This document shows positions 1 through 64,000 of a stretch of DNA of 64,000 nucleotides, piece by piece (the first letter of the stretch is position 1; each line of letters starts with the position of its first letter). The notes beneath the pieces are model-generated. The model was given only the letters and a program-made list of their open reading frames with translations, did not search any database and was not told where the DNA came from. Made by a program: the position numbers and the translations under genes. Origin of the DNA: Bradyrhizobium sp. B097 (GTDB taxonomy: Bacteria; Pseudomonadota; Alphaproteobacteria; Rhizobiales; Xanthobacteraceae); contig NZ_CP152412.1 in NCBI RefSeq assembly GCF_038957035.1, forward strand, positions 6,878,501 through 6,942,500, in the 5' to 3' direction.

Positions 1-299
1 CCGCGCAACAAACAAGATGATGACACCCGAGCTTTTGAAAGACGACCTTATGACTGATACGAGGCATCCAGACGCCAGCCTTTTTCCGTGGACCAGCGTG
101 GCGTGTGATGAATGACGCACTGGCGCACACCAAGGCAACCCAGGATCAGGCATTACGGCGCTGTTTGCCGATCTTGGCAGGCGCAAAGGGGGCGGAACCT
201 GTGGCCGCTGGCCGCGCTTCTCCTAAATGCGCTGCTCTGGACTGGTGTTTGCTGGATCATCGCAGCGTTCTTATGAGTGCATAACCTCGACGAACTCGC

Positions 300-700
300 G
301 AAGCTCACGACAAAATGGTGGGCGGGTATACAAGGGTTTTTCGACGCATCCTGCGGAGCCGACTCGGCCGGATCATCCGCGACATCCGCCGCAAGGTCGG
401 CCAGTCCTCGAGGCGTTCGCTGCTGCTGGGGGGGCAGCTGAGATCCGTTCGCAACAGCAGCGCGAGCGCGGCTGGAAGCTTTATTTCTTCCGCGCCTTCG
501 AGGTCGAATGCATCGGCAAGGACAACGCCGCCGCGCCCTACGAATTCGACGTCAAGCCTCCATCGTCTCCGTTAATCGGCCCGCCCTCGGCGGCTAGTTC
601 GTGCTGCACGCCAGGGCGTTCCGGGCTTTCACGATTCGATTGGGAGCCATCTAGCGCGACCCAGAACCCGCCGGTGCGGCTCGCATATGGCGTCACCTCG
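300..700 (+). pseudogene. Remnant of an IS5-type transposase
   Basis: No intact frame remains, but two stretches read like the middle of an IS5-family transposase. One frame at about 378-415 gives GRIIRDIRRKVGQ. Another at about 463-556 gives WKLYFF followed by VECIGK and APYEFDVK, which recalls the family's HAPEVECIGKGKA..PYEFGVK segment. The two pieces lie in different frames, so the gene is frameshifted and dead. A fragment of the same kind of transposase, covering the N-terminal part, lies at the right edge of the window on the other strand. Family assignment is from memory of the motif. Confidence 0.6.
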
Positions 701-814
701 ACGTCGCATGCAAGCGCCACTGACTTGCCCGCACCGAGCGACGGTTGACATTTTCTTCACCGATAATGCTCCGTAGCGGTCTATGCGGGCGTTTGTTCGA
801 GACGCGGCGACGGC

Positions 815-1021
815 CTACAGATCCTGATCAGGCCATGTATCGTCCGAGTTTCTGCGCGTCTGCCACTCTTGGGCACGCCGTGCCAGCTTGTCGTACTCCA
901 TGGCAATCTTAAGAAGCCGATCTCTGGGTTTGCCGTAAGCGAGCGCGTCCGCTTTCTTTCGCGTTGCTTCCGCACGGCCTCGCCAGTGGTCGGGCTCGCA
1001 GAGTTTACTTTTCGGATTCAT
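815..1021 (-). CDS. Small conserved hypothetical protein
   Basis: The 68-residue reading frame begins MNPKSKLCEPDHW and continues with a charged, mostly helical stretch (HWRGRAEATRKKA, then RLLKIAMEYDKLARRA). This pattern, W-x2-RAEE-like followed by a second Lys/Arg/Glu helix, resembles a family of very short proteins common in Bradyrhizobium whose function I do not know. The frame is open further upstream, to a TTG at 1048. No good ribosome binding site is visible before either start. It stands alone between transposase debris and a decayed ORF. Confidence 0.5.
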   Translation of the reverse strand: MNPKSKLCEPDHWRGRAEATRKKADALAYGKPRDRLLKIAMEYDKLARRAQEWQTRRNSDDTWPDQDL

Positions 1022-1283
1022 GCCATGAGCATGCAAGTCGCAGATCAAAGAAATGCGACACCGGCGCTACGTACAATTACGTAACAGCGACGCTGGAGGC
1101 CTCCCTTTCCCAACGCGATCGTCACATCGGAAGCAGGCGCTGATTGTTGCTTGCGCTGCCCCGCGCCATGCACAGCCGTCGCCGTTCAGAAAACACGATG
1201 TGCGACCTTGCAGCCGAAACTCATACAAAATATCCGCACACCCCAGCCAGGCATCTTCAGGCGATTGGGACGCACGAAAATGC

Positions 1284-1314
1284 TTGAATCGCACGTGGCG
1301 TTAGATTGTACGAT
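1284..1314 (+). promoter_or_regulatory. MerR-type (putative NolA) promoter, copy 1
   Basis: TTGAAT at 1284-1289, a spacer of exactly 19 bp, then TACGAT at 1309-1314. The spacer contains CACGTGGCG, the central part of the dyad shared with the copy ahead of nolA. A 19-bp spacer is typical of promoters controlled by MerR-family activators. It points to the decayed ORF that begins at 1379. Control by NolA is inferred. Confidence 0.6.
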
Positions 1315-1378
1315 CCTACACAAGTGGGGACCACCTCCGACAATCTTGACGCTTCCCGACAGGTACTGAGAATTGCAA

Positions 1379-1836
1379 ATGTCTCAAGCATCCAAGCTCG
1401 TTCCGCAAGACTCAATCACGATGCTAGGATCCTCCGAATGCATTGTTGTCTACATCTCATCGGAGGCTGGTCCAGCCGCGGCTGGACCAAATCACGCGTT
1501 TCGAGATCTGCGCGGGACGCTCTCCCGTCGCACGAGCCGCATGGGAACGGGCGCTCGGCAAAGGCTCCATCTCAGAATTCTCGCCCGTCGTCTTCACATC
1601 AAATGGAATAAAGATTGCAAGACTACACCACGCATGACCCAGGCGCGCGCGACCATGGTTCACTCCCCACCATCGAGTGCATCATTCGCAACGGCTTAAG
1701 CGCACCTGGCTTCTGCCTCGTCGCTCTGCCACGCGACACCTTGGCCCGGGCCGCAAGTCTTGTTCGATCCTGCGGCGCACCGGCTATGGCGTCATCAGTC
1801 GGCTGGCAGGTTAGTCGGCCGAATCCGGCACCTTAA
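1379..1836 (+). pseudogene. Decayed ORF behind MerR-type promoter copy 1
   Basis: An ATG at 1379 (MSQASKL...) lies 65 bp after the -10 of the upstream promoter. Coding-like stretches then appear in different frames: RAAWERALGKGSISEF and VVFTSNGIKIARLHH near 1540-1637, and IECIIRNGLSAPGF with VALPRDTLARAASL near 1670-1760. This suggests one ancestral gene broken by frameshifts. The bases just before and at the start (ATTGCAAATGTCTCA) resemble those of the ORF at 11439, which sits behind another copy of the promoter. I do not recognise the family. From 1837 to 2150 nothing is evident. Confidence 0.35.
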
Positions 1837-2150
1837 AGCATGCCACGCCCACGCAATGCCTCGCATGGCGGACCCGACCACACGATCACCGGAAGCCTAA
1901 GAATGATCACTTGCTCAGCGAGCTCGGCTGCGAATGCCTCCCGTCCGCCTGGGACTCGGTCCCGACCACGATAGGTGCTGATTGCGTCGTTGCCGACAGA
2001 GGACGAGCGCCGAGCGTGGCTAGGTCCGCAGAAGCGATAGAGCCGGCTCGCAGGCACTGGCACTTGACCAATTCCAGCCTGTTTCCCGTTTCATGTTGCG
2101 CGTGCACGGGACGAACAATACAGCAGACCTACCGACTTGAAGGAACAATC

Positions 2151-2450
2151 ATGATTCAAAACCAATGCTTCCAATTGGCTTCGCGCCTCAACGCCTACCA
2201 CTGCGCCATCGCTCTTGCTGTCGCAGTGTCTGCTGCAATCCCCGAGCCTGTTAGCGCGCGCGATCAAGCGCCGACTGCAGAGGAGAAAGAGGCATGCATG
2301 GACGACGTGTTCCGCCTCTGTAGCAGCCACATACCCGATCGAGCCGCTATCACTGCTTGTCTCAGATCCAAGCAAGCGAGCCTCAGTCAGCAATGTCGCC
2401 ACGTCATCTCCGTTCGAGATACAGGAAAGCGAAGCGACGACGCGAAGTGA
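2151..2450 (+). CDS. Small secreted Cys-containing protein
   Basis: This 99-residue protein starts at ATG 2151 behind GAAGGAAC, a fair ribosome binding site. Residues about 1-35 form a signal peptide: a polar start, a hydrophobic run (CAIALAVAVSAA) and a likely cleavage site near VSARDQ. The mature part has four spaced cysteines in a C-x7-C / C-x11-C arrangement (EACMDDVFRLC, then TACLRSKQASLSQQC) around SHIPD. That layout is shared by a group of small periplasmic proteins found widely in Bradyrhizobium, of unknown function. The pattern suggests disulfide bonds. It precedes the carboxylase genes by about 150 bp on the same strand. Confidence 0.6.
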   Translation: MIQNQCFQLASRLNAYHCAIALAVAVSAAIPEPVSARDQAPTAEEKEACMDDVFRLCSSHIPDRAAITACLRSKQASLSQQCRHVISVRDTGKRSDDAK

Positions 2451-2604
2451 AGGATCGCGGACCAGGCGGCCTGTTCGCGTCCCTCACGCTCAGAAGCCGC
2501 CCCAGCCCGACCTGCAGGACGGTCACGCGAGGACAGATGAACGAGCACGGTCGCTCGCAACTGACAAACGCTGCTGGTTCCAGCGCGCTTGTCCGGATAA
2601 GCAA

Positions 2605-4074
2605 ATGCACAAATTGCCCTTCGATACAGTTCTGATCGCCAATAGGGGCGAGATAGCCACACGAATCATCAAAACGTTACGCACCCTTGGACTTCGCTCC
2701 GCAATTGCCTACCACGAGGTCGACGCGCAGACCCCCGCCGTCTCCATGGCCGACTTAGCGATTCCGATCACCGGCCGCACGCCGATCGCGAGCTATCTGG
2801 ACATCGCGCAGATCATCGCGGCCGCCCACAGAGCGAACGCCGGCGCGCTGCATCCCGGTTACGGATTGCTTGCCGAGAATGCGGAATTCGCCAGGACGGT
2901 TAAAAAGGCCGGTATTGCGTTCATCGGACCCGCTCCAGAAACTATCGAACTCATGGGCGACAAGATCCGCGCCCGCAATTTCGTTCAGAGCAATGGCTTT
3001 CCAGTCGTGCCATGCGCCATCGAGGAAGATGACCCGGCGACATTCGTTTCGAGAGCCTGGGCTATTGGAGCTCCTTTGCTCGTGAAGCCATCAGGGGGCG
3101 GTGGCGGCAAGGGCATGCGGATCGTACGCGATCTTGATGCATTGGAGGTCGCCATTGAGCAGGCACGCGGTGAAGCGCGCCGCTACTTTGGAGACGGCCG
3201 ACTTTACGTCGAACGATATATCGAAGGCCCGCGACACATTGAAGTACAGGTGCTCGGTGACTCCTTCGGAAACTTGGTCCATCTCTTCGAGCGCGAGTGT
3301 TCGGTGCAGCGTCGTTTCCAGAAGATCATCGAGGAAACACCCTCGCCGGCACTATCACCAGAATTGCGGACACGAATTTGCGAGACCGCAGTCGGCATCG
3401 CCCGTGCAGCGAACTATCAAAATGCAGGAACGGTCGAGTTCATCTTCAGCGGGAGAGAGTTCCACTTTCTCGAAATGAATACACGCCTTCAGGTCGAGCA
3501 TCCCGTGACCGAGATGATCACCGGCGTCGATCTGATCGCCGAACAGGTCTATGCGGCAGCGGGTCGCGAACTTGCGCTTTCGCAGTCCGATATTGTTTCG
3601 AATGGGCATGCAATCGAGCTCAGATTGTACGCGGAAGCTCCGGAACGCGGCTACGTCCCGACCACTGGGAAAGTACTTCTTCTCGAGTATCCGGATAACG
3701 TACGGATCGACAGCGGCATCATGCAAGGTCAGAACATCACGCCGGCGTTCGATCCCATGCTCGCCAAGATCATCGTGCATTCACCAAGCCGCATAGAGGC
3801 TGCTCTGAACGCCCATCGCGCGGTTCGGGAGCTGGTTCTCCTTGGGTGCGAGACAAACGCAGGCTTACTCGCCCGGATCCTTTCCGACGAGGCATTTCTC
3901 GACGGTCAGTTCCATACGGGATACCTCGAAGAGAACCCGCATCTCGCAGCGGGTAACTTTGCTGCCGGAATGTCTGCGTTCCTGGCATCGGCTGCTCTCC
4001 TGACGGGGCCGGTCCGCGAGTCGGCCGATGCCGTGCCCGAGCTTCACGCGGCGCTCGGCAGCTGGAGGAATTGA
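2605..4074 (+). CDS. Biotin carboxylase subunit of an acyl-CoA carboxylase
   Basis: This 489-residue enzyme carries out the ATP- and bicarbonate-dependent carboxylation of biotin on the carrier encoded next. The N-terminus begins FDTVLIANRGEIATRII, the classical biotin carboxylase start. The ATP-grasp glycine loop SGGGGGKGMR follows, then HIEVQVLGD, the ERECSVQRR motif and FLEMNTRLQVEHPVTE near the active site. The C-terminal biotin carboxylase domain is complete. The start at 2605 was chosen because the family begins just before FDTVLIANRG; the frame is open much further upstream but carries no family sequence. The stop lies one base before the GTG of the next gene, so the three genes form an operon. 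Carrier and carboxylase are separate, as in AccB/AccC, not fused as in most MCC or PCC alpha chains. Confidence 0.9.
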   Translation: MHKLPFDTVLIANRGEIATRIIKTLRTLGLRSAIAYHEVDAQTPAVSMADLAIPITGRTPIASYLDIAQIIAAAHRANAGALHPGYGLLAENAEFARTVKKAGIAFIGPAPETIELMGDKIRARNFVQSNGFPVVPCAIEEDDPATFVSRAWAIGAPLLVKPSGGGGGKGMRIVRDLDALEVAIEQARGEARRYFGDGRLYVERYIEGPRHIEVQVLGDSFGNLVHLFERECSVQRRFQKIIEETPSPALSPELRTRICETAVGIARAANYQNAGTVEFIFSGREFHFLEMNTRLQVEHPVTEMITGVDLIAEQVYAAAGRELALSQSDIVSNGHAIELRLYAEAPERGYVPTTGKVLLLEYPDNVRIDSGIMQGQNITPAFDPMLAKIIVHSPSRIEAALNAHRAVRELVLLGCETNAGLLARILSDEAFLDGQFHTGYLEENPHLAAGNFAAGMSAFLASAALLTGPVRESADAVPELHAALGSWRN

Positions 4075-4075
4075 C

Positions 4076-4579
4076 GTGTATCACTCATTCGAGGTCGACG
4101 GCGTGGATCACAAATTGTGGCTTTCAGCCAGCCAGCAGGGCTACCGTCTCCATCTGTGTGATCAAGTGATCGCCCCCGTCGCTTTCACCCGGCACAGCGA
4201 CAGCAGCGGGATCCTGACCATCGCAGGCGAGAGCGAACCGGTTCGGTTCGCCATCGAGGGCGAGCTCATTCACCTACACATACGCGGCAGAACGCGCGTA
4301 TTGCGCTACAATGACCCATTGCGAGCGCTCGTTTCCGGGAATGACGAGGCACGTCCGCGGGTTGCCCGGGCGCCGATGCCTGGCGTGGTTGTTGCGACCA
4401 CCGTTTCGCCTGGTCAGGCAGTCTCAGCGGGAATGGCGCTGATGATGATTGAAAGCATGAAGCTGGAAACGATCATACGCTCACCACAGGATGGCATCGT
4501 CGATCGAATTCACGTCAAGGAAGGCGAGAGCTTCGAGCGCGACGCTGTGCTGGTCACGCTCTCCAAAGAAGGGCGCTGA
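4076..4579 (+). CDS. Biotin carboxyl carrier protein
   Basis: A 167-residue carrier. The C-terminal biotinyl domain holds the biotin attachment motif ESMKLE, with the biotinylated lysine at the usual place, preceded by APMPGVVV. The N-terminal half (VYHSFEVDGVDHKLW...) resembles the segment that links carboxylase and carrier in fused alpha subunits, suggesting that this gene pair arose by splitting an MCC/PCC-type alpha chain. The start is the GTG at 4076, with GGAGG 8 bp upstream inside the end of the previous gene; no suitable ATG exists. The next gene begins one base after its stop. Confidence 0.85.
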   Translation: MYHSFEVDGVDHKLWLSASQQGYRLHLCDQVIAPVAFTRHSDSSGILTIAGESEPVRFAIEGELIHLHIRGRTRVLRYNDPLRALVSGNDEARPRVARAPMPGVVVATTVSPGQAVSAGMALMMIESMKLETIIRSPQDGIVDRIHVKEGESFERDAVLVTLSKEGR

Positions 4580-4580
4580 A

Positions 4581-6188
4581 ATGCAGCGGATCGGTTCCGT
4601 GGCGGACGTGAACTCACGGGAGTTTCGTCGCAACGACCTCCACAACAGACAACTTGCGGCCGACTTGAAGGAACGCCAACGCGTTGCCCGCTTCGACCGG
4701 CCCGAGCGGGACTTCGAGCGGCTGCGTCGGCAAAATAAACTGTTTGTTCGCGAGCGCCTCACGGCCTTGCTCGATCCGGAAACCCCATTCCTGGAGCTTT
4801 CCACCCTGGCCGCTAACAAGGCATACGACGGCGAGGTGCCAGGCGCTGCGCAGGTCGTCGGCATCGGCATTGTGGCGGGTCGGGAGGTGATTGTTCACGC
4901 TGACGATGCCAGCGTGAAGAGCGGCGCATGGTATCCGCTCTCGGTCAAGAAGATCGTGCGGGCCTTAGATATCGCTCTCGAAAACCGTCTGCCGGTGGTT
5001 CATCTGTGCGACTGCGCCGGGGGATTCCTGCCTTTGCAGGCGGAGTTCTTTGCTGATCGCTACCATGCCGGTCGAATTCTCCGCAATCAATCCATTCTCT
5101 CGAAGATGGGAGTGCCGCAGGTCGCCATCGTCATGGGCCAATGCACCGCGGCAGGGGCCTACGTCCCAGCGCTTAGTGAATACAACATTATGGTCGAGGG
5201 TGCAGGAGCGATCTTCCTCGGTGGCCCCCCGGTCGTGAAGGCTGCCACCGGGGAACAAGTATCCGCCGAAGAGCTTGGGGGCGCCCTCATGCATACCAGC
5301 GTGTCGGGCACCAGTGATTACTTCGCAAACTCCGAGATTCATGCGATTGCGATTGCCCGCGACGTCGTCGCTCGCTTCCACCAGCCGGCGAAGACCTGGA
5401 TCGATCGAGTCGCCCCTGAGCCGCCCGCCTATTGCGCGACGGAACTCTACGGTATCATTCCAAAGGACACGCGAGCGCAGTTCGACATGCGAGAGGTCAT
5501 CGCTCGTCTGGTCGACGGCAGCCGATTTCATGATTACCAGCCGCGCTATGGGACATCACTCGTGTGCGGCTTTGCGCGGCTTCATGGATTTCAAATCGGG
5601 ATCCTTGCCAATAATGGCGTGCTGTTCGGCGACAGTGCGCAAAAGGGTACTCATTTCATCCAATTGTGCGACAAGAACCGAACGCCCCTGCTCTTCCTGC
5701 AGAACGTCACGGGCTTCATGGTTGGCCGCGAATATGAGCAGCGTGGGATCACCAAGGACGGCGCCAAGCTGATCATGGCCGTGTCCGGAGCGTCCGTGCC
5801 GAAGTTTACGATCGTTTGTAACAGCTCGCACGGCGCAGGCACATACGCTATGTCGGGACGCGCGTTTGATCCCCGGTTTGTGTTCAGCTGGCCGAATTCC
5901 CAGATGTCTGCGATGGGTGCCGAGCAGGCTGCCGGTGTTCTCACTCACGTCAAGGCGAGACAATTGGCTCGCGCGGGAGGACGCCTCTCGGAGCAGGAAT
6001 TGGCAGCCATTCGAGAGCCCATCCTTGAAGAATATCGCGAGCGGTCGAGCGCCTATTTTGCGACCTCCGAAATCTGGGACGACGGCATTCTTGATCCGGT
6101 CGACACCAGAACCGCCCTCGCAATCGCATTGAGCGCCTCGCTCAATGCGCCGATCGATGCACCACAGTACGGCGTGTTCCGGCCGTGA
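4581..6188 (+). CDS. Carboxyltransferase subunit, methylcrotonyl-CoA carboxylase beta-like
   Basis: This 535-residue protein moves the carboxyl group from carboxybiotin to an acyl-CoA. Diagnostic blocks are GQCTAAGAYVPALSEY, then GGPPVVKAATGEQVSAEELGG, then AGTYAMSGRAFDPRF, and the C-terminal end RSSAYFATSEIWDDGILDP. These match methylcrotonyl-CoA/geranyl-CoA carboxylase beta chains better than acetyl- or propionyl-CoA ones, but the substrate cannot be read from sequence alone. The start at 4581 is one base after the carrier stop. Leucine breakdown genes that usually accompany MCC are missing here, so its role may be specialised. An acyl-CoA ligase at 12.3 kb could supply a substrate, which is speculative. 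Confidence 0.85.
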   Translation: MQRIGSVADVNSREFRRNDLHNRQLAADLKERQRVARFDRPERDFERLRRQNKLFVRERLTALLDPETPFLELSTLAANKAYDGEVPGAAQVVGIGIVAGREVIVHADDASVKSGAWYPLSVKKIVRALDIALENRLPVVHLCDCAGGFLPLQAEFFADRYHAGRILRNQSILSKMGVPQVAIVMGQCTAAGAYVPALSEYNIMVEGAGAIFLGGPPVVKAATGEQVSAEELGGALMHTSVSGTSDYFANSEIHAIAIARDVVARFHQPAKTWIDRVAPEPPAYCATELYGIIPKDTRAQFDMREVIARLVDGSRFHDYQPRYGTSLVCGFARLHGFQIGILANNGVLFGDSAQKGTHFIQLCDKNRTPLLFLQNVTGFMVGREYEQRGITKDGAKLIMAVSGASVPKFTIVCNSSHGAGTYAMSGRAFDPRFVFSWPNSQMSAMGAEQAAGVLTHVKARQLARAGGRLSEQELAAIREPILEEYRERSSAYFATSEIWDDGILDPVDTRTALAIALSASLNAPIDAPQYGVFRP

Positions 6189-6747
6189 AGCGGCGCAGAA
6201 CACGATGCATGGCTCGAGACATACCTCGTTCCGCTAGCTGAGAGGTAGGGGTTATGATGATAATGGATCCCGCCAGCCTCGAAGGTAGTCGCCCCATAGT
6301 CGATGACGATGCCGCGATCGTCGTCTGCATCTGTCAAAACTTCGAATTTGGCCGTGGCTTTCCCCTGATTCGTTTGAACAAGCGCTCGCCTGCCGCTGTA
6401 ACGAGAAGGAGTTTTCAGTGGCATCAATGAGAGGACATGCAGCACGTCGTTCGGGGAGGTCTGCGCATCTTTCATTCACGATCTTGCAGGTCATGAGGTC
6501 GCGCTTCGATCTAACTGGCATCGATACTCCCGAAGCCGGTAGAGGAGGCCTGCTTCATCGCCCCACGACGGCGGCACCTGCAAGCCGAAAGACTTCGAAG
6601 AATACGGTGAATCGGCAGGGACGCTGCGATCGAGGCGGACGCGGCAAGCGGCGGCATGAGACAGTCCCATCGGTGCTGGCGTCCACGCGCCTACACTGTT
6701 CTCGCCGGCCGATGATCTCCTCTTGAGCGCACCACGAAATGGAGAGC
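6189..6747 (+). other. Gene-poor stretch
   Basis: No ORF here shows a recognisable family or a convincing ribosome binding site. Frames on both strands are short and arginine/serine rich, typical of non-coding GC-rich DNA. No terminator hairpin with a T run was found after the carboxyltransferase stop. Confidence 0.4.
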
Positions 6748-6778
6748 TTGACCCTCACGTAGCGTCAGGTTGTAGCCT
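6748..6778 (+). promoter_or_regulatory. MerR-type (putative NolA) promoter, copy 2, ahead of trpD
   Basis: TTGACC at 6748-6753, 19-bp spacer, TAGCCT at 6773-6778. The spacer region forms the clearest dyad of the set: ACCTCACGT, one central base, GCGTCAGGT. It lies 170 bp before the trpD ATG at 6949, with no other gene in between. A second partial half site, GCGTCAGGTT, occurs near 6915. Confidence 0.6.
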
Positions 6779-6948
6779 CACCAAGGGGCCCACGCTCAAA
6801 CCGAACGATACGCAAGCGTCAATGAGGCATCTGGCGCGCGCGGACGGGGCGGGCACTGCATCAATGCAGCCGATGCCACGTCTCTTTAACGAAAGCCCCC
6901 GTTGAACGGAAGAGCGTCAGGTTTGGACAAGGGACCGTGTAAAGTTCG

Positions 6949-7962
6949 ATGGAAGCGCTTAAATCGATCATTGGAAAAGTTGCGACGGGCGCCACTCTGA
7001 CGCGTGAGGAAACTGCGTTAGCCTTCGACAGCATGATGTCGGGCCACGCGACCCCCTCGCAGATCGGTGGCTTGTTGTTGGGAATGCGGGTTCGCGGCGA
7101 AACGGTCGAAGAAGTCACCGGCGCAGCCTCCGCGATGCGGAATAAAATGCCGCGGGTCGAGGCGGCATGCGACGCCATCGATATCGCTAGCACCGGCGAC
7201 GCCCCGTTGTGTTCGATCAGCGTGTCGACGTTCGCCTCCTTTATCGTCGCCGGGGTCGGCGTTCCTGTCGCCAAACATGCCAACCGCGCTGCATCGTCGG
7301 CCTCGGGCGCCGCAGACGTGTTGGTGCGCCTCGGCGTAAAGATCGATCTCAAGCCTGACGCCGTTGCTCGTTGTGTGCACGAAGCCGGCATCGGCTTCAT
7401 GTTTGGGTCGGCCCATTATCCGGCGATGCAGCGCGTTCGTCAGATCCGGACCGCACTAGGGACCAACACGATCTTCGATCTAATCGGACCTCTGTCCAAT
7501 CCGGCCAGGGTCAAGCGGCAGATCGTCGGGGTATTCTCTCGCGAATGGGTCCAGCCTCTGGCGCAGGTGTTGAGGAACCTTGGTGCCGAGTCGGTATGGG
7601 TGGTTCATGGTTCGGACGGGCTCGACGAGATAACCCTCACCGGCCCGACCTTTGTTGCCGCGCTTGAGGCGGGCACCGTCCGCACCTTCGAAGTGACGCC
7701 GGAAGAGGCCGGGCTCCCGCGCTGCCGCAACGACGTGCCGGAGAGCGGCAATGCCGATATCCATGCCGTCGCGCTGCAAAGCGTGCTCGATGGCGCACCA
7801 AGTCGACATCGTGACGCTGCACTTTTGAACGCGGCGGCGGCATTGATCGTGGCCGGCCGGGCCTCGACGCTGCAGGAAGGCGTCGCACTTGGGCAAGAAT
7901 CGCTTGATCGGGGCGCCGCAGCCGCTCGACTGCAGCGCCTGATCACGGTTTCCAACGCATGA
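6949..7962 (+). CDS. trpD: Divergent anthranilate phosphoribosyltransferase
   Basis: This 337-residue protein is similar throughout to housekeeping bradyrhizobial TrpD, which joins anthranilate to PRPP in tryptophan synthesis. Recognisable blocks are [60 protein letters not shown] and the helical C-terminus. The PRPP-binding loop is unusual. Normal TrpD has GTGGD followed by a T/Y-N-(I/V)-ST motif. Here it reads [17 protein letters not shown], one residue shorter and without the GTGG. Either the activity is lost or the substrate has changed. It is not next to trpC or trpG. The start ATG at 6949 has no strong ribosome binding site, but GGAAGAG occurs about 40 bp upstream. Confidence 0.85.
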
Positions 7963-7978
7963 CAGCCGAGTTGACCGA

Positions 7979-8158
7979 TGTCTCAAGATTCCGACCAAGA
8001 CCAACACTTACAAACGCGGCGAGATCGCTTGTGCGAATGCGCATTGCTTCTGCGAGATTTCAGGGAGGCTGCGCCGCCTGCCCGCGCGCGGATCAAAGCA
8101 ATTCGCGTTGAGCACGCGGCGCGAGAGCCAACGCTCTTCGTCGGCGAGAGCCTGTAGC
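7979..8158 (+). CDS. Possible very small ORF after trpD
   Basis: A 59-codon frame (MSQDSDQDQHLQTRRDRL..., ending TLFVGESL) begins 16 bp after the trpD stop on the same strand. Its composition is acidic/basic and helical, compatible with a short cytoplasmic protein. No clear ribosome binding site precedes it and I recognise no family, so it may be chance. Confidence 0.25.
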
Positions 8159-8220
8159 GGCACGTCGTTGAGGTCAGGGCCCGCGACGAAGTGCGCGCTG
8201 CGCTCCAAAGGAGATAATCG

Positions 8221-8433
8221 ATGATGTCCTCGCAGCCTATGGAAACACTCGGATCTATTGCCATGATAGAGCACATCATTCGAAAGTTTCGAGAATTGAT
8301 CGACACAGATAGCTCGATCCCGCCGGAGCTGCGGGGTGCGCTGCACGCGACGCTCGATGAGCATCTTCTCGATGCGAAAAAGCGTCTTCTTGTGAGAGTA
8401 CGTGAGGGTGCCGATGCTGTTACATGCGGATAA
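8221..8433 (+). CDS. Small hypothetical protein with strong ribosome binding site
   Basis: A 70-residue frame starting at ATG 8221 (a second ATG follows directly), preceded by AAAGGAG at ideal distance. The sequence is largely helical and charged (IEHIIRKFRELIDTD, then ELRGALHATLDEHLLDAKKRLL). It has no membrane segment, no cysteine motif and no recognised domain. The strong ribosome binding site is the main argument that it is real. It lies between trpD and the flavin reductase on the same strand. From 8434 to 8803 nothing is evident. Confidence 0.45.
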   Translation: MMSSQPMETLGSIAMIEHIIRKFRELIDTDSSIPPELRGALHATLDEHLLDAKKRLLVRVREGADAVTCG

Positions 8434-8803
8434 AATCTGGCCGGCGCCCGCCGGTAGCGGAATCGGCATCATCTTGTACGCACGGGCACGTAGGAAGGCT
8501 CCAGCCCAGCTGCTCCGAGCGCACCACGAATCCATGAGCACTGGCCGCACTTTCACCGTGGCAGTACAGCGCCAGGAGGTCTCTTGAGGAGCGCCCGTTT
8601 GAAAAGGGGCGGCGGCAACTCGCACTCCTGCTGAGGCGACCCCAGATCCGGCGCGACGCGGCGAGATATTGCACGTCCGTCAGGTCATCATTGTAGCTGA
8701 TGATCGATGCGGTCCCCGGTACCAATCTGGGCTCGCCGGTCGGAAATCGAGGTCATCACTGCGTACAGGAGACGCTAGAAATGTACAACTCCAGAGACGG
8801 GTC

Positions 8804-9331
8804 ATGAGTCACCACCAGTTCCCTCCTACACTTCGGGAAATTCCGTCTATCCAATCGGCGGAGTTCCGTCAGGCCATGCGACATCTGGCGAGCGGTGTCG
8901 CTATTGTGGCGACCGGAGCCGCCGACGAACGACGCGGATTGACGGTTAGTTCTATGACGTCGATCTCCATGGAGCCGCCGTGCCTGCTCGTTGGCATCAA
9001 TACCGGCTCCGAGACCCATGATGGGATACTGGCCAGCCGCAGTTTTGGAGTCAGCCTTCTCCGCAGCGACCAGGAGGACCTTGCACTGCGTTTTGGCGGC
9101 CAGAAGGGTGCGAAAGGTGTTCACCGCTTCGATACCGCGCCCTGGATTCGAGGCGTCCTCGATGTACCGCTATTGCCGAACGCGTGTTGTTCGCTCGAAT
9201 GCGTTTTGTACGACCACAAGGTGGTTGGCACACATACCATCTTTATCGGACGAATTGTCGCGACCCGGGCAGGCCAGGGCAATCCATTGATCAACTTCAG
9301 GGGCGCGCTTCGAACCTTGCTGCTAGATTGA
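8804..9331 (+). CDS. Flavin reductase domain protein
   Basis: A 175-residue protein of the HpaC/NtaB-type flavin reductase family, which supplies reduced FMN or FAD to a partner monooxygenase. Seen in order: FRQAMRHLASGVAIVATG near the N-terminus, GLTVSSMTSISMEPPCLLVGIN (the flavin-binding segment), SRSFGVSLL, then LPNACCSLECVL and HTIFIGRIV. The start ATG at 8804 places the family's first helix about 25 residues in; the open frame begins earlier (8669) without family sequence. A luciferase-like monooxygenase occurs at 41.1 kb, but no monooxygenase is adjacent, so the partner is unknown. Confidence 0.8.
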   Translation: MSHHQFPPTLREIPSIQSAEFRQAMRHLASGVAIVATGAADERRGLTVSSMTSISMEPPCLLVGINTGSETHDGILASRSFGVSLLRSDQEDLALRFGGQKGAKGVHRFDTAPWIRGVLDVPLLPNACCSLECVLYDHKVVGTHTIFIGRIVATRAGQGNPLINFRGALRTLLLD

Positions 9332-9808
9332 GTGCCACTTACGAAAGTCGCCGTTAGCAGAGAAGAACAGGACGATCGCTGATCTCTGTTAAGTGGCACC
9401 TCCGCTTGGTTGCCCGAAGGACCGAGGCCCGAGTAGCAGCCGACGAGACAATCGCAGCAAGCGCCCGCGAGGCGGCTGGATTAATGCCATGGGAATGCAA
9501 TTTGTGCTGATATCGAAAGCAGTCCTGATCGGAACGGCTACAACTCACCAGAACGGCTCCAACCAGGACAGACCCTTGAGCTTGAGCAATTGCGTCGATA
9601 CCTACCAGCCTTGGTAGCTCCTTTACGATCGACAGTCGCGTAGCATCATTGCCGCGGCAAGGCCAAGCTTCCAAGGCCAACCTTCCGAGGCACACCTGCC
9701 CCATGACAGTAGGCGAATCCGAAGATCTTCGCGCTAGATCACGATACGATTAAGTGAATCTTATCATGATCTTGTGTGAGCGATGCCCTCAGATTCACAG
9801 AGACACCC
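9332..9808 (+). other. Intergenic stretch without recognisable gene
   Basis: Only short frames with poor coding character are present. Near 9400 a TGGCAC is followed by CTTGG rather than TTGC at the right spacing, so it does not qualify as a sigma-54 promoter. The end of the region (9751-9808) is AT-richer and probably holds the peptidase promoter. Confidence 0.35.
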
Positions 9809-10933
9809 ATGTCCAGCAATCCGTTTGGAACAGCTACGATTCTCGACGGCATCCGCCGCTGGGTCGAGATCGAGTCTCCAACGGATCGGCCGGATCAGGT
9901 CAACAAACTGGCCGATCTTGTCGCGGCGGGCTATCGCGACCTGTCGGTCACCATCGAACGCGTTGCGGGCCGTGACGGCTGTGGCGATCATTTGGTCACG
10001 CGCTCGTCCTGGGGGCAGGACGCACCGGGCATTCTGGTGTTGAGCCATCTCGACACAGTTCATCCGATGGGATTCATCGATCGCCTGCCGTTCAAGGTCG
10101 AGGGCGACAGGGCATTCGGCCCTGGTATTTACGACATGAAGGGCGGCGCCTATCTCGCCTATCATGCGTTCCGGCAGATCTGCGCAGATGACACACGCCC
10201 GCCGCTCGGCATCACCCAGCTCTACGTCTCGGACGAAGAGATCGGCAGCCCGACCTCGCGGGCGCTGATCGAGGCCGAGGGCCGCAAGGCCAAATACGTG
10301 CTCGTGACCGAGCCCGCCCGCGACGGCGGCAAGATCGTCACCGGACGCAAGGGCGTCGCGCGCTTCGACGTGCACATCAAGGGCGCGCCGGCGCATGCAG
10401 GCACGCGCCCCGAGGACGGCCGCAGCGCGATCCGGGAGCTCGGCCATGTGATCCTGGCGCTGGAGGCGATGAACGATCTCAAGCGCGGCATCACCGTCAA
10501 TGTCGGCGTCGTCCGCGGCGGCACCAAGCCGAACGTGATCGCCGAGGAGGCCCATGCGGAAGTCGATCTGCGCGTGCCGACCATCGCCGACGCCGACGAG
10601 CTGGTGCCGAAGATCCTCGGGATCACCGCGCGCACCGAGGGCGTCAGCGTGAAGGTGACAGGCGAATTGAACCGTCCGCCCTACGAGAAGAGCAATGCCG
10701 GCGCTGCGCTTTACGAACACGCCAGGGAGCTTGCCGCCGAACTCGGTTTCGAGCTGCTCGATGTCTTCACCGGCGGCGGCTCCGACGGCAATTTCACCGC
10801 ACCGCATACCGCAACGCTCGACGGCCTCGGCGTCGACGGCAAGGGCGCGCATACCTATTATGAGCAACTCTACGTCTCATCGATTGAACCGCGCGCGCGG
10901 CTGCTCTACCGCCTCTATCAGACGCTGCGATGA
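9809..10933 (+). CDS. M20-family metallopeptidase (carboxypeptidase G2-like)
   Basis: This 374-residue zinc hydrolase of the M20/M25/M40 family cleaves a C-terminal or acyl-linked amino acid. Metal and catalytic motifs are in order: LVLSHLDTVHP (first His and catalytic Asp), GPGIYDMKGG (bridging Asp), VSDEEIG (catalytic Glu and metal Glu), TEPARDGG, and GKGAHTYYE near the end (last His). The dimerisation domain begins with RKGVARFDVHIKGAPAHAG. The start at 9809 (MSSNPFG) is preferred over 9776 because family sequence begins a few residues later. GC content is visibly higher than its neighbours, giving long spurious antisense frames. Substrate unknown; glutamate conjugates or amino-acid conjugates are typical for the family. 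Confidence 0.85.
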   Translation: MSSNPFGTATILDGIRRWVEIESPTDRPDQVNKLADLVAAGYRDLSVTIERVAGRDGCGDHLVTRSSWGQDAPGILVLSHLDTVHPMGFIDRLPFKVEGDRAFGPGIYDMKGGAYLAYHAFRQICADDTRPPLGITQLYVSDEEIGSPTSRALIEAEGRKAKYVLVTEPARDGGKIVTGRKGVARFDVHIKGAPAHAGTRPEDGRSAIRELGHVILALEAMNDLKRGITVNVGVVRGGTKPNVIAEEAHAEVDLRVPTIADADELVPKILGITARTEGVSVKVTGELNRPPYEKSNAGAALYEHARELAAELGFELLDVFTGGGSDGNFTAPHTATLDGLGVDGKGAHTYYEQLYVSSIEPRARLLYRLYQTLR

Positions 10934-11355
10934 GCTCAGAACCAGGGGAAGCCGCCGACCGCGACGTGCGTCCGATGACGGCCGCTTGCACATTCGCACG
11001 GCTCGTTGCTCGAACGGCGCAAGGGCCAAAAACTCCCTTCCGATCAGGCCGGCCTGATCGACAATTATCGTCGGATCCGGCACTTGGCGTTGTCACGTCA
11101 GCTGCGACTAAACTATCAATGACGGCGCTGCAGACGTCAGGCGCGAAATCGCCTCCGAGGGCGGTGAGCACCTCAATCGCGGAAGCGCAGGCGTTTGCGG
11201 CAACGGACTCACCTGCTGTGAGTCTAGTCTCAATGGGATGACGAATTTTCTGACACAGATCGAAGCGTCGAATGCTGTCAACCCTGCACTGCTCGGCGGC
11301 GCTTTTCCCGCAAACCAGAGAGTTTTGGCATGTTCATACCGGCTGCCAAAAGGGC
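10934..11355 (+). other. Intergenic stretch
   Basis: No supported gene. The frames overlapping the start of this region on the plus strand are read-through of the peptidase in other frames. Nothing resembling a terminator was found directly after the peptidase stop. Confidence 0.35.
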
Positions 11356-11386
11356 TTGAATCGGACGTAACGTTAAGTTGTACGAT
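11356..11386 (+). promoter_or_regulatory. MerR-type (putative NolA) promoter, copy 3
   Basis: TTGAAT at 11356-11361, 19-bp spacer with GGACGTAACGTTAAG, then TACGAT at 11381-11386. The -35, -10 and flanks are nearly the same as in copy 1. It precedes the ORF at 11439 by 52 bp. Confidence 0.6.
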
Positions 11387-11438
11387 TTTGCGATTGGCAC
11401 GAATCTTCGTCTGCCGTTGGGATTGTGAAGGATTGCGA

Positions 11439-11876
11439 ATGTCTCACCTGATCAGAACCACGCCGCAATGGTTGGTCGCGATCCTCATCCCCGGCAGCGG
11501 GTCGGTCGAAACGGCTATGCAGCGCGTCATGATCGCGGCGCTACGGCTCGCAGGTCGTTGTGAATGGCTCGGCATTCCAGGACCGGTGCTATGGGGCGCT
11601 CCTAAGCCGGGTCACCAGAGGGCCGGTGATGTCAGAAGAGATCAACCTCGATTTCGATCCCAAGCCTTTGCAGGGCGCCGCGGCTTCCCGAATTTGAAAC
11701 CGAACCCTTCCTCTGCTGGGGCACCGTACCGGAATCAGGCCGGCGAAGCAGCATTTCGCTCTGTTCACACCGCTTTCCCGGTGCTGGCAGGGCCTTCTCA
11801 TCGCGCAAGTGTGCGACAGACCGTGCGACCGCGGAGGTTTTCAAGAGGCTTGAGCTGCAAGTGTCGCCCGGCGTGA
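11439..11876 (+). CDS. Hypothetical or decayed ORF behind promoter copy 3
   Basis: The ATG at 11439 follows AAGGATTGCGA, with AAGGA as a possible ribosome binding site. The first 50 codons read plausibly (MSHLIRTTPQWLVAILIPGSG, then MIAALRLAGRCEWLGIPGPVLWG), but the rest becomes Arg/Pro/Ser rich (RRDQPRFRSQAFAGRRGFP), which suggests a frameshift at about 11600. The leader and first codons resemble those of the decayed ORF at 1379. No family recognised. Confidence 0.3.
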   Translation: MSHLIRTTPQWLVAILIPGSGSVETAMQRVMIAALRLAGRCEWLGIPGPVLWGAPKPGHQRAGDVRRDQPRFRSQAFAGRRGFPNLKPNPSSAGAPYRNQAGEAAFRSVHTAFPVLAGPSHRASVRQTVRPRRFSRGLSCKCRPA

Positions 11877-11901
11877 CCGGCGCGATGTCGCAAGAGATGG
11901 C

Positions 11902-12180
11902 TTGGCACTGCGGAGCAGCAAGTTGAAAGAGCCCGACGACGTCAAGAAGGTCCTGTTAATCGACCACATTGAAGGCCAATGCCGGGCCATTGTCGGCTTC
12001 AAAGATGGAGATCCCAGAGCGGCGTATATGTGCGGCGAGCCTGTATATCAAAAGCCGGGCAAGAAACAGTCGTCGTGGTGCGCCTATCACCACGCGCAGA
12101 TGCACGCGACCGAGCAGAACAGAGTAAGTGCTCACGTGCCTGAAACTCCTCCAGCGATATCCATCGTTCGCAACCCATGA
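11902..12180 (+). CDS. GcrA C-terminal-like small protein
   Basis: A 92-residue frame with the zinc-ribbon-like signature of GcrA C-termini: GQCRAIVGFKDGDPRAAYMCG, followed about 12 residues later by SSWCAYHHAQMH. GcrA is an alphaproteobacterial cell-cycle transcription factor that works with sigma-70 at methylated promoters. This protein lacks the N-terminal DNA-binding half (WTXE motif), so it is either a truncated copy or a small paralog. The start is a TTG at 11902; TTG 11923 is an alternative. The stop precedes the open frame of the acyl-CoA ligase. Confidence 0.55.
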   Translation: MALRSSKLKEPDDVKKVLLIDHIEGQCRAIVGFKDGDPRAAYMCGEPVYQKPGKKQSSWCAYHHAQMHATEQNRVSAHVPETPPAISIVRNP

Positions 12181-12341
12181 CATCCATCAAGGACCGCGTT
12201 GTTCTGCTTAGGCCGTGTGATCATAGCCTGTGCAAAGGACGACCGAAGCATGTGATCGAGGATTCCCGAAGCAATTGCGAGCTCAGCTTAACTGCATCAG
12301 TACAAACCTATTGTGCTGAGCCGAGCCACACGGAGAATACA

Positions 12342-13877
12342 TTGAATCTCTGCACACTGATTGAGCGCAACGCGGCGTATGCTCCCGACAAAGCCGCGAT
12401 CCATTTCGAGGGACAGACTCTAACCTACGCCGGCTTCAATCGACGGATCGAGCGGCTTTCTCGTGCGCTCGAGAGCCAGCTCGGCGTCGAGAGAGGAGAC
12501 CGGATCGCGATCCTCAGCCTCAACCGGCCTGACTATCTGGCGCTGCTCTATGCCTGCGCGCGGCTCGGCGCAATCCTCGTACCATTGAATTGGCGCCTTG
12601 CGGCGGCCGAGCAGCTTTTCATCTTGTCCGACTCTGGGGCAAAGGTGCTCGTGCTTGAGCAGTCCTTCGACGCAGTCTTGCCCCTTTTGACGGGGCAACT
12701 GCCCGATGCCTCCCTCGTGGGGTTGGACTTTGCGCCTCTGGGCGGAAGCAAGTTGGACGATCTGCTAGACGAAGACGGTGGTGACGGGAGCAATCCACGT
12801 GCGGACCTGACCTGCCCGCTTCTGATCGTCTATACGTCGGGCACCACAGGGCGACCGAAAGGCGCTGTGTTGCGCCAGGAAGCGTTGCTGTGGAACGGTG
12901 TCATGAGCCAGCACATGCATGACCTCACCTCGGCCGATCATGCCCTGACGGTTTTGCCGCTTTTCCACGTCGGCGGTCTGAACATCCAGACGACCCCAAG
13001 TTTGCATCACGGCGCCACGGTAACTATCCAAAGCCGCTTTACGCCGGAGGCAACGTTTGATTCGTTTGAGCGTGACCGGCCCACGCTGGCAGCCTTGGTC
13101 CCTGCCATGATGCAAGCCCTGACGCACCATCCGCGATGGGAAACCACGGACCTATCCGCGCTCAAAGCAATCTGTACCGGATCAACGATGGTGCCGCAGC
13201 GCCTTGTCGAGCGCTTTGTCATGCGCGGAGTACCAGTCTTACAGGTTTACGGTTCGACGGAGACCTGCCCCATCGCTGTGTATACGAAGCTCGGCGGAGA
13301 TCTCGTGCCTGAGGGGTCAAGCGGCCTGCCCGGTCTTTGCTGCGAAGCGGCGATCATCGATGGTTCCGGCAGCAAGTTGCCGCCCGGTACATCAGGCGAG
13401 ATCGCGGTACGTGGGCCCAACGTCTTCTACGAATATTGGCGCAATCAACGGGCTACGCGTGAGGCTTTGAGTAATGGTTGGTATCGTACTGGTGACATCG
13501 GCCGCCGCGACGCCGATGGATATTTTTGGGTCCACGACCGCAAGAAGAACCTGATTATTTCCGGCGGAGAGAACATCTATCCGGCCGAAGTGGAGCGCGT
13601 GCTTATGGGCCATCCGGATGTGGCGGAATGCGCGGTCGTCGGTCGCCCCGATCCGCGCTGGGAGGAAGTACCGATCGCTTATGTGATCAGGCGACCGGGG
13701 GCCCAGATCGAAGCGGAAGCGCTGATGGCGCATGTGCAATCACAGCTCGCCCGTTTTAAGGCACCGCGCGAAATCATTTTCACGCAAGAACTACCGAAAA
13801 CGGCATTGGGCAAGGTCCAGCATTTTATGCTGAAGGAAATCGGCACCCGATCAGGCCCACAAGGAGACAGCAATTGA
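12342..13877 (+). CDS. Acyl-CoA ligase (AMP-forming)
   Basis: This 511-residue member of the ANL superfamily activates a carboxylic acid as acyl-AMP and then acyl-CoA. Motifs in order: YTSGTTGRPKGAVL (P-loop), VLPLFHVGGLN, VYGSTETCP, GWYRTGDIGRRDADGYFW, then KKNLIISGGENIYPAEVE and the C-terminal catalytic lysine in LPKTALGKVQ. It resembles medium/long-chain or aryl acid ligases; the substrate cannot be told. The start chosen is the TTG at 12342, with GGAG 6 bp upstream; the frame is open to 12177 but family sequence begins at CTLIERNAAYAPDKAA. The ATP-grasp ligase gene follows about 170 bp later on the same strand. Confidence 0.85.
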   Translation: MNLCTLIERNAAYAPDKAAIHFEGQTLTYAGFNRRIERLSRALESQLGVERGDRIAILSLNRPDYLALLYACARLGAILVPLNWRLAAAEQLFILSDSGAKVLVLEQSFDAVLPLLTGQLPDASLVGLDFAPLGGSKLDDLLDEDGGDGSNPRADLTCPLLIVYTSGTTGRPKGAVLRQEALLWNGVMSQHMHDLTSADHALTVLPLFHVGGLNIQTTPSLHHGATVTIQSRFTPEATFDSFERDRPTLAALVPAMMQALTHHPRWETTDLSALKAICTGSTMVPQRLVERFVMRGVPVLQVYGSTETCPIAVYTKLGGDLVPEGSSGLPGLCCEAAIIDGSGSKLPPGTSGEIAVRGPNVFYEYWRNQRATREALSNGWYRTGDIGRRDADGYFWVHDRKKNLIISGGENIYPAEVERVLMGHPDVAECAVVGRPDPRWEEVPIAYVIRRPGAQIEAEALMAHVQSQLARFKAPREIIFTQELPKTALGKVQHFMLKEIGTRSGPQGDSN

Positions 13878-14043
13878 GGATAGCCAATTGGCTGACCGTC
13901 CTTTCCCGCTACACCGCGGGTGTTATCGAGACGGTGCACAATCTGCAGCTTTCGGTCGTGGACTGTACACGATGCGCCGCAGCGAGGTCATCATAGCTGG
14001 CACGGCGATCTCTGTCTGATCGCGCCAAACGCCCGGGAGGTTG

Positions 14044-15363
14044 TTGTTGCCTCGGATCCTAATCATGAATGCCGGTACGCCCCAAATGTCGGGCGGCGAT
14101 CTAACAGCCGCTCAACTTTCCCTTGCCGCCAACTCGGCTTGCCGCTCAGCCTGGTTTGCACAGGAGGGTGACCTCATTGTCTCTCCGGTAGCCATCCCGA
14201 CAGATCTGCTATCTTTCATTGGCACGACGCTCAATTTCGATGCTTCGAGCCTCTTGCTGCTTGTGCCTGAAGGTACCCGCCAAGCGCGGGTCCTTAATGA
14301 TTGCACCCTGCTGTCCAATACTGTTGTTGAACGAATCGACAGCCATATTCACCCGAAATCATCTTGGAGAATACATCCCTGCTACTCTAGTGAAGGGGTC
14401 GCGCGCTTGGCGGCCCTGCTGGGCATCCCGCAAAGCGGCGACGACTTCGCTCTGCAGCGAGGGCCTGATCTATTGAACCGCAAGAGCCACTTCCGTCAAT
14501 TGGCGACAAGTGTCGGACTTCCTTTGCCCAATGGATGCGTAACCACGGATTCAAACGAACTATTTAGGGCGGTCACCTCGCTCAGGTCTGAGAACGGAAG
14601 CGTGATTGTCAAGTTGGACAATGGAGCGGGCGGGATCGGGAATGTCGTCCTGACCAGCAACGAGAGCGATCCACTACCTGGGGCAAGAGATACCAGGCAG
14701 ATTCCTTGGCCGTCGTTTGATCCGGAAGCACTTTGGTCTGAGATGACAACAGCATCGTGCAAGACGTTGGTCGTCGAATCGTACCACGTGGCTCGGTCTC
14801 CGTTCTATCTCGAGTATGAGATCGAGCAGGATGGTTCAATCGTTTTCATCAACAGTGGAAACATACGTCTGCGTCGAAGCAACGATCGATTTGAAAGGGC
14901 TCTCATCTGGACAGGACTTGAGCTTCCAAGCGACCTGAGGAATGAGCAATGGTTGACCGCCCAGACGCACGCCTACCGATTTGTGCAGCTTGCGCGAACC
15001 CTAGGGTATCGCGGAATGATCAACATTGACGCCATTTTCGCGAGCGACGGGCGGCTGCTGTTTAATGAAGCAAACGGCCGGTGGGGCGGAGGCTCGGTGT
15101 TACACAGCATTGCCGTCCGCCTGCTGGGCTACGACTATTCCGGTTGCTACGTTGTTTTATCCGTGAGAAACGTCCGATCAAGTTCTGTCCAAACCGCGCA
15201 TGATCGTTTCGTCGAGGACGGATTTCTGTTCGACGGCACACGCAAGGAAGGCGTGATCCCGCTTGCCGCTGATCAAGAGGCTGGCACGGTAGAGTGCCTT
15301 GTGATTGCGCGCGATCGGCCCGCAGCCCGCAATCTGCAGCACCGGCTATTGACAATGGTTTGA
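14044..15363 (+). CDS. ATP-grasp ligase, PGM1-like peptide ligase type
   Basis: About 439 residues. The first third (RILIMNAGTPQMSGGDLTAAQ onward) looks like the preATP-grasp domain found in PGM1-related peptide ligases. The ATP-grasp core follows: VIVKLDNGAGGIGNVV as the glycine-rich loop, FYLEYEIEQDGSIVFINSG, and the metal-binding end GRLLFNEANGRWGGGS. Family enzymes join a carboxylate to an amine through an acyl phosphate, often in peptide-like natural products. Three successive TTG codons (14041, 14044, 14047) follow GGGAGG; the middle or last one is best spaced. Possible partners are the acyl-CoA ligase upstream and the oxygenases downstream on the other strand, which is inference from position only. 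Confidence 0.65.
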   Translation: MLPRILIMNAGTPQMSGGDLTAAQLSLAANSACRSAWFAQEGDLIVSPVAIPTDLLSFIGTTLNFDASSLLLLVPEGTRQARVLNDCTLLSNTVVERIDSHIHPKSSWRIHPCYSSEGVARLAALLGIPQSGDDFALQRGPDLLNRKSHFRQLATSVGLPLPNGCVTTDSNELFRAVTSLRSENGSVIVKLDNGAGGIGNVVLTSNESDPLPGARDTRQIPWPSFDPEALWSEMTTASCKTLVVESYHVARSPFYLEYEIEQDGSIVFINSGNIRLRRSNDRFERALIWTGLELPSDLRNEQWLTAQTHAYRFVQLARTLGYRGMINIDAIFASDGRLLFNEANGRWGGGSVLHSIAVRLLGYDYSGCYVVLSVRNVRSSSVQTAHDRFVEDGFLFDGTRKEGVIPLAADQEAGTVECLVIARDRPAARNLQHRLLTMV

Positions 15364-16141
15364 TTGAGATCACAGCGACCATATCTTAACTCCCTCCAAT
15401 CATTCGAACTCGCCCCTGCTTTTGAACTCGCCGTTGAGACCGGTACTTGGGGACGTGACGTGAACGTGTGCTTCGTCTCACTCGAGGCCGATACCCACCG
15501 TGAACCAGGATGCGCTACGAGGAGATACAAAGGCCTCTGTCCGAGGTGAGCGGCGTCTGTCACCCGCTCACTTTCCAAAGCTGAATCGGCGGATCGGCAG
15601 ATCCTCAAGGCGGAGTTGGCTGTCGCTCTTGTCCACTGGTCAGCCAACCGCACAGTCTGATGTGGGCAAGGGTCGTTCCGGTGAGCTCCGCCACCCCACA
15701 CCGCGATCAGCCTTGAGTCGGTGCTGACGTACCGGCCGATCGGCGATGAAGTCGTCGAGGTGCCGCGACTCCTCGTCTGGCCGCTCGCTTTGCGCCAATC
15801 GTCCAATCAGCGCTCGCGTGGCGGCCACCCAGGACTCCGCAATCGAACCCAGGTTCCCGCTCGACCAATATCCCAGCGCCACTCCGATTCGGTGGAAATT
15901 GGGGAGCCCGATGGCAGTGTTCAGTGCGCGGACTATCGGCATTGATGGTGAAAGGTGCCAGCCTCATCTCTTCCGAGCGGCTTTCGCTGACGACGTGTCA
16001 CCGAGCCTGAGCGAGCAGCCCATATCGCACAGCGACGAAGATCCCACAGGATATCTCCTGCAAGAACCAAGCTATCGAGATCACCTCCTGAGAGTTCACC
16101 CGTTCCTCAACTCATTCGGAGGCCGTTCCAGCTAACCCGCC
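15364..16141 (+). other. Intergenic region between convergent genes
   Basis: About 780 bp between the stops of the ATP-grasp gene (plus strand) and the 2OG oxygenase (minus strand). Frames of 60-177 codons exist on both strands, but all are Arg/Ser/Pro rich with no family resemblance. No terminator hairpin with T tract seen. Confidence 0.35.
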
Positions 16142-16819
16142 TCATAGGCTACCGGAAGAACCTTCGATCATCCGACGGTTCACACCGCTGCGTCTTGAAC
16201 AGAAGTACACCAGCGATCGTCGCTCCCCAGCGCGTACAGGCTTCACCTCATGCCGGACCTTACATGTGGTGACGAGCACGGCCCCAAATGGCGGTCGGAA
16301 TACCTGCTGTTCGTAAGCGCTTGGATATACCACAAACTCACCTCCCTCGAACTCTCTGGCGAGCTGCACAATCACGGAGTACTCGAAATCAGGGTCGCTC
16401 TCAGCATCCAAATGGATGCCAACAAAGGAGCCAGGAGGCATACGATGCATTTGGCATCGGCGAATCACATAATCTGACGATGCTCCCAAGATCTTTTTCA
16501 GCGCGAAGCTGCGGTCCTTCTTTTCGAGCAGTTCAATGATCTGCCTTGGAGCTGTACCATTCGCATTGCTAGGAGGGCGGCCGGGCGGATCTACCCGTAC
16601 GCGTTTAACGAAGACATTGTGTGAGTCGCCGGCATCTCCCACCCGTACTTCTTCTTCGGGAATCTCAGTCTGCAGCTGATCGATCCTCGCCAAGTCATCT
16701 TTGGTGAACAACGTCTGCGGGCCGACCACGACCGTCCCCTTCACCAACAACTCTATGCGGTACTTCGTGAGAGTGTCCTCTGAAAGCAGACCAGATCTAT
16801 CATTCACCGCGCGCGCCAT
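16142..16819 (-). CDS. 2-oxoglutarate/Fe(II)-dependent oxygenase
   Basis: A 225-residue protein with the prolyl-4-hydroxylase-type double-stranded beta-helix. The iron triad is His136 and Asp138 (GIHLDAESDP) with His190 (CKVRHEVKPV). Arg200 in AGERRSLVYF fits the 2-oxoglutarate-binding position. FEGGEFVVYP between them is the conserved strand of this family. Such enzymes hydroxylate, desaturate or cyclise small molecules or peptides. The ATG at 16819 is only 6 bp after the stop of the upstream gene, so the two are almost certainly co-transcribed and may act in sequence. The N-terminal 90 residues are unique and may bind the substrate. Not a recognised nodulation gene. Confidence 0.75.
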   Translation of the reverse strand: MARAVNDRSGLLSEDTLTKYRIELLVKGTVVVGPQTLFTKDDLARIDQLQTEIPEEEVRVGDAGDSHNVFVKRVRVDPPGRPPSNANGTAPRQIIELLEKKDRSFALKKILGASSDYVIRRCQMHRMPPGSFVGIHLDAESDPDFEYSVIVQLAREFEGGEFVVYPSAYEQQVFRPPFGAVLVTTCKVRHEVKPVRAGERRSLVYFCSRRSGVNRRMIEGSSGSL

Positions 16820-16825
16820 TCGGGT

Positions 16826-18034
16826 TCACTCCAGGGCTTGATCTTCAAGGGAAGCTTTCATATCTTCGTGCATCGAGCGGAACGCCTGCTCCCAATGCTC
16901 GCCTTCAAAATCATCTATTCTTATGCTGTCGGTCGTTCTTCTATCCAAGCATCCAACATTTACGCTGAAGCCGGAGGGGTTCGATCCCGGCCTATAGAAT
17001 GGCTCTACGCCACAAACCCGGAAAAGCGGGCACTTGCTCGTGCCTGGTGACAAGCTCAGCATTGCGTCCGGCGAACAGTGCCTCACCTCGTACCAGTTCG
17101 ACAAGAACATCGCTCGACACAGAACTCCAGATATTTGACATATCGAGCAACTGCATCGAACTGCTGACAGCTCTCGCGGCGCTCGGACGCTGAACTTGAC
17201 AGCACGACAATGACGACGGCCTTGGTGTTCGATCTCCGCTCGACCATCTCCCTCGAGTGCGACAATTCGGAGCAGATCGCGGCACCACTGCAAACTTAGC
17301 CGATAGGCTCGATCGAATTCATCGAAAAAACGACCATTGCTGCCAGCCGGTACAAGTTCACGAATGAGACGGGTTGTCATTTCTCCGCGATATTTCTCCG
17401 CGGGATCTTCTCCGCCGACATGACTGCGGAAGTACACAAGATCGTCGAAACGCACATCAAAGGCCTTGACCAGAGCAGTCCACAGTGACCGGATCATTTC
17501 CGCAGCATGCAGCTCGAAAGCGACCATGTAGGCGCAACGCACGACGGGGTCTTTCGATGACAGTCCGGCAAAGAGGGAATGCAGGTACCGCTTCGTTGTG
17601 GCGCTGTAGTTAGGCTGTGTTGCCCTGCCGAGCAGTCGCGATGCATCTTGTCTAAGCAGGTTTGAGTGGACGTTTTCAGTGGCCAGAATATCGGGCAGCG
17701 CCGCCTTGCCGCCTTGGAGAACTCGGCCATAACCACCCGTCTCATCCCAACAGATGAAATTTCCGACCACGCTGGTCAGTTCAATATCTCTCGGAAGGTC
17801 TCGGTTGTGATGGATTGCATCGAATATGAGATCCTTTTGCGACCCCGCTTGCAGGTACGGGAACGCCTGTGACATCGCCAAGTATTCAGGCAGCAGGCTG
17901 GCAAGTTGGTCTTCAGACAACTCCGCAGCGAGCGGATGCGGGCCGAACAGAGCTCGCGCCTGCGCAGTCAAATATTCGCAGAATATCCGCGATGGCTGAT
18001 CCAGTGCAAAGTGAGACGCTTGAGAAGACCTCAT
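16826..18034 (-). CDS. Haem-oxygenase-fold iron enzyme fused to a GFA/CENP-V-like domain
   Basis: A 402-residue two-domain protein. Residues about 20-255 resemble the iron-containing redox enzyme family with a haem-oxygenase-like fold: FICWDETGGYGRVL, ENVHSNLL, a metal-ligand-like AFELHAAEMI (Glu174, His176) and FRSHVGGEDPAE (His205 and the following acids). Residues about 270-385 resemble a GFA/CENP-V zinc domain: VRCSCSICQ (Cys294, 296, 299) and GSNPSGFSVNVGCLD. Two zinc ligands expected from the family are missing: the first motif reads GRRHC instead of GxCHC, and LFRVCG replaces FCxxCG. The GFA part is therefore probably structural or substrate-binding. Start 18034 has TAGGA at good spacing; ATG 18049 is an alternative. 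It lies 125-140 bp downstream of fixA on the same strand. Confidence 0.65.
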   Translation of the reverse strand: MRSSQASHFALDQPSRIFCEYLTAQARALFGPHPLAAELSEDQLASLLPEYLAMSQAFPYLQAGSQKDLIFDAIHHNRDLPRDIELTSVVGNFICWDETGGYGRVLQGGKAALPDILATENVHSNLLRQDASRLLGRATQPNYSATTKRYLHSLFAGLSSKDPVVRCAYMVAFELHAAEMIRSLWTALVKAFDVRFDDLVYFRSHVGGEDPAEKYRGEMTTRLIRELVPAGSNGRFFDEFDRAYRLSLQWCRDLLRIVALEGDGRAEIEHQGRRHCRAVKFSVRAPRELSAVRCSCSICQISGVLCRAMFLSNWYEVRHCSPDAMLSLSPGTSKCPLFRVCGVEPFYRPGSNPSGFSVNVGCLDRRTTDSIRIDDFEGEHWEQAFRSMHEDMKASLEDQALE

Positions 18035-18174
18035 TTGATTCCTAGCCATGCGGAGAGAACGATCCTTGACGGGGCCACTTCGTGTCCGGGCCCACTATTC
18101 GCAGTAGCGAGATCGATCGTTCGCTGGGTCTACGGTCGCGTTCGCCATTTTGTCGTCGCGACGGCTCTTCATGA

Positions 18175-19017
18175 TCACGTATCACGGGCTAGTGCTGCGA
18201 GATCGGTTTCGAGCTTCGGTTGATGCTTGAAGATGGCGTCAATCAACGCCTGCGCTGGTTGCTCGGTGGCCTCAACCAGCGCAGCTTTCTCAGCCCGCGC
18301 CGAGGGAGCGAACACGCGCTTGACGACCGTCGGCGAGCCCCTAAGACCGCATTTGGAGACGTCCTCGACACCGGCATCGTGCGCGTTCCACTTCACGATT
18401 GGCACGCGCGCGGCACGCAAGGCATCCGCCATTGCGCCGCGTCGAATCTGGTTTGTTGCCTCCAGCATGGTGATGAGACAGGGCAGCCTCGTGTGCAGCA
18501 CCTGGACGCCACCTTCGGAGCGTCGCTCCGCTTCGATTGTACGGGCGGTGAGATCCAGGGATCTGACCTTGGCGACGTAGGTAAGCTGCAGCACGCCGAG
18601 CCGCTTTGCGATGCCGGGTCCGACCTGCGCGGTATCGCCGTCGATGGTCTGCTTGCCGGTAAAGATGAGGTTTGGGGGGCCATACTCCTTACCAATTTTT
18701 CGAATGGCTGTTGCCAGTGCATACGTTGTGGCCAGGGTGTCGGAGCCCGCAAAGCAGCGATCGGTGAGCAGTACCGCGCGATCAGCACCGAAGGTCAGCG
18801 CTTTTCGCAATGAGTCTTCGGCCGATGGCGGCCCCATCGTAAGCACGGTTATCTCGCCGCCGAACCGATCGCGCAGCTCCAGCGCGGCCTCAAGCGCGAA
18901 GAGGTCATATGGGTTGATGATGGTCGGCACGCCCTGACGCATGATCGTATTGGTCACGGGGTGCACGCGGATCTGCGCAGAGTCGGGAACCTGTTTGATG
19001 CAGACGACATTGTGCAC
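18175..19017 (-). CDS. fixA: Electron transfer flavoprotein beta subunit FixA
   Basis: 280 residues, the usual FixA length. It forms the ETF heterodimer with FixB that passes electrons toward nitrogenase in bacteroids. Seen: HNVVCIKQVPDSAQIRV at the N-terminus, INPYDLFALEAAL, the adenine-nucleotide/FAD-interaction stretch LTFGADRAVLLTDR, GKQTIDGDTAQVGPGIAKRLG, and LPCLITMLEATNQIRR. The start is the GTG at 19017 with TTGGAG upstream; the frame is open to 19092 but family sequence starts here. fixBCX are not adjacent, as in B. japonicum where fixA is separate. A sigma-54 promoter lies about 40 bp upstream. Confidence 0.92.
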   Translation of the reverse strand: MHNVVCIKQVPDSAQIRVHPVTNTIMRQGVPTIINPYDLFALEAALELRDRFGGEITVLTMGPPSAEDSLRKALTFGADRAVLLTDRCFAGSDTLATTYALATAIRKIGKEYGPPNLIFTGKQTIDGDTAQVGPGIAKRLGVLQLTYVAKVRSLDLTARTIEAERRSEGGVQVLHTRLPCLITMLEATNQIRRGAMADALRAARVPIVKWNAHDAGVEDVSKCGLRGSPTVVKRVFAPSARAEKAALVEATEQPAQALIDAIFKHQPKLETDLAALARDT

Positions 19018-19055
19018 GGAGTTGCTCCAAAAGTTGCGATGGCTGCGGACAGAAC

Positions 19056-19071
19056 AGCAAGTGTTGTACCA
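19056..19071 (-). promoter_or_regulatory. -24/-12 (sigma-54) promoter of fixA
   Basis: Read on the minus strand this is TGGTACAACACTTGCT, with GG and GC separated by exactly 10 bases and TTGC at the -12 element. The expected transcript start is near 19045, about 28 bp before the GTG. Upstream, at 19169-19184, a one-mismatch NifA site (TGT-N10-ACG on the minus strand) occurs, and another near-match (CGT-N10-ACA) at 19189-19204. An inverted repeat GGTATTC/GAATACC spans 19140-19162. Confidence 0.75.
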
Positions 19072-19204
19072 TCGCACACGATTCGAAATCACCTAGCTAT
19101 GACAACGGCTTAGACGAGGCGGATGTGCCCCTCTGGTTTGGTATTCCTGACGAACGAATACCGACACACGTAGGAGCTGCGACAACGCTGTTCCGCTGGG
19201 CACG

Positions 19205-19885
19205 CGCGCTGAGTGACGCCAGGATCGCTTGCGACAGATGACCGTCGTTAGTCACAAGCGGGCAACGTACCGGTTGATGGTGAACAAAGCGCAGTCGGGC
19301 TCACCACGGAAACGTCTGGCCTCGTAAGCGAAATAGCCGCCGTGTTCGGCGGCATGGTGAAGCGGGCCAGGCGGGCACAATTGAGACAGGATCAAGGCTG
19401 CGTTAACGAGCTCGCGCTCGAGATCCCTGAGCAGACGTGTTCGAGGATCTCGTGAAAACGCCAAGGGCGAAGTTGACGCTCGGTCGTTCAACGGTAACGG
19501 TGTCTGGTTTCGACGCTGCCAGCGCTTGGTTCGCTTCGAGAATTGCCGCTGGCCACTTCGAGCTTGATCGGCGGATGCGCTTGACACCTCGCTTGACGTC
19601 GACCAACTGAACCATTCCTCAGGGCTCTTGAACGAATAGGCGCCTGGGTGATGCTCTGCATTTCGTGACGAGCAACTCCATCTCTCGACGAACCAAGCGA
19701 ACTCGCGTTGCGACAGCGGCTCTCACAAGCGGACAGATCCTTTTGCTCGTGGCCAAGCTGCCGCCGAGGCGGACCATTCCCTTCAGATTGCGACGGGATT
19801 GGAGGCCCCGAACGACGGAGATTGCCCTCTTGGTCATTTTCCTCAACTGTGATGGTCGCAGCTCCAGTGGCTATGGTCCTTGGGT
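19205..19885 (-). other. Region between fixA promoter and nifA
   Basis: About 680 bp with no recognised gene. Minus-strand frames at 19252-19587 and 19403-19615 encode basic proteins without family resemblance. It follows the nifA stop, so it is the nifA 3' side and the far upstream region of fixA. No T-rich hairpin terminator was found. Confidence 0.3.
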
Positions 19886-21709
19886 TCAGAACCGCTTGAT
19901 CTCGATTCCGTATTTCCTCAGCGCGTAGCCAATCTGGCGCGGCGTTAGTCCGAGCACACGTGCTGCCTTTGCCTGCACCCAGCCAGATTTTTCCATGGCC
20001 GCAATGACCCGCTCGCGATCGGCCACCTTCGCGCCACTTACGAGGACTGTGCCGGGCGGCGCCAGCGAGGCCACCTCGCCGCCGACGGACGAGACCGGCG
20101 CGGCCGCTCCAGATAGTGGGATAATGGACTTCGCAGGCACCGGCACAGGCGCTGCCGGTTGGACTGTCATCTCGTCCGATGTACTTCTCCACAGCATCGC
20201 GGAAAGGCACTGGCCATGGCAGCATGCAAAGTCATTTCTCACGATCGACGGTCCGGCGGACAAGGTCGCTGTGCGCTCGATGCAGTTTTCGAGTTCGCGG
20301 ACATTGCCTGGAAAGCCGCAGTTCATCAGCACATCGATCGCGCTCGCCTCTAAGGTTAGCGTACGGCCGTTCTCGCTGTTGAAATTCCTGAGGAACTCGC
20401 CGGCCAGCAGCGGAATATCACTGCGCCTTTCGCGCAGCGGTGGCAGCAGCAAGGGAACGACGCTGATGCGATAGTAAAGGTCTGCGCGAAACTCATTCCT
20501 TGCCACAGCCTCTTCAAGGTTCTTGTTGGTCGCAGCTATGACACGAACATCGACCTTAATCGTCTGGTTGCTGCCGACGCGCTCGAACTCCTGCTCTTGC
20601 AGGACTCGCAGTAACTTCGCCTGGAACGCGGCCGAAATCTCGCCGATCTCGTCAAGAAATAGCGTCCCTTTGTCAGCAAGCTCGAAGCGCCCTTTGCGCG
20701 AGCTAAACGCGCCGGTAAAGGCTCCTTTCTCATGACCAAATAATTCGGACTCCAGGACTGTCTCGGGCAGCGCCGCGCAATTCAGCTTAACGAAAGGCCG
20801 CTTGGCGCGGGACGACGATTCGTGAATAGCCTTGGCTACGAGTTCCTTTCCGGTGCCCGATTCGCCGCGCAACAGAACCGTGCTGTTCGATTTGGCTACA
20901 ACCGCGATCTTCTCGAGCAGCCCGCGCAGCGCCGAGCTGTCGCCAATGATCCCATGGACGTGTACTTTCTTACGCTCCCGTGCAGGCTGCTTAAGCTCGA
21001 ACAATTGCTTTTGTAGCCGGTCCTTCTCCACCATCAGTCGCTCGCGGTCGCAGGCGAACAGCCGATGCAGCCTCACTGTCTGTCCCACCAGGTTGGCGAC
21101 CATGGCAAGCAGCCGCGCGTCATGATCGAGCCGGAGACTCGACCTGTCGTCACGGATGCGGTCGACCGTCAGCGTACCCACGACATTCGGATCAATGCGA
21201 ATTGGAACTCCGATGAACGATACCGGCACTTTATCGGAGGCGCCGAGCACTTCCAGGTCCGCCGCGCCGAATGCCGGCTCGGCTGCCACGTTCTCGGCGA
21301 CAAGGGGTCTCTCCGTCGCGACGATCTGGTCGATGGCCTTCCGCGGCAGGTGCATCCGGTAGCGCTCGTCGCTGCCTTCGCTCCAGCCGGCGCCCACGGT
21401 AATGTCCGGCATCCCGTCATCGTCGAACAGTGAGACGATGCCGTGTCGCATCTCCACAAACGACTGCAGAAGATCGATGACGTTGGCCAACGTGACTTCG
21501 AGCCGGCAAGGAGTTGTGAGTATCTTCGATATTTCGAAGATCCCGGTCAGAGCGCTCTCGCGCAACGGCTCGACCAAAAGCTCGCGCTCCGTCTCCGGGT
21601 GTAAGGTCGGTCTTTCGCGTGCGGAAGCGATATGCAGCATGGGGCGGTCTCCGTTGTTTTGATCATCCTCCCTGGCAGCTTGTTCGGATTTGCGAGCTTC
21701 GTTTTGCAT
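19886..21709 (-). CDS. nifA: Nitrogen fixation activator NifA
   Basis: Sigma-54-dependent activator of nif and fix genes. From [11 protein letters not shown] (codon 24, 21640) it matches B. japonicum NifA along its length, so the true start is either 21709 (607 residues) or 21640 (584). Domains in order: N-terminal GAF; central AAA+ domain with Walker A GESGTGKE, the sigma-54 contact loop GAFTGA and LFLDEIGEI; the inter-domain linker with the redox cysteines of rhizobial NifA ([19 protein letters not shown]) that make it oxygen sensitive; and a C-terminal helix-turn-helix in [28 protein letters not shown]. It lies 180-250 bp downstream of fixR and is expected to be co-transcribed with it. Confidence 0.96.
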
Positions 21710-21891
21710 GTCATTCTCGATCTAGCGCCTGGTGTTGACGAGATGACATAGACGGGTAGCACCTTTTCATGGCACGACGGTAAACTTACAGTGCGTTGAT
21801 TTTCTTTTTCGGAATAGATGCGCGACGTTAGCGTAGAACGCAAGTTCCACTGCTGCAGCTCAAGTCAGCTGCGTTGTTAGGCCCGCTCGTT

Positions 21892-22728
21892 TCACAGATG
21901 TTGCCCACCATTGATCGGCACCTCGGCCCCTGTGACGTAGCTTGCGGCGTCCGAACATAGGAAAAAGATGACCTTAGCCACCTCATCGGGCGTTCCCACT
22001 CTGCGCAGCGGGATACTTGGCACGAGCCGCGCTTCTGTATCCGGCGACAACATCTCCGTCTTGATTTCGCCGGGCGCGATCGCATTCACGCGAATGCCAT
22101 GCGGCGCATAGTCGTGGGCCATTTCCCGTGTGAGACTTGCAAGGGCAGCTTTGGACGTCGCATAGGCGCTGCCGGCAAACGGGTGCACCCGCGAACCCGC
22201 AATCGAAGTCACGTTGACAATCGATCCTGACGCGGCCCTTAGCTCGTCAAATAGACCCTGCGCCAGCAGGATCGGGGCCACCAAATTCAGATGGAACACC
22301 CTCATCCAGGTTTCGGTCGACGTCGTCAGCGACGTCAGCCGGTCACCATCGGGCGTTTTCGGCGAGATGCCGGCATTGTTCACTAGCGCGTGCAAAGGTG
22401 CGCCCGCCAAGCGTCTCTTGACCTCAGTGATTACGCGCGGCAGCATTCGATGATTGCTGAGGTCGGCCTGGACATGATCCTCGCTCCCGGACTCCCACGG
22501 GCATCGCTCACCCTCGAACGGTTGGCGCGCGCAAGAAATGATGCGCCAGCCCGCCTCCGAAAACAGTTTAGCAGTGGCGTGACCAATTCCGCGCGATGCT
22601 CCGGTCAGCAACATCGCCTTTTGTTCCCCCCGATGGACGCGGACTTTATCGGCTTGAGAGGGACAACCCAAGTGTGTCGCCGACAGCGGACCTCCAATCG
22701 GATCGTCATTTGGCAGATCGAGACCCAC
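21892..22728 (-). CDS. fixR: FixR short-chain dehydrogenase
   Basis: 278 residues, the same length as B. japonicum FixR, first gene of the fixR-nifA operon. NAD(P)-binding motif LLTGASRGIGHATA, NNAG motif (LVNNAGISPKTPDG), the catalytic Ser (NVTSIAGS) and Y-x3-K (SAYATSKAAL), and the C-terminal IPLRRVGTPDEVAKVIFFLCSD are all present, so it should be an active dehydrogenase. The substrate is not established. The start is the GTG at 22728 behind GGAGGAGAGGAGG, a very strong ribosome binding site. Its promoter and NifA site are listed separately. Confidence 0.92.
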   Translation of the reverse strand: MGLDLPNDDPIGGPLSATHLGCPSQADKVRVHRGEQKAMLLTGASRGIGHATAKLFSEAGWRIISCARQPFEGERCPWESGSEDHVQADLSNHRMLPRVITEVKRRLAGAPLHALVNNAGISPKTPDGDRLTSLTTSTETWMRVFHLNLVAPILLAQGLFDELRAASGSIVNVTSIAGSRVHPFAGSAYATSKAALASLTREMAHDYAPHGIRVNAIAPGEIKTEMLSPDTEARLVPSIPLRRVGTPDEVAKVIFFLCSDAASYVTGAEVPINGGQHL

Positions 22729-22766
22729 GCCCGCCTCCTCTCCTCCAGCGCCGCTGGCGAAGCCCT

Positions 22767-22782
22767 AGCAGGATTTGGGCCA
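22767..22782 (-). promoter_or_regulatory. -24/-12 promoter of fixR-nifA
   Basis: On the minus strand TGGCCCAAATCCTGCT, with GG-N10-GC spacing exactly as required for RpoN. The predicted start point is near 22756, about 28 bp before the fixR GTG. In B. japonicum the operon has this sigma-54 promoter plus an overlapping RegR-dependent one; the RegR site was not resolved here. Confidence 0.8.
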
Positions 22783-22862
22783 CCACGATGCACGCAAACG
22801 GGCTCCGGTTTTGCGTCCTAATGTCGCGCACGCGGAACGCTTGGCGGGTTCGCGACACGGCG

Positions 22863-22878
22863 TGTTTGCTTTGCGACA
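22863..22878 (-). promoter_or_regulatory. NifA upstream activating sequence of fixR-nifA
   Basis: A perfect TGT-N10-ACA motif. Its centre is about 114 bp before the predicted start point, the normal distance for NifA to loop onto the -24/-12 promoter. It implies positive autoregulation of nifA under low oxygen. Confidence 0.75.
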
Positions 22879-23576
22879 GCGACGGTGCATCACCTACAAA
22901 ATACCGAGAGCAAGCTCGCCCCACTGCTAAGACCACGCTACAAGGCTGCGCTCTCTTTCGTGATCGCGCAACCGGAGGAGCGAGCGGATGGACAGCGCCT
23001 CTCATCGGAGCACCGATAGGTCGGGATAGCGCCGCCCCAGCAGTCGCTGCCAACTTGCGATCGAAACCTGACGTTACCAGCTTCGCACGTAAGGTTTGCC
23101 TGACGCTCACTTCATGGCGCTCTGCCCTGTTGTGTCCAGCAGTGACTCATCGCCGCGCGGATCGATTTCGCGACCACGAGCTGGCGCACTGAATCTCCAG
23201 CCCCACATAGTCGATTCCGAATACGCCAGTCCGCGTGAGCGAGTGTGCCCGACGGGCGCGACGGAACTCGCCGGCTCAACGGAGACCTTTCGATGACTTG
23301 GTCCGCGATCGGCCACCGGGACGGTTCCGCTTGCGGGTCCGCACGAGGCGAAGACGAAGATGTGTTACACCGTTTAGCGCCCGGCAGTGCGTTAAGGCCA
23401 CTCTTGTCGAGGTCGAGCTTCAGCGGAAGGCACTCCGGCCGCAACATCTTTCTCTTCTGCAGTGAAAGGTGGCCTCGGAGCGTCAGTTCGGGCAAAAAAC
23501 TGCCGCGCGGAAACATAGTGACAGTACTGCCGGATGCAAAGAGCGGCCACCAGATCGATGAAACCGGTTACGACTT
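22879..23576 (-). other. Region between nodZ and the fixR promoter
   Basis: About 700 bp. No frame has a recognisable family. Frames on both strands are short or rich in Arg and Ser. No hairpin terminator after nodZ was identified. Confidence 0.3.
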
Positions 23577-24689
23577 TCATAAGGCCACGAGCTCTTGCGA
23601 GGTGTCTTCAATCAAGATCAATCGGCTCGGATCGTTCAAATCGAATTCTATAACGCGTGGCGCAAAGAGGCGTGCATAACGCGTGAAGGCGCTCGTGGGG
23701 GGGAAACGAATCACGGTGTCGCACCGCGCAAGGAGATACATCTCGATGAGGGCAGAAAAGCCCCCGTCGGTTCCAAGCGCGGCACTGTGCAACGGCCCGG
23801 CCTCAGGCGCCTGGAAACGTTTTGGGATCGTGAAAACCTCGGGACATATTGACGAAACCTTCGCAAGGACGAGCGCGCTGTCCGTGCATAGGAAGGCCCT
23901 CACAGGTTTTGCGTGGGGCAAGGCCCTGGCCTTGTCGATGGCATTACAGACCTGCCTCAAGGCGCGCTCCGGATCGGCCCAGTAAGGAGCATGCCCCATA
24001 ATATCCTCGCCGTTGCCGTGCCGAACATGAATGCCGATCATGCTGTACGGCTCAAAGTGCTCCCGGTAGATGGCATCAACCCGAGCCTGAATTTCTGATC
24101 GCGGTTTGATGCTCCGAAATATTTCTCGTTCAGCATCCTGATCGCAGCGCCACATCAAGCACGCGTCGCACACAACGGTGCTAGCGTCACTATCTTCCTG
24201 GCTTTCGAACAGCTGGTCGAGTTCATCGCGCTCCCGGAAAATCTGTTCGTCCGGCCGATAGACGCAGTCTATCGAGGGCTTGTTCCACCATGCCGGGAAG
24301 AATGGTCCCGGAAATGAGCGCTGGTTGATCTGATCGTCGCAGATCACCCGTACGCCAGCAATGTCTTGAATTGGTTCGAAGAAGACTGGAAAGGCATTGG
24401 TGAATGGTTGATCGAGATAACAAGACCCCCGCCAATCGATGGCAAGCGTCCGTCCGGTCCGCTTTGCAAAACGCCAGGCTGCAGCGAGCGACCATAGGCA
24501 GTCGCCGAACCCCGTACGTCGCCGGGAAACAACAAACCGATCATTCCTCGAACCGCTAGGTATCAGCATTGCCTCGTTCCCGGCTCCCTGTTGGACATGA
24601 GACGTCATTGGAGACGCCTCACGTATGATTTCGTCCGATGTCATCGTCGGCATTCGCGGTGCCGGCGAACTGCGTCGGTAGAACTTCAT
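23577..24689 (-). CDS. nodZ: NodZ alpha-1,6-fucosyltransferase
   Basis: Transfers L-fucose from GDP-fucose to C6 of the reducing-end GlcNAc of the Nod factor. 370 codons from ATG 24689, with alternative internal starts at MTSHVQQG (24608) and MLIPSG (24569). Conserved parts: NDRFVVSRRRTGFGDCLWSL near the N-terminus, IDWRGSCYL, and the GDP-fucose-binding SMIGIHVRHGNGE, whose first Arg is catalytic in this family. FLCTDS and FPPTSAFTRYARLF follow. Last gene of the nod operon, 80 bp after nolO. Its presence predicts fucosylated Nod factors, typical of soybean/cowpea bradyrhizobia. Confidence 0.94.
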   Translation of the reverse strand: MKFYRRSSPAPRMPTMTSDEIIREASPMTSHVQQGAGNEAMLIPSGSRNDRFVVSRRRTGFGDCLWSLAAAWRFAKRTGRTLAIDWRGSCYLDQPFTNAFPVFFEPIQDIAGVRVICDDQINQRSFPGPFFPAWWNKPSIDCVYRPDEQIFRERDELDQLFESQEDSDASTVVCDACLMWRCDQDAEREIFRSIKPRSEIQARVDAIYREHFEPYSMIGIHVRHGNGEDIMGHAPYWADPERALRQVCNAIDKARALPHAKPVRAFLCTDSALVLAKVSSICPEVFTIPKRFQAPEAGPLHSAALGTDGGFSALIEMYLLARCDTVIRFPPTSAFTRYARLFAPRVIEFDLNDPSRLILIEDTSQELVAL

Positions 24690-24772
24690 AGCAGCGATAT
24701 CCCTGTTGTGGCGGGTTCTCTCAACGCTTTCGACCTCTTCTATTCAACGGTGTCGCGTCGACATCGCCGATC

Positions 24773-26899
24773 TCAGCCGGATGCCGATTGCAACCGAACC
24801 CGCTGGCCTGCCTCTTCCCCAGGTGGACGCGTAGACATAGCCGAACTCATGAGCTCCGGTTGTGCTTCGCCTTGCGTTGCATTGCAGTCGCAAACAGCGC
24901 GTGGCGGATGCAGCCGGACGCGGCGCTGCTCCCACACGAGCCGCAGCTCCTTCACGAGGTCTTCACGCTTGGCCTCGTCCAATTCGGTTGTGTCGAGAAG
25001 CCAGCCGAGCGACGCCTCACCCTCAATCCGCATTAGCAGCTCGAAAAGCTCATGTGAGACACGCATGCTGTCGTGGCCCGAACCTCCCGTGCGGATCTCG
25101 CAGACCGTTTCGTGACGATTTCGCGCTGTGTGGGAGCGAACGCGATGAAGGGATGCATAGGGCGGCAATGAAACGCTCAGTGCAGACCAATCCTGCCGTG
25201 TTGGTGCCCGCTTCTTGACGAGGAAGGGCCCAACAACAAGTCCATCCAGGTCAGTCGTCAAGAACGTGGCGATCGCGTCTGAAACGGACTCCACGATCGG
25301 CTCGGCATTGTTGTTAAAGGACGTATTTAGAAGTACTGGGATGCCGGTTCGCTTCTTGAACGCATTAATCACATCCCAATAGGCGGGGTTTGTCTTGCGC
25401 GATACTGTTTGCAGCCGGGCGGTACCATCAACGTGCGTGATCGCACCGAGCACGCTACGCTGTGCTTCACGCACACGAACCACGAAGTTCATGAACGGAA
25501 ACTCCCGCTTGCCGTCTGGGAGCTCAAAGAACTCGCTCGCATTCTCCTCCAGCACCGATGGTGCAAACGGACGATAGCCCTCGCGCTTTTTGACCATCGC
25601 GTTGATCCGGCCCTTATTTTCGGCCGGCCGAGGGTCCGCAAGAATGCTGCGGTTGCCAAGCGCACGCGGCCCGAACTCAGAGCGGCCCTGAACCCAGCCG
25701 ATCACGGCGCCATTTGCCATCCAGTCGGCCGCACTGCCCGCTATGTCATCACTTCGTTGAACATCGAGATGGCCGGACCATGCATTGAGCTCCTGTTCGA
25801 TGGCTCGCTCGTTCCCGAGACCGGGCCCCCAATAGACGTCCTGCAGTCGCTCGCGCGGCACTGGCTTGCCCAACTCGTTAGACATCATTAGTGCGGCGCC
25901 TAGTGCGCAACCGGCGTCGTGCGCCGCGGGTTGGACGAAGATGTCGTCGAAAAGTCCGGAATAGAGCAGCCTACCGTTCACGGTGCAGTTGTGCGCTACC
26001 CCTCCAGCCAGGCACAAGCGCGTCATGCCGGTCGCTTCGCGATGGTGCCGCAGCACGTGAAACACGATCCGCTCCAACGCCTCCTGTAGCGAAGCGCTGA
26101 CATCCCGATGCTGCTGCGTGAATGGCATTCCCTTTCGCCGGACCAGGATGCTGCGGAGCAGGGCCGGACCGATTCGATCCAGGTGGACGCGATAGCCACC
26201 ATTGTTCAACAACTCGTAGAACTGCGCGAAGAGCTCGCGATAGGGAGTGGGGTCACCGTAGGGGGCAAGTCCCATCACTTTGTACTCGTCGAACAACCCG
26301 TAGCCGAGATATCGGATCGTCTCGAGATAGAACAGCCCCAGAGAGTTATGTTCTGGGAAGCTAGCGAGTCGCGTAATGTCGGTGCCCGACCCAACAGCCA
26401 AGAGGCCCGAGAGAAAATCGCCACCGCCGTCGACCGCAAAAATGAGACTTTGCTCGAACCCAGACATGGCAAACGCGCTCACGGCATGGGCTTCGTGGTG
26501 ATTTACGAAGGAAACCCGCGACGCGTCGACCTCGGCACCGAACTCCCTTGCCAGCAGCTGCCGCAGCACTAGTTTGGCGTCCAACGGAATGGGCTGGGAA
26601 ACACACAGGCGCTCGAGCATCGTATTGCAGTAGGCTTCAGTCGCGTAGAACGCGATACGGTCGATCTCGCCAAGCTCGACTCCTGCAGTAGAAAGGCAGT
26701 ATCGGATCGCGTTGCTGGGGAACTTGTTGGAGTGCTTGACCCGATTGAGACGCTCCTCTTCGACGGCAGCGATAACGCGGCCATCCCGCACAAGAACTGC
26801 AGCGCCGTCGTGCAGAAATGTATTCGGTAGCTCGGGCGAGCTTTCATAGACTCTATCCAGACCGCCACTCACTCCCAGACACAACATCACCTTCTCCAT
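24773..26899 (-). CDS. nolO: NolO Nod-factor 3-O-carbamoyltransferase
   Basis: A 708-residue carbamoyltransferase of the NodU/CmcH family that adds a carbamoyl group, at position 3 for NolO, on the non-reducing GlcNAc. N-terminal HDGAAVLVRDGRVIAAVEEERLNR, the metal/carbamate-binding NHHEAHAVSAF, FAVDGGGDF, CLAGGVAHNCTVNG, and in the YrdC-like C-terminal half RSEFGPRALGNRSIL and LNTSFNNNAEPIV are all intact. It is slightly longer than the roughly 680 residues I recall for USDA110; the extra part is a C-terminal tail. The start ATG at 26899 has no strong ribosome binding site. Transcribed after nodJ, with a 313-bp gap. Confidence 0.92.
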   Translation of the reverse strand: MEKVMLCLGVSGGLDRVYESSPELPNTFLHDGAAVLVRDGRVIAAVEEERLNRVKHSNKFPSNAIRYCLSTAGVELGEIDRIAFYATEAYCNTMLERLCVSQPIPLDAKLVLRQLLAREFGAEVDASRVSFVNHHEAHAVSAFAMSGFEQSLIFAVDGGGDFLSGLLAVGSGTDITRLASFPEHNSLGLFYLETIRYLGYGLFDEYKVMGLAPYGDPTPYRELFAQFYELLNNGGYRVHLDRIGPALLRSILVRRKGMPFTQQHRDVSASLQEALERIVFHVLRHHREATGMTRLCLAGGVAHNCTVNGRLLYSGLFDDIFVQPAAHDAGCALGAALMMSNELGKPVPRERLQDVYWGPGLGNERAIEQELNAWSGHLDVQRSDDIAGSAADWMANGAVIGWVQGRSEFGPRALGNRSILADPRPAENKGRINAMVKKREGYRPFAPSVLEENASEFFELPDGKREFPFMNFVVRVREAQRSVLGAITHVDGTARLQTVSRKTNPAYWDVINAFKKRTGIPVLLNTSFNNNAEPIVESVSDAIATFLTTDLDGLVVGPFLVKKRAPTRQDWSALSVSLPPYASLHRVRSHTARNRHETVCEIRTGGSGHDSMRVSHELFELLMRIEGEASLGWLLDTTELDEAKREDLVKELRLVWEQRRVRLHPPRAVCDCNATQGEAQPELMSSAMSTRPPGEEAGQRVRLQSASG

Positions 26900-27212
26900 T
26901 TAATCATGACAGGAATGTCAACTGCCGTTCCACCTACGTAGTCCGGACTGTCGCGTTGCGTCGGCTGCGCAGGGCCAGACAGCACAACCCGGACTCTCGC
27001 AAAATCAGTCCCGACGCGTAGCGATCGGCGAGCGCAATTGAGGGGCTGGCGCTCGCACCGATCAACCGAACAAGCGGCCGTAACCTGGCTTGATCGCGTC
27101 CTTTTAAATCCATACAGCTACTGCTGTGGCAGGTCGGGTCGTCTCGCGCCACCGCAGAGGGCGTCGTGCGACCCCATCGATTGAGCTTTCTCCGTTTTCG
27201 CAGAGTTTCATG
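26900..27212 (-). other. Gap between nodJ and nolO where nolMN is expected
   Basis: In B. japonicum USDA110 nolM and nolN occupy this place. Here only 313 bp remain and no convincing frame is seen, so nolMN is deleted or reduced to remnants. The operon probably still reads through, as no terminator is visible. Confidence 0.45.
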
Positions 27213-28001
27213 TCAACGCAGCAGGCGGCGCCGAAACAGTGCCGTCGATACGAAGAAGGGCAATATCGCGTACATGCAAAGCGCACCGACATGCAGGGCA
27301 GCGCCGTCGGCTGTGCGCTCAAGCATCGCCGGACGAATGAGGTCGACCGAATGTGCGAGCGGCAGCAAACCGGCGAAGTGCTGAAATGAGCCGGGCAGTT
27401 GGCTCATCGGAAACACCGCACCACACAGAAACACCATAGGGGTAAGGACAAGCGTCTGGTAAAACACGAAGTAATCGTAACTTGGCGCCAGAGATATGAC
27501 GACCATCGCCAGGCTGGCGAAGACAAGGCCGGTAAGGGCGACTGTTGGCACCGCATAGAAAATGGACGGCCAGGATGCATAACCCAGCGTGGCAGCAACA
27601 ATCCCGATCGCAGTTCCAGCCAGAACGGACTTACTGGCCGCCCACACCAATTCCCCTAGAACGATATCGCCAAGCGTGAGCTGTGTGGACAGAATAGCTT
27701 CCCAGGTGCGCGCGGAATCCATGCGAGCAAAGGCTGCATACAAGGTTTCAAAGGTCGCAGCTGTCATGGCACTGGTCGCGACCATGCCCGCCGCCAGAAA
27801 CGCGATGTAAGAGGTTCCCTCGACGCGCCCCACGATCAGCCCGAGGCCAAAGCCAAGGCCAAATAGATTGGTTATGGGATCCGCGAGGTTGCCAAGAACC
27901 GATGCAAGTGCGACTTTCCTCCATGCTAGGAAGTTTCGACGCCACACCGCGATCCAGTTGTACGCGTTAGCGGGCATCACCGCCGTATAACCTTCACCCA
28001 T
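27213..28001 (-). CDS. nodJ: NodJ, membrane subunit of the Nod-factor exporter
   Basis: 262 residues, the family's usual length. An ABC-2 type permease with about six hydrophobic segments, for example [51 protein letters not shown] and [16 protein letters not shown]. It forms the transporter with NodI that exports lipochitooligosaccharide across the inner membrane. The ATG at 28001 follows the nodI stop by 3 bp, indicating coupling. Confidence 0.95.
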
Positions 28002-28004
28002 CGC

Positions 28005-28925
28005 TCACTTCTCCATCTCGCGCCCGGTCAGCCGCAAAAACACGTCTTCGAGATTTGCCGGACGCTGCAGAATACGAAGGCCCGCTCGCCCGCGCAGTAG
28101 CACGCGTATCTGCTCCGGATATGGAGCGTAACAGAAGAGTGTCTCTCCACTCGTTTCGATGTGTCGCGCATGAGGCCTGATCAGCTCACAGAGCTCATGA
28201 GGATCACCGCCAAAGATCTCGATCACGTTGCAGCCGATATGCTCGTCGATCAAGGCGTCGGGCTTGCCTTCAGCGATCTTGCGTCCACCCTCGAGGATAC
28301 ACAGCCGATCGCATAGGCGTTCTGCCTCTTCCATGAAGTGTGTGGTCAAGAGGATCGTCTTGCCACGCGAAAGCAGAACTCGCAGGCGTTCCCAGATCAG
28401 ATGGCGTGCGTGTGGATCTAGACCAGTCGTCGGCTCGTCCATCACCAGCAGATGTGGGTCATTGATCAATGCACGCGCCAGCGTCAACCGCCGTTTCATG
28501 CCACCGGACAGCTCGGCGACGCGCATGTCCGCCTTGCCTTCGAGACGCGCGAACTCAAGCAACGACGGCACGACTGCCTCGATCTTGCGAGCGCTCAAGC
28601 CGAAGTAACGACCAAACACCAGCAGGTTCTCTCGTACCGTGAACTCGAGTTCAAGGTTATCGAACTGCGGCACCACGCCGATGCGCACACGTGCTACACG
28701 AGCGCGTGCCGGCACAGGCTCATTAAGGACTGCAATCTTGCCTGCGTCCGGCGAGATCATGCCGAGGAGCATACGAGCAATCGTGCTCTTGCCAGCTCCG
28801 TTGGGGCCGAGCAGGCCGAAGCATTCTCCGCGCGCGACCGAGAACGATAGCTCATTGACGATGGTCTTGTCGCCAAAGGCCTTTCTTACGCCGGCAAGGT
28901 CGATTGCTACGGTGGACATGCTCAT
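28005..28925 (-). CDS. nodI: NodI, ATPase subunit of the Nod-factor exporter
   Basis: 306 residues, as in B. japonicum. ABC ATPase with Walker [11 protein letters not shown]-loop at VVPQFDN, signature [10 protein letters not shown], Walker [15 protein letters not shown] and H-loop [11 protein letters not shown]. The C-terminal part is the typical NodI extension. The start ATG at 28925 directly follows the nodU stop; a second ATG at 28919 is also possible. The long frame upstream of this point is nodU read in another frame. Confidence 0.95.
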
Positions 28926-28926
28926 C

Positions 28927-30636
28927 TTAGGCAGGCAGAAGTCGTTCAGCCGACGTTGGCTTGCGTACGACCGTTTTGGTCCAGAGCAGGCCGTCGCACC
29001 AGACATGTTCGACGCGTCCCCATTGGCAGGCTGCGGCAGCATCCGGGAAGAACCCACGTCCGTGGAGGTTGGCACTCGTGTTACAGAGTAGCGGAATGCC
29101 CGTGAGTTGCTCAAACTCGACGAGGAGCTCGGCGATCTTGTGCGGAGAGTTGCGTGAAATTGTCTGCAATCGCGCAGAGCCGTCCAGATGGACGACAGCG
29201 GGGACCTTGTCGCGCCATTCCGCTCGAGTCTGGTGATCGAACAGCATGTAAGGATCTGGCGTACCCGGGCTGAATATCTCTGGCGCCCGGTCCTCCAGGC
29301 AGATCGGCGCAACCGGCCGAAAGTGCTCGCGACGCTTGATGTCGTTGAGATGATCCTTCATCGCAGGCGAGGTCGCGGCTGCAAGAATGCTTCTGCCGCC
29401 CAACGCCCGCGGCCCAAGCTCGGCGCGCCCGGAAAGAAAGATTACTGGCTTGTTGCCGGCGAGAATGGCCGCCAGCTCACGCAGACTACACGGCGCGGCC
29501 TCCCATTCTGACGGAATTTCGCTGGTCTGCAGGGCCGGACCGCTGTAGACCGACCATTCCAGCGGCGCGAACCCACTTTGCGCCGCTATCGCACTGCAAG
29601 CAGCACCGATTGCCGAGCCGCTGTCATTCGGAAATGGCGGCACCCAGACATCATCGAACAGTCCCGTTGCGCGAAGCGCGGTATTCCACTTGATATTGAG
29701 ACCACACCCCCCGGCTACACATAGATTTCGCGCTCCCGGAAGCGACGAATACCGCAGCAAAACCATCGCGATTTCCTGAACAAGAAGACGTTCCAGGAAC
29801 ACATGAAACGACGCAAGGACGTCCTCCGCTGGTTTGGCCTTCAGGTGCAGTGCGCTCGCCTCGAAAAACTCGTGCATCGCTGCAAGCGACGCTTCCGCAT
29901 TGGAGATGTCCGCGCGGTAGCGGCGAGCCTGTTCCGTGTCCGCCGCGAAGCGCCTTTCGTAGAGCTCCTGAAACACCGCCACAATGCTTTCGTCGACAGA
30001 GCCAAGCGCGACGTAAGCCATCAGCTTACCGGCGATGCCTAAGTCCCAATTGGCGCGATCCGGCTGCCTGTACGGCCCGAAGTGAAGGCCGGCGGCAGCG
30101 TAGGCGTGACCGATCATCGGAAACAGGCACCCTATGAGCCGCGCGCCCCGAGGTTCAACATAGTAAAGCCGTGGAAAGATGCTGCCGTCCCATACCAGAC
30201 AGAACGCGGGCTTTCCCGAGATGGCGAAGGGGCTGGTGCTATACGCTGACGCGACGTGGCCCGTGACGTGCGGGTAACTCTTATAGGGAAACACCTTGCC
30301 GCCAAGGATCAAGCCAAAGCCGTCAACGGAATCAAAAAGGCCCTCGGCATGGCGCTCGACATATGGCGCCCCTTTCAGCGCGATCGGCACCGCCCCACTG
30401 AGGACCTGGAATTGCGATTCGATCTCCCCATCCCAGCCGTCGATGACGAACTGATCAATATCTCGCGGATCCAGGCCATGCTCTGCCAATGCGAGCACAA
30501 CTGCATCGAGATTGTCGATGGACTGATAGCGCGGATTGTTGCCGCGTTTCTCTTGCTCGGTACAAAACACAAGCTGCCCGTCCTCGACGACAGCAACTGC
30601 CCCGTCATGTGTCAACTTGATGCCGCAGATGCGCAT
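28927..30636 (-). CDS. nodU: NodU Nod-factor 6-O-carbamoyltransferase
   Basis: 569 residues, identical in length to USDA110 NodU. Adds a carbamoyl group to the non-reducing terminal residue of the Nod factor. [20 protein letters not shown] is the start, followed by [17 protein letters not shown] (the His-containing metal site), [29 protein letters not shown] and [16 protein letters not shown]. The start at 30636 was chosen by this family N-terminus; the frame runs on to 30741 inside nodS. It is paralogous to nolO nearby, so two carbamoyl positions are expected. Confidence 0.94.
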
Positions 30637-30659
30637 ACGACCCCCTGGCCTAATGACCG

Positions 30660-31280
30660 CTATTTTGATTGTTCTAACGAGTGGCTCAGCTTCCGGAACA
30701 GGACGAGCAAGTATTCTTCGTTGACCGACTCCGTGTGGCAATGCAGACGCTCGATCTCCGATAGACTCTCATTGAAGAGGGACATCAGCGTCTCAGCACC
30801 AGCAGCATGACCCCAGCGCCGACACGTGGCATCGCGCGCGGATCCGAACAGCAGAACGCCGTTTGGTGCAAGCATACTCGCCACGTTGCGGACCGCCGCG
30901 TGCATCTCGGCAACGTCCTTGAGATAGTAGAGACTCTCAGCTACGACGATCAGATCGAACTGCTCAGCCGTCGAGAACTGTTGAATGTCGCAAGTTATCC
31001 ACGTGATATGCGACCACCTCTTGGTCCGTTGGCGCGCGCGCTTAATCGCCTGCGGCATGACATCGAGCACGGTGATTCGTTGGCAGTGCGGTGCCAGCAT
31101 CTCTGTGAATGCGCCGACTGCACATCCGACCTCCAGGGCATGCCCAACATCCCCGTTGCAACGCAAGATCCGGAGCATTTGCGCGTACCGCTCCTGCTCG
31201 AACGAATTGCCGTCGAGACGCCATGGCTCGTCGACAGCCAACTCGCGCTCTAGTAGCTGATGGTTGTTGTCCGCTATCAC
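30660..31280 (-). CDS. nodS: NodS Nod-factor N-methyltransferase
   Basis: 206 residues. S-adenosylmethionine-dependent methyltransferase that methylates the free amine left by NodB. Motif I is ALEVGCAVGAFTEML, followed by ITVLDVMPQAIKRA and IVVAESLYYL. The start is the GTG at 31280, giving the family N-terminus (HQLLERELAVDEPWRLD a few residues in); the frame is open into nodC up to 31427 but that part has no NodS sequence. The gap to the nodC stop is 13 bp. No strong ribosome binding site, so translational coupling is likely. Confidence 0.93.
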   Translation of the reverse strand: MIADNNHQLLERELAVDEPWRLDGNSFEQERYAQMLRILRCNGDVGHALEVGCAVGAFTEMLAPHCQRITVLDVMPQAIKRARQRTKRWSHITWITCDIQQFSTAEQFDLIVVAESLYYLKDVAEMHAAVRNVASMLAPNGVLLFGSARDATCRRWGHAAGAETLMSLFNESLSEIERLHCHTESVNEEYLLVLFRKLSHSLEQSK

Positions 31281-31293
31281 GAGTTCAATCGAC

Positions 31294-32670
31294 CTATTTG
31301 TAGGCAGTCGATCGATCGCGACCGCAGGCGCTCTCGGCCGCCGCCAAGCTCGATGGACGGTGCGAAAACCCAGGCCTACGAACTGCGCCTGAACTTCCCG
31401 CGGTACTTGCATGGCTTGGTCCAGCATTCGCGTGCGGGATGACGGCCTGATTTTCGCCTTCGGTTGGCAAGTTGACGACCTTACGCGACAGCCAATCGCT
31501 ATTGCTCAATGTGCAAAGCGCATAAGCTTTCAAGGGCAGTAAGAGAAAGATGTTGATCGGTGTGTGAAGTGAAAAGCCGAGAAACCGTACTTCGCGTGCA
31601 CGGAAGGCTGCCACACTGCACCGAACCATTGTCATTGCCGCAATCGTCAGTGCCGTCCACCAGGGCACCGACCCGCCGATTACCAACTGTGCGAGCGCAG
31701 CCAGTGATGACAGCGCGAGGAGCAAGGGGCCGAGATTTTGTCCGATAACGTCTAGGGTGAGATAGCCATCGAGTTCGGGCAGCAGGCGTAATGCAAGAAA
31801 CGTGTCCCGAAAGGTACTGCGGGCCCAGCGGAGTTGCTGACGCAGATATGGCGCAAGGCTGTCGGGGACGACTGTTGCTGCGATTGCGGCCGGGACATAT
31901 TCGGTTCGAAACCCCGCCTTGAGCATGAGGATCGTCAGATGGCGATCCTCGCCGAAATCACTCGGCTTTCCACGAAAAAATTGCGCTTCGTATTGATCAA
32001 GCAGCAAAGCGAGAGCAGAGCGACGATACATTGCGCATGGGCCGCAGCAGCACATGACTGCACCAAAACGAGCCTGTGCGGCGCGCTCTTCGTTGCACGC
32101 TAGCCAGTATTCCATGTCGATCAGCTTGGTCAGCCAGGTTTCGCCGCGATTGCTCGCTATCAACTGACCCATGGCCGCACCGATTTCTGGCTCTCGCATT
32201 TTCAGTGCAAGCTTCGTGACCACGTCAGCGGCAAGGATCGTATCCGAGTCGACGTTGAGCACCAGGTCCCCAGAGGAGCTGCGTATTGCAGCAATCTGCG
32301 CCTTGCGCTTTCCAACATTCTTGGCCAGCAAGGTGATGCTGAACCTCGGATCGTTCGCATAGATGTCGTGTACAGGCCCCACAACGTCGCGATTTGCAGA
32401 TCCGTCGTCGACCACATAGACTTGCAGCTTTCCAGCGTAGTCTTGACGTGCAATCGACTCGAGGCATTTGGAGAGCGTGTTTGGGTCCTCGTTGAAGCAA
32501 GGCACGATGACGTCGACGCTCGGAAGAGCTCCATCGGATTGTCCCAGATCGTCCTGCAGCGAGGAGGCAATCGCCGGCTGAGCATAAAGCGCTTGCGCGC
32601 TCTTGTAGACAGTCGAGAGCAGCGCATAAGACGACACGGCGACAGCGCTGGTTGTAGCGAACAGGTCCAT
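31294..32670 (-). CDS. nodC: NodC chitooligosaccharide synthase
   Basis: 458 residues, somewhat shorter than the roughly 485 of USDA110. Membrane N-acetylglucosaminyltransferase of GT family 2 that makes the chitin backbone. N-terminal membrane segment; catalytic motifs DVIVPCFNEDPN, YVVDDGSANRD, LNVDSDTILA, FGEDRHLTI and the QLRWARS (QxxRW) site; then C-terminal membrane segments around LLLALSSLAALAQLVI. The last about 50 residues are Ser/Pro/Ala rich and probably non-essential. The ATG at 32670 is 16 bp after the nodB stop. Confidence 0.95.
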   Translation of the reverse strand: MDLFATTSAVAVSSYALLSTVYKSAQALYAQPAIASSLQDDLGQSDGALPSVDVIVPCFNEDPNTLSKCLESIARQDYAGKLQVYVVDDGSANRDVVGPVHDIYANDPRFSITLLAKNVGKRKAQIAAIRSSSGDLVLNVDSDTILAADVVTKLALKMREPEIGAAMGQLIASNRGETWLTKLIDMEYWLACNEERAAQARFGAVMCCCGPCAMYRRSALALLLDQYEAQFFRGKPSDFGEDRHLTILMLKAGFRTEYVPAAIAATVVPDSLAPYLRQQLRWARSTFRDTFLALRLLPELDGYLTLDVIGQNLGPLLLALSSLAALAQLVIGGSVPWWTALTIAAMTMVRCSVAAFRAREVRFLGFSLHTPINIFLLLPLKAYALCTLSNSDWLSRKVVNLPTEGENQAVIPHANAGPSHASTAGSSGAVRRPGFSHRPSSLAAAESACGRDRSTAYK

Positions 32671-32686
32671 AGGGTGCCAGTATCAT

Positions 32687-33346
32687 TCAGTGAAGTTGAG
32701 GAAGCGGACGGATTGCAAACCCGCGCTGTTGTAACGTCGGAATCAGATATGACAGCGCCATCACCGTCTGATCACGCAAAGTGGCATTGGCGCCCAGTCT
32801 CTCCTCACCCGGAGGATATCCGTCGTGCAGGAGCACAATTGCACCCGGGCGAACGGCCGCCAGCACTGAATTCACAATCCTATCAACCCCAGGGCGCGAC
32901 CAATCTCTCGGATCGACAGACCAGTGCACAGCTGCGAGACCAGCCCTCGCTGAGATAGCGAGCACCTCTTGGGTCCATATGCCGTAGGGTGCTCGCATGT
33001 GCCTAAGCGAGGCCTGCGGGCACGCCAAGCGAATCGCCTTGCTCGCCGTTAGCACTTCATCGTGGACCACTGCTGGTTCACATCGGGACAGATCCGGATG
33101 CGTCATCGTGTGGTTTGCGACCTCGTGCCCCTCCGCGATCATTCGTCGAATGAGTTCAGGCTGATCGGTCGCGTACGTGCCGATCACGAAGAAGGTCGCC
33201 GGCACCCGATGTTGCGTCAGCAAATCAAGGACGTCTGGCGTGCAAAATGGATTTGGCCCATCATCGAAGGTCAAATAGACGCTGCGACTTCCATTGATGT
33301 CAGCGTAATCGCGACGCACCGCGGACGGGGGGACGAGTTCTTTCAC
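32687..33346 (-). CDS. nodB: NodB chitooligosaccharide deacetylase
   Basis: 219 residues, standard length. Removes the N-acetyl group from the non-reducing GlcNAc. NodB-homology motifs: [11 protein letters not shown] (catalytic Asp), HTMTHPDL (metal-binding His-x3-His), [17 protein letters not shown] and [10 protein letters not shown]. The start codon is GTG at 33346, overlapping the nodA stop as GTGA, a clear sign of translational coupling. Confidence 0.96.
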
Positions 33347-33975
33347 AGCTCAGGCCCGTTGCGATCAATAGTCGTCCCGGCCGGCCACTCGCTTATCGAG
33401 CGTCCAAGGGGGAAAACCACCACGAGAACATCTTCGATCCGGATCGGTGACAAATTGGGATACACATCTGGATGCGTAGACCGGACGCGAATACCCGACA
33501 TGAGGGTTGCCAGCCCCTGCCTCCCGACCAGTCTGTTAAGATGCTTCCCAAGCGCAGGCCGAACCGTACCAAAGCCGAACGGAACCCCGAACTCCTGCAG
33601 TGCAGGATACATCACGCGCATTGAGTGGCTGATTCCGAGCCCCTCAAGATCCGGACGCACCGCATATAGTCCCAGTTCGGCAACGAGCAGATCGACCCCG
33701 CCAACGTTGATGAATCGGCGTAGCAGGCCGATGTGCGCAGCGACACCGCGCGCGTCGTAACCAATAGCGCGGACCTCCGGCCTAGCACCGGCCCAACTTC
33801 GATTGCCTTGGAATGACTGCGCATTGAACGCACCGGTCGGCCCGTAGCTCTTACGGAAGAAGTCGGCGAGCTCGGCATGGTCGGCGAGCCGCAGCTCGTT
33901 TTCCCAGCGAAGGCTCCACTGGACTTGAGAGCGCGCTGAAGGACCGTCCGCGGACCGGGATCCGGCAATATTCAT
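33343..33975 (-). CDS. nodA: NodA N-acyltransferase
   Basis: 210 residues, the canonical length. Transfers the fatty acyl chain to the free amine of the deacetylated chitooligomer. [18 protein letters not shown] at the start, [47 protein letters not shown] and the C-terminal [21 protein letters not shown] match NodA. The start at MNIAGSRS (33975) agrees with USDA110; the open frame upstream to 34074 is not family sequence. The protein determines acyl chain choice. Confidence 0.96.
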
Positions 33976-34051
33976 GACGGACTTCCCTGCACCAGTTAGG
34001 TTAAGAGCGGAGATGGCCACGTGAGCAACTAGCAATTTGCCGAACCGCCGA

Positions 34052-34552
34052 TCAATACTGATATGCGCTGACATGCGGCATCAGAGCTCGGCTCTCCTCG
34101 CCAGCACCGCGCCCGAGCAGATCGATTTGAATGACGCCGTCACTGGGAGCGAGATGATCGTACAGGTTGCGCGCGTCGTTCCGACCGATGCCACGCCCGA
34201 GATATGCCGGGACATGCCGACGGGGCGATCGGATTGCCCACAACCTATCGGCGCCACCGAGCGGTTCCGCCTCGTCCAGGATCGCTATCGACGCTGTGCA
34301 GTCTGAGGGTTGGCCATCGATGCGTGAGACCTCATCGCGGGCGCGCCCGATTGGCACCAGATCAACTTGGGTCTTATGCATTTTCGACGCGCCCTGAATG
34401 CGATGGACAGGCGAGCCGTTTGGCCATTCGCCCGAGATCTTTGGCATTCGCAATCTGCGCCTGCCGCTCGATCGCGACACTAAGGCGAGGCTGAGCGCAG
34501 CCTCTAGTGTACGTGGGTAAACCGCCGATATGGAAAGGGATGGAATACACAT
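34052..34552 (-). CDS. nodY: NodY, first gene of the nod operon
   Basis: A 166-codon frame starting at [15 protein letters not shown], at the position and with the character of bradyrhizobial nodY (nodK), between the nod box and nodA. Function unknown; reported mutants in related strains have little phenotype. No domain, signal peptide or membrane segment is seen. The frame is open upstream to 34813, but that part would cross the nod box. It ends 76 bp before nodA. Confidence 0.75.
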
Positions 34553-34773
34553 ACGAAGGTTTGTCGGGGCCCGCCTAGCGTCGTATCGAGCCCTCGTCGC
34601 ATCGAGAAGAAGCGACGCAGGTCGCATGGCGCGCCGATAGGCGCCCCCGCTGAACGGGTTCGGCAGGCGCCCACACGTCCAGGAGTTCTTCTCGGAGCCC
34701 GCGCAACCAACAGCAGCCATCGTGATATGCCTGATAGATTTTTCCAAACTGATGTTTGCTATCCAACATTCCG

Positions 34774-34822
34774 CAATTTGGTAAAATCGATTGTTTCGAT
34801 CGAACACATCCACACGATGGAT
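34774..34822 (-). promoter_or_regulatory. nod box upstream of nodYABC
   Basis: A 49-bp element reading on the minus strand from ATCCATCGTGTGGATG through ATCGAAACAATCGATT to TTACCAAATTG. It matches the rhizobial nod box consensus almost completely, including the ATC-N9-GAT LysR-type half sites. It lies between divergent nodD1 and nodY and ends 11 bp before the nodD1 ATG, so NodD bound here could both activate the nod operon and affect its own gene. This is the only nod box found in the window. Confidence 0.95.
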
Positions 34823-34833
34823 AGACTCACAAC

Positions 34834-35778
34834 ATGCGGTTCAACGGCCTTGATCTAAACCTTCTCGTTGCGCTCGACGCTCTGATGACGGAGCGCAACC
34901 TCACAGCGGCGGCGCGCAAAATTAACCTGAGCCAGCCCGCTATGAGCGCTGCGATCGCGCGGCTGCGCACTTATTTCCGCGATGAACTGTTTACGATGAG
35001 AGGTCGCGAGCTCGTCCCGACACCTGGCGCGGAGACGCTCGCGGGGCCGGTTCGCGAGGCCCTGCTGCACATCCAACTCTCGATCATTTCACGGGACAGG
35101 TTCGACCCGACTCAGTCGGCCCGACGCTTCAGGGTCATTCTCTCCGATTTCATGACAATCGTCTTTTTTCGGAGAATTGTCGATCGTATCGCACAGGAAG
35201 CTCCTGCAGTGCGCTTCGAATTGCTACCATTTTCAGATGAGCGCGATGAGCTGCTCCGCCGCGGCGAAGTCGATTTTCTCATACTGCCGGAACCGTTCAT
35301 GTCGAGCGCGCATCCGAAGGCGACCCTGTTCGATGAGACCCTCGTATGCGTGGGATGCCGCACGAACAAGCAGCTATCACGACAGCTTACATTCGAGAAA
35401 TATATTTCGATGGGGCACGTTACGGCCAAGTTCGGACGAGCGCCGAGACCCAACCTCGAAGAATGGTTTTTGCTTGAGCACGGCCTCAAGAGACGCATTG
35501 AGGTCGTTGTGCAGGGCTTTAGCCTGATTCCGCCTATATTGGTAGACACGTGCCGTATAGGGACAATGCCCTTACGACTCGCCAGACACTTCGAACAGCA
35601 GATGCCCCTGCGGATCGTAGAGCCCCCGCTCCCCCTGCCCACGTTCACCGAGGCTGTGCAGTGGCCAGCGCTCCACAATACCGATCCGGCGAGCATGTGG
35701 ATGCGTCGGATATTGTTGGAGGAGGCATCCAATATAGCATCTGCTCGTCAAGAGACCCCAACTCGCAGCCACCGCTAA
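34834..35778 (+). CDS. nodD1: NodD1 LysR-type flavonoid-responsive activator
   Basis: 314 residues. The N-terminal winged helix-turn-helix starts [18 protein letters not shown], then [25 protein letters not shown]. The C-terminal effector-binding half includes [20 protein letters not shown] and ends with [12 protein letters not shown], as in NodD. It senses host flavonoids at the membrane and binds the nod box. The start is 11 bp from the nod box on the opposite strand to nodY. Its close relative nodD2 follows about 650 bp later in the same direction. Confidence 0.95.
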
Positions 35779-36425
35779 GTTCGCCACAAGCCGCTCGCGG
35801 CAGGTTGCAAGCATACTACTAACCCCTCCGACGTGCTCGGCCGCTTTGGCATTTCAACGTCTCGGACGGCGATGCTGTAACAAGGCTGTGCGAACCGGCG
35901 ATGGGTTGCGACGATTCGCCATTGGCGAGCGTCGTGATCTCGCAAGGTGTGGTTTGGCGCGCTTGTACTGCAAGCGGCGGCGTCCGGCACGATCGTGGGG
36001 ACGTCTTCGGCTGCAATAATGTCTGGCTAGCAGAATTAAATTGCTTGAATCCCACACTGCGTCAGGTTGTAGATTGGCCGCCGTGACTAACGCTGCGCTA
36101 CGCGGACGTCGACGGGGCGCATTGGCGAACTCGACGGCTCTTGCCGGATAAGCTCCGGGGCCGCCTGCCAACAATGTTATTGTCCAGTTCGCGCTGCGAG
36201 CGTCGCCGGAGCGGCGAGATCGATCATCGCGGCTACCGACGGCTTCCGGCCGCTGGTGGTCCGCCGATCGCCTTGCTCGCCAATCTAGCGATGATTCCGC
36301 GAGCTTCTTTTCGCGATCGCACGGTAGGAACGGAGTTGATTCGGGCGAGCCAATGAGACTTCTTCAAGCGCAGCCGTTGTCGCTCATTGTATGCACCGCA
36401 AAACGTTTGCGCCGGATAAGACGAT
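35779..36425 (+). other. nodD1-nodD2 intergenic region
   Basis: About 650 bp with no recognised gene. It contains a MerR-type promoter at 36045-36075 (listed separately) oriented toward nodD2. A plus-strand frame at 36141-36356 is without family resemblance. The 5' region just before nodD2 (36405-36425) has no nod box. Confidence 0.4.
36045..36075 (+). promoter_or_regulatory. MerR-type (putative NolA) promoter, copy 4, upstream of nodD2
   Basis: TTGAAT at 36045-36050, 19-bp spacer (central part CACACTGCGTCAGG), TAGATT at 36070-36075. The left half of the dyad is weaker than in other copies. It lies 350 bp before the nodD2 ATG with no gene between. NolA is known in B. japonicum to raise nodD2 expression, which gives this site a plausible role. 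Confidence 0.55.
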
Positions 36426-37409
36426 ATGCGTTTCAAAGGCCTGGATCTAAATCTCCTCGTCGTGCTTGACGCTCTAATGAGAGAGCGCAATCTCACCGCA
36501 GCAGCACGCAAGATTAACCTTAGTCAGCCGGCCATGAGCGCAGCCGTTAGCCGACTGCGGTCCTATTTCCGTGATGAGCTGTTTGCAATGAGAGGCCGGG
36601 AACTTGTCCCGACCTCACGCGCCGAGGGATTGGCGGCTCCTGTTCGCGAGGCCCTGATGCAGATCCAGCTCTCCATTATCGCGCGGGAGGCGTTCGACCC
36701 GGCTCAATCGAACCGGCGATTCAGGATCGGCCTTTCTGATTCTATGACAGTCGTGTTCTTCCGAAATGTCGTGGAGCGTGTCGCGCGAGAAGCACCCGCT
36801 GTCAGCTTCGAATTGGTGGCACTCACCGATGAGCACGATGAGCTTCTCCGGCGCGGCGACGTCGATTTTGTTATCCTGCCGGAGCTATTCATGTCCAGCG
36901 CGCACCCGCGGGTGGCCCTGTTCGAGGAGAGGCTCGTCTGCGTTGGCTGCTGCACGAACAGCGAGCTACTACGGCAGCTTACATTTGATCGATATATGTC
37001 GATGGGCCACGTTGCGGTTAAGCTCGGAGGCACGCGTAAGGCCGCCATCGAGGAAACCTTTTTACTCGGTCTCGGCCTCAATCGGCGCATTGACATTCTA
37101 GTGCAGAGCTTCAGCATGATCCCGCCCTTGCTGGTAGGCACAAGCCGCATAGGGAACATGCCATTGAGGCTCGTTAAGAACTTCCAAAGAACGATGCCGC
37201 TTCGCATTGCCGATCTTCCACAACCTTTCCCCACCTTTACCGAGGCGGTTCAATGGCCTGTCCTTCACAACAGCGATCCGGAAAGCACCTGGATGCGAGA
37301 GATATTGTTGCAGGAGGCGGCCCGCATGGCGTCGGCGCGCGAAGAGTGCTCGATCATCTGCGCTTCGGAACAAGCGGATACTGACGGAGACTTCGCTAGA
37401 TCCGTCTAG
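36426..37409 (+). CDS. nodD2: NodD2 LysR-type regulator
   Basis: 327 residues, closely related to NodD1 upstream ([75 protein letters not shown]). In B. japonicum NodD2 represses nod genes at high cell density or iron limitation, under control of NolA and NwsB. The protein has about 12 extra C-terminal residues compared with NodD1 ([16 protein letters not shown]). The ATG at 36426 follows GGATAAGACG, a modest ribosome binding site. Confidence 0.92.
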
Positions 37410-38061
37410 CCGTTCTCGCGGGGACGTTCGCATGGTGCGTGAGTCTTGTATCCGGACGGACGCTCGACGCACGCAATTTAGGCTTGCCCTGCTCGCACTT
37501 TATCGTTGCTAGACCGAACGTCCCGCAGTTTTCGCTGCATGGACGGCGATCATGACGCCATTGTGTGGCTTGCGCGCACATTGGCATAGGCCCGATGCGA
37601 AAGCGGCAGCTCAAGCCGAGCGTTGCCTTGTTTTGGCGGGTTTAGCAACAGAGACGGAGGGCGCGACACTCGCGGCCTCGCTCAAGTCAGCCCTTTACGT
37701 TGCAGTGCTGCCTCCGGGCGTAGCAGCAGCCTCGATCGACATACCAGGACCGGCTCACGGCTGCTCGCCGTCAACCCTCAGAATGAGTAGGCTCCGAGCG
37801 AGCGGAGACGATCCGGCCTCGCCGGAGCCGCACCATGACGCGCAGCCAGCGCGGTGCTGATCGATTGTGCAGATGACGAGAACCTCCCGTACGCTTTCGA
37901 CGCTGAGTGTCGCGCACCTGTGTTGCCCTATCGCATCACCTTCAAGCGCATCGGATCTTCATCGCCCTGCGCCGTCTGTCTGACTTCTTCTGGCCCTATC
38001 GCGGCCACACGTCTTGACGACGTGCGCTACTCTGGCGCAATGACAAACAAGGAGCTGAACG
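37410..38061 (+). other. Intergenic region between nodD2 and the small ORF before nolA
   Basis: About 650 bp. Frames here are short and show no family. It probably contains the promoter of the small gene at 38062, but no standard element was recognised. Confidence 0.3.
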
Positions 38062-38271
38062 TTGGCGCAGCACAGCGGTGTATTTGATCCGGAAGACCTT
38101 TCCGTCTTGGGAAGCCTTTTTGATGGCACAGTCACAGCGTTACCGCCATCGATGCGAACTCTGGAAAATCGAACGGCGATTGCCAAACTCATTTTGGAGC
38201 GTACAGCAGTTAGCGAGGCTCAACTGGCGTGCCTGATGAACTTATTGGTCACCATTTCCCGTCAGGGTTGA
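38062..38271 (+). CDS. Small conserved protein, paralog of the 43.5-kb ORF
   Basis: 69 residues from a TTG at 38062, preceded by AAGGAG at ideal spacing, which is why this start is chosen. The first 50 residues (GVFDPEDLSVLGSLFDG, then ALPPSMRT, then NRTAIAKLILERTA) align with the C-terminal half of the protein encoded at 43310-43684, sharing PEDL-x-VLG-x2-FD, ALP, RT, NR and IA-x-LIL-x-R. Short helical proteins of this type recur in bradyrhizobial symbiosis islands. Function unknown. It lies 75 bp before the nolA promoter. Confidence 0.65.
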   Translation: MAQHSGVFDPEDLSVLGSLFDGTVTALPPSMRTLENRTAIAKLILERTAVSEAQLACLMNLLVTISRQG

Positions 38272-38346
38272 TCGCCCGCCGTTATGAGGATAGTCACCTC
38301 TCTTACGCTGGAATCAGAGACGATCCAGCTAGAGCTTTGAAATAGC

Positions 38347-38377
38347 TTGAATCATACGTGACGTCAGGTTGTAGGCT
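38347..38377 (+). promoter_or_regulatory. MerR-type promoter of nolA, copy 5
   Basis: TTGAAT at 38347-38352, 19-bp spacer with ATACGTGACGTCAGG, TAGGCT at 38372-38377. It sits immediately before nolA (ATG 38393), giving a leader of only about 10 bases. Because NolA is a MerR-family protein and MerR genes are usually autoregulated from such overlong-spacer promoters, this copy anchors the assignment of the whole set to NolA. Confidence 0.7.
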
Positions 38378-38392
38378 TTGAAATTGAACAAC

Positions 38393-39106
38393 ATGAGCAA
38401 AGCTACACCACGAAGGCGTCGATGGCGCATTGGCGAACTGGCGGAGGCGACCGGAGTAACGGTACGCACGCTGCATCACTACGAGCACACGGGCCTCTTA
38501 GCCGCCTCAGATCGTACGGACGGCGGCCACCGGATGTACGACCGCGAAAGCGCTCAACGGGTTCATCAGATTCGGGCGCTACGTGAGCTTGGCTTCTCTC
38601 TTCACGAGATCCGTAAAGCCATGGAGCGCACGACTTCACTCACAGACCTACTGCGCAAACATTTGGAGCGAATTGAACTTCAAGTCACTCGTGCGACCCT
38701 GTTGCGAGATCGTCTGCGCAACATGACGACGGACGGCGAAGTCGAGGTAAGTGTAGATGAGCTGCCTGCCACTTTGGATGCCATGTCGCGGGTCGAGACG
38801 CGCAGGCCAACGTCTCGATGCACATGCAAGTTAGCTGCAGAACGTGAGGAGCGGTGGCGGCGGATCCGCGATGAGCTGCGTGATTGTATGGACAGGGGTG
38901 AGCATCCTTGCGGCGAGCGGGCAAAGGCTGTCGCGATTGCAGCGCGATTGCTGATCGGCGAGATAGCCGGAGCCGATTCACGCGTGTCGACGATGCTGAA
39001 GGTACTTGCACGGTTAAGCGCCCCCCGCAGCCTGGCTGGTTGGGATCCCTGCCTCATGCAATATCTCGATCTCGCCCTTGCCGGGTTGGAGGATCAGCCG
39101 TACTGA
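38393..39106 (+). CDS. nolA: NolA MerR-type regulator of genotype-specific nodulation
   Basis: 237 residues. MerR helix-turn-helix at RRWRIGELAEATGVTVRTLHHYE with the RTDGGHRMYD wing, then the dimerisation helix ending near TRATLLRDRLRN. The C-terminal part (CTCKLAAEREERW, CMDRGEHPCGERAKAVAIAA, SAPRSLAGWDPCLMQYLDLAL) matches B. japonicum NolA. Cysteines in the C-terminal half might bind a ligand or metal. In B. japonicum three forms arise from alternative starts; the internal Met in LRNMTTDG and DAMSRVE could serve likewise. The start is ATG 38393; an in-frame ATG lies at 38378, inside the predicted -10 region, and is unlikely. Confidence 0.95.
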   Translation: MSKATPRRRRWRIGELAEATGVTVRTLHHYEHTGLLAASDRTDGGHRMYDRESAQRVHQIRALRELGFSLHEIRKAMERTTSLTDLLRKHLERIELQVTRATLLRDRLRNMTTDGEVEVSVDELPATLDAMSRVETRRPTSRCTCKLAAEREERWRRIRDELRDCMDRGEHPCGERAKAVAIAARLLIGEIAGADSRVSTMLKVLARLSAPRSLAGWDPCLMQYLDLALAGLEDQPY

Positions 39107-39299
39107 CGGCCTCACGGCGGATGCGCACAGGATTGCCGGTCGGCCTTGCTCGAGCTGGGAGCGCGATGAAGTGTCGGTTGATCTGGCCGCTCTGATGCGC
39201 GCCAGCAGCTTTATGGACTCAACCGGACAGCTCTTCACGCCCTGGCCTCGCCGATCGGCCTCCCCTGACACATTGATCGAACGCGCCCTTCAAAGGGGC

Positions 39300-39330
39300 T
39301 TGAACCGCACGTAACGTCAAATTGTAGGCT
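39300..39330 (+). promoter_or_regulatory. MerR-type (putative NolA) promoter, copy 6
   Basis: TTGAAC at 39300-39305, 19-bp spacer with GCACGTAACGTCAA, TAGGCT at 39325-39330. It is followed by the broken substrate-binding protein gene at 39463, suggesting that this transporter gene was once under the same control. Confidence 0.6.
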
Positions 39331-39462
39331 CTACCATGGTCGCGGTTTGGCCGAGCTGACGCGCATGACTTGGCTTGGCAGAAGCAACCGCATCGATCTC
39401 TGCAGGCCCGTCTGCCCGCAGAGGCTGGCGGTTCACTTCAGGTGAGCATTGGGAGCTCTACA

Positions 39463-39940
39463 ATGTTAAATGAACGTTACGCTTCAGCCGCAAGTACAGT
39501 GCTCCTCTTCTGCGCACTCACCTCGACTGCGCGCGCCTCCGACATCCATATTGCCGTGGTTAGCCCGATCAGCGGAAGCAGCGATGCGTCCGGCGCGCTG
39601 ATGCGCGGTGGCGCGGCTGCGGCGGTCGAGACGTTGAACCGTTCGGGCCTACTTCCCGACACAAAGGTGACGTTGAGCATCGCCGACGACGCCTGCGCCC
39701 CGAAGCAAGCCGTGGCAGTTCCCAATGAGCTCACCACAGACCAGGTCCGGCTGGGTCGCTGGTCATTCTTGTTCCGCTTCTTCGATCCCCGACTCCGACG
39801 TCTACGACGAAGCGGACATGATTCAAGGATCACCAGGCTCGACAAATCCTCAGCTGCCAGAACGTGGCTTTAAGACCGTCTTTCGGATCTGCGGCAACGA
39901 CGACCAACACGGCGTCGTTGCAGCTGCCGAGCAGAACTGA
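39463..39940 (+). pseudogene. Branched-chain amino-acid type substrate-binding protein, frameshifted and truncated
   Basis: The ATG at 39463 follows GGGAG. A signal peptide (VLLFCALTSTARAS) and the typical mature start DIHIAVVSPISGSSDASGALMRGGAAAAVETLN identify a periplasmic-binding protein of the LivJ/LivK type. The frame then shifts near 39745: the match continues in another frame (SSIPDSDVYDEADMIQ, GSTNPQLPERGFKTVFRICGNDDQHG) and breaks off after VVAAAEQN. No membrane or ATPase genes of the transporter are nearby. Clearly non-functional. Confidence 0.75.
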
Positions 39941-39984
39941 TCGGCACGAACACAACGGCTCACCAAATTCAACCAGTGACACAG

Positions 39985-40143
39985 ATGATAAGACGACGCT
40001 CTCACGACCTTGGTGCTGCGATACTCGCGTGCTCCCTTGTACTCGCGGCTTTCGGCGCATTTGTAGCGCTCACTGCAGCACTCGCGGAGCGTCCCGATGT
40101 CGATCCGCTGGAGGAGGAACTACGTCTGATGATAGACAAATAG
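39985..40143 (+). CDS. Small single-span membrane protein
   Basis: A 52-residue frame, MIRRRSHDLGAAILACSL..., with a positively charged N-terminus, one hydrophobic segment of about 22 residues (AAILACSLVLAAFGAFVALTAA) and an acidic tail (DPLEEELRLMIDK). This is the pattern of an N-in, C-out single-pass protein, or a signal peptide with a short mature part. No ribosome binding site stands out. It lies directly after the pseudogene. No family recognised. Confidence 0.4.
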   Translation: MIRRRSHDLGAAILACSLVLAAFGAFVALTAALAERPDVDPLEEELRLMIDK

Positions 40144-40702
40144 TACCTGCACCAACTCTCAGCGTTGCAACTCTTCCTTGCCAAGCCTGATTTGATCAGC
40201 TCGATGGTTGGCCGCGTTGGGTCGTCGGCTTTCTTCTTCAAATGAGTCCTCCATGCCGGATGGCAACGGCTTTGTTTGGCGGTGTCGCGAAGTGTTGGCC
40301 GTTAGCTTTTTCGCAACAGTAGCCATGAAACTCAATTTGCCGCGCAATTCTGTTCTATCGAGCTCGCATGCTGACAACCGCGCCTGCACTCCGCAACTTC
40401 CAGGGAGCACCATGTCGTGCGGAGCGGGGCGAACGGTATGCGCTGCTCGCTGTGCCATCCGGCCGGATTGCCTCCCACGCGACTTGCCTCGACCTCAACA
40501 TCAATGAAAGCCGATTTTCGGTGCCCGCACGCCTCATGCAATGGTCACTTGCTGCCGCCCTCGAACGGCAGTGCCAGTATCGAGAGGACCGTCTCATCTT
40601 GGGGCACGCAGCCGCCAAGCCGAACATGGCGAGGCGCCAGTCGGCTCACTTCGCAAGATCTTCCCGCTGGAGTGCAGGTCCGGCCCCAAGAAGGGCGGAC
40701 AG
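40144..40702 (+). other. Stretch before the IS3-type fragment
   Basis: No recognised gene. The frames upstream of 40703 that run into the transposase ORF A are not family sequence. The left end of the insertion element could not be placed. Confidence 0.3.
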
Positions 40703-40963
40703 ATGAAGCGACCAAGATTCACAGAACAGCAGATTATCGCGATACTGAAGGAGCACGAGGCTGGGGCGAAAGCGGCTGATCTAGCTCGCAGGCACAAGAC
40801 GTCTGAAGCGGCGGTCTACAATTGGAAGGCCAGGTTTGGCGGCATGGACGTTGCTGCGGCCAAGCGGTTGAAAGCCCTGGAAGATGAGAACGCGAAGCTA
40901 AAGATGCTTCTGGTCGAGCACATGCTCAGTGTGGCGGCGCTTCGCGAGCTCCTATCAAAGTAG
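40703..40963 (+). mobile_element. IS3-family orfA, orphan fragment
   Basis: 86 residues: MKRPRFTEQQIIAILKEHEAG, then a helix-turn-helix (AADLARRHKTSEAAVYNWKARFGG) and a leucine-zipper tail (RLKALEDENAKLKMLLVEHML). This is the complete OrfA of an IS3-group element. OrfB with the DDE integrase domain is missing; after the stop only a few bases of possible orfB remnant remain before the monooxygenase gene. The element is dead, and its right part was deleted. Confidence 0.85.
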
Positions 40964-41087
40964 TGGTCGGGACCCGCCAACTGCAGGTCGTCATGAGCCA
41001 CTCACATCGTGCACGCTCAGAGCCACGCATCCCAAAGAGACGACGCTAAGCGCCAATGATCAACGAGACGTATTTGAGCGCGACGGC

Positions 41088-42158
41088 ATGAAGCAACCCG
41101 GACCCTGTTCCACCATCGGAGATGATCGAGTGAAAAGCGACCTTCCTTCAAGACTAACTTGCGGCATTTTCGACCACTTGGACGACGACGGCCGCGATGT
41201 CGCCCGACAATACGAAGATCGCCTCAAGTTGGCGGCGGCATGCGATTCTCTGGGCTTTTACGCTTATCACCTGGCCGAGCACCACTGCTCACCACATGGC
41301 AGAGGGCCGTCACCGAATCTGTTTCTATCAAGCGTAGCGCAGCGTACCCAGAAACTGCGCGTTGGTCCGCTGGTATTGTTGCTCAACCTCTATCATCCAT
41401 TGCGCGCATTCGAAGAGATCTGCATGCTCGACCAGTTGAGCGGCGGCAGGCTCGAGCTCGGTATCGGACGGGGCTCGCAGCCGATCGAATGGGGCTATTT
41501 CGGCATCAGTGCGGACGCGGCGCCAGGCCGTTATGAGGAAGCCAGCGAAATCTTAGATATTGCGCTGAGGGGGCATACGTTATCCTATCGGGGACACCAT
41601 TTTGAGCTGAGCGAGATACCCTTAACTTTGAGGCCTTATCAGCGTCCATATCCGCCGACCTGGATCGCGAGCAATCGGGCCGAGTCGGCGGAGTGGGCCG
41701 CCGCACATGGTGCTAATCTGGCGTGCGTGGGCCCCTCCTCTGCTGTCCGAAACATTACGGATGCGTTCCGCTCCCATCGCGCGCGCAATGCAACCGCAGA
41801 CGGTCGAGAACCATTTCTCGGGTTGGTCCGCATGGTCGTGATCGCGCAGTCTGACCAAGACGCCCATGCCGCCGCCGAAACTGCTTATCGACGATGGCTG
41901 GAGAGCTTCAAATTCCTTTACGAGCGGAATGCCATTCCGACACCACCTAACCTGCCGCTGACCTTCGATGCAGCGCTTGAGAGCGAGTTGTGCGTCGTCG
42001 GAACACCAGCTTCCGTCCGACAGCTCCTCCTTAATCAGATGGAGCAGGCAGGTGCCAACTACCTACTTTGCCAGCTTGCATTCGGAAACCTGCCGTTGGA
42101 GATTTCCCTATACACCGCAACCACAATTCAATCCGAAATCATCCCTCGGTCTGGGTGA
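41088..42158 (+). CDS. Luciferase-like flavin-dependent monooxygenase
   Basis: 356 residues of the bacterial luciferase-like (LLM) superfamily. Seen: LAAACDSLGFYAYHLAEHHCSP, LSSVAQRTQKLRVGPLVLLLNLYHPLRAFEEICMLDQLSGGRLELGIGRG (the flavin-binding barrel core), RPYPPTWIAS and the C-terminal VVGTPASVRQLLLNQMEQAG. Such enzymes need reduced FMN from a separate reductase; the flavin reductase at 8.8 kb is the only candidate in the window. The start at 41088 (MKQPGPCS) is preferred because the frame upstream overlaps the IS fragment. Substrate unknown. Confidence 0.8.
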   Translation: MKQPGPCSTIGDDRVKSDLPSRLTCGIFDHLDDDGRDVARQYEDRLKLAAACDSLGFYAYHLAEHHCSPHGRGPSPNLFLSSVAQRTQKLRVGPLVLLLNLYHPLRAFEEICMLDQLSGGRLELGIGRGSQPIEWGYFGISADAAPGRYEEASEILDIALRGHTLSYRGHHFELSEIPLTLRPYQRPYPPTWIASNRAESAEWAAAHGANLACVGPSSAVRNITDAFRSHRARNATADGREPFLGLVRMVVIAQSDQDAHAAAETAYRRWLESFKFLYERNAIPTPPNLPLTFDAALESELCVVGTPASVRQLLLNQMEQAGANYLLCQLAFGNLPLEISLYTATTIQSEIIPRSG

Positions 42159-42261
42159 CAAGATCTATCCGAGCTTTTCACCTCGGCAGGCCAACGCATC
42201 ACCACTTCCGTCTACGATCGAGCGTCCTGCCGACCGCAAAGGACTTATTGGCCGCAGATTT

Positions 42262-42290
42262 GGACCTCCTGCCTGCACTGCAGGAGGTCC
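42262..42290 (+). repeat. Perfect inverted repeat downstream of the monooxygenase gene
   Basis: GGACCTCCTG, a 9-base loop, CAGGAGGTCC. The 10-bp GC-rich stem lies 100 bp after the monooxygenase stop. It lacks a following T run, so it is not a standard intrinsic terminator; it could stabilise the transcript or bind a protein. Confidence 0.45.
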
Positions 42291-43309
42291 TCCGACAACA
42301 AGGACACCAGAGCGCGCCTCGAGTACCATCATGTCAGCTGCTTGACCGATATCATCGGCGATGACGTGATTGGCTTCGGGAGCGCTGGCATGACATGCCG
42401 AACCCATTCATATGGCTTGGCATAGTGCGTCATCCAAAGCAGGTTGATCGTGCTCGCGCGCGCTATCCGGGAGCTGGATGCGTTCCATCAAAACTTTCGA
42501 TTTTACCGGTTTTAGCTAAATATCCCATAGTCGATCGCCGGTTTCCGGAAAGCACCTTTCACGAGCGTCGTGTGACAATGGACCCTTTTTGCTTTCAGCG
42601 TAGTCGCAGGCCAACTCAAATCCCTCGTGCCTGCATCTGCAACGAGACGTCTCGCTCTTTCAAATCGACGCACGTGCGGGCCCGCTGCAGTCAGATGGCT
42701 CATCGCAACGTCCGGCGCGCAGTCTGTCGCGTTGTCGCCGACCCAATTGCCGTCACCCCAAACGCGCCCCAGAGGATTGGTTCTCACGCACTCTCATTGG
42801 CCGGGGTCGACGCGCGACGCCGCTTAGAATTCGAACCGGCACACTGCGCTCTCAGCAAGCGTGGCCTGGATTTGTCGCCTTGAACAGCTCGGGCAGCGCC
42901 ATCAAACCGGCGTTGTGGCGGCCTGCTGGCGACGCAATGCTGGCTTCTAACCGGCTATCCTAGTTGCAAGACACATGTCCTCCGGTCAGGACGAGGCACT
43001 GATGTCGACCTGTGTGACCAGACCAGCTTCGCGGTCTCATTCCCCGGCTCCTACGTCGGGTGATCGGAGATTCTCGTTCCGCTCGCGTGCTCAGTCTTGC
43101 TCGGCCGCGGTCGCCCACACCGTGCTTCCAACAAACCGGCACCGTCGCCCTCTCGTCCTGTGCGCCGCTCTCAACCGACCCCACGCGCACGGCTTTCTTG
43201 TGCGGCCGCAATTCGTTCCAGCCTCGCGTCCGCCCCCTCGCGAATCGGAAAAACGAAACACACTTCCTTACTCGGCCTACCCCGCTTTTAATTGCTATGG
43301 AGCAACACC
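42291..43309 (+). other. Gene-poor stretch
   Basis: About 1 kb without a supported gene on either strand. Short Arg/Ser/Pro-rich frames only. Confidence 0.3.
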
Positions 43310-43684
43310 GTGGAACTTGACCCTTCCAATTCACGCAAACAGGACCTTGAAGATCGCATCGACCTGCAACTGGACATCGTTGCCGCCCTGATCGGCGAAC
43401 AAGGCAACGAGCTCGACACCGTCCGACTGCTTAACGTACTCACAAACGAAATGATAACAGCAGAACTGGAGCTTAGCCAGCTCGGCGATACCAGAACCGA
43501 TGGCCACACCGGCGATGGGCGAACGGCGCGAATGTCCCGGGACCGCGGCGTTTACTATCCGGAAGACCTTCAGGTCTTGGGACGCGTTTTCGATCAAGCA
43601 GCGGCGGCCTTACCGGCAGCTCTGCGAACTCCTGCCAACCGGATGAAGATCGCCACGCTAATTCTGTCGCGTGCGGCGGAGTGA
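43310..43684 (+). CDS. Small conserved protein, longer paralog of the 38.1-kb ORF
   Basis: 124 residues from GTG 43310, which has TGGAG at good distance. The first half is helical and acidic (RKQDLEDRIDLQLDIVAALIGE, then MITAELELSQLG). The second half (GVYYPEDLQVLGRVFDQ, ALPAALRT, NRMKIATLILSRAAE) is the repeat shared with the protein at 38062. An internal ATG at 43533 could give a 50-residue form equal to the shared unit. No known domain; probably cytoplasmic. Confidence 0.65.
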   Translation: MELDPSNSRKQDLEDRIDLQLDIVAALIGEQGNELDTVRLLNVLTNEMITAELELSQLGDTRTDGHTGDGRTARMSRDRGVYYPEDLQVLGRVFDQAAAALPAALRTPANRMKIATLILSRAAE

Positions 43685-44787
43685 GATGCGACCTGGTGTT
43701 TTTCTGCGGTTGACGGTGGGCTTACAGAGCGTTCATTGCTGGGCCGGCAGCCCTGTTGCGATCTTGCACTGAGTACCGCAGCAAGGCTGGGCTTACCATC
43801 GCGCGAGCGTGTCGCTTCCACTGGCTTGTCCATTTCGCAGCCGTCCCCAATCGCCGCCCGATTCGGAAGGGCGGCGCCGCATTAAACGATTTTGCGCCGG
43901 AGATGATACAGCTCCTTTTCGATCTCAGCTGCACTTTCTGTTACTCGAGTACTTCATAGCTATAGTGTCCTAAATGCCCACAGCCAACCTCGCGGCCGAT
44001 GCCGCGGACGTGCGACGCAACGCATGGGTGCGAGACACCGGTACGGGCTGATCGCCGGCCTAATGTCTGACTTTTCCCGGATGGTTGGCTCCCTTGTTGC
44101 GGCCGCATTGCCCCTTACACGCCCACAACGAACTACACACCACACTTCTTGGCAGGACGACAACGAACCCTCGGATTGTCGCGATTGCTCAGCATCTCCT
44201 CATCTTCTCCCTTGGTGCGCTTTACTCGAGGCAGAAGGCGCACCAAGTGCACGGGGCCATACCCACGGGTCGAACAACGGATACCGAGGGGCATGCCGCA
44301 GACACATGTTACAAAGCAAACGAGCAGTGTCCGGAATACGCCACACGATTGGCGAACAACTTCATGGAAGACGGACAGTACTGCGGCTAGAATGCTCCTC
44401 AGCTTGACGCTGCGAAAGCTTGGCGAACGGCCACTTCGTGATGCACGGCTGTAGCAGCGATTGGTACGGAATCGATCTTCGATTGCCTGGAAGAAGAGCC
44501 ACCAGTGTTGGACGACGCCAAGCAATACGGGCAATGGGGCAGAGACGCACGCGACAACGCACGTTCGATTCAAGCGATTCAGAATCATTCGAATCGCGCT
44601 TGGCACTACGGCATTCGGTCATCCGAACTTCAACAAGCCTCTATATAAACTTCATTGTACGCCGAGAGCAGCTCGATGCGCGACCCGGCCGCGGACCCGA
44701 TCTCTTGCTTGCTGGGGCAGGTCATAGGCTCTCGGTTTCGCCGTGGACAAGTTACTTCCTTATCAGGACGTCGAGTGGAGCTTTGAG
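43685..44787 (+). other. Gene-poor stretch with a possible 3' gene fragment
   Basis: No intact gene recognised in 1.1 kb. At 44442-44648 an open plus-strand frame without a start codon reads plausibly (IFDCLEEEPPVLDDAKQYG, then RDNARSIQAIQNHSNRAW) and ends with a TAA. It may be the tail of a broken gene. Family unknown. Confidence 0.3.
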
Positions 44788-45033
44788 ATGGATCAGGTCT
44801 TATCCGAACAAGTGCAAGCGCCAGAGGCCCTCGTGAGCGTCGCATTTGACAAAGCGTGGCGCTTTATCGAGAAGGACCCGATCCTGGCGCACAATCTCAA
44901 GACAGTCCTTCATAGCCGATTGCGAGGTTTCCTGGAGTGTTCGATAAGGAACGGCGAACGAAATACCTTGCATCTGGCAAACGAGGCGATACGCAATTTA
45001 CGCGCCGAACTGGCGCCATCGACCAAGCAGTAG
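44788..45033 (+). CDS. Small conserved hypothetical protein
   Basis: 81 residues from ATG 44788 (MDQVLSEQVQAPEAL), preceded by GGAG at 7 bp; a GTG at 44743 would add 15 residues. The sequence is helical with AFDKAWRFIEKDPIL, LHSRLRGFLECSIRNGE and LANEAIRNLRAEL. Similar short proteins occur in rhizobial symbiosis regions; the function is unknown to me. No signal peptide or membrane segment. Confidence 0.55.
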   Translation: MDQVLSEQVQAPEALVSVAFDKAWRFIEKDPILAHNLKTVLHSRLRGFLECSIRNGERNTLHLANEAIRNLRAELAPSTKQ

Positions 45034-46037
45034 GTCGCTCGCACCTCCACTGGCGGCAAACGCTCGGCTTTCGTTACGGCTCTTCGTGATCTTACGCAGC
45101 AGGAAGCCGGCGCCCGCATCGATCGTGGTCGAGCCAATCTTCCTCCGCTGGTATTGTGCCCCGCTGAACGCGAACCACGTCCTCGACTACTGTTGCCTGT
45201 CACCCCTCGTGGCGCTGCGCGACCAGTCAGCTAGAAGCTGAGAGCAACGCGATGAAGAGCGAGACAGGCGCGCTATTCTTTACGCACTAAACGATGCATG
45301 CGATAGATTCTGCTCCTGCCGTTGGCTCAGCGTGCGCTTGCGCACATTCAGGGTGGCACTTCGCCAAGCGTGGCGAACACTGCGCCGCACAACACAGCCA
45401 AGCACGAGCCCGGCCGAGTTGTACTTTTTGTCGCTCCCGCGAGCGCGTAGAGATCGAGCAACATCGCGCAAGACCTGCGATCGGTCCGGCTGAGCCGCAA
45501 AGTTCGAGGCCTTGGTGGATTTTATCGATGATCGCCGCACGCGCCATGATCGCAAACGGCAGCCTGGTCGTCCTGCTGGACGGACGAGCTTGATCGCCCC
45601 TGGAAGCGTGCTTCGTCAAGCGCTCATCATTTGGCGAAACTCACCGGACAGCGCGCGCGACCCTGCTAGTGTTGCCGTAGCTTGGCTTTGAAGCTGGTTA
45701 GTGGCGTGAGGGAAAACACGCCGCGCCACTCCGTCGCTTCGTAGGCCATGATGAACGGATCGCCTGCTAAGAACGAACACACTAATCGATCAAAGACTGT
45801 CCGTTCATTCAGCGTTGTCTAATCCGGACTTGCCTTTCGCTAAGCGTGCCCCACTCTCGGTTCGGAACATCGCGGTCGAGCTGTGCACGATGGTGGTTGC
45901 GCGCGCTTCACAAGCTGACGCAGCGTGCGTTTCGGCCGATTTCTTCCGGAACAATGTTGTGCTGCAGTTACAGCAATTCGCGATGATGTTGCTAAGACGC
46001 ACGGCGCCGGGGGGCATCGAAAGGAACGAACACTCGA
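45034..46037 (+). other. Gene-poor stretch upstream of the outer membrane protein
   Basis: About 1 kb. Overlapping frames on both strands between 45280 and 45620 show no family. The last 200 bp presumably hold the promoter of the outer membrane protein; no sigma-54 or FixK element was seen. Confidence 0.3.
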
Positions 46038-46763
46038 ATGAAGAATTTGCTGATTCTGACTGCAAGCATCGGCGCACTCAGTGCGGCCGCGCCCGCATTT
46101 GGTGCGGACTTCGCCGTGCAGCCCGTCAACATCAAGGTGCCTCCGTTGCCGGTCGCAGCCCCAATCAACGACTGGACCGGCTACTATGTCGGTATCAATG
46201 GTGGCTGGGGATCGAGCGACAATTGCTGGGACTTCAATGGCGTCACTCCCGAGGGCTGCCATAATTCAACCGGCGGCACCATTGGCGGCCAGATTGGCTA
46301 TCGTTGGCAGATCTTCAGGACGGTCTACGGCATCGAAGGTCAGGGCAACTGGGCCGACTTCAGCGGCTCCAATGTCAGCACCGCCTTCCCAGGAAGCACG
46401 GTTGGCACCAAGACAGATGCGTTCGGTTTGCTGACCGGCCACGTCGGCTACGCGTTCAATGCCGTGCTGCTTTACGCGAAGGGCGGTGCCGCGGTGACCA
46501 GCAACACCTATCACATCAACTCAGTGGGGACTGGGACCGAGTTTGCCAGAAACAATGATGTGCGTTGGGGCGGCGCGCTCGGCGCCGGTGTCGAAGTCAG
46601 CCTCACGCCGAGCTGGTCAGCTGGCGTCGAGTATGACCACTTGTTCATGCAGGGCAGCAACGTAACCTTCCCAACAGCCGTTGGCGCCGACCGCGTCCAC
46701 CAGGACATCGATCTCATCACGGCACGGCTCAATTACAAGTTCAGCCCGGCGTTTGCAAAATAG
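46038..46763 (+). CDS. Outer-membrane beta-barrel protein (Omp25/Omp31-like)
   Basis: 241 residues with a clear signal peptide (MKNLLILTASIGALSAAAPAFGA, cleavage after GA). The mature protein has WTGYYVGINGGWG, the first strand of the alphaproteobacterial Omp25/RopB-type porin-like family, IGGQIGYRWQ, LTGHVGYAF, ALGAGVEVSLTPSWSAGVEYDHLF and a C-terminal strand LITARLNYKFSPAFAK. Located in the outer membrane; small barrels of this group affect surface properties. It stands alone and is followed by a perfect intrinsic terminator. A fragment of a paralog occurs at 62526-62681. Confidence 0.88.
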   Translation: MKNLLILTASIGALSAAAPAFGADFAVQPVNIKVPPLPVAAPINDWTGYYVGINGGWGSSDNCWDFNGVTPEGCHNSTGGTIGGQIGYRWQIFRTVYGIEGQGNWADFSGSNVSTAFPGSTVGTKTDAFGLLTGHVGYAFNAVLLYAKGGAAVTSNTYHINSVGTGTEFARNNDVRWGGALGAGVEVSLTPSWSAGVEYDHLFMQGSNVTFPTAVGADRVHQDIDLITARLNYKFSPAFAK

Positions 46764-46797
46764 TGATCTCCACGCGCTTGCGGCGGTGAATCGAGAG

Positions 46798-46825
46798 CCC
46801 CGACCATCGGTCGGGGTTCTTTCTT
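46798..46825 (+). terminator. Intrinsic terminator of the outer membrane protein gene
   Basis: CCCCGACC, loop ATC, GGTCGGGG, then TTCTTTCTT. An 8-bp perfect GC stem followed by a T-rich tract, 35 bp after the stop codon. Confidence 0.9.
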
Positions 46826-46984
46826 CGAGCGCTCCTCTCCAGCGGCATCCCTGCTGCACTTTCCGAAGCACCAGGCTCGAGCTCGCCTAAGCGAGATCAC
46901 TGGCTGGATGGCACGACGCCTCCGGGGCCCCAACGCTGACGGTCCACGTCAGTTGATCAGACATCTCATCTGAAGGTTACGGAG

Positions 46985-47015
46985 CCCCACAACCTGACGC
47001 GGCGTGAGGTTTCAA
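46985..47015 (-). promoter_or_regulatory. Degenerate MerR-type promoter-like site (copy 7)
   Basis: On the minus strand TTGAAA, then CCTCACGCCGCGTCAGGTTG, then TGGGGC. The ACCTCACG/GCGTCAGGT dyad is well kept, but the spacer is 20 bp and the -10 is poor. No minus-strand gene lies downstream. Probably a decayed copy or an isolated operator. Confidence 0.3.
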
Positions 47016-47136
47016 ATCGCTCGTCTCGATGGAGCGGTGTGTCTGCTGTTTCGGTAATTAGTGCCATGCTGAGATTTACCCGAAGCCGGGAGCATCACTT
47101 TAGCCAATTGGCGCTTGCGCCATTCGAGTGAGGAAT

Positions 47137-47946
47137 TCAAAGAACATTAAGGCGAATCGCTATCACGATCGCCTGGATTCGGCTGGTCGCCCCCAGCTTT
47201 CGCATCGCATTCTTGATATGAAAATTGACGGTATTCTCGCTGATTTGCAGGATCTTCCCAATTTCCCAGGACGATTTTCCCTCTGCCACCCAGCGCATGC
47301 AACTGATCTCCCGCTGCGATAGCGCCACTTTCTTTTCACGGCCATTATCACAGGGGCTTGCGATCTCGCCATAGGCGGTGTGAAAGTGCCACGCCAGTGC
47401 GTTGAGATGACCAATGCGGTCTTGAGGATCAGCATCGTCGGACGGAGATGCAAACGACACCACAGATACGCGGCCCAACGGTCCAAACAACGGCACGCTC
47501 ATGCCATGCTTCAGGCCTGCCTCTCTGGCCTCATCCAGTACGCGTCTCTCGTCGGGTTGAAGTTGATAGTGGTCGGCGAGTTGATCCCACAAAAACGGCC
47601 GCGACAGCATGGGCGTCCGCCGGACCACCGGATCGATGGTATGGTACTTGCGTTTGAAGTATCGGTCGCACCAGTCTGGCGGCCACTTCACAGCCACAGT
47701 CGGGGGTGGATACTCCGCCAGCCGAAGTGGCTCGACGAAGTTGAGGGCGCCGTAAGCAACTTCACTGAACCCCTCCTCGGTGGCACAGCTTACAAGAAGC
47801 TCGAACAGCGCTCTGAGCGAATGCGTCTGGTTTGCGCATTCAGTAAAGCTGAAAAGATCCATGATGGGCGCCTGAGGACGCCGATCAAGGTCGGTGTCAC
47901 GGCGTTCGATTGCGCCTGTTTCAGGCGGAGCCAAGTTCCATTCCAT
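47137..47946 (-). CDS. LuxR-family regulator with autoinducer-binding domain (solo)
   Basis: 269 residues. The N-terminal half fits the autoinducer-binding domain: WCDRYFKRKYHTIDPVVRRT carries the conserved W-x3-Y and D-P-V, and KHGMSVPLFGPLGRVSVVSF follows. The C-terminal GerE helix-turn-helix is ALSQREISCMRWVAEGKSSWEIG followed by ISENTVNFHIKNAMRKL. Residues expected to contact an acyl-homoserine lactone are present in type. No luxI gene is in the window, so it is a solo or listens to a remote synthase. The start may be 47946 or MDLFSFTECAN at 47862; neither has a strong ribosome binding site. Confidence 0.85.
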   Translation of the reverse strand: MEWNLAPPETGAIERRDTDLDRRPQAPIMDLFSFTECANQTHSLRALFELLVSCATEEGFSEVAYGALNFVEPLRLAEYPPPTVAVKWPPDWCDRYFKRKYHTIDPVVRRTPMLSRPFLWDQLADHYQLQPDERRVLDEAREAGLKHGMSVPLFGPLGRVSVVSFASPSDDADPQDRIGHLNALAWHFHTAYGEIASPCDNGREKKVALSQREISCMRWVAEGKSSWEIGKILQISENTVNFHIKNAMRKLGATSRIQAIVIAIRLNVL

Positions 47947-48479
47947 GACCTGAACTCTTGGGTTTGTTCTTCGTGAAGTCTGGAGCGCTCGTATGCTGCG
48001 TCAGGCGCCATTCCCGAATTCGTTGCCCTGCCGCCAGCCGCAGCGGCGTGATCGTCGCCGTCAAACGGCCGAGGTGCCGCGGCCATCCTTCGACCCAGGC
48101 TGAACGGCGCGCCGCAACCACAGCGCCGATGCACCCTCAATTTGATCTGTCCGGCTCGCGGATAAGGCACTGGCGAAATCGATGATCGCCGCAATGTTGT
48201 CCGTGTTGATGGTCTGCGCCTTCGATGCCGTTCCGGCGCCCAATTGCCCTGGCAATGCAGGCGGTGACAGAAGGTCTGATTGCTGGTCTGACCGACGTGC
48301 GCGAGCGATCGATCTGAGGTGATCCGACGGTCGTAAAGACTTCACTGGCGATACGAACCAAACCGCACCAGCGGCTAGGACGTCGGCACAGGTCAGATTA
48401 GGTTGTGCGAGACCGGGGTCCGGCCTGACTGACACTTCGTTCGGTCTCAAGGGCGAGCACGAGGGGGCCCCAGGCGCTG
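47947..48479 (-). other. Degenerate stretch between luxR-type gene and etfB-like remnant
   Basis: No intact gene. Minus-strand frames such as GTASKAQTINTDNIAAIIDF near 48190-48240 look coding and may belong to the decayed gene to the right, but I cannot place them in a family. Confidence 0.25.
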
Positions 48480-48857
48480 CACTTCGCGATCTCGGTGAGC
48501 TAGAGCACGCCGACTTGCTTGGAGGTGCCAGGCTCCACCTGCTCGATATCGGCATCGATGCTCTGCTTGCTGGCGAAGATGATGGGGGCGTCACTTTTCT
48601 TCCCAATCTTGCAGATTGCCATCGCGCACCCTTGGCTGGTCCTCCGCCGTTCGTCGGCGTCGAGGGCGCGATCGATGAGCAACACGCAACAGTCGACGCA
48701 AAAGGTAACCGCCTAGCATCAGTGCCCGGCCTCTGAGGCGTTCCGTCAGGCAGGTCCGGCGCGAATGAATCGACGGAGCAAATAATGGTCGCGTCAGAGG
48801 CGCAACGGGAGATACGCGGCGTCGCGAGACCTGCTTGATGCAGAGGACACTTGGCAT
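48480..48857 (-). pseudogene. Remnant of an electron transfer flavoprotein beta (fixA-like) gene
   Basis: The ATG at 48857 starts MPSVLCIKQVSRR, the FixA/EtfB N-terminus. Further parts lie in another frame: CVLLIDRALDADERRR, then ASKQSIDADIEQVEPGTSKQVGVLQLTE, which corresponds to GKQTIDGDTAQVGPGIAKRLGVLQLTY in fixA at 18.2 kb. Gaps and frame changes between these blocks show that it is dead. It is therefore a second, decayed fixA/etfB copy in the same island. Confidence 0.7.
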
Positions 48858-49829
48858 GCGCAACTCCAGAGGGAGAGGACCTGTGGATCGGATCAGCAAG
48901 TGTCGTACCAATTGTCGGGCGCGTTAGAATCAACCGTCCAGACAAGCGCTTGACAGGATAGCGATCGGTTCCCGCGTACTAAGCGCATTGAAGCAATCGT
49001 GACACCGGGAGGAGGAAACGCGACAGCGCCGTTTGCGCCAGCTGCTGGGAGCGGGCTGGATGCTCAATCCGTCTCTTCGCTGCGACGACCTTCCAGCACG
49101 CGCGCATGGCTGCCAGCCCCGCGTGGTGAGCTGTTTAGATTTGGCGACGGGACGGGATGCCGCCAAGGCGCCCCGACGCACTTTGCCGGGGTTGGAAGTG
49201 CGCCGGGCCCGCCCCAACATCATCAGTACATCCGTGATGATGCTTGCGGCAATGAGACAAGCAGCGTGGCGGAATTGAGGCTCAACCATTTTTCCAACTT
49301 GGGGTCCAAAATGTTTTCATGCGGGCTCCCAGGGACTTGAACCGCACGTAGCGTCAAGTTGTAGGATCTCGCATTTGGCGTTTTCATCTAACAAGCAACT
49401 GCTTGTCGGTGACATCACCAGGCTCGGAACGGGATTTCGATGCACGCTCCGCTGGGATTCTTGCTGGTGACGCGAGATCCACCGAGACCAAGCGCCATTC
49501 CGCCCCAAGGGGCCAGATCTAATCCGCGGGTTGTCCCTGATGATCGAGTTGCCTTTGAATGAATCTTGAATGAACTCCGCAACAGCCGAAGGCAAACCTG
49601 CTGCATGATCGAAAGCGCCTCGATTCGTGAACAGCGCAGCGCCCCCTGCGCTATCACTGCGTGTTGAAGCTTTCAGTGTACACAGAGGCTATTTGTTCGA
49701 CCTGCTTGCACTTTTGATCTGTGCTGGCAGCACAGACGTAGAGAATGCAGCAACGAGGAGCGTGCGACCATCGCATATGCAATTCCTTCCTAGTAAACGA
49801 GAACGGGAGCTGATTTCAAAGCGGGCGCG
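48858..49829 (+). other. Gene-poor stretch containing MerR-type promoter copy 8
   Basis: No supported gene. After the promoter at 49337-49367 a 40-codon frame (ATG 49440, MHAPLGFLLVTRDPPRPS) opens; a plus-strand frame at 49627-49833 is also of unclear value. Confidence 0.3.
49337..49367 (+). promoter_or_regulatory. MerR-type (putative NolA) promoter, copy 8
   Basis: TTGAAC at 49337-49342, 19-bp spacer with GCACGTAGCGTCAAG, TAGGAT at 49362-49367. Nearly identical to copy 6. It has the best -10 of the set. The downstream 450 bp contain no clear gene before hemN. Confidence 0.6.
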
Positions 49830-49843
49830 TTGACATAACGCAA
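49830..49843 (+). promoter_or_regulatory. FixK/FNR-type box upstream of hemN
   Basis: TTGACATAACGCAA, fitting TTG(A/C)-N6-(T/G)CAA. Its centre is about 55 bp before the ATG at 49892. An activator at -41.5 would start transcription about 14 bp before that ATG. FixK2 controls hemN2 in B. japonicum, which supports the assignment. Confidence 0.65.
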
Positions 49844-49891
49844 AGACACAGGAGAGAGCATAGGTCAGCTTCATGTTGTATGAGCATGGGA

Positions 49892-51187
49892 ATGTTAAGC
49901 CCTGCAGACCTCACTTCTGAACAAGTATTGCGATGCTCGTCTGCCTTGGTACACTATCTACCCAACCGTACCTGATTTCCCTGCGACCGTCGGCGCCGAC
50001 GCTTGTGAGACATGGTTGAGGCGGCTGCCGCCCGACGACCCCGTATCTCTCTATCTCCACGTTCCGTTCTGCCGGTCGATCTGCTGGTATTGCGGCTTCC
50101 CCACGAGCCTCACTCGCAGCGAGCGGCCGATTCGTGATTTTGTGGCGGTGCTGCGGGAGGAGATTCGATTGGTCGCAGAGCAAGTGCCGCGCGCTTTGCC
50201 CGTGAGCGACGTGCATTTTAGCGGCGGAACGCCGACCACCATTGCGCCGGCCGATTTCCTCGCCCTGATGGAACTCCTACGCCGCTGCTTCGCGTTCAGC
50301 GAATCGGCTACCGTCGCCATCGAGATCGACCCGCGCGCGTTCACCGCGGAGATGGCCGAAACCTTAGGCGCAGCCGGCGCCAGCCGCGCGAGCATCGGCG
50401 TGCAAAGCTTTGACCCCCTGGTTCAAAGGGCGGTCAACCGCCTCCAGAGCGAGGCGCACACGGCGTCTGCCGTCGAAAATCTTCGCCAACATGGAATAAG
50501 CCGCATCAACTTCGACCTTCTCTTCGGGCTGCCACATCAGACAGTGCAGTCCTGCGTGCACTCCAGCGAGGACGGCCCTGGCGATGCAGCCCGACCGGCT
50601 CGCGGTTTTCGGCTACGCCCCAGGTTCCCTCCTATATGAAACGTCAGCGCCAGATCGACGGGGCGGCGCTGCCGGACAATGTTGCCCGCGCCGAGCAAGC
50701 CGCGGCCGTGGCCGATACGCTGGTCTCCGCTGGCTACCGCCAAATCGGGCTCGACCACTTCGCCTTGCCGGACGACGAGCTCGCGCTGGCACAGAAAGCC
50801 GGTCAGCTGCGCCGCAACTCCTTGGGTTATTCAGCCGATACCTGTAGAACCGTGATCGGCTTCGGTCTGTCAGCCATCGGCCGTCTCCGCAGAGCTGGCC
50901 GTCGGGCAATCTCAAAAGGTTACTGTCTCACCGCCGAAGATCGCCTCCGCGCCGCAATCATCGAGCGTCTGATGTGCGACTTGCAGGCCGACGTACCGGC
51001 AATCTGTGCTGCCCACGGATTTGATCCGATTGCTGTTCTCGATTCAGCTGATCGCTTGGCAATGCTCGCGGAAGACGGGATGTTGGACATCGAAGAGGGT
51101 CTCATCCGTGTCAGGCAGGAGCACCGTTTTGTCATTCGCGCTATTGCTGCCGCGTTCGACGCTCATATCGACCGCGCCCCTTATTGA
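49892..51187 (+). pseudogene. hemN: Oxygen-independent coproporphyrinogen III oxidase, frameshifted
   Basis: The gene would make the radical SAM enzyme of anaerobic haem synthesis. It starts MLSPADLTSEQV at 49892, but the frame must change near 49930 to continue as KYCDARLPWYTIYPTVPDF and then LYLHVPFCRSICWYCGF, with the Cys-x3-Cys-x2-Cys iron-sulfur motif intact. VHFSGGTPTTI and SIGVQSFDPLVQRAVNR follow. After LLFGLPHQTVQS near 50545 the frame shifts to MQPDRLAVFGYA, and again near 50620 to SYMKRQRQIDGAALPD, which runs to the normal C-terminus at 51187. At least three frameshifts make it non-functional unless they are sequencing errors. Confidence 0.8.
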
Positions 51188-52234
51188 GGAAGCCACGCAT
51201 GTGAGCGCTCCAAAAGCATCAACGCTGCTCGTAAACGAGTGATCGGACGAAGCGCCCCGGGCCGCTACCCGTTCGCGCAGATGGTACGCCTCAAGGGAGC
51301 AGTGGAACTGCCCGTCTGGCCGAATGCTGTTCTTTCATTAAGTCGCGGAAGTCATCGAGGAGCATTTCATAAGGATCGATATTGGTTGGGATATCAAACT
51401 TGAAGTGTCACTTGGACCGCGTACCGAGTTCTTTAGCGCGTTCTTTCCAAACACCAAGGAGAGAAGCGAATGGATGACAAGCCGGGCCGTATGCTCATGG
51501 AACACCAGTTCCAAGCGCGTGGGCAACCTCGTTGAGGTTGAGGGCGCGAGCGTCCGCAGAAAACGCCTGAAGGTGGAGGTTCAAATTCGGTCCAAGTACC
51601 GAGGGAAAGCGGATCGGAATAAGGATGCCTCTTGTGCCGACGGCCAGGCTAACGCCTGGCATTTTAAGGGTCCGTCTTCGTAACCGGCAGCCAATCGGAT
51701 CGACAATCGCGCGGAGTGCCCGTTCTATCTGCGGAAGGAGAATATCTACGGCTTTGACGAAGGTCGCCTTGCACGAGAGCGCAGGTATCCTCGAGCAGCC
51801 AATTCGGCCCCAGGCGGCGAAATGTTGGTCTGCCGAAGCGATAGCAATCCAGCTGTTTGCAGAAATTCCGCTCCTCCATCCCCCGATGGCTGACTGCATG
51901 GTCTTGCGCCGCAAGTCGTATGGCAATTGAAATGAGTGCTGATGGCACGCAGGAGAAGTTCTAGCCTCGATCGCGAGGATCAGCGCGCCGCAGCCGGGGG
52001 ATGTCAGCCGTTTCGGGTTCCGGCGCATTGTTGCCGGACAGGTGGATCAAAATCTCTTCGGTGAACGTCGCAGAATTCGCTTCGCCACACATGTCTTGGT
52101 CCGCCGAAACGCCAGTCAAATAAGTCCCAACCGTCGAACGCCGCTTAACAAGGTTGAGTTCGATCCATCGGGAGCGCGAGCTTCAAAGCCAAGTGATTTC
52201 AATACATTGTCGGAATTTCCTTGATCGATCAGAA
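51188..52234 (+). other. Gene-poor stretch
   Basis: About 1 kb. Frames on both strands (for example minus 51495-52028) reach 177 codons but resemble no family that I know. No ribosome binding site or promoter supports them. Confidence 0.25.
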
Positions 52235-52274
52235 AAGATACGTATCTTATGGAAACAACGGATTATCAGGATAA
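52235..52274 (+). promoter_or_regulatory. Two palindromes, probable operator of the toxin-antitoxin operon
   Basis: AAGATACGTATCTT at 52235-52248 is a perfect 14-bp palindrome. TTATC-AG-GATAA at 52263-52274 is a second inverted repeat. Both share the GATA core and lie directly ahead of the ATG at 52279. Paired palindromes next to the start are typical operators for Phd/YefM-type autorepressors. Confidence 0.6.
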
Positions 52275-52278
52275 TTCC

Positions 52279-52839
52279 ATGTCAGTGGTCAGTTCTGCGG
52301 AATTCTCACGAAACCTCGGCCTCTATCAGGACAAGGCGTTGGCCGAGCCCGTGACCATTACGAAGAACGGCCGCGAACGGTTGGTGCTGCTTTCGGTCGA
52401 TGAATATCAGCGTCTAAAAAGCCAGGCCGAGCGTGACGCTAGGGCGCCGCATCCGGAGCGCTCAAGGAGCCGCTGCTTGAATGTTGAAGCTTTAACCAAG
52501 GCCTTCAGGGAAGCGTTCAAGCGTTACGCGGGCGCTGTAGATGCGGCGTTTGTGTATGGCTCCTTCGCCATGGGAACTGAGGTCGCGCAAAGCGACATTG
52601 ATCTCATGGTGATTGGCGACGATCTCAGGCTGTCTGACCTCTATACAACCGCGCAGGATGTCGGGTTAAGACTGGGCCGGAAGGTCAGCCCCACATTTCT
52701 CGCACCCGATGAGTGGCGCCGGAAGTCATCGCAGAAAGGGTCATTTGTTCAGAAACTCAATGATCGACCCAAGATTTTCATTGTCGGTTCGGAGAAGGAT
52801 TTAAAGGCATGGGCAAGCAAGAACTCGACAACCTCGTGA
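52279..52839 (+). CDS. Phd-type DNA-binding domain fused to a nucleotidyltransferase (antitoxin)
   Basis: 186 residues. Residues 1-55 form a Phd/YefM antitoxin DNA-binding domain: MSVVSSAEFSRNLGLYQDKA, then PVTITKNGRERLVLLSVDEYQRL. Residues about 70-180 form a minimal nucleotidyltransferase: FVYGSFAMGTEVAQSDIDLMVIG carries GSF and the catalytic Asp106-x-Asp108. MNT proteins neutralise HEPN toxins, in known cases by nucleotidylating them. The start is ATG 52279, with AGGA at good spacing; an ATG at 52249 is embedded between the operators. It overlaps the HEPN gene by 31 bp. Confidence 0.75.
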   Translation: MSVVSSAEFSRNLGLYQDKALAEPVTITKNGRERLVLLSVDEYQRLKSQAERDARAPHPERSRSRCLNVEALTKAFREAFKRYAGAVDAAFVYGSFAMGTEVAQSDIDLMVIGDDLRLSDLYTTAQDVGLRLGRKVSPTFLAPDEWRRKSSQKGSFVQKLNDRPKIFIVGSEKDLKAWASKNSTTS

Positions 52840-53231
52840 AGATCAAGAAGCTTAAAGCGGAGCCTCCATCTCGCTCAGAGTATGACGGTATGCTGGCCGC
52901 AGCGCGGATAGGCTTGACCGACGCCCAAAAGGATCTCGATCCCGACAGCAAGTTTACGCTTGCCTATGGTGCTGCGCATCGGTTGGCTTTGGCGGCGTTA
53001 CGGCGTGACGGTTATCGCTCCGAAGATCGGATTTCAGTGCTCCAAACGCTTGTTCATACCATCGGCGCCAGTGCCGCTGACGTTCAAATCTTCCTCAAAG
53101 CGCATAACGAGCGCAATCTTGCAGAGTATCAGGGACGGGTTGATATCGACGAGAAGGTGCTCGCTGATCTCATTCGTTGTACGAAGACTTTGGAGGCAGC
53201 CATCGCGAAGCTCGCGCCTCCCGAAGAATAG
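52809..53231 (+). CDS. HEPN-domain protein (probable toxin)
   Basis: 140 residues, all-helical. LTDAQKDLDPDSKFTLAYGAAHRLALAALRRDGYR and HNERNLAEYQG resemble HEPN domains, with the R-N-x3-Y variant of the RNase motif. HEPN toxins cleave RNA and are paired with MNT antitoxins. The start overlaps the antitoxin gene, so translation is coupled. The strict R-x4-6-H motif is not clear, so ribonuclease activity is inferred from family and context. Confidence 0.65.
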   Translation: MGKQELDNLVKIKKLKAEPPSRSEYDGMLAAARIGLTDAQKDLDPDSKFTLAYGAAHRLALAALRRDGYRSEDRISVLQTLVHTIGASAADVQIFLKAHNERNLAEYQGRVDIDEKVLADLIRCTKTLEAAIAKLAPPEE

Positions 53232-53631
53232 CGCGGCTCAACCGTTCCGCCGTAACTTCGCGTTTCGCAAGCCTGAAGCGCCGCGATGCTTTCGGACTTT
53301 ACGTGGATGCTCAGACGAGACCGCTTGTTCTTCTTCCCGCAGCCTGTGAACACGTGCCCTGATCTCGTCGGATGTGCCAATCTCACAAACGGCGGCAAAT
53401 CGCGCTGCAAACTCGCGCCGAATGTCGAAGCGGCTCGTTCGACCGCAACAGGACGAGCGGACCGGAAGTAGTCTCAGCCGGCACGATGCATCTACCCTTC
53501 TTTACTCGGTTCATCGCGACGTGCCGGACCGCGCCCCCAAACCACTGGGCGCCAATCTGGAGAGGCGAGATTCCGAGATACAGCGTACGCATCTGGTGCA
53601 GGCCGCAGCCTCGGCTGGATTGTTCTGACGG
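53232..53631 (-). other. Possible gene remnant after the toxin-antitoxin operon
   Basis: On the minus strand, an open frame between about 53455 and 53234 reads RFDIRREFAARFAAVCEI, then EIRARVHRLREEEQAV and RKVRKHRG, which looks coding. It has no start codon in its open part and no family that I recognise. It may be the end of a decayed gene. Confidence 0.3.
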
Positions 53632-53892
53632 TCAGCGCTCAAGCAACTCTGGATTTTGTCCAGTCAATTCATAAATTTGGATGAGCTCGATGAGGCGTTC
53701 GATGCTGACGTCGGTGAACGCCGGGACACCGCCTTCGCCAAGGCCATAGACCCATATGGCTCCGTCCTCGAACTCCACTTCATGGGCGACGTCGCGCAGC
53801 CAATCTTCGTCTTCGCCGAGGTCCCCCGCAACCTCGGTGGCTGTCGTGATGAGACCGAGACGTTTTTCGGCGGCCAATGAGAACCCTTTCAA
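53632..53892 (-). CDS. Small acidic hypothetical protein
   Basis: 86 residues, strongly acidic: VAGDLGEDEDWLRDVAHEVEFEDGAIWVYGLGEGG, then FTDVSIERLIELIQIYE. It reads like a conserved domain of unknown function, with a short beta hairpin (EDGAIWVYG) and a C-terminal helix. The ATG at 53892 has no ribosome binding site; a TTG at 53877 follows AAGGG and is a good alternative. It ends a row of minus-strand genes (radical SAM, methyltransferase, this one), with a 3-bp gap to the methyltransferase stop, so it is probably in the same operon. Confidence 0.6.
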   Translation of the reverse strand: MKGFSLAAEKRLGLITTATEVAGDLGEDEDWLRDVAHEVEFEDGAIWVYGLGEGGVPAFTDVSIERLIELIQIYELTGQNPELLER

Positions 53893-53895
53893 GCA

Positions 53896-54840
53896 TCACT
53901 CAGCTCGAATGCTCAAGCGCTTCGGCGGTGTGAAGTATCGATATTTGCCGGTAAGTGTTCCATTTACGAACTGCAGGCCATGATCGCCATAGATCATATC
54001 CTCACGTACGTAGCCGTCAGCTATGGCCTCTTGATTGTTGCCGCCGACTGTCTTGCGGGAAGTCGTCACTTCATGGCTGGCTGGCGGCGAGCCGAGCATT
54101 TCAATTATCACATCGCGTGGCGTGCCCAGCTTCAAGGTATCAAACTGTTTGGCAGGAATCGTCCCGGCTGTCTTGATGGATTCGACAATCATTCGGGGGA
54201 GATCTTCAGATCCAACGGGGTTACGAACCACAACTTTCTCGATGCAGTGTGAATGGATTGGAATGCCAGGGTGAGAGTCCCACTTAATGTAATGATCGGA
54301 GCGCAAGATCTCCCAACCGGCTTCGGTGTAGATGGCCTCCAGCTCTCCGCGCGAGAACGATTTCTTGTGACCAGATGTCACCCCCTCCTTGGGGATAGGA
54401 TGGTCTGGTCGATCGAGCGTGTTGGTGAAGCAGTGAAATCCTCCAGGCCGCGTCCGATCGATTAAGGTCGTGACGAGCGGCTTCCAGACGGTCCGTTCCG
54501 TGAAATGCAACACGGAATGCGCTATAAAGACGTCAAGGTAGGCAGGCGGCTGGACGTCTTCAACACGAGCCACATCGCTCGTTATGTTCACGCCAAGATC
54601 GCCTGCGAGCCGATTCAGCTTGGAGATGGCGGCTTCGGAGATGTCGGTCGCGATCACTTGATGATCAAAATGCGCCAAATAGAGCGCATTGCGCCCCTCG
54701 CCGCAACCCACCTCGACAACCACGCTCTTCGCACGGAGAGCCGGTGCTATCTCGAAGATTTCGGGGCTGGGACCACCCATACACGAGACGTAGGGGTTGT
54801 CGTAGCCTGAATCCCACCAAAAAGGGGAATGCTTCGCCAT
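53896..54840 (-). CDS. SAM-dependent methyltransferase with extra C-terminal domain
   Basis: 314 residues. Residues 1-200 are a class I methyltransferase of TehB/UbiG type: SVVVEVGCGEGRNALYLAHF (SAM loop), VIATDISEAAISKL and VFIAHSVLHF. Residues about 210-314 are a separate, less common domain (RMIVESIKTAGTIPAKQFDTLKLG, then YGDHGLQFVNGTLTGKYRYF). The ATG at 54840 is 18 bp from the stop of the radical SAM gene, indicating joint transcription. Substrate unknown. Confidence 0.75.
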   Translation of the reverse strand: MAKHSPFWWDSGYDNPYVSCMGGPSPEIFEIAPALRAKSVVVEVGCGEGRNALYLAHFDHQVIATDISEAAISKLNRLAGDLGVNITSDVARVEDVQPPAYLDVFIAHSVLHFTERTVWKPLVTTLIDRTRPGGFHCFTNTLDRPDHPIPKEGVTSGHKKSFSRGELEAIYTEAGWEILRSDHYIKWDSHPGIPIHSHCIEKVVVRNPVGSEDLPRMIVESIKTAGTIPAKQFDTLKLGTPRDVIIEMLGSPPASHEVTTSRKTVGGNNQEAIADGYVREDMIYGDHGLQFVNGTLTGKYRYFTPPKRLSIRAE

Positions 54841-54858
54841 TTCTTGCCATACAGCACC

Positions 54859-56211
54859 TCACGTTGCCTGATATTGCTCTTCGAGGGCCGCCATCGTGTC
54901 CGAGTAAAATATTCGCGCCATAGTGCTCGAATATTTGAATCCCGCATGAGTCAGTTGATAAGTATCACCGTCTGCCAAGTCGACGAGTTGCAGACATTCA
55001 AGCGCCTTGAACTCTTCGCCGAAATCGACCGCCAGTTCGCGTCTGAATACTGAAGCGTAGTTCCTTTTGCTGAGAGCCGACAACGTGAGGCCGAGCAAGA
55101 CGTAGCGACGCGCAAGATCTTCCGGCGTCAGTTTGATTCCATGCGATGCTATCGCGTCGGGATCGAAGGGGCGCGCCGAGAAAGCGTCGATGTTGGGCGA
55201 AGCCGCACGCCAGTCGACGGCATCGCCCGCGCTATAGTGATATGGCCCAAAATAGCTTCTGGCGCCAACTCCCAATCCTAGCAGGGGTGTTCCCTCAAAA
55301 TCCGAGGCCTCTTGCCGGTAGGCTCGCTCGCCTGCGATCTTGGTGAAACGCGTGAAGGATTCCTGACGGTAATGTTTAGACGCCATCAGAGCAACGTTCT
55401 GGTCGTAGACCTCATACTTTTCCGCTTCAGAGAAGAATAGTTCGGGATTGTGCGCCTTCGAGGTCATGATGTTTGTCATCGGACGAACAACAACAGGGTA
55501 AAGAGAGAGTGTCTGCGGCTCATAGTCGAGCGCGCGGCCAAGCGAAAAGATCCAGGAATCACGGGTTTGACCACGCAGGCCGTAGATCAGATCAAGGTTG
55601 ACGTTGGAAAAGCGGTCCATGAGCGCTTTGATCCCCGCTTGTGCTGTCTCGACCGCATATGGTCGACCGGTTTGGACAAGCTCGCCGGGCACCATGCTCT
55701 GGATACCTATACTCATTCGGTTGACGCCAAGGGCCCTCAAGCAATCTAGAAGGTTGTTGTCGAAGGTGTCTGGCGCGCTCTCGACGGTAATCTCACATTT
55801 CCGGCTTCGTTTTGGAAATGCGGCATCGAGGGCGGCGAAAAGCCTGCCGAATTGATGCTGAGTCAGCAAGGTCGGCGTGCCGCCGCCGAAATAGACACTT
55901 ACAATCTCTCGATCTCCGAAGTATTGTCCATATCGCGCGATGTGCTCCAGCAGTCGAACAACATAAGATTCCCTCGTCTCCGGTTTTTGCCCCGTTGCAA
56001 GAAAGAGCGTGCAGTAAGTGCAGCGATAGCGGCAGAACGGGATATGGATATAGATGTTGATTTGCTTAGAGCGGCCAGCATGCTCAACGACATCAGTTAT
56101 GCGCAGTGGCTGCGGAAAAGCCCGATACGCTCGCTTGGAAGGATAACCATAGACGTAGGTTGGCAGCTCCTTTCTCGTGATAGCTGTCCGAAGAAATTTC
56201 AGACAATCCAA
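54859..56211 (-). CDS. Radical SAM protein of the HemN/HemW type
   Basis: 450 residues. INIYIHIPFCRYRCTYC holds the 4Fe-4S cysteines 60, 64 and 67; VYFGGGTPTLLT, RMSIGIQSM, NLDLIYGL and the C-terminal HemN domain follow. This layout occurs in coproporphyrinogen oxidase, the haem chaperone HemW and class C radical SAM methylases. A HemW role is less likely because of a 50-residue N-terminal extension and the adjacent methyltransferase, which fits a biosynthetic pair. The start is a TTG at 56211 behind GAGGTAGGA; no earlier ATG gives family sequence. A hypothetical gene precedes it on the same strand. Confidence 0.8.
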   Translation of the reverse strand: MDCLKFLRTAITRKELPTYVYGYPSKRAYRAFPQPLRITDVVEHAGRSKQINIYIHIPFCRYRCTYCTLFLATGQKPETRESYVVRLLEHIARYGQYFGDREIVSVYFGGGTPTLLTQHQFGRLFAALDAAFPKRSRKCEITVESAPDTFDNNLLDCLRALGVNRMSIGIQSMVPGELVQTGRPYAVETAQAGIKALMDRFSNVNLDLIYGLRGQTRDSWIFSLGRALDYEPQTLSLYPVVVRPMTNIMTSKAHNPELFFSEAEKYEVYDQNVALMASKHYRQESFTRFTKIAGERAYRQEASDFEGTPLLGLGVGARSYFGPYHYSAGDAVDWRAASPNIDAFSARPFDPDAIASHGIKLTPEDLARRYVLLGLTLSALSKRNYASVFRRELAVDFGEEFKALECLQLVDLADGDTYQLTHAGFKYSSTMARIFYSDTMAALEEQYQAT

Positions 56212-56378
56212 GTCCTACCTCGTTGATTGCCAAAGCTGACGAATGCACCGCAGTCCGCGCGGCGTTTTCATCACCAATGTTGTTCAAGTCCAGTCCTGCG
56301 GCTCATGTGTAAGAAACCGGACGCCCGCAGAATAACTACAGCAGACTGCCACCTCGAGAATTCCGCCAATTGCTCCTA

Positions 56379-56696
56379 TCAGCATCCAGGACCAGCTTCC
56401 CGAAGTTGCAGATGCTTCTCCAGCAGTGAGAAGGTCACGCCATAAGCTGATATATCGCTCTTCGTTGCTGCCTCCTTCTCAATGAGAGAATCGATCAGTG
56501 GTGCCGGTCGGCAGCTCCCGCCGTCGGGCAGCAAGAGACACTCAAGAGTCGTGCCAACTGCGCGGAAGGAGCGCCCGTAAAAGCAGTCCTGCATTTTATT
56601 CAACGACTTAACCGCGAGCGGGGCAGCCCGTCGGTCGAATATCATGGGTCGGGCACGGCTAACTGAAAGTGACCTGCCACTGAACTTTTCATTCAC
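56379..56696 (-). CDS. Hypothetical protein upstream of the radical SAM gene
   Basis: 105 residues. MNEKFSGRSLSVSRARPMIFD, then KMQDCFYGRSFRAVGTTLECLLLPDGGSC, then a helical C-terminus. It reads as coding but matches no family that I know. It is on the same strand as the radical SAM gene, 167 bp upstream, and could belong to the same pathway. The region 56212-56378 between them has no gene. No ribosome binding site is clear at the ATG. Confidence 0.45.
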   Translation of the reverse strand: MNEKFSGRSLSVSRARPMIFDRRAAPLAVKSLNKMQDCFYGRSFRAVGTTLECLLLPDGGSCRPAPLIDSLIEKEAATKSDISAYGVTFSLLEKHLQLREAGPGC

Positions 56697-56813
56697 TAGC
56701 AGTTAGGGTCTCGGGGTGTTGCAGCGAGACCGAAGCTTGGACGACCCCAGGGCGCCGGGAGGCGAGACACAAGAAAGCTCCGATGCAGCCACGCCCGAGC
56801 TTTGCGCACTTCA

Positions 56814-57545
56814 TTACCGAAGCAACAACCTGACGCCTGCAAACAGCATGATAGCCGCAAGGACATATCGGGTGGCCCGATCCGACATCCAGCGCAGCCC
56901 GATGAAGGTCCCCAGCATGGCTCCAAGAATTGCACTGCTTGCATAGAAGGCAACATCCGGATTCACTGACTGACCGGACAACAGCATGCCGGCCAGCGCG
57001 AGCACCGAATTGCTGAGGATGAACGGTGGGGAGAGTCCGGCGGCCTGCCTCGGAGACGCCCAACCAAGCGCCACGATCAACGGGGCAAGAAATACACCAC
57101 CACCTATCCCCGTCAATCCGGAGAGCAAGCCCGTGACAGCGCCTACTGGCGCAGCGCGAGCAAGCCGCACCTGACGCCGCTTGGCGTTGTCAAGATCACG
57201 TTTGACCAGCATCAAGACGGAGGCCGCAATCAGCAGGGTGCCGGTCATGATGTAGTAGAGCGAGCCGCCGGGCACGAACAGGCCGCCGATAAAGGCGGCC
57301 AACATTGACGGGATCGCGATCCGCCAAAGCAGGCTCCACGCTATCCTTCCATGTCGATGCAGTCGCCAAGTCGCATAGCTGGCGGCAAAAACATTTAAAA
57401 CAAGTGCGGTCGGCCGCATCTGCTCGGCGGGAAGTCCTGCAAAGGCCATCACTGCGAGAAAAGCAGCACCTCCGACTTGACCGGCGATTGAGTAGAATAG
57501 TGAGATAAAGCCGATCAATAAGGTGACGAGCAACGTGAACTGCAT
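56814..57545 (-). CDS. TauE/SafE-family membrane permease
   Basis: 243 residues with about seven to eight hydrophobic segments. The repeated family motif is seen as GQVGGAAFLAVMAFAG, then RPTALVLNVFAASYATWR in the first half and GLLSGLTGIGGGVFLAPLIVALGW in the second half. The family exports sulfite, sulfoacetate or related organic anions. It stands alone. The ATG at 57545 lies about 850 bp beyond the hypothetical gene and on the same strand. Substrate unknown. Confidence 0.85.
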   Translation of the reverse strand: MQFTLLVTLLIGFISLFYSIAGQVGGAAFLAVMAFAGLPAEQMRPTALVLNVFAASYATWRLHRHGRIAWSLLWRIAIPSMLAAFIGGLFVPGGSLYYIMTGTLLIAASVLMLVKRDLDNAKRRQVRLARAAPVGAVTGLLSGLTGIGGGVFLAPLIVALGWASPRQAAGLSPPFILSNSVLALAGMLLSGQSVNPDVAFYASSAILGAMLGTFIGLRWMSDRATRYVLAAIMLFAGVRLLLR

Positions 57546-59274
57546 GGTTTGTAAGTGCTGACGAGGAATTCAAGAGAAAGAAGGACCATTCCGGCAGCTT
57601 GCTGTCGGGCATGTAACGCTGCTGACGAGGGGTGCCTGATCGGGGCGCCGCGTCCGGGAGGCAATGAGCCGACGTCCGCCGCTGATCGATCCAGACGCCT
57701 AGTCATTCGATCCCAGGGAGGGGACAACGCCTTACAAACCTCTGTCAATATCACGAGGCCGACCTCGTCCACCCGCCTCTTGCAAGATGTTGGCCTTGCA
57801 AGATGTTGGCCAATGAGATCCTTGGCATTTGAACGTGAGACACGGACGCCACTTCGGTTTCGGATTCAGGTAATGAGATTCAACTTCTATGCCGTCCGGA
57901 AGCTTCCTCGAGGAAGATCGGGGCGTATGACCTTGCATGATGTTCGATCGCCGACCAGCGTTTGTCGACAACCGGACACTCAGGACGTTGTCTTTATGCT
58001 GGACTATTGCGCCGCTCTGCCCGACCGACCGGACCGATCTCACCACGGTCTTGGCGCACGACGTCATTTGCCCGGACTGTCCGCATCGACCCAGCGAGTT
58101 GCTCATCACGATCCTGATGGCGGGTCCTGCCAAAAGCTCGATGTGTCCCAACCTTCGGCTATCGAATGGTTTATTCGATCTGCCCCTGCCAAGACTCCTT
58201 GAATCAAATTTAGCGGCGAAAAAGATTGACCATCCAACAATTGCCGAATCTCGCCTGGAAGGACAGGTTGATCAATTACCCGTTGCGTGGGCTCTTCCAG
58301 CGCAGAACGCTGGCGAGACGGCAGCGGCGCGCGCAAGCGGCCCCTGCCGTGCGCCGGGGACGGAGCCTCTTCCACGGTTTTCAAGAGATGAGACGCGCGA
58401 AGTTCCGCTCGGCAGGCGTGTCCGCGGCTGCGGATGACATGGACCGTCCTGCCCATCGGTCACGCTTCGCCCACCCGAATGGCTACCCGGTATGGCAATC
58501 GTCGGCGTTGAAGCACCTCGAGGACCCGCGCCAGCGCTTCCGGATCGACGTGTGCATCCACTCGGATGCGTCACCGGTTGCCAAGATCAATCTCGATCAA
58601 CCCAATATGCGCAGCCACCACGGAGTGCACTCGGCCGTCACTCGCAAGCAGATGCTTCTGAGTTTCCTCTCATTCGGTAGCTGCGATCTGCACCGGCGCA
58701 AGATGGTACAGCCTGCTCTGATGTCCGCGCCTGCCAACGCCAGGCAAACACGAGGCCGGCCGCTACTGCGTTGCGACGCGCAACCTCCGTCACCTTCGCG
58801 CCCGGCGCCAACATCTCTCGACAATCCACGCCTTGTCATCTTGCGACCAGCGCCGCCGCCGCTCCAGCCCACCCAAAACCTCGACCCGCATCGCCTGATG
58901 ACCTTAAAGCTAGTGACTTAAGGTCTCGCGCTTCGCGCATGTCCACGTGTCGCGCAAGACGGCAGCCGTCAGATACATACGATACAGCAGTGCTGTGATA
59001 ACATGATCTTTCAGACATGAGCTCAAAACTGCCGGGGGTTAATTGAGAAGAATGGTGCAGCGGATTCCGCCGTTCAGTGCCTCGACCATGCGGAATGGGT
59101 CCTGCGCGACCTGTTCCAGAGTGCTCTCGAATGATGGTGAACACCTGGGCGAACGTGCCCTTGGAGACACGGGCGCCCGTAGAAGTTTTACCGCCACAAG
59201 CCGCTTTGCGAAACTACGGTCCACTCCCTCGAGCGCGACTGAAGATTCGGCCACGCCTGTAGCCGTCTGAGACC
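57546..59274 (+). other. Long gene-poor stretch
   Basis: About 1.7 kb with only low-complexity, Arg/Pro/Ser-rich frames on both strands. A minus-strand frame at 59039-59278 (SVALEGVDRSFAKRL) overlaps the end of the next gene and is doubtful. Contains a short tandem repeat at 57780-57811. Confidence 0.35.
57780..57811 (+). repeat. Tandem duplication of a 16-bp unit
   Basis: TTGCAAGATGTTGGCC occurs twice head to tail without any mismatch. Recent slippage is likely. No function evident. Confidence 0.85.
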
Positions 59275-59793
59275 TCAAGGCTCGCCTGTCTTTGGTTCTG
59301 CGATCACTGGCGCGCCTCCGACGGAGACGGGTCCCTGTGGTTTGGACTGCCCGACGCGTTTCTTGGCTGGGCTCGAAACAGCTTGGGCTGGGGACGAAGG
59401 AGGGACGGAAGGCGCAGAGGGGATGGGTATTAGATTCTGCAGGGAATCGATCCGCGAACTCAGCGCGGTGACCTGATCCAAGATCACCTTGAGGTCCTGC
59501 CGCTGGGCATCGAACCGGCGGTTGAGCTCTGCCATCTCATCGCCAGCCTTCTGCTGCGCCCACTTTATTTCGGAGAGGGATGCCCTGTCCTCCGGTGACA
59601 GGCCCATCGTTGGAGGGACTTCCCGGGCTACCGGCGTCGCGACAAACTCTCCGAGGTTGGCCCAAAAATAGGCGCCAGCGGCACACGAGCCGAGGAGGGC
59701 GGATGGGAGCACCAAAACCCAGAGAATGCGTCTTGGCGGTCTGTGCAAGAGCGGCCGCAAGTCCGGAGCGGCCGCTTGATCAATCATCTCCAT
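59275..59793 (-). CDS. Membrane-anchored coiled-coil hypothetical protein
   Basis: 172 residues. One membrane segment near residues 22-45 (ILWVLVLPSALLGSCAAGAYFW), a coiled coil near 75-125 (IKWAQQKAGDEMAELNRRF, then LKVILDQVTALSSRIDSL), and a Pro/Ser-rich tail. The topology suggests a cytoplasmic N-terminus with the coiled coil in the periplasm. Proteins of this kind are frequent near insertion sequences and porins in Bradyrhizobium; role unknown. The ATG at 59793 has GAGGG close upstream. Confidence 0.6.
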   Translation of the reverse strand: MEMIDQAAAPDLRPLLHRPPRRILWVLVLPSALLGSCAAGAYFWANLGEFVATPVAREVPPTMGLSPEDRASLSEIKWAQQKAGDEMAELNRRFDAQRQDLKVILDQVTALSSRIDSLQNLIPIPSAPSVPPSSPAQAVSSPAKKRVGQSKPQGPVSVGGAPVIAEPKTGEP

Positions 59794-60885
59794 CGTCCCT
59801 CACCCAACTTCCCCTGTTCCGATCGGCTTGTTTCGTTGACGCTGGAGCTTGTGACGCTCACGCATTCCTGGGGCATCGACCGTCGACAATATCATTCTTC
59901 ACAACCTCGCCCGATCGTGTGCCCCATCGGCTTGATGAAGCGGTTCCCATGAGGCGCCCTTTTTGAGCAACACAAAGAGACATTTTGCTCGGGCTCCAGC
60001 ACCATGGCGCCACCAGCGAGCAATCGTTCTCATCTTCGTTGGCGATGGCGGCATTTTTGTATCATCGGATCCTTGCAGAATCTTACCTTGCCGGCGCTCG
60101 AATGCGAACTGGCCGCGGCTTCCCGGAGTGTCTTCGCGATGAAGCCCGCCTTGCGGCTTTGCCGAGACCTGCGACGTCGTCGAACCGTTGCACGTGGTCA
60201 ACTACCAATCTCGGCAGATTGATCGAGATGGCGGGTACGTGGCAAGCGCGATTAACGAAAGCCGCGCATGTCAAGGGACTCCGAATGCAGGACAGATTTG
60301 GCCGGACCAGCCGAGCCGATGGATTTACCAACTGCTCGTCCGCCCCCACCAAAGCCCGCTGGGAGGCAACTTTCTCTGTTCTCCCGGGCAACCATGATTG
60401 ACGTTGTGGTGCGATCGCCGGGCGCACAGGCTCCAAGGCTTTCTGGCCTTCGAGCCTATCGACTGTCTCGTCTTTCGGCGACACCAAGGAGGCTTCATGA
60501 AGCCACGTCTCGTGGCCGGCGACGCTTGCTTTCTGGTAGCTGCCATTTCGCCGAGAAAGACGCCTTCGATCAAGGTACGCGGCACCGCGAGACTGCTGCG
60601 ACCCACAGTGAAGCAAGGTCGTCGTTTGCAACGTCGTGGCGGCGAGGAAAGCCGAGGCTCCGCATGGTCGCCGCCAACATCTCGCCGAGCCAGCGCGCCG
60701 CTCGCATGATGCACAGAGCAAGATGCAACGAGATCATGCTCGCGCCTGCCAGTGACGAGGTTTGGCAAGGCAAAGCGGACCTCGCTGGATCGAGGGATCT
60801 TCCGCTGTAGGGCGGCCCCTTCGCCCCCTGACGCAAAAAGTTGGGAGTCCGCTCTGGGCCAATCAGAGCGGAGTGCAGTCCATTC
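59794..60885 (+). other. Gene-poor stretch before the porin gene
   Basis: About 1.1 kb. Several long frames overlap on both strands (60083-60721 minus, 60268-60810 plus, 60570-61118 minus), but none shows a known family. The minus-strand frames near 60400-60700 are Arg/Trp/Ser rich. Read as non-coding or decayed. Confidence 0.3.
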
Positions 60886-62511
60886 ATGGCTAGCAGACAC
60901 GGACCGAAGTACACTATGCATGACCGCTTTCTTGCGACGACATCGCCTCGGATAGGCTCGGCTGCGCCGGCACCTTCATTCAACTTTCGACCAACCGGGA
61001 AGCGACGTGAGCTTGCGATCGCGCTTTCGCTAGCAGTTTGTCTGGTCGGCAATTCCGTGCTGGCACAAACAGCTAACGAACCTGATCCCAAGAGCGGTAC
61101 TGCGGATCGGGCCAACAAACGAAGAATTCAAAGGGCTTCCGATCCGGCCACAAAGGTCCGAATCGCCATGATCAGTCAGGCAATCCGCTCTGGTGCCTGG
61201 GCGCCAGCAGTAAGTCCCGGCATGTCTCTCGACAAGCGCGACAGCGCGGATCGGGCTGCTCAGGCGGGAACGCAAAAGACGATCGAGCCCTTCGCAAGGT
61301 ATGAAAATCTGCGTGAAAAAGGGTTGTGGCTCAACATACCTGGCCCTGCCGACACGATTGATCAGGACAAGCACGGCATCAGATCTGCGCTGGCAGACGT
61401 CGGCATCGGCTATATCGGCTGGACACACAACACATTTGCAGACAACCAGCTGCCGAATGCAGCCAGAAGCAGCATCGCCAACCAGCTCTATTTGGGCCAG
61501 AATCCGACGTTTGCTACGGCGAACTTCATGATCGTCACCTACGATCTCAGCCGATTTGGCGTCCCCGATGGCCAGATCGTCGTGGGAGCCGAGCAGCAAT
61601 ACTGGACATGGAAGCGCCCTGGGCCAGATCGAGTTGGACTGAATACGCTCGCCTACTATCAAACTTTCTTCGACAGGAAGCTCGAACTCAAACTTGGCTA
61701 TCTCAGAAATCAAAACGAGTTCACCGGCACATTGTTCGGAGGGATCTCAGGATCAAACATGTTTGCCTTGTTGCAAGCAGGCATGAGCAGCAACCCCGCG
61801 CCCACGCCCGCGGTCAACTTGAAGTACAATCTTGATGATCGCTTGTACAACAAAGTTTCCGTGCAGCGCTCGATCAGCCCAGATGGTCCCTATGCGCAGA
61901 TAACCGAGAATCCATCCGGCTTGAACTGGAGCACGGCCAACGCGGGCATTCTTTTCGTTGATGAACTCGGCTACAAGAGCAAGGCTGCTGCCGGCGTACC
62001 CGACACGTGGCTGCGGGCGGGCATCGGCTTCAACAGCAGTCACTACAAGAATTTGGCGGATCCGGATCAGCAAAGGGAGAGTGGGAATAATTTTTATTAC
62101 ATCGCAGCTGACAGGCAGCTCTGGCAGAGTGACGTTGAGGGGGCGCCATCTCGCGGCATCTACGGCGGATTCTCCGTCATGGGAGCTCCGCCTGATCTGA
62201 ACAGGATCAGCCGGTATTACGAGCTTCGTCTTTATGCGAAGGGACCTTTTGATAGTCGGCCCAGTGATCTGATCGCTCTCGTTGCCACCAACACGGCGTG
62301 GAGCAAGTTTGCAGTGGATGCGGCCTTGGCCAAAGGGCAGCTTGCGCATCGCGATACCATGGCAATCACGGGAACATATACCGCGCATCTCGCTCCGGGG
62401 ATATATGCAAGCGTCGGCTTGTCATACATTCATAACCCGACGAGCGTCACACACACGCCCCAAACGGAACATGCCCTCAATCTGCTGGTCTCTACGTTGA
62501 TATTCTTCTGA
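60886..62511 (+). CDS. OprB-type carbohydrate-selective porin
   Basis: About 541 residues. After a long N-terminal leader comes a signal-peptide-like segment (LAIALSLAVCLVGNSVLAQ), then a porin barrel: LREKGLWLNIPG, GIGYIGWTHNTFADNQL, VVGAEQQYWTW, LNTLAYYQTFFDRKLELKLGYLRNQNEF, RGIYGGFSVMGAPPDLNRIS, and a C-terminal strand ending in Phe (LVSTLIFF), as outer membrane proteins need. Such porins take up sugars. The start is uncertain: ATG 60886 or 60916; the signal peptide itself begins some 35-45 residues later, so the leader may be untranslated. Confidence 0.75.
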   Translation: MASRHGPKYTMHDRFLATTSPRIGSAAPAPSFNFRPTGKRRELAIALSLAVCLVGNSVLAQTANEPDPKSGTADRANKRRIQRASDPATKVRIAMISQAIRSGAWAPAVSPGMSLDKRDSADRAAQAGTQKTIEPFARYENLREKGLWLNIPGPADTIDQDKHGIRSALADVGIGYIGWTHNTFADNQLPNAARSSIANQLYLGQNPTFATANFMIVTYDLSRFGVPDGQIVVGAEQQYWTWKRPGPDRVGLNTLAYYQTFFDRKLELKLGYLRNQNEFTGTLFGGISGSNMFALLQAGMSSNPAPTPAVNLKYNLDDRLYNKVSVQRSISPDGPYAQITENPSGLNWSTANAGILFVDELGYKSKAAAGVPDTWLRAGIGFNSSHYKNLADPDQQRESGNNFYYIAADRQLWQSDVEGAPSRGIYGGFSVMGAPPDLNRISRYYELRLYAKGPFDSRPSDLIALVATNTAWSKFAVDAALAKGQLAHRDTMAITGTYTAHLAPGIYASVGLSYIHNPTSVTHTPQTEHALNLLVSTLIFF

Positions 62512-62525
62512 CTCATCGAGAATGC

Positions 62526-62681
62526 TTACCAATTTCGGCCCGGGACTGCCGCTGCTGTGAATTGCCTGCCGATCGCGGCGACGATTGGCGAGACCGGCCG
62601 CGCAGCGATGTCCGCGGCGCATGCTGGTACCGCCGCGACGGACGTCACAATGCTCGCAGTCACAAGAGACAGGTTCTTCAT
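62526..62681 (-). pseudogene. 5' fragment of an Omp25-like outer membrane protein gene
   Basis: MKNLSLVTASIVTSVAAVPACAADIAARPV is a signal peptide and mature start very like that of the outer membrane protein at 46038 (MKNLLILTASIGALSAAAPAF, then AD). After about 51 codons it stops. It lies at the end of the intron-encoded reverse transcriptase remnant, in the same reading frame by chance. Confidence 0.6.
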
Positions 62682-62689
62682 TCGAGCTT

Positions 62690-63353
62690 CGGTCGTTTGG
62701 ACGCCCCCCCCTTGAGGCGTGCCTGTCGTCCTCGCCTGGACCGATCCATCGGGCATCTCGACCGGAGCCTTAAGCCACCGTTCAATGTAGAGCCGGATCC
62801 AGTCAGCTTTCGTGTGTCGATAGACCGCGCGCATCAAGAGTTCATGAGTAAGCGGCAAAGAGACCCCGTCTAGCGGAGTGGGTGAGCGATCGGCTATCGG
62901 CTGTTGAGTTTGTGAGCCGATGTGAGCTTCTATGTCTGAGCCTAGTTCTGGAACTAGAACCTTCCATATGATCGAGGCGGTCGCCGACCGTCTCGAAGGA
63001 GCACCGCGGCAGCTTCGCCGACGCTGGTCGGACGAGTTCAAGGCGCAAGTCGTGACAGAGGCGTTGGAGCCCGGCGCGAGCGTATCCAACTCCGGCTCCA
63101 GACACCGTTTGACCACCATCTGGGCAATACGGTCTGCGACCGTCGGTATGCCAAGAGGGACGAACCCCACCGTCGGCCTTAGGAATCTCGACCCGCCGCA
63201 CTGACCATCGACGCCCGCCGCCTTTCCCTTCTTCTTCACAAGCTTATAGGCCTCCCACACCATCCGCTTGGTGATGGGCAACGGTTTGCCGGAATTCACC
63301 GTACTCCTCCCGGTATTCCCGGTTGGCGCAGTGACGCCAGCAGGATAACGCAA
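62690..63353 (-). pseudogene. Group II intron reverse transcriptase remnant, split by an IS66 piece
   Basis: Seen from its N-terminus: MVWEAYKLVKKKGKAAGVDG (63270 region), then, after a deletion and a frame change, RRVEIPKADGG and PLGIPTVADRIAQMVVKR, which are reverse transcriptase blocks. The sequence is interrupted by an IS66 end, then continues as AVYRHTKADWIRLYIERWLKAP and MPDGSVQARTTGTPQGG. The YADD catalytic part and maturase domain are missing. Dead. Confidence 0.75.
62849..63090 (+). mobile_element. IS66-family left-end fragment with truncated orfA
   Basis: Begins with GTAAGCGGC, a typical IS66 terminal repeat. A short frame from 62932 follows, containing RRRWSDEFKAQVVTEALEPGASVS, the N-terminal helix-turn-helix part of IS66 TnpA. 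It breaks off near 63090, where intron sequence resumes. The fragment lies within the reverse transcriptase gene. Confidence 0.7.
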
Positions 63354-63640
63354 CCCCTTTGCTCCGCGGCCATTACAGCCGCTTCGTCACTATTACGGGT
63401 TGCTCCGCCCCTGACGCATTGCGTCAGGTTCCCACGTTCCGTGTTGAAGCCTGTGACGAGATCATGCCGCCTATGCACCGGCTGCCGCGTGGGCCGTAAC
63501 CAGGCTCCGCCCACACTCCTCCGGGCACCATTACCCCGCGCCCGTTTTGACAGCGTCTTGAACCCATTTCGATACGTCATCAGCGGTTCGCTTGCGCTCA
63601 TCTTCTTGTCACTTACCTGACGGTTTCATTCACCGCCTTT
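63210..63640 (-). ncRNA. 5' part of a group II intron RNA
   Basis: Directly upstream of the reverse transcriptase remnant. On the minus strand it has GAGCGCAAGCGAACCGCTGA, CGTATCGAAATGGGTT and the stem CCTGACGC-ATT-GCGTCAGG (63412-63430), which resemble domain I of bacterial group II introns. The exact 5' splice site was not resolved; it is probably near 63640-63780, where IS5-type sequence starts. Confidence 0.55.
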
Positions 63641-63769
63641 TCCTCGTCGCTCACCACCGCGCCTTTTTGAACGCGGCAGCATGAGGTGGCTTGAAGCCTG
63701 CCCCCAGGCCGGCTCCGGGAGGCCAAACTCCCATCTTCAACGCAGCATCACCGGCGTCGCCGCCGGTGT

Positions 63770-64000
63770 TCGTGGCACACGGAAATATGGATCATGGACC
63801 CAGCGCTCGCACACCCCCTCATCGGACAGGCCGTAAATGTGCTTGAGCAGCAGCAGCCCGATCATGAAGCGGGTCGCGATGCCCGGCCGACCATTCTCGC
63901 TATGGAGCGGCGATCTCGCCGTCGATCCAGTCCCAATCGAGCTTGCCGGCGAGCTGAACCAGCTCGTGCTTCATATTGATGATCTGGTCCAGCCTGGCCC
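63770..64000 (-). mobile_element. N-terminal fragment of an IS5-type transposase, cut by the window edge
   Basis: On the minus strand, from the right edge: INMKHELVQLAGKLDWDWIDGEIA, then after a frameshift SENGRPGIATRFMIGLLLLKHIYGLSDEGVCERWVHDPYF. This is the start of an IS5-family transposase. After VPRTP the match ends at about 63780, where the group II intron probably inserted. The same kind of transposase left the remnant at 300-700. Confidence 0.75.

Follow-up and report, generated by a model that had tools for sequence, protein, structure and literature searches.

Promoters controlled by MerR-type regulators, such as MerR, CueR and BmrR, have a 19 bp spacer that encloses a dyad, and regulators of this type usually have small sets of targets. 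In root-nodule bacteria of the soybean type, work on NolA dates back to 1991 and has treated it as a regulator of host specificity and of feedback in nodulation. NolA was found to activate itself and nodD2 (Garcia 1996 and Loh 1999, as cited in PMC5596368, PMC9927474 and PMC9909328), and the descriptions of NolA cited in the relevant sections of these three papers leave the NolA-binding sequence undefined. In the tabulation of PMC9909328, NolA was placed beside TipA among the multidrug-resistance MerR factors, and genistein was listed as its signal. We analyzed the window, a stretch of 64,000 nucleotides of Bradyrhizobium sp. B097 that contains nolA, as well as the whole genome of the strain (9.25 Mb) and 265 genomes of the genus. 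Sequence comparison suggests three points that are new here, namely a NolA box, a candidate regulon, and the identity of NolA as a diverged TipA-class protein.

Seven sites on the plus strand of the window (Table 1), located exactly where the initial annotation had placed them and each with 19 bp between its two hexamers, are real and lie far beyond chance. A 28-base pattern derived from the seven sites, with up to three mismatches allowed, matched exactly these seven places in the window and found no match in 100 dinucleotide shuffles of it. The -10 hexamer had been described as TASRWT; this strict form was found in four of the seven sites and did not hold at 6748, 38347 and 39300, where the hexamer is TAGCCT or TAGGCT, so that TASNNT covers all seven. 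A weight matrix was trained on 173 sites, this genome's own among them, leaving out the sites from outside the genus and those of one genome (G046) that equals the B. guangxiense plasmid at the loci compared. In the window, the seven sites scored at least 41.6, and the best place besides these and a minus-strand site scored -1.5. This minus-strand site, proposed earlier as a degenerate eighth copy with a 20 bp spacer, is present and is indeed degenerate. It faces the 3' end of a gene on the opposite strand.

Table 1. Candidate NolA-box promoters and related features of the window.
Feature	Coordinates	Strand	Remarks
Candidate NolA-box promoter	1284..1314	+	Downstream: biotin carboxylase 2215-4074, then carboxyltransferase 4491-6188
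Candidate NolA-box promoter	6748..6778	+	Before trpD-type phosphoribosyltransferase 6949-7962
Candidate NolA-box promoter	11356..11386	+	Downstream: acyl-CoA ligase 12177-13877 (~790 nt), PGM1-type peptide ligase 14041-15363
Candidate NolA-box promoter of nodD2	36045..36075	+	Between nodD1 and nodD2 (36426-37409), 350 nt 5' of ATG
Candidate NolA-box promoter of nolA	38347..38377	+	-10 end to ATG (38393), 15 nt
nolA	38393..39106	+	237 aa; MerR DNA-binding domain and C-terminal domain like TipAS/AlbA
Candidate NolA-box promoter 3' of nolA	39300..39330	+	Downstream: broken periplasmic-binding-protein gene (39370), luciferase-like (LLM) monooxygenase 40929-42158
Degenerate site, 20 bp spacer	46984..47015	-	Score 9.5; probably inactive
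Candidate NolA-box promoter	49337..49367	+	Downstream: radical-SAM/HemN-like frames 50016-51187, ~650 nt to ORF

The MerR-promoter architecture originally recognized in these sites was borne out, as a 19 bp spacer with an imperfect dyad inside it was found. The spacer was 19 bp in all 18 sites of the whole genome, a spacing that the search pattern itself fixes. The spacer dyad is present in these 18 sites and is less regular than first drawn, with the fifth and sixth pairs mostly broken; counted from the centre, pairs 1 to 10 hold in 11, 13, 18, 16, 1, 5, 10, 8, 16 and 16 of the 18 sites, respectively. In the two myxobacterial copies, judged by eye, the dyad is a full palindrome. The 19 bp spacer with its internal dyad is common to the NolA box and the MerR, CueR and BmrR promoters, although the dyad sequence differs.

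In a published study, the copy before nolA appears as a potential promoter for sigma-70 (TTGAAT-N16-TTGTAGGCT), and a genome-wide search for promoters in USDA 110 reported RpoD- and RpoN-like motifs only. Both findings would suit sites that work without a MerR activator and belong to an ordinary class of promoter on the symbiosis island, served by sigma-70 or by an alternative sigma factor. We consider this very improbable, because the 19 bp spacer is kept throughout, many spacer bases are conserved as strongly as the hexamers, and the same sequence, which resembles published TipA-class operators, lies 5' of MerR genes in Firmicutes and myxobacteria. In particular, among the exact matches listed (at least 120 loci), 115 were in Bradyrhizobium and five outside the genus, as counted by eye, and four of these five lay directly before a MerR gene.

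All 18 sites of the genome fell within 6,693,736-7,397,152, a stretch of 0.70 Mb around the nod genes, and a scan of the 9.25 Mb with the reversed pattern gave no matches. Two sites are followed by transposase sequences, one in this genome by a DDE_3 transposase fragment and one in B. guangxiense by a transposase gene, as would fit the dispersal of copies by a mobile repeat and not a regulon. This reading is contradicted by the sequences around the 18 sites, where the core carries 1.30 bits per base and the two flanks 0.12 and 0.06, with maximum pairwise flank identities over 60 bp of 47% and 52%; since the flanks are unlike, the element is not a copied repeat. Additionally, from genome to genome the sites recur 5' of the same families of genes, and the mobile-repeat reading therefore seems to us extremely improbable.

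Of the 13 MerR_1 genes found in the genome, nolA alone falls within the 0.70 Mb that contain the 18 sites. The site noted earlier as directly preceding nolA does so and, with a score of 48.9, is the only strong site upstream of its own MerR gene; the best upstream score among the other 12 genes was 13.7, for the gene L023, and the remaining eleven scored -21.4 or lower. A different MerR-family regulator could in principle bind the sites, as the operator type is common to TipA-class proteins, L023 has a weakly related upstream site, and one genome of the genus (G079) has six sites and other MerR genes, with NolA, NodA and NodC not found in the assembly. However, none of the 12 other genes lies in the site-bearing stretch or has a strong upstream site, the sites track nolA over the 265 genomes, and two genomes with NodA and NodC in which NolA was not found (G037 and G133) have just one site each. 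We regard a regulator other than NolA as improbable.

The initial annotation had named a motif equally frequent in genomes lacking nolA as the outcome that would speak against NolA. The motif was far from equally frequent: all 137 genomes with NolA had it, against 3 of the 128 genomes without NolA, and the reversed-pattern control gave no matches in any of the 265 genomes. This co-occurrence is partly linkage, as both motif and nolA lie on the symbiosis island. With up to two mismatches allowed, the genomes with NolA had 3 to 26 sites each (median, 12). All of the best 30 of 138 NolA matches were preceded by a site, whose start lay 32 or 34 bp upstream of the match, on the plus strand in 14 and on the minus strand in 16. 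One ORS 285-like genome (G246) has NolA and nine other sites, none of them upstream of its nolA. For the downstream genes, the 133 of 178 sites that had at least 2 kb of downstream sequence were kept and the other 45 were dropped; nodD2 was the first recognized target of 15 of the 133 sites, and 35 had no recognized target.

Both targets attributed to NolA by Garcia (1996) and Loh (1999), nolA and nodD2, have a site in this genome, and nodD2 is also preceded by one in a second Bradyrhizobium genome. PMC5596368 reported no NolA site upstream of nodD2; its figure covers ~250 bp, and the search was probably negative for this reason, whereas the site lies ~350 bp upstream. The trpD-type phosphoribosyltransferase likewise has a homologue with an upstream site in that second genome. 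The target genes of some sites are uncertain because the leaders are 650-900 nt long; in particular, the first family-annotated ORF after the 1284 site starts ~900 nt away, which makes its target less certain. In a study of B. guangxiense (PMC9927474), which listed 11 nolA-mutant genes, NolA was reported not to control nod genes, and the authors' gel shift showed no binding to the nopP promoter. The matrix was run over four stretches (~199 kb) of the 979 kb B. guangxiense plasmid, where one of four genes named in the nolA-mutant data (X268_RS37710) was found behind a site, a weak one with three mismatches and a score of 28.7, the lower limit of what the training sites span; no site was found by the matrix for virK and X268_RS35990. 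The LLM monooxygenase in Table 1 has a 60% identical B. guangxiense homologue that is a published nolA-mutant gene.

We consider the element to be the operator and promoter through which the nodulation regulator NolA acts, with a probability of roughly 0.88; DNA binding by NolA, activation through distortion and the sensing of a ligand are inferred. In this reading, a sigma-70 promoter has an overlong spacer of 19 bp, filled by the imperfect dyad AAYCNNACGYNRCGTCARRTT, to which a NolA dimer would bind. The bound protein would distort the DNA, as MerR, Mta and TipA do, such that the hexamers align and transcription starts. NolA would thereby activate its own gene, nodD2 (which reduces the expression of nod genes) and a set of symbiosis-island promoters, many of which precede metabolic or secreted-protein genes.

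A resemblance to the TipA class was seen in both the protein and the operator. The N-terminal MerR domain of NolA matched PF13411 (E 1.3e-20) and PF00376 (2.4e-15), the best match of the NolA family profile among solved structures was TipAN (2vz4, 7.7e-24), and the nearest folds included MtaN-DNA and TipAN-DNA, with SkgA close. The C-terminal half resembles TipAS/AlbA, NolA itself falling below the Pfam TipAS model (PF07739), and this half is missing from the short NolA of several lineages. The published tipA, mta and skgA probes matched 17, 17 and 16 of the 22 specified motif bases in the same register, more than every one of 20,000 shuffles each, and their matrix scores were far below those of NolA sites, which indicates related and not identical operators. 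These comparisons support the assignment of the NolA box to the operator type published for TipA-class MerR regulators, and suggest that NolA belongs to the TipA class as a diverged member, which would make it a relative of antibiotic-sensing regulators; the C-terminal half of the full-length form would then probably sense a small molecule.

A wider reading, which we hold tentatively and at somewhat less than even odds, is that NolA is a drug-sensor-type regulator of the TipA class recruited to symbiosis. The TipAS-like half of the full-length form would bind a plant or bacterial small molecule, the short in-frame products NolA2 and NolA3 would be counterparts of the ligand-trapping TipAS, and about a dozen copies of one operator would command a regulon on the symbiosis island, with the nod repressor gene nodD2 and the adjacent small-molecule cluster (acyl-CoA carboxylase, trpD-type enzyme, CoA ligase and PGM1-type peptide ligase) among its members. 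It is kept at this lower probability because many sites are retained where NolA has the short form that lacks the sensor half. The NolA box would allow candidate regulon members to be named concretely in Bradyrhizobium strains with sequenced genomes and offers a reason for the response of nolA and nodD2 to NolA, and the search for the NolA signal may be directed to the ligand chemistry of TipA-class proteins.

Compared with TipAL from Streptomyces lividans, Mta from Bacillus subtilis and SkgA from Caulobacter crescentus, as presented in the account of these operators in PMC7762955, the NolA system appears to have the same operator type, register and overlap with the -35 hexamer. According to the same account, TipA-class regulators have a MerR DNA-binding domain and a TipAS-like C-terminal half and regulate their own genes; NolA has a MerR domain and a C-terminal half that resembles TipAS, and reportedly activates its own gene. 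TipA also resembles NolA in that one gene yields more than one protein through alternative starts (TipAL and TipAS; NolA1, NolA2 and NolA3). The systems differ in extent: the TipA-class system is presented as a minimal one, autoregulated and serving drug resistance, whereas NolA is accompanied by many sites, with a median of 12 per genome, on the symbiosis island.

All seven plus-strand sites named in the initial annotation had TTGA at the base given there, followed by a spacer of 19 bp and a -10 of the TA type, although TASRWT taken strictly fitted only 4 of the 7. A 28-base pattern drawn from these sites matched the window exactly seven times, with 0 matches in 100 dinucleotide shuffles. The eighth site proposed near 46985 on the minus strand was present with its 20 bp spacer, but it was a poor version, with a weight-matrix score of 9.5, whereas the seven scored 41.6 to 52.3. 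Next to this degenerate site lies a gene for a LuxR-type autoinducer-binding regulator (PF03472, PF00196).

At up to 3 mismatches, the pattern matched the 9,252,481 bp B097 genome 18 times, all inside 6,693,736-7,397,152, where nodA, nodD1, nodD2 and nolA lie as well; with the pattern reversed, the same threshold gave 0 matches in this genome. Because the information content of the 18 sites was 1.30 bits/base in the 33-base core versus 0.12 and 0.06 in the 60 bases 5' and 3', they look like separate sites maintained by selection rather than copies of a repeat. Additionally, an A five bases 5' of the motif was conserved in these sites (1.3 bits), often in AAAG or AAAT, which suggests an extended upstream element.

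Among the 13 MerR_1 genes (PF13411) of the B097 genome, nolA alone lay in the site-bearing stretch and alone had a strong site upstream (score 48.9); eleven others scored -21.4 or lower. The remaining one, L023, is a MerR gene off the island with a weakly related upstream site (score 13.7), perhaps a paralogous operator. We surveyed 265 Bradyrhizobium genomes for the motif (up to 2 mismatches) and NolA (E up to 1e-30), and found the motif in 140 and NolA in 137, with both in 137 and neither in 125. The motif was thus not equally frequent without nolA: it occurred in 137/137 NolA genomes (median 12 sites each), with NolA lacking it in 0, and in three genomes in which NolA was not found. Two of these, G037 and G133, had NodA, NodC and one site each; the G037 NodA match begins 2.2 kb from a contig end, and nolA would be expected in that direction, so it may be absent from the assembly. 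The third, G079, had 6 sites, and NolA, NodA and NodC were not found. Since nolA and the sites share one island, co-occurrence alone is no proof of binding. The initial idea that the sites may define a NolA regulon holds, with NolA predicted to bind and activate them and perhaps to respond to a ligand.

A site lay upstream of nolA in 30/30 loci (the best 30 of 138 matches), its start 32 or 34 bp from that of the NolA match. A second site followed the first by ~0.84-0.96 kb in all 30. The short NolA genes of G046 (equal to the B. guangxiense plasmid at the loci compared) and G114 each had a site upstream, and an ORS 285-like genome had none upstream of nolA. The genes behind the B097 sites are listed in the table.

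Genes behind sites and associated features in B097
Location	Feature	Coordinates
Window	nodD2	
Window	nolA	
Window	broken binding-protein gene (behind the 39300 site), then LLM monooxygenase	39370-39925 (binding-protein gene)
Window	trpD-type gene	
Window	acyl-CoA carboxylase genes	
Window	CoA ligase, then PGM1-type peptide ligase	
Window	radical-SAM/HemN-like gene	
Outside window	FAD oxidoreductase	
Outside window	SPASM radical-SAM protein	
Outside window	response regulator	
Outside window	class-V aminotransferase	
Outside window	SNase	
Outside window	carbonic anhydrase	
Window	counterpart of the paired sites at nolA	38347-39330
Window	enzyme gene group	2215-15363
Window	LuxR-type regulator gene	47137-47946 (-)
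Outside window	repeat-protein gene, L009	G000:C1 near 7396140
Outside window	MerR gene L023	G000:C1:1087065

Of 133 sites taken from motif-only loci of Bradyrhizobium, 35 had no recognised target behind them; the first targets recognised at the others included the binding protein (19), nolA (16), nodD2 (15) and the HemN-like gene (8). A Bradyrhizobium genome of 9,105,828 bp carried 8 sites, before nolA, the binding protein, nodD2, trpD, the response regulator, a small cysteine-containing protein, a partial CoA-ligase match and a doubtful transposase fragment. The periplasmic-binding-protein gene of the window is apparently frameshifted and shortened; similarity to a relative's 453-aa frame runs in frame 1 up to 39768 and in frame 2 on to 39925, where it ends. 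The enzyme gene group, which comprises acyl-CoA carboxylase, a trpD-type enzyme, flavin reductase, M20 peptidase, CoA ligase and PGM1-type peptide ligase, stands behind three NolA boxes and looks like a small-molecule gene cluster. At L009 and a second locus, L234, the gene family behind the site encodes a protein with repeats like LANLVNGFSKWPEEA, which may be similar to SKWP-repeat effectors.

NolA is reported to activate its own gene and nodD2 (PMC9927474 introduction; PMC5596368). The nolA promoter was read as TTGAAT-N16-TTGTAGGCT, and no NolA site was found upstream of nodD2 (PMC5596368). In B097, 350 nt separate the end of the site from the start of nodD2, whereas the figure in that paper spans ~250 bp, which would probably account for the site having been overlooked. 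According to PMC9927474, nolA deletion in B. guangxiense CCBAU 53363 altered 11 genes, four of which its section 8 gives by name; nopP showed no gel shift, and nod genes were not regulated by NolA in this strain, which has a single nodD. Its plasmid had 4 pattern sites, and a matrix run on part of it gave a fifth. One site precedes the short nolA and one, with 3 mismatches, precedes X268_RS37715-X268_RS37710; of this pair, X268_RS37710 is the LLM oxidoreductase gene published as altered in the mutant. With virK and RS35990 having no site by pattern or matrix scan, and nopP no gel shift, direct NolA control would fit 1/4 of the genes named in section 8.

Evidence independent of the island came from matches outside the genus and from published operators of other MerR regulators. 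An exact-pattern scan of ~85,000 species' genomes gave at least 120 loci; at least 115 of the matches listed were in Bradyrhizobium and at least 5 elsewhere. Four of the five listed outside the genus (Laceyella, Lihuaxuella, Archangium and a Myxococcales MAG) lay directly 5' of a MerR gene; for the fifth, in Lentibacillus, the following 2.5 kb lacked a complete MerR gene. By eye, the two myxobacterial MerR proteins behind sites were NolA-like up to the C-terminus. At the myxobacterial loci L213 and L228, the NolA-like genes appeared to have a palindromic operator and to be followed by an alpha/beta-hydrolase-like frame.

To the initial idea this analysis adds the operator class, the genus-wide nolA link, the nodD2 site and one independent agreement with data from a mutant, and it puts NolA close to the TipA-class sensors. 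The fluorescence-polarization probes in PMC7762955 for the TipA-class regulators TipAL (TTGCACCTCACGTCACGTGAGGAGGC), Mta (TTGACCCTAACGTTGCGTGATTGTTT) and SkgA (TTGACCCTCACGCCACGTCAGACCTG), aligned at TTG, matched 17, 17 and 16 of the 22 specified NolA-pattern bases, respectively. Each scored above all 20,000 shuffles of itself and had 18-19/26 bases in common with window site 6748, whereas their matrix scores (-0.5 to 3.4) were far under those of NolA sites. As judged from these probes, the NolA operator would therefore be similar to the TipAL, Mta and SkgA operators in type and register, with a right half of its own.
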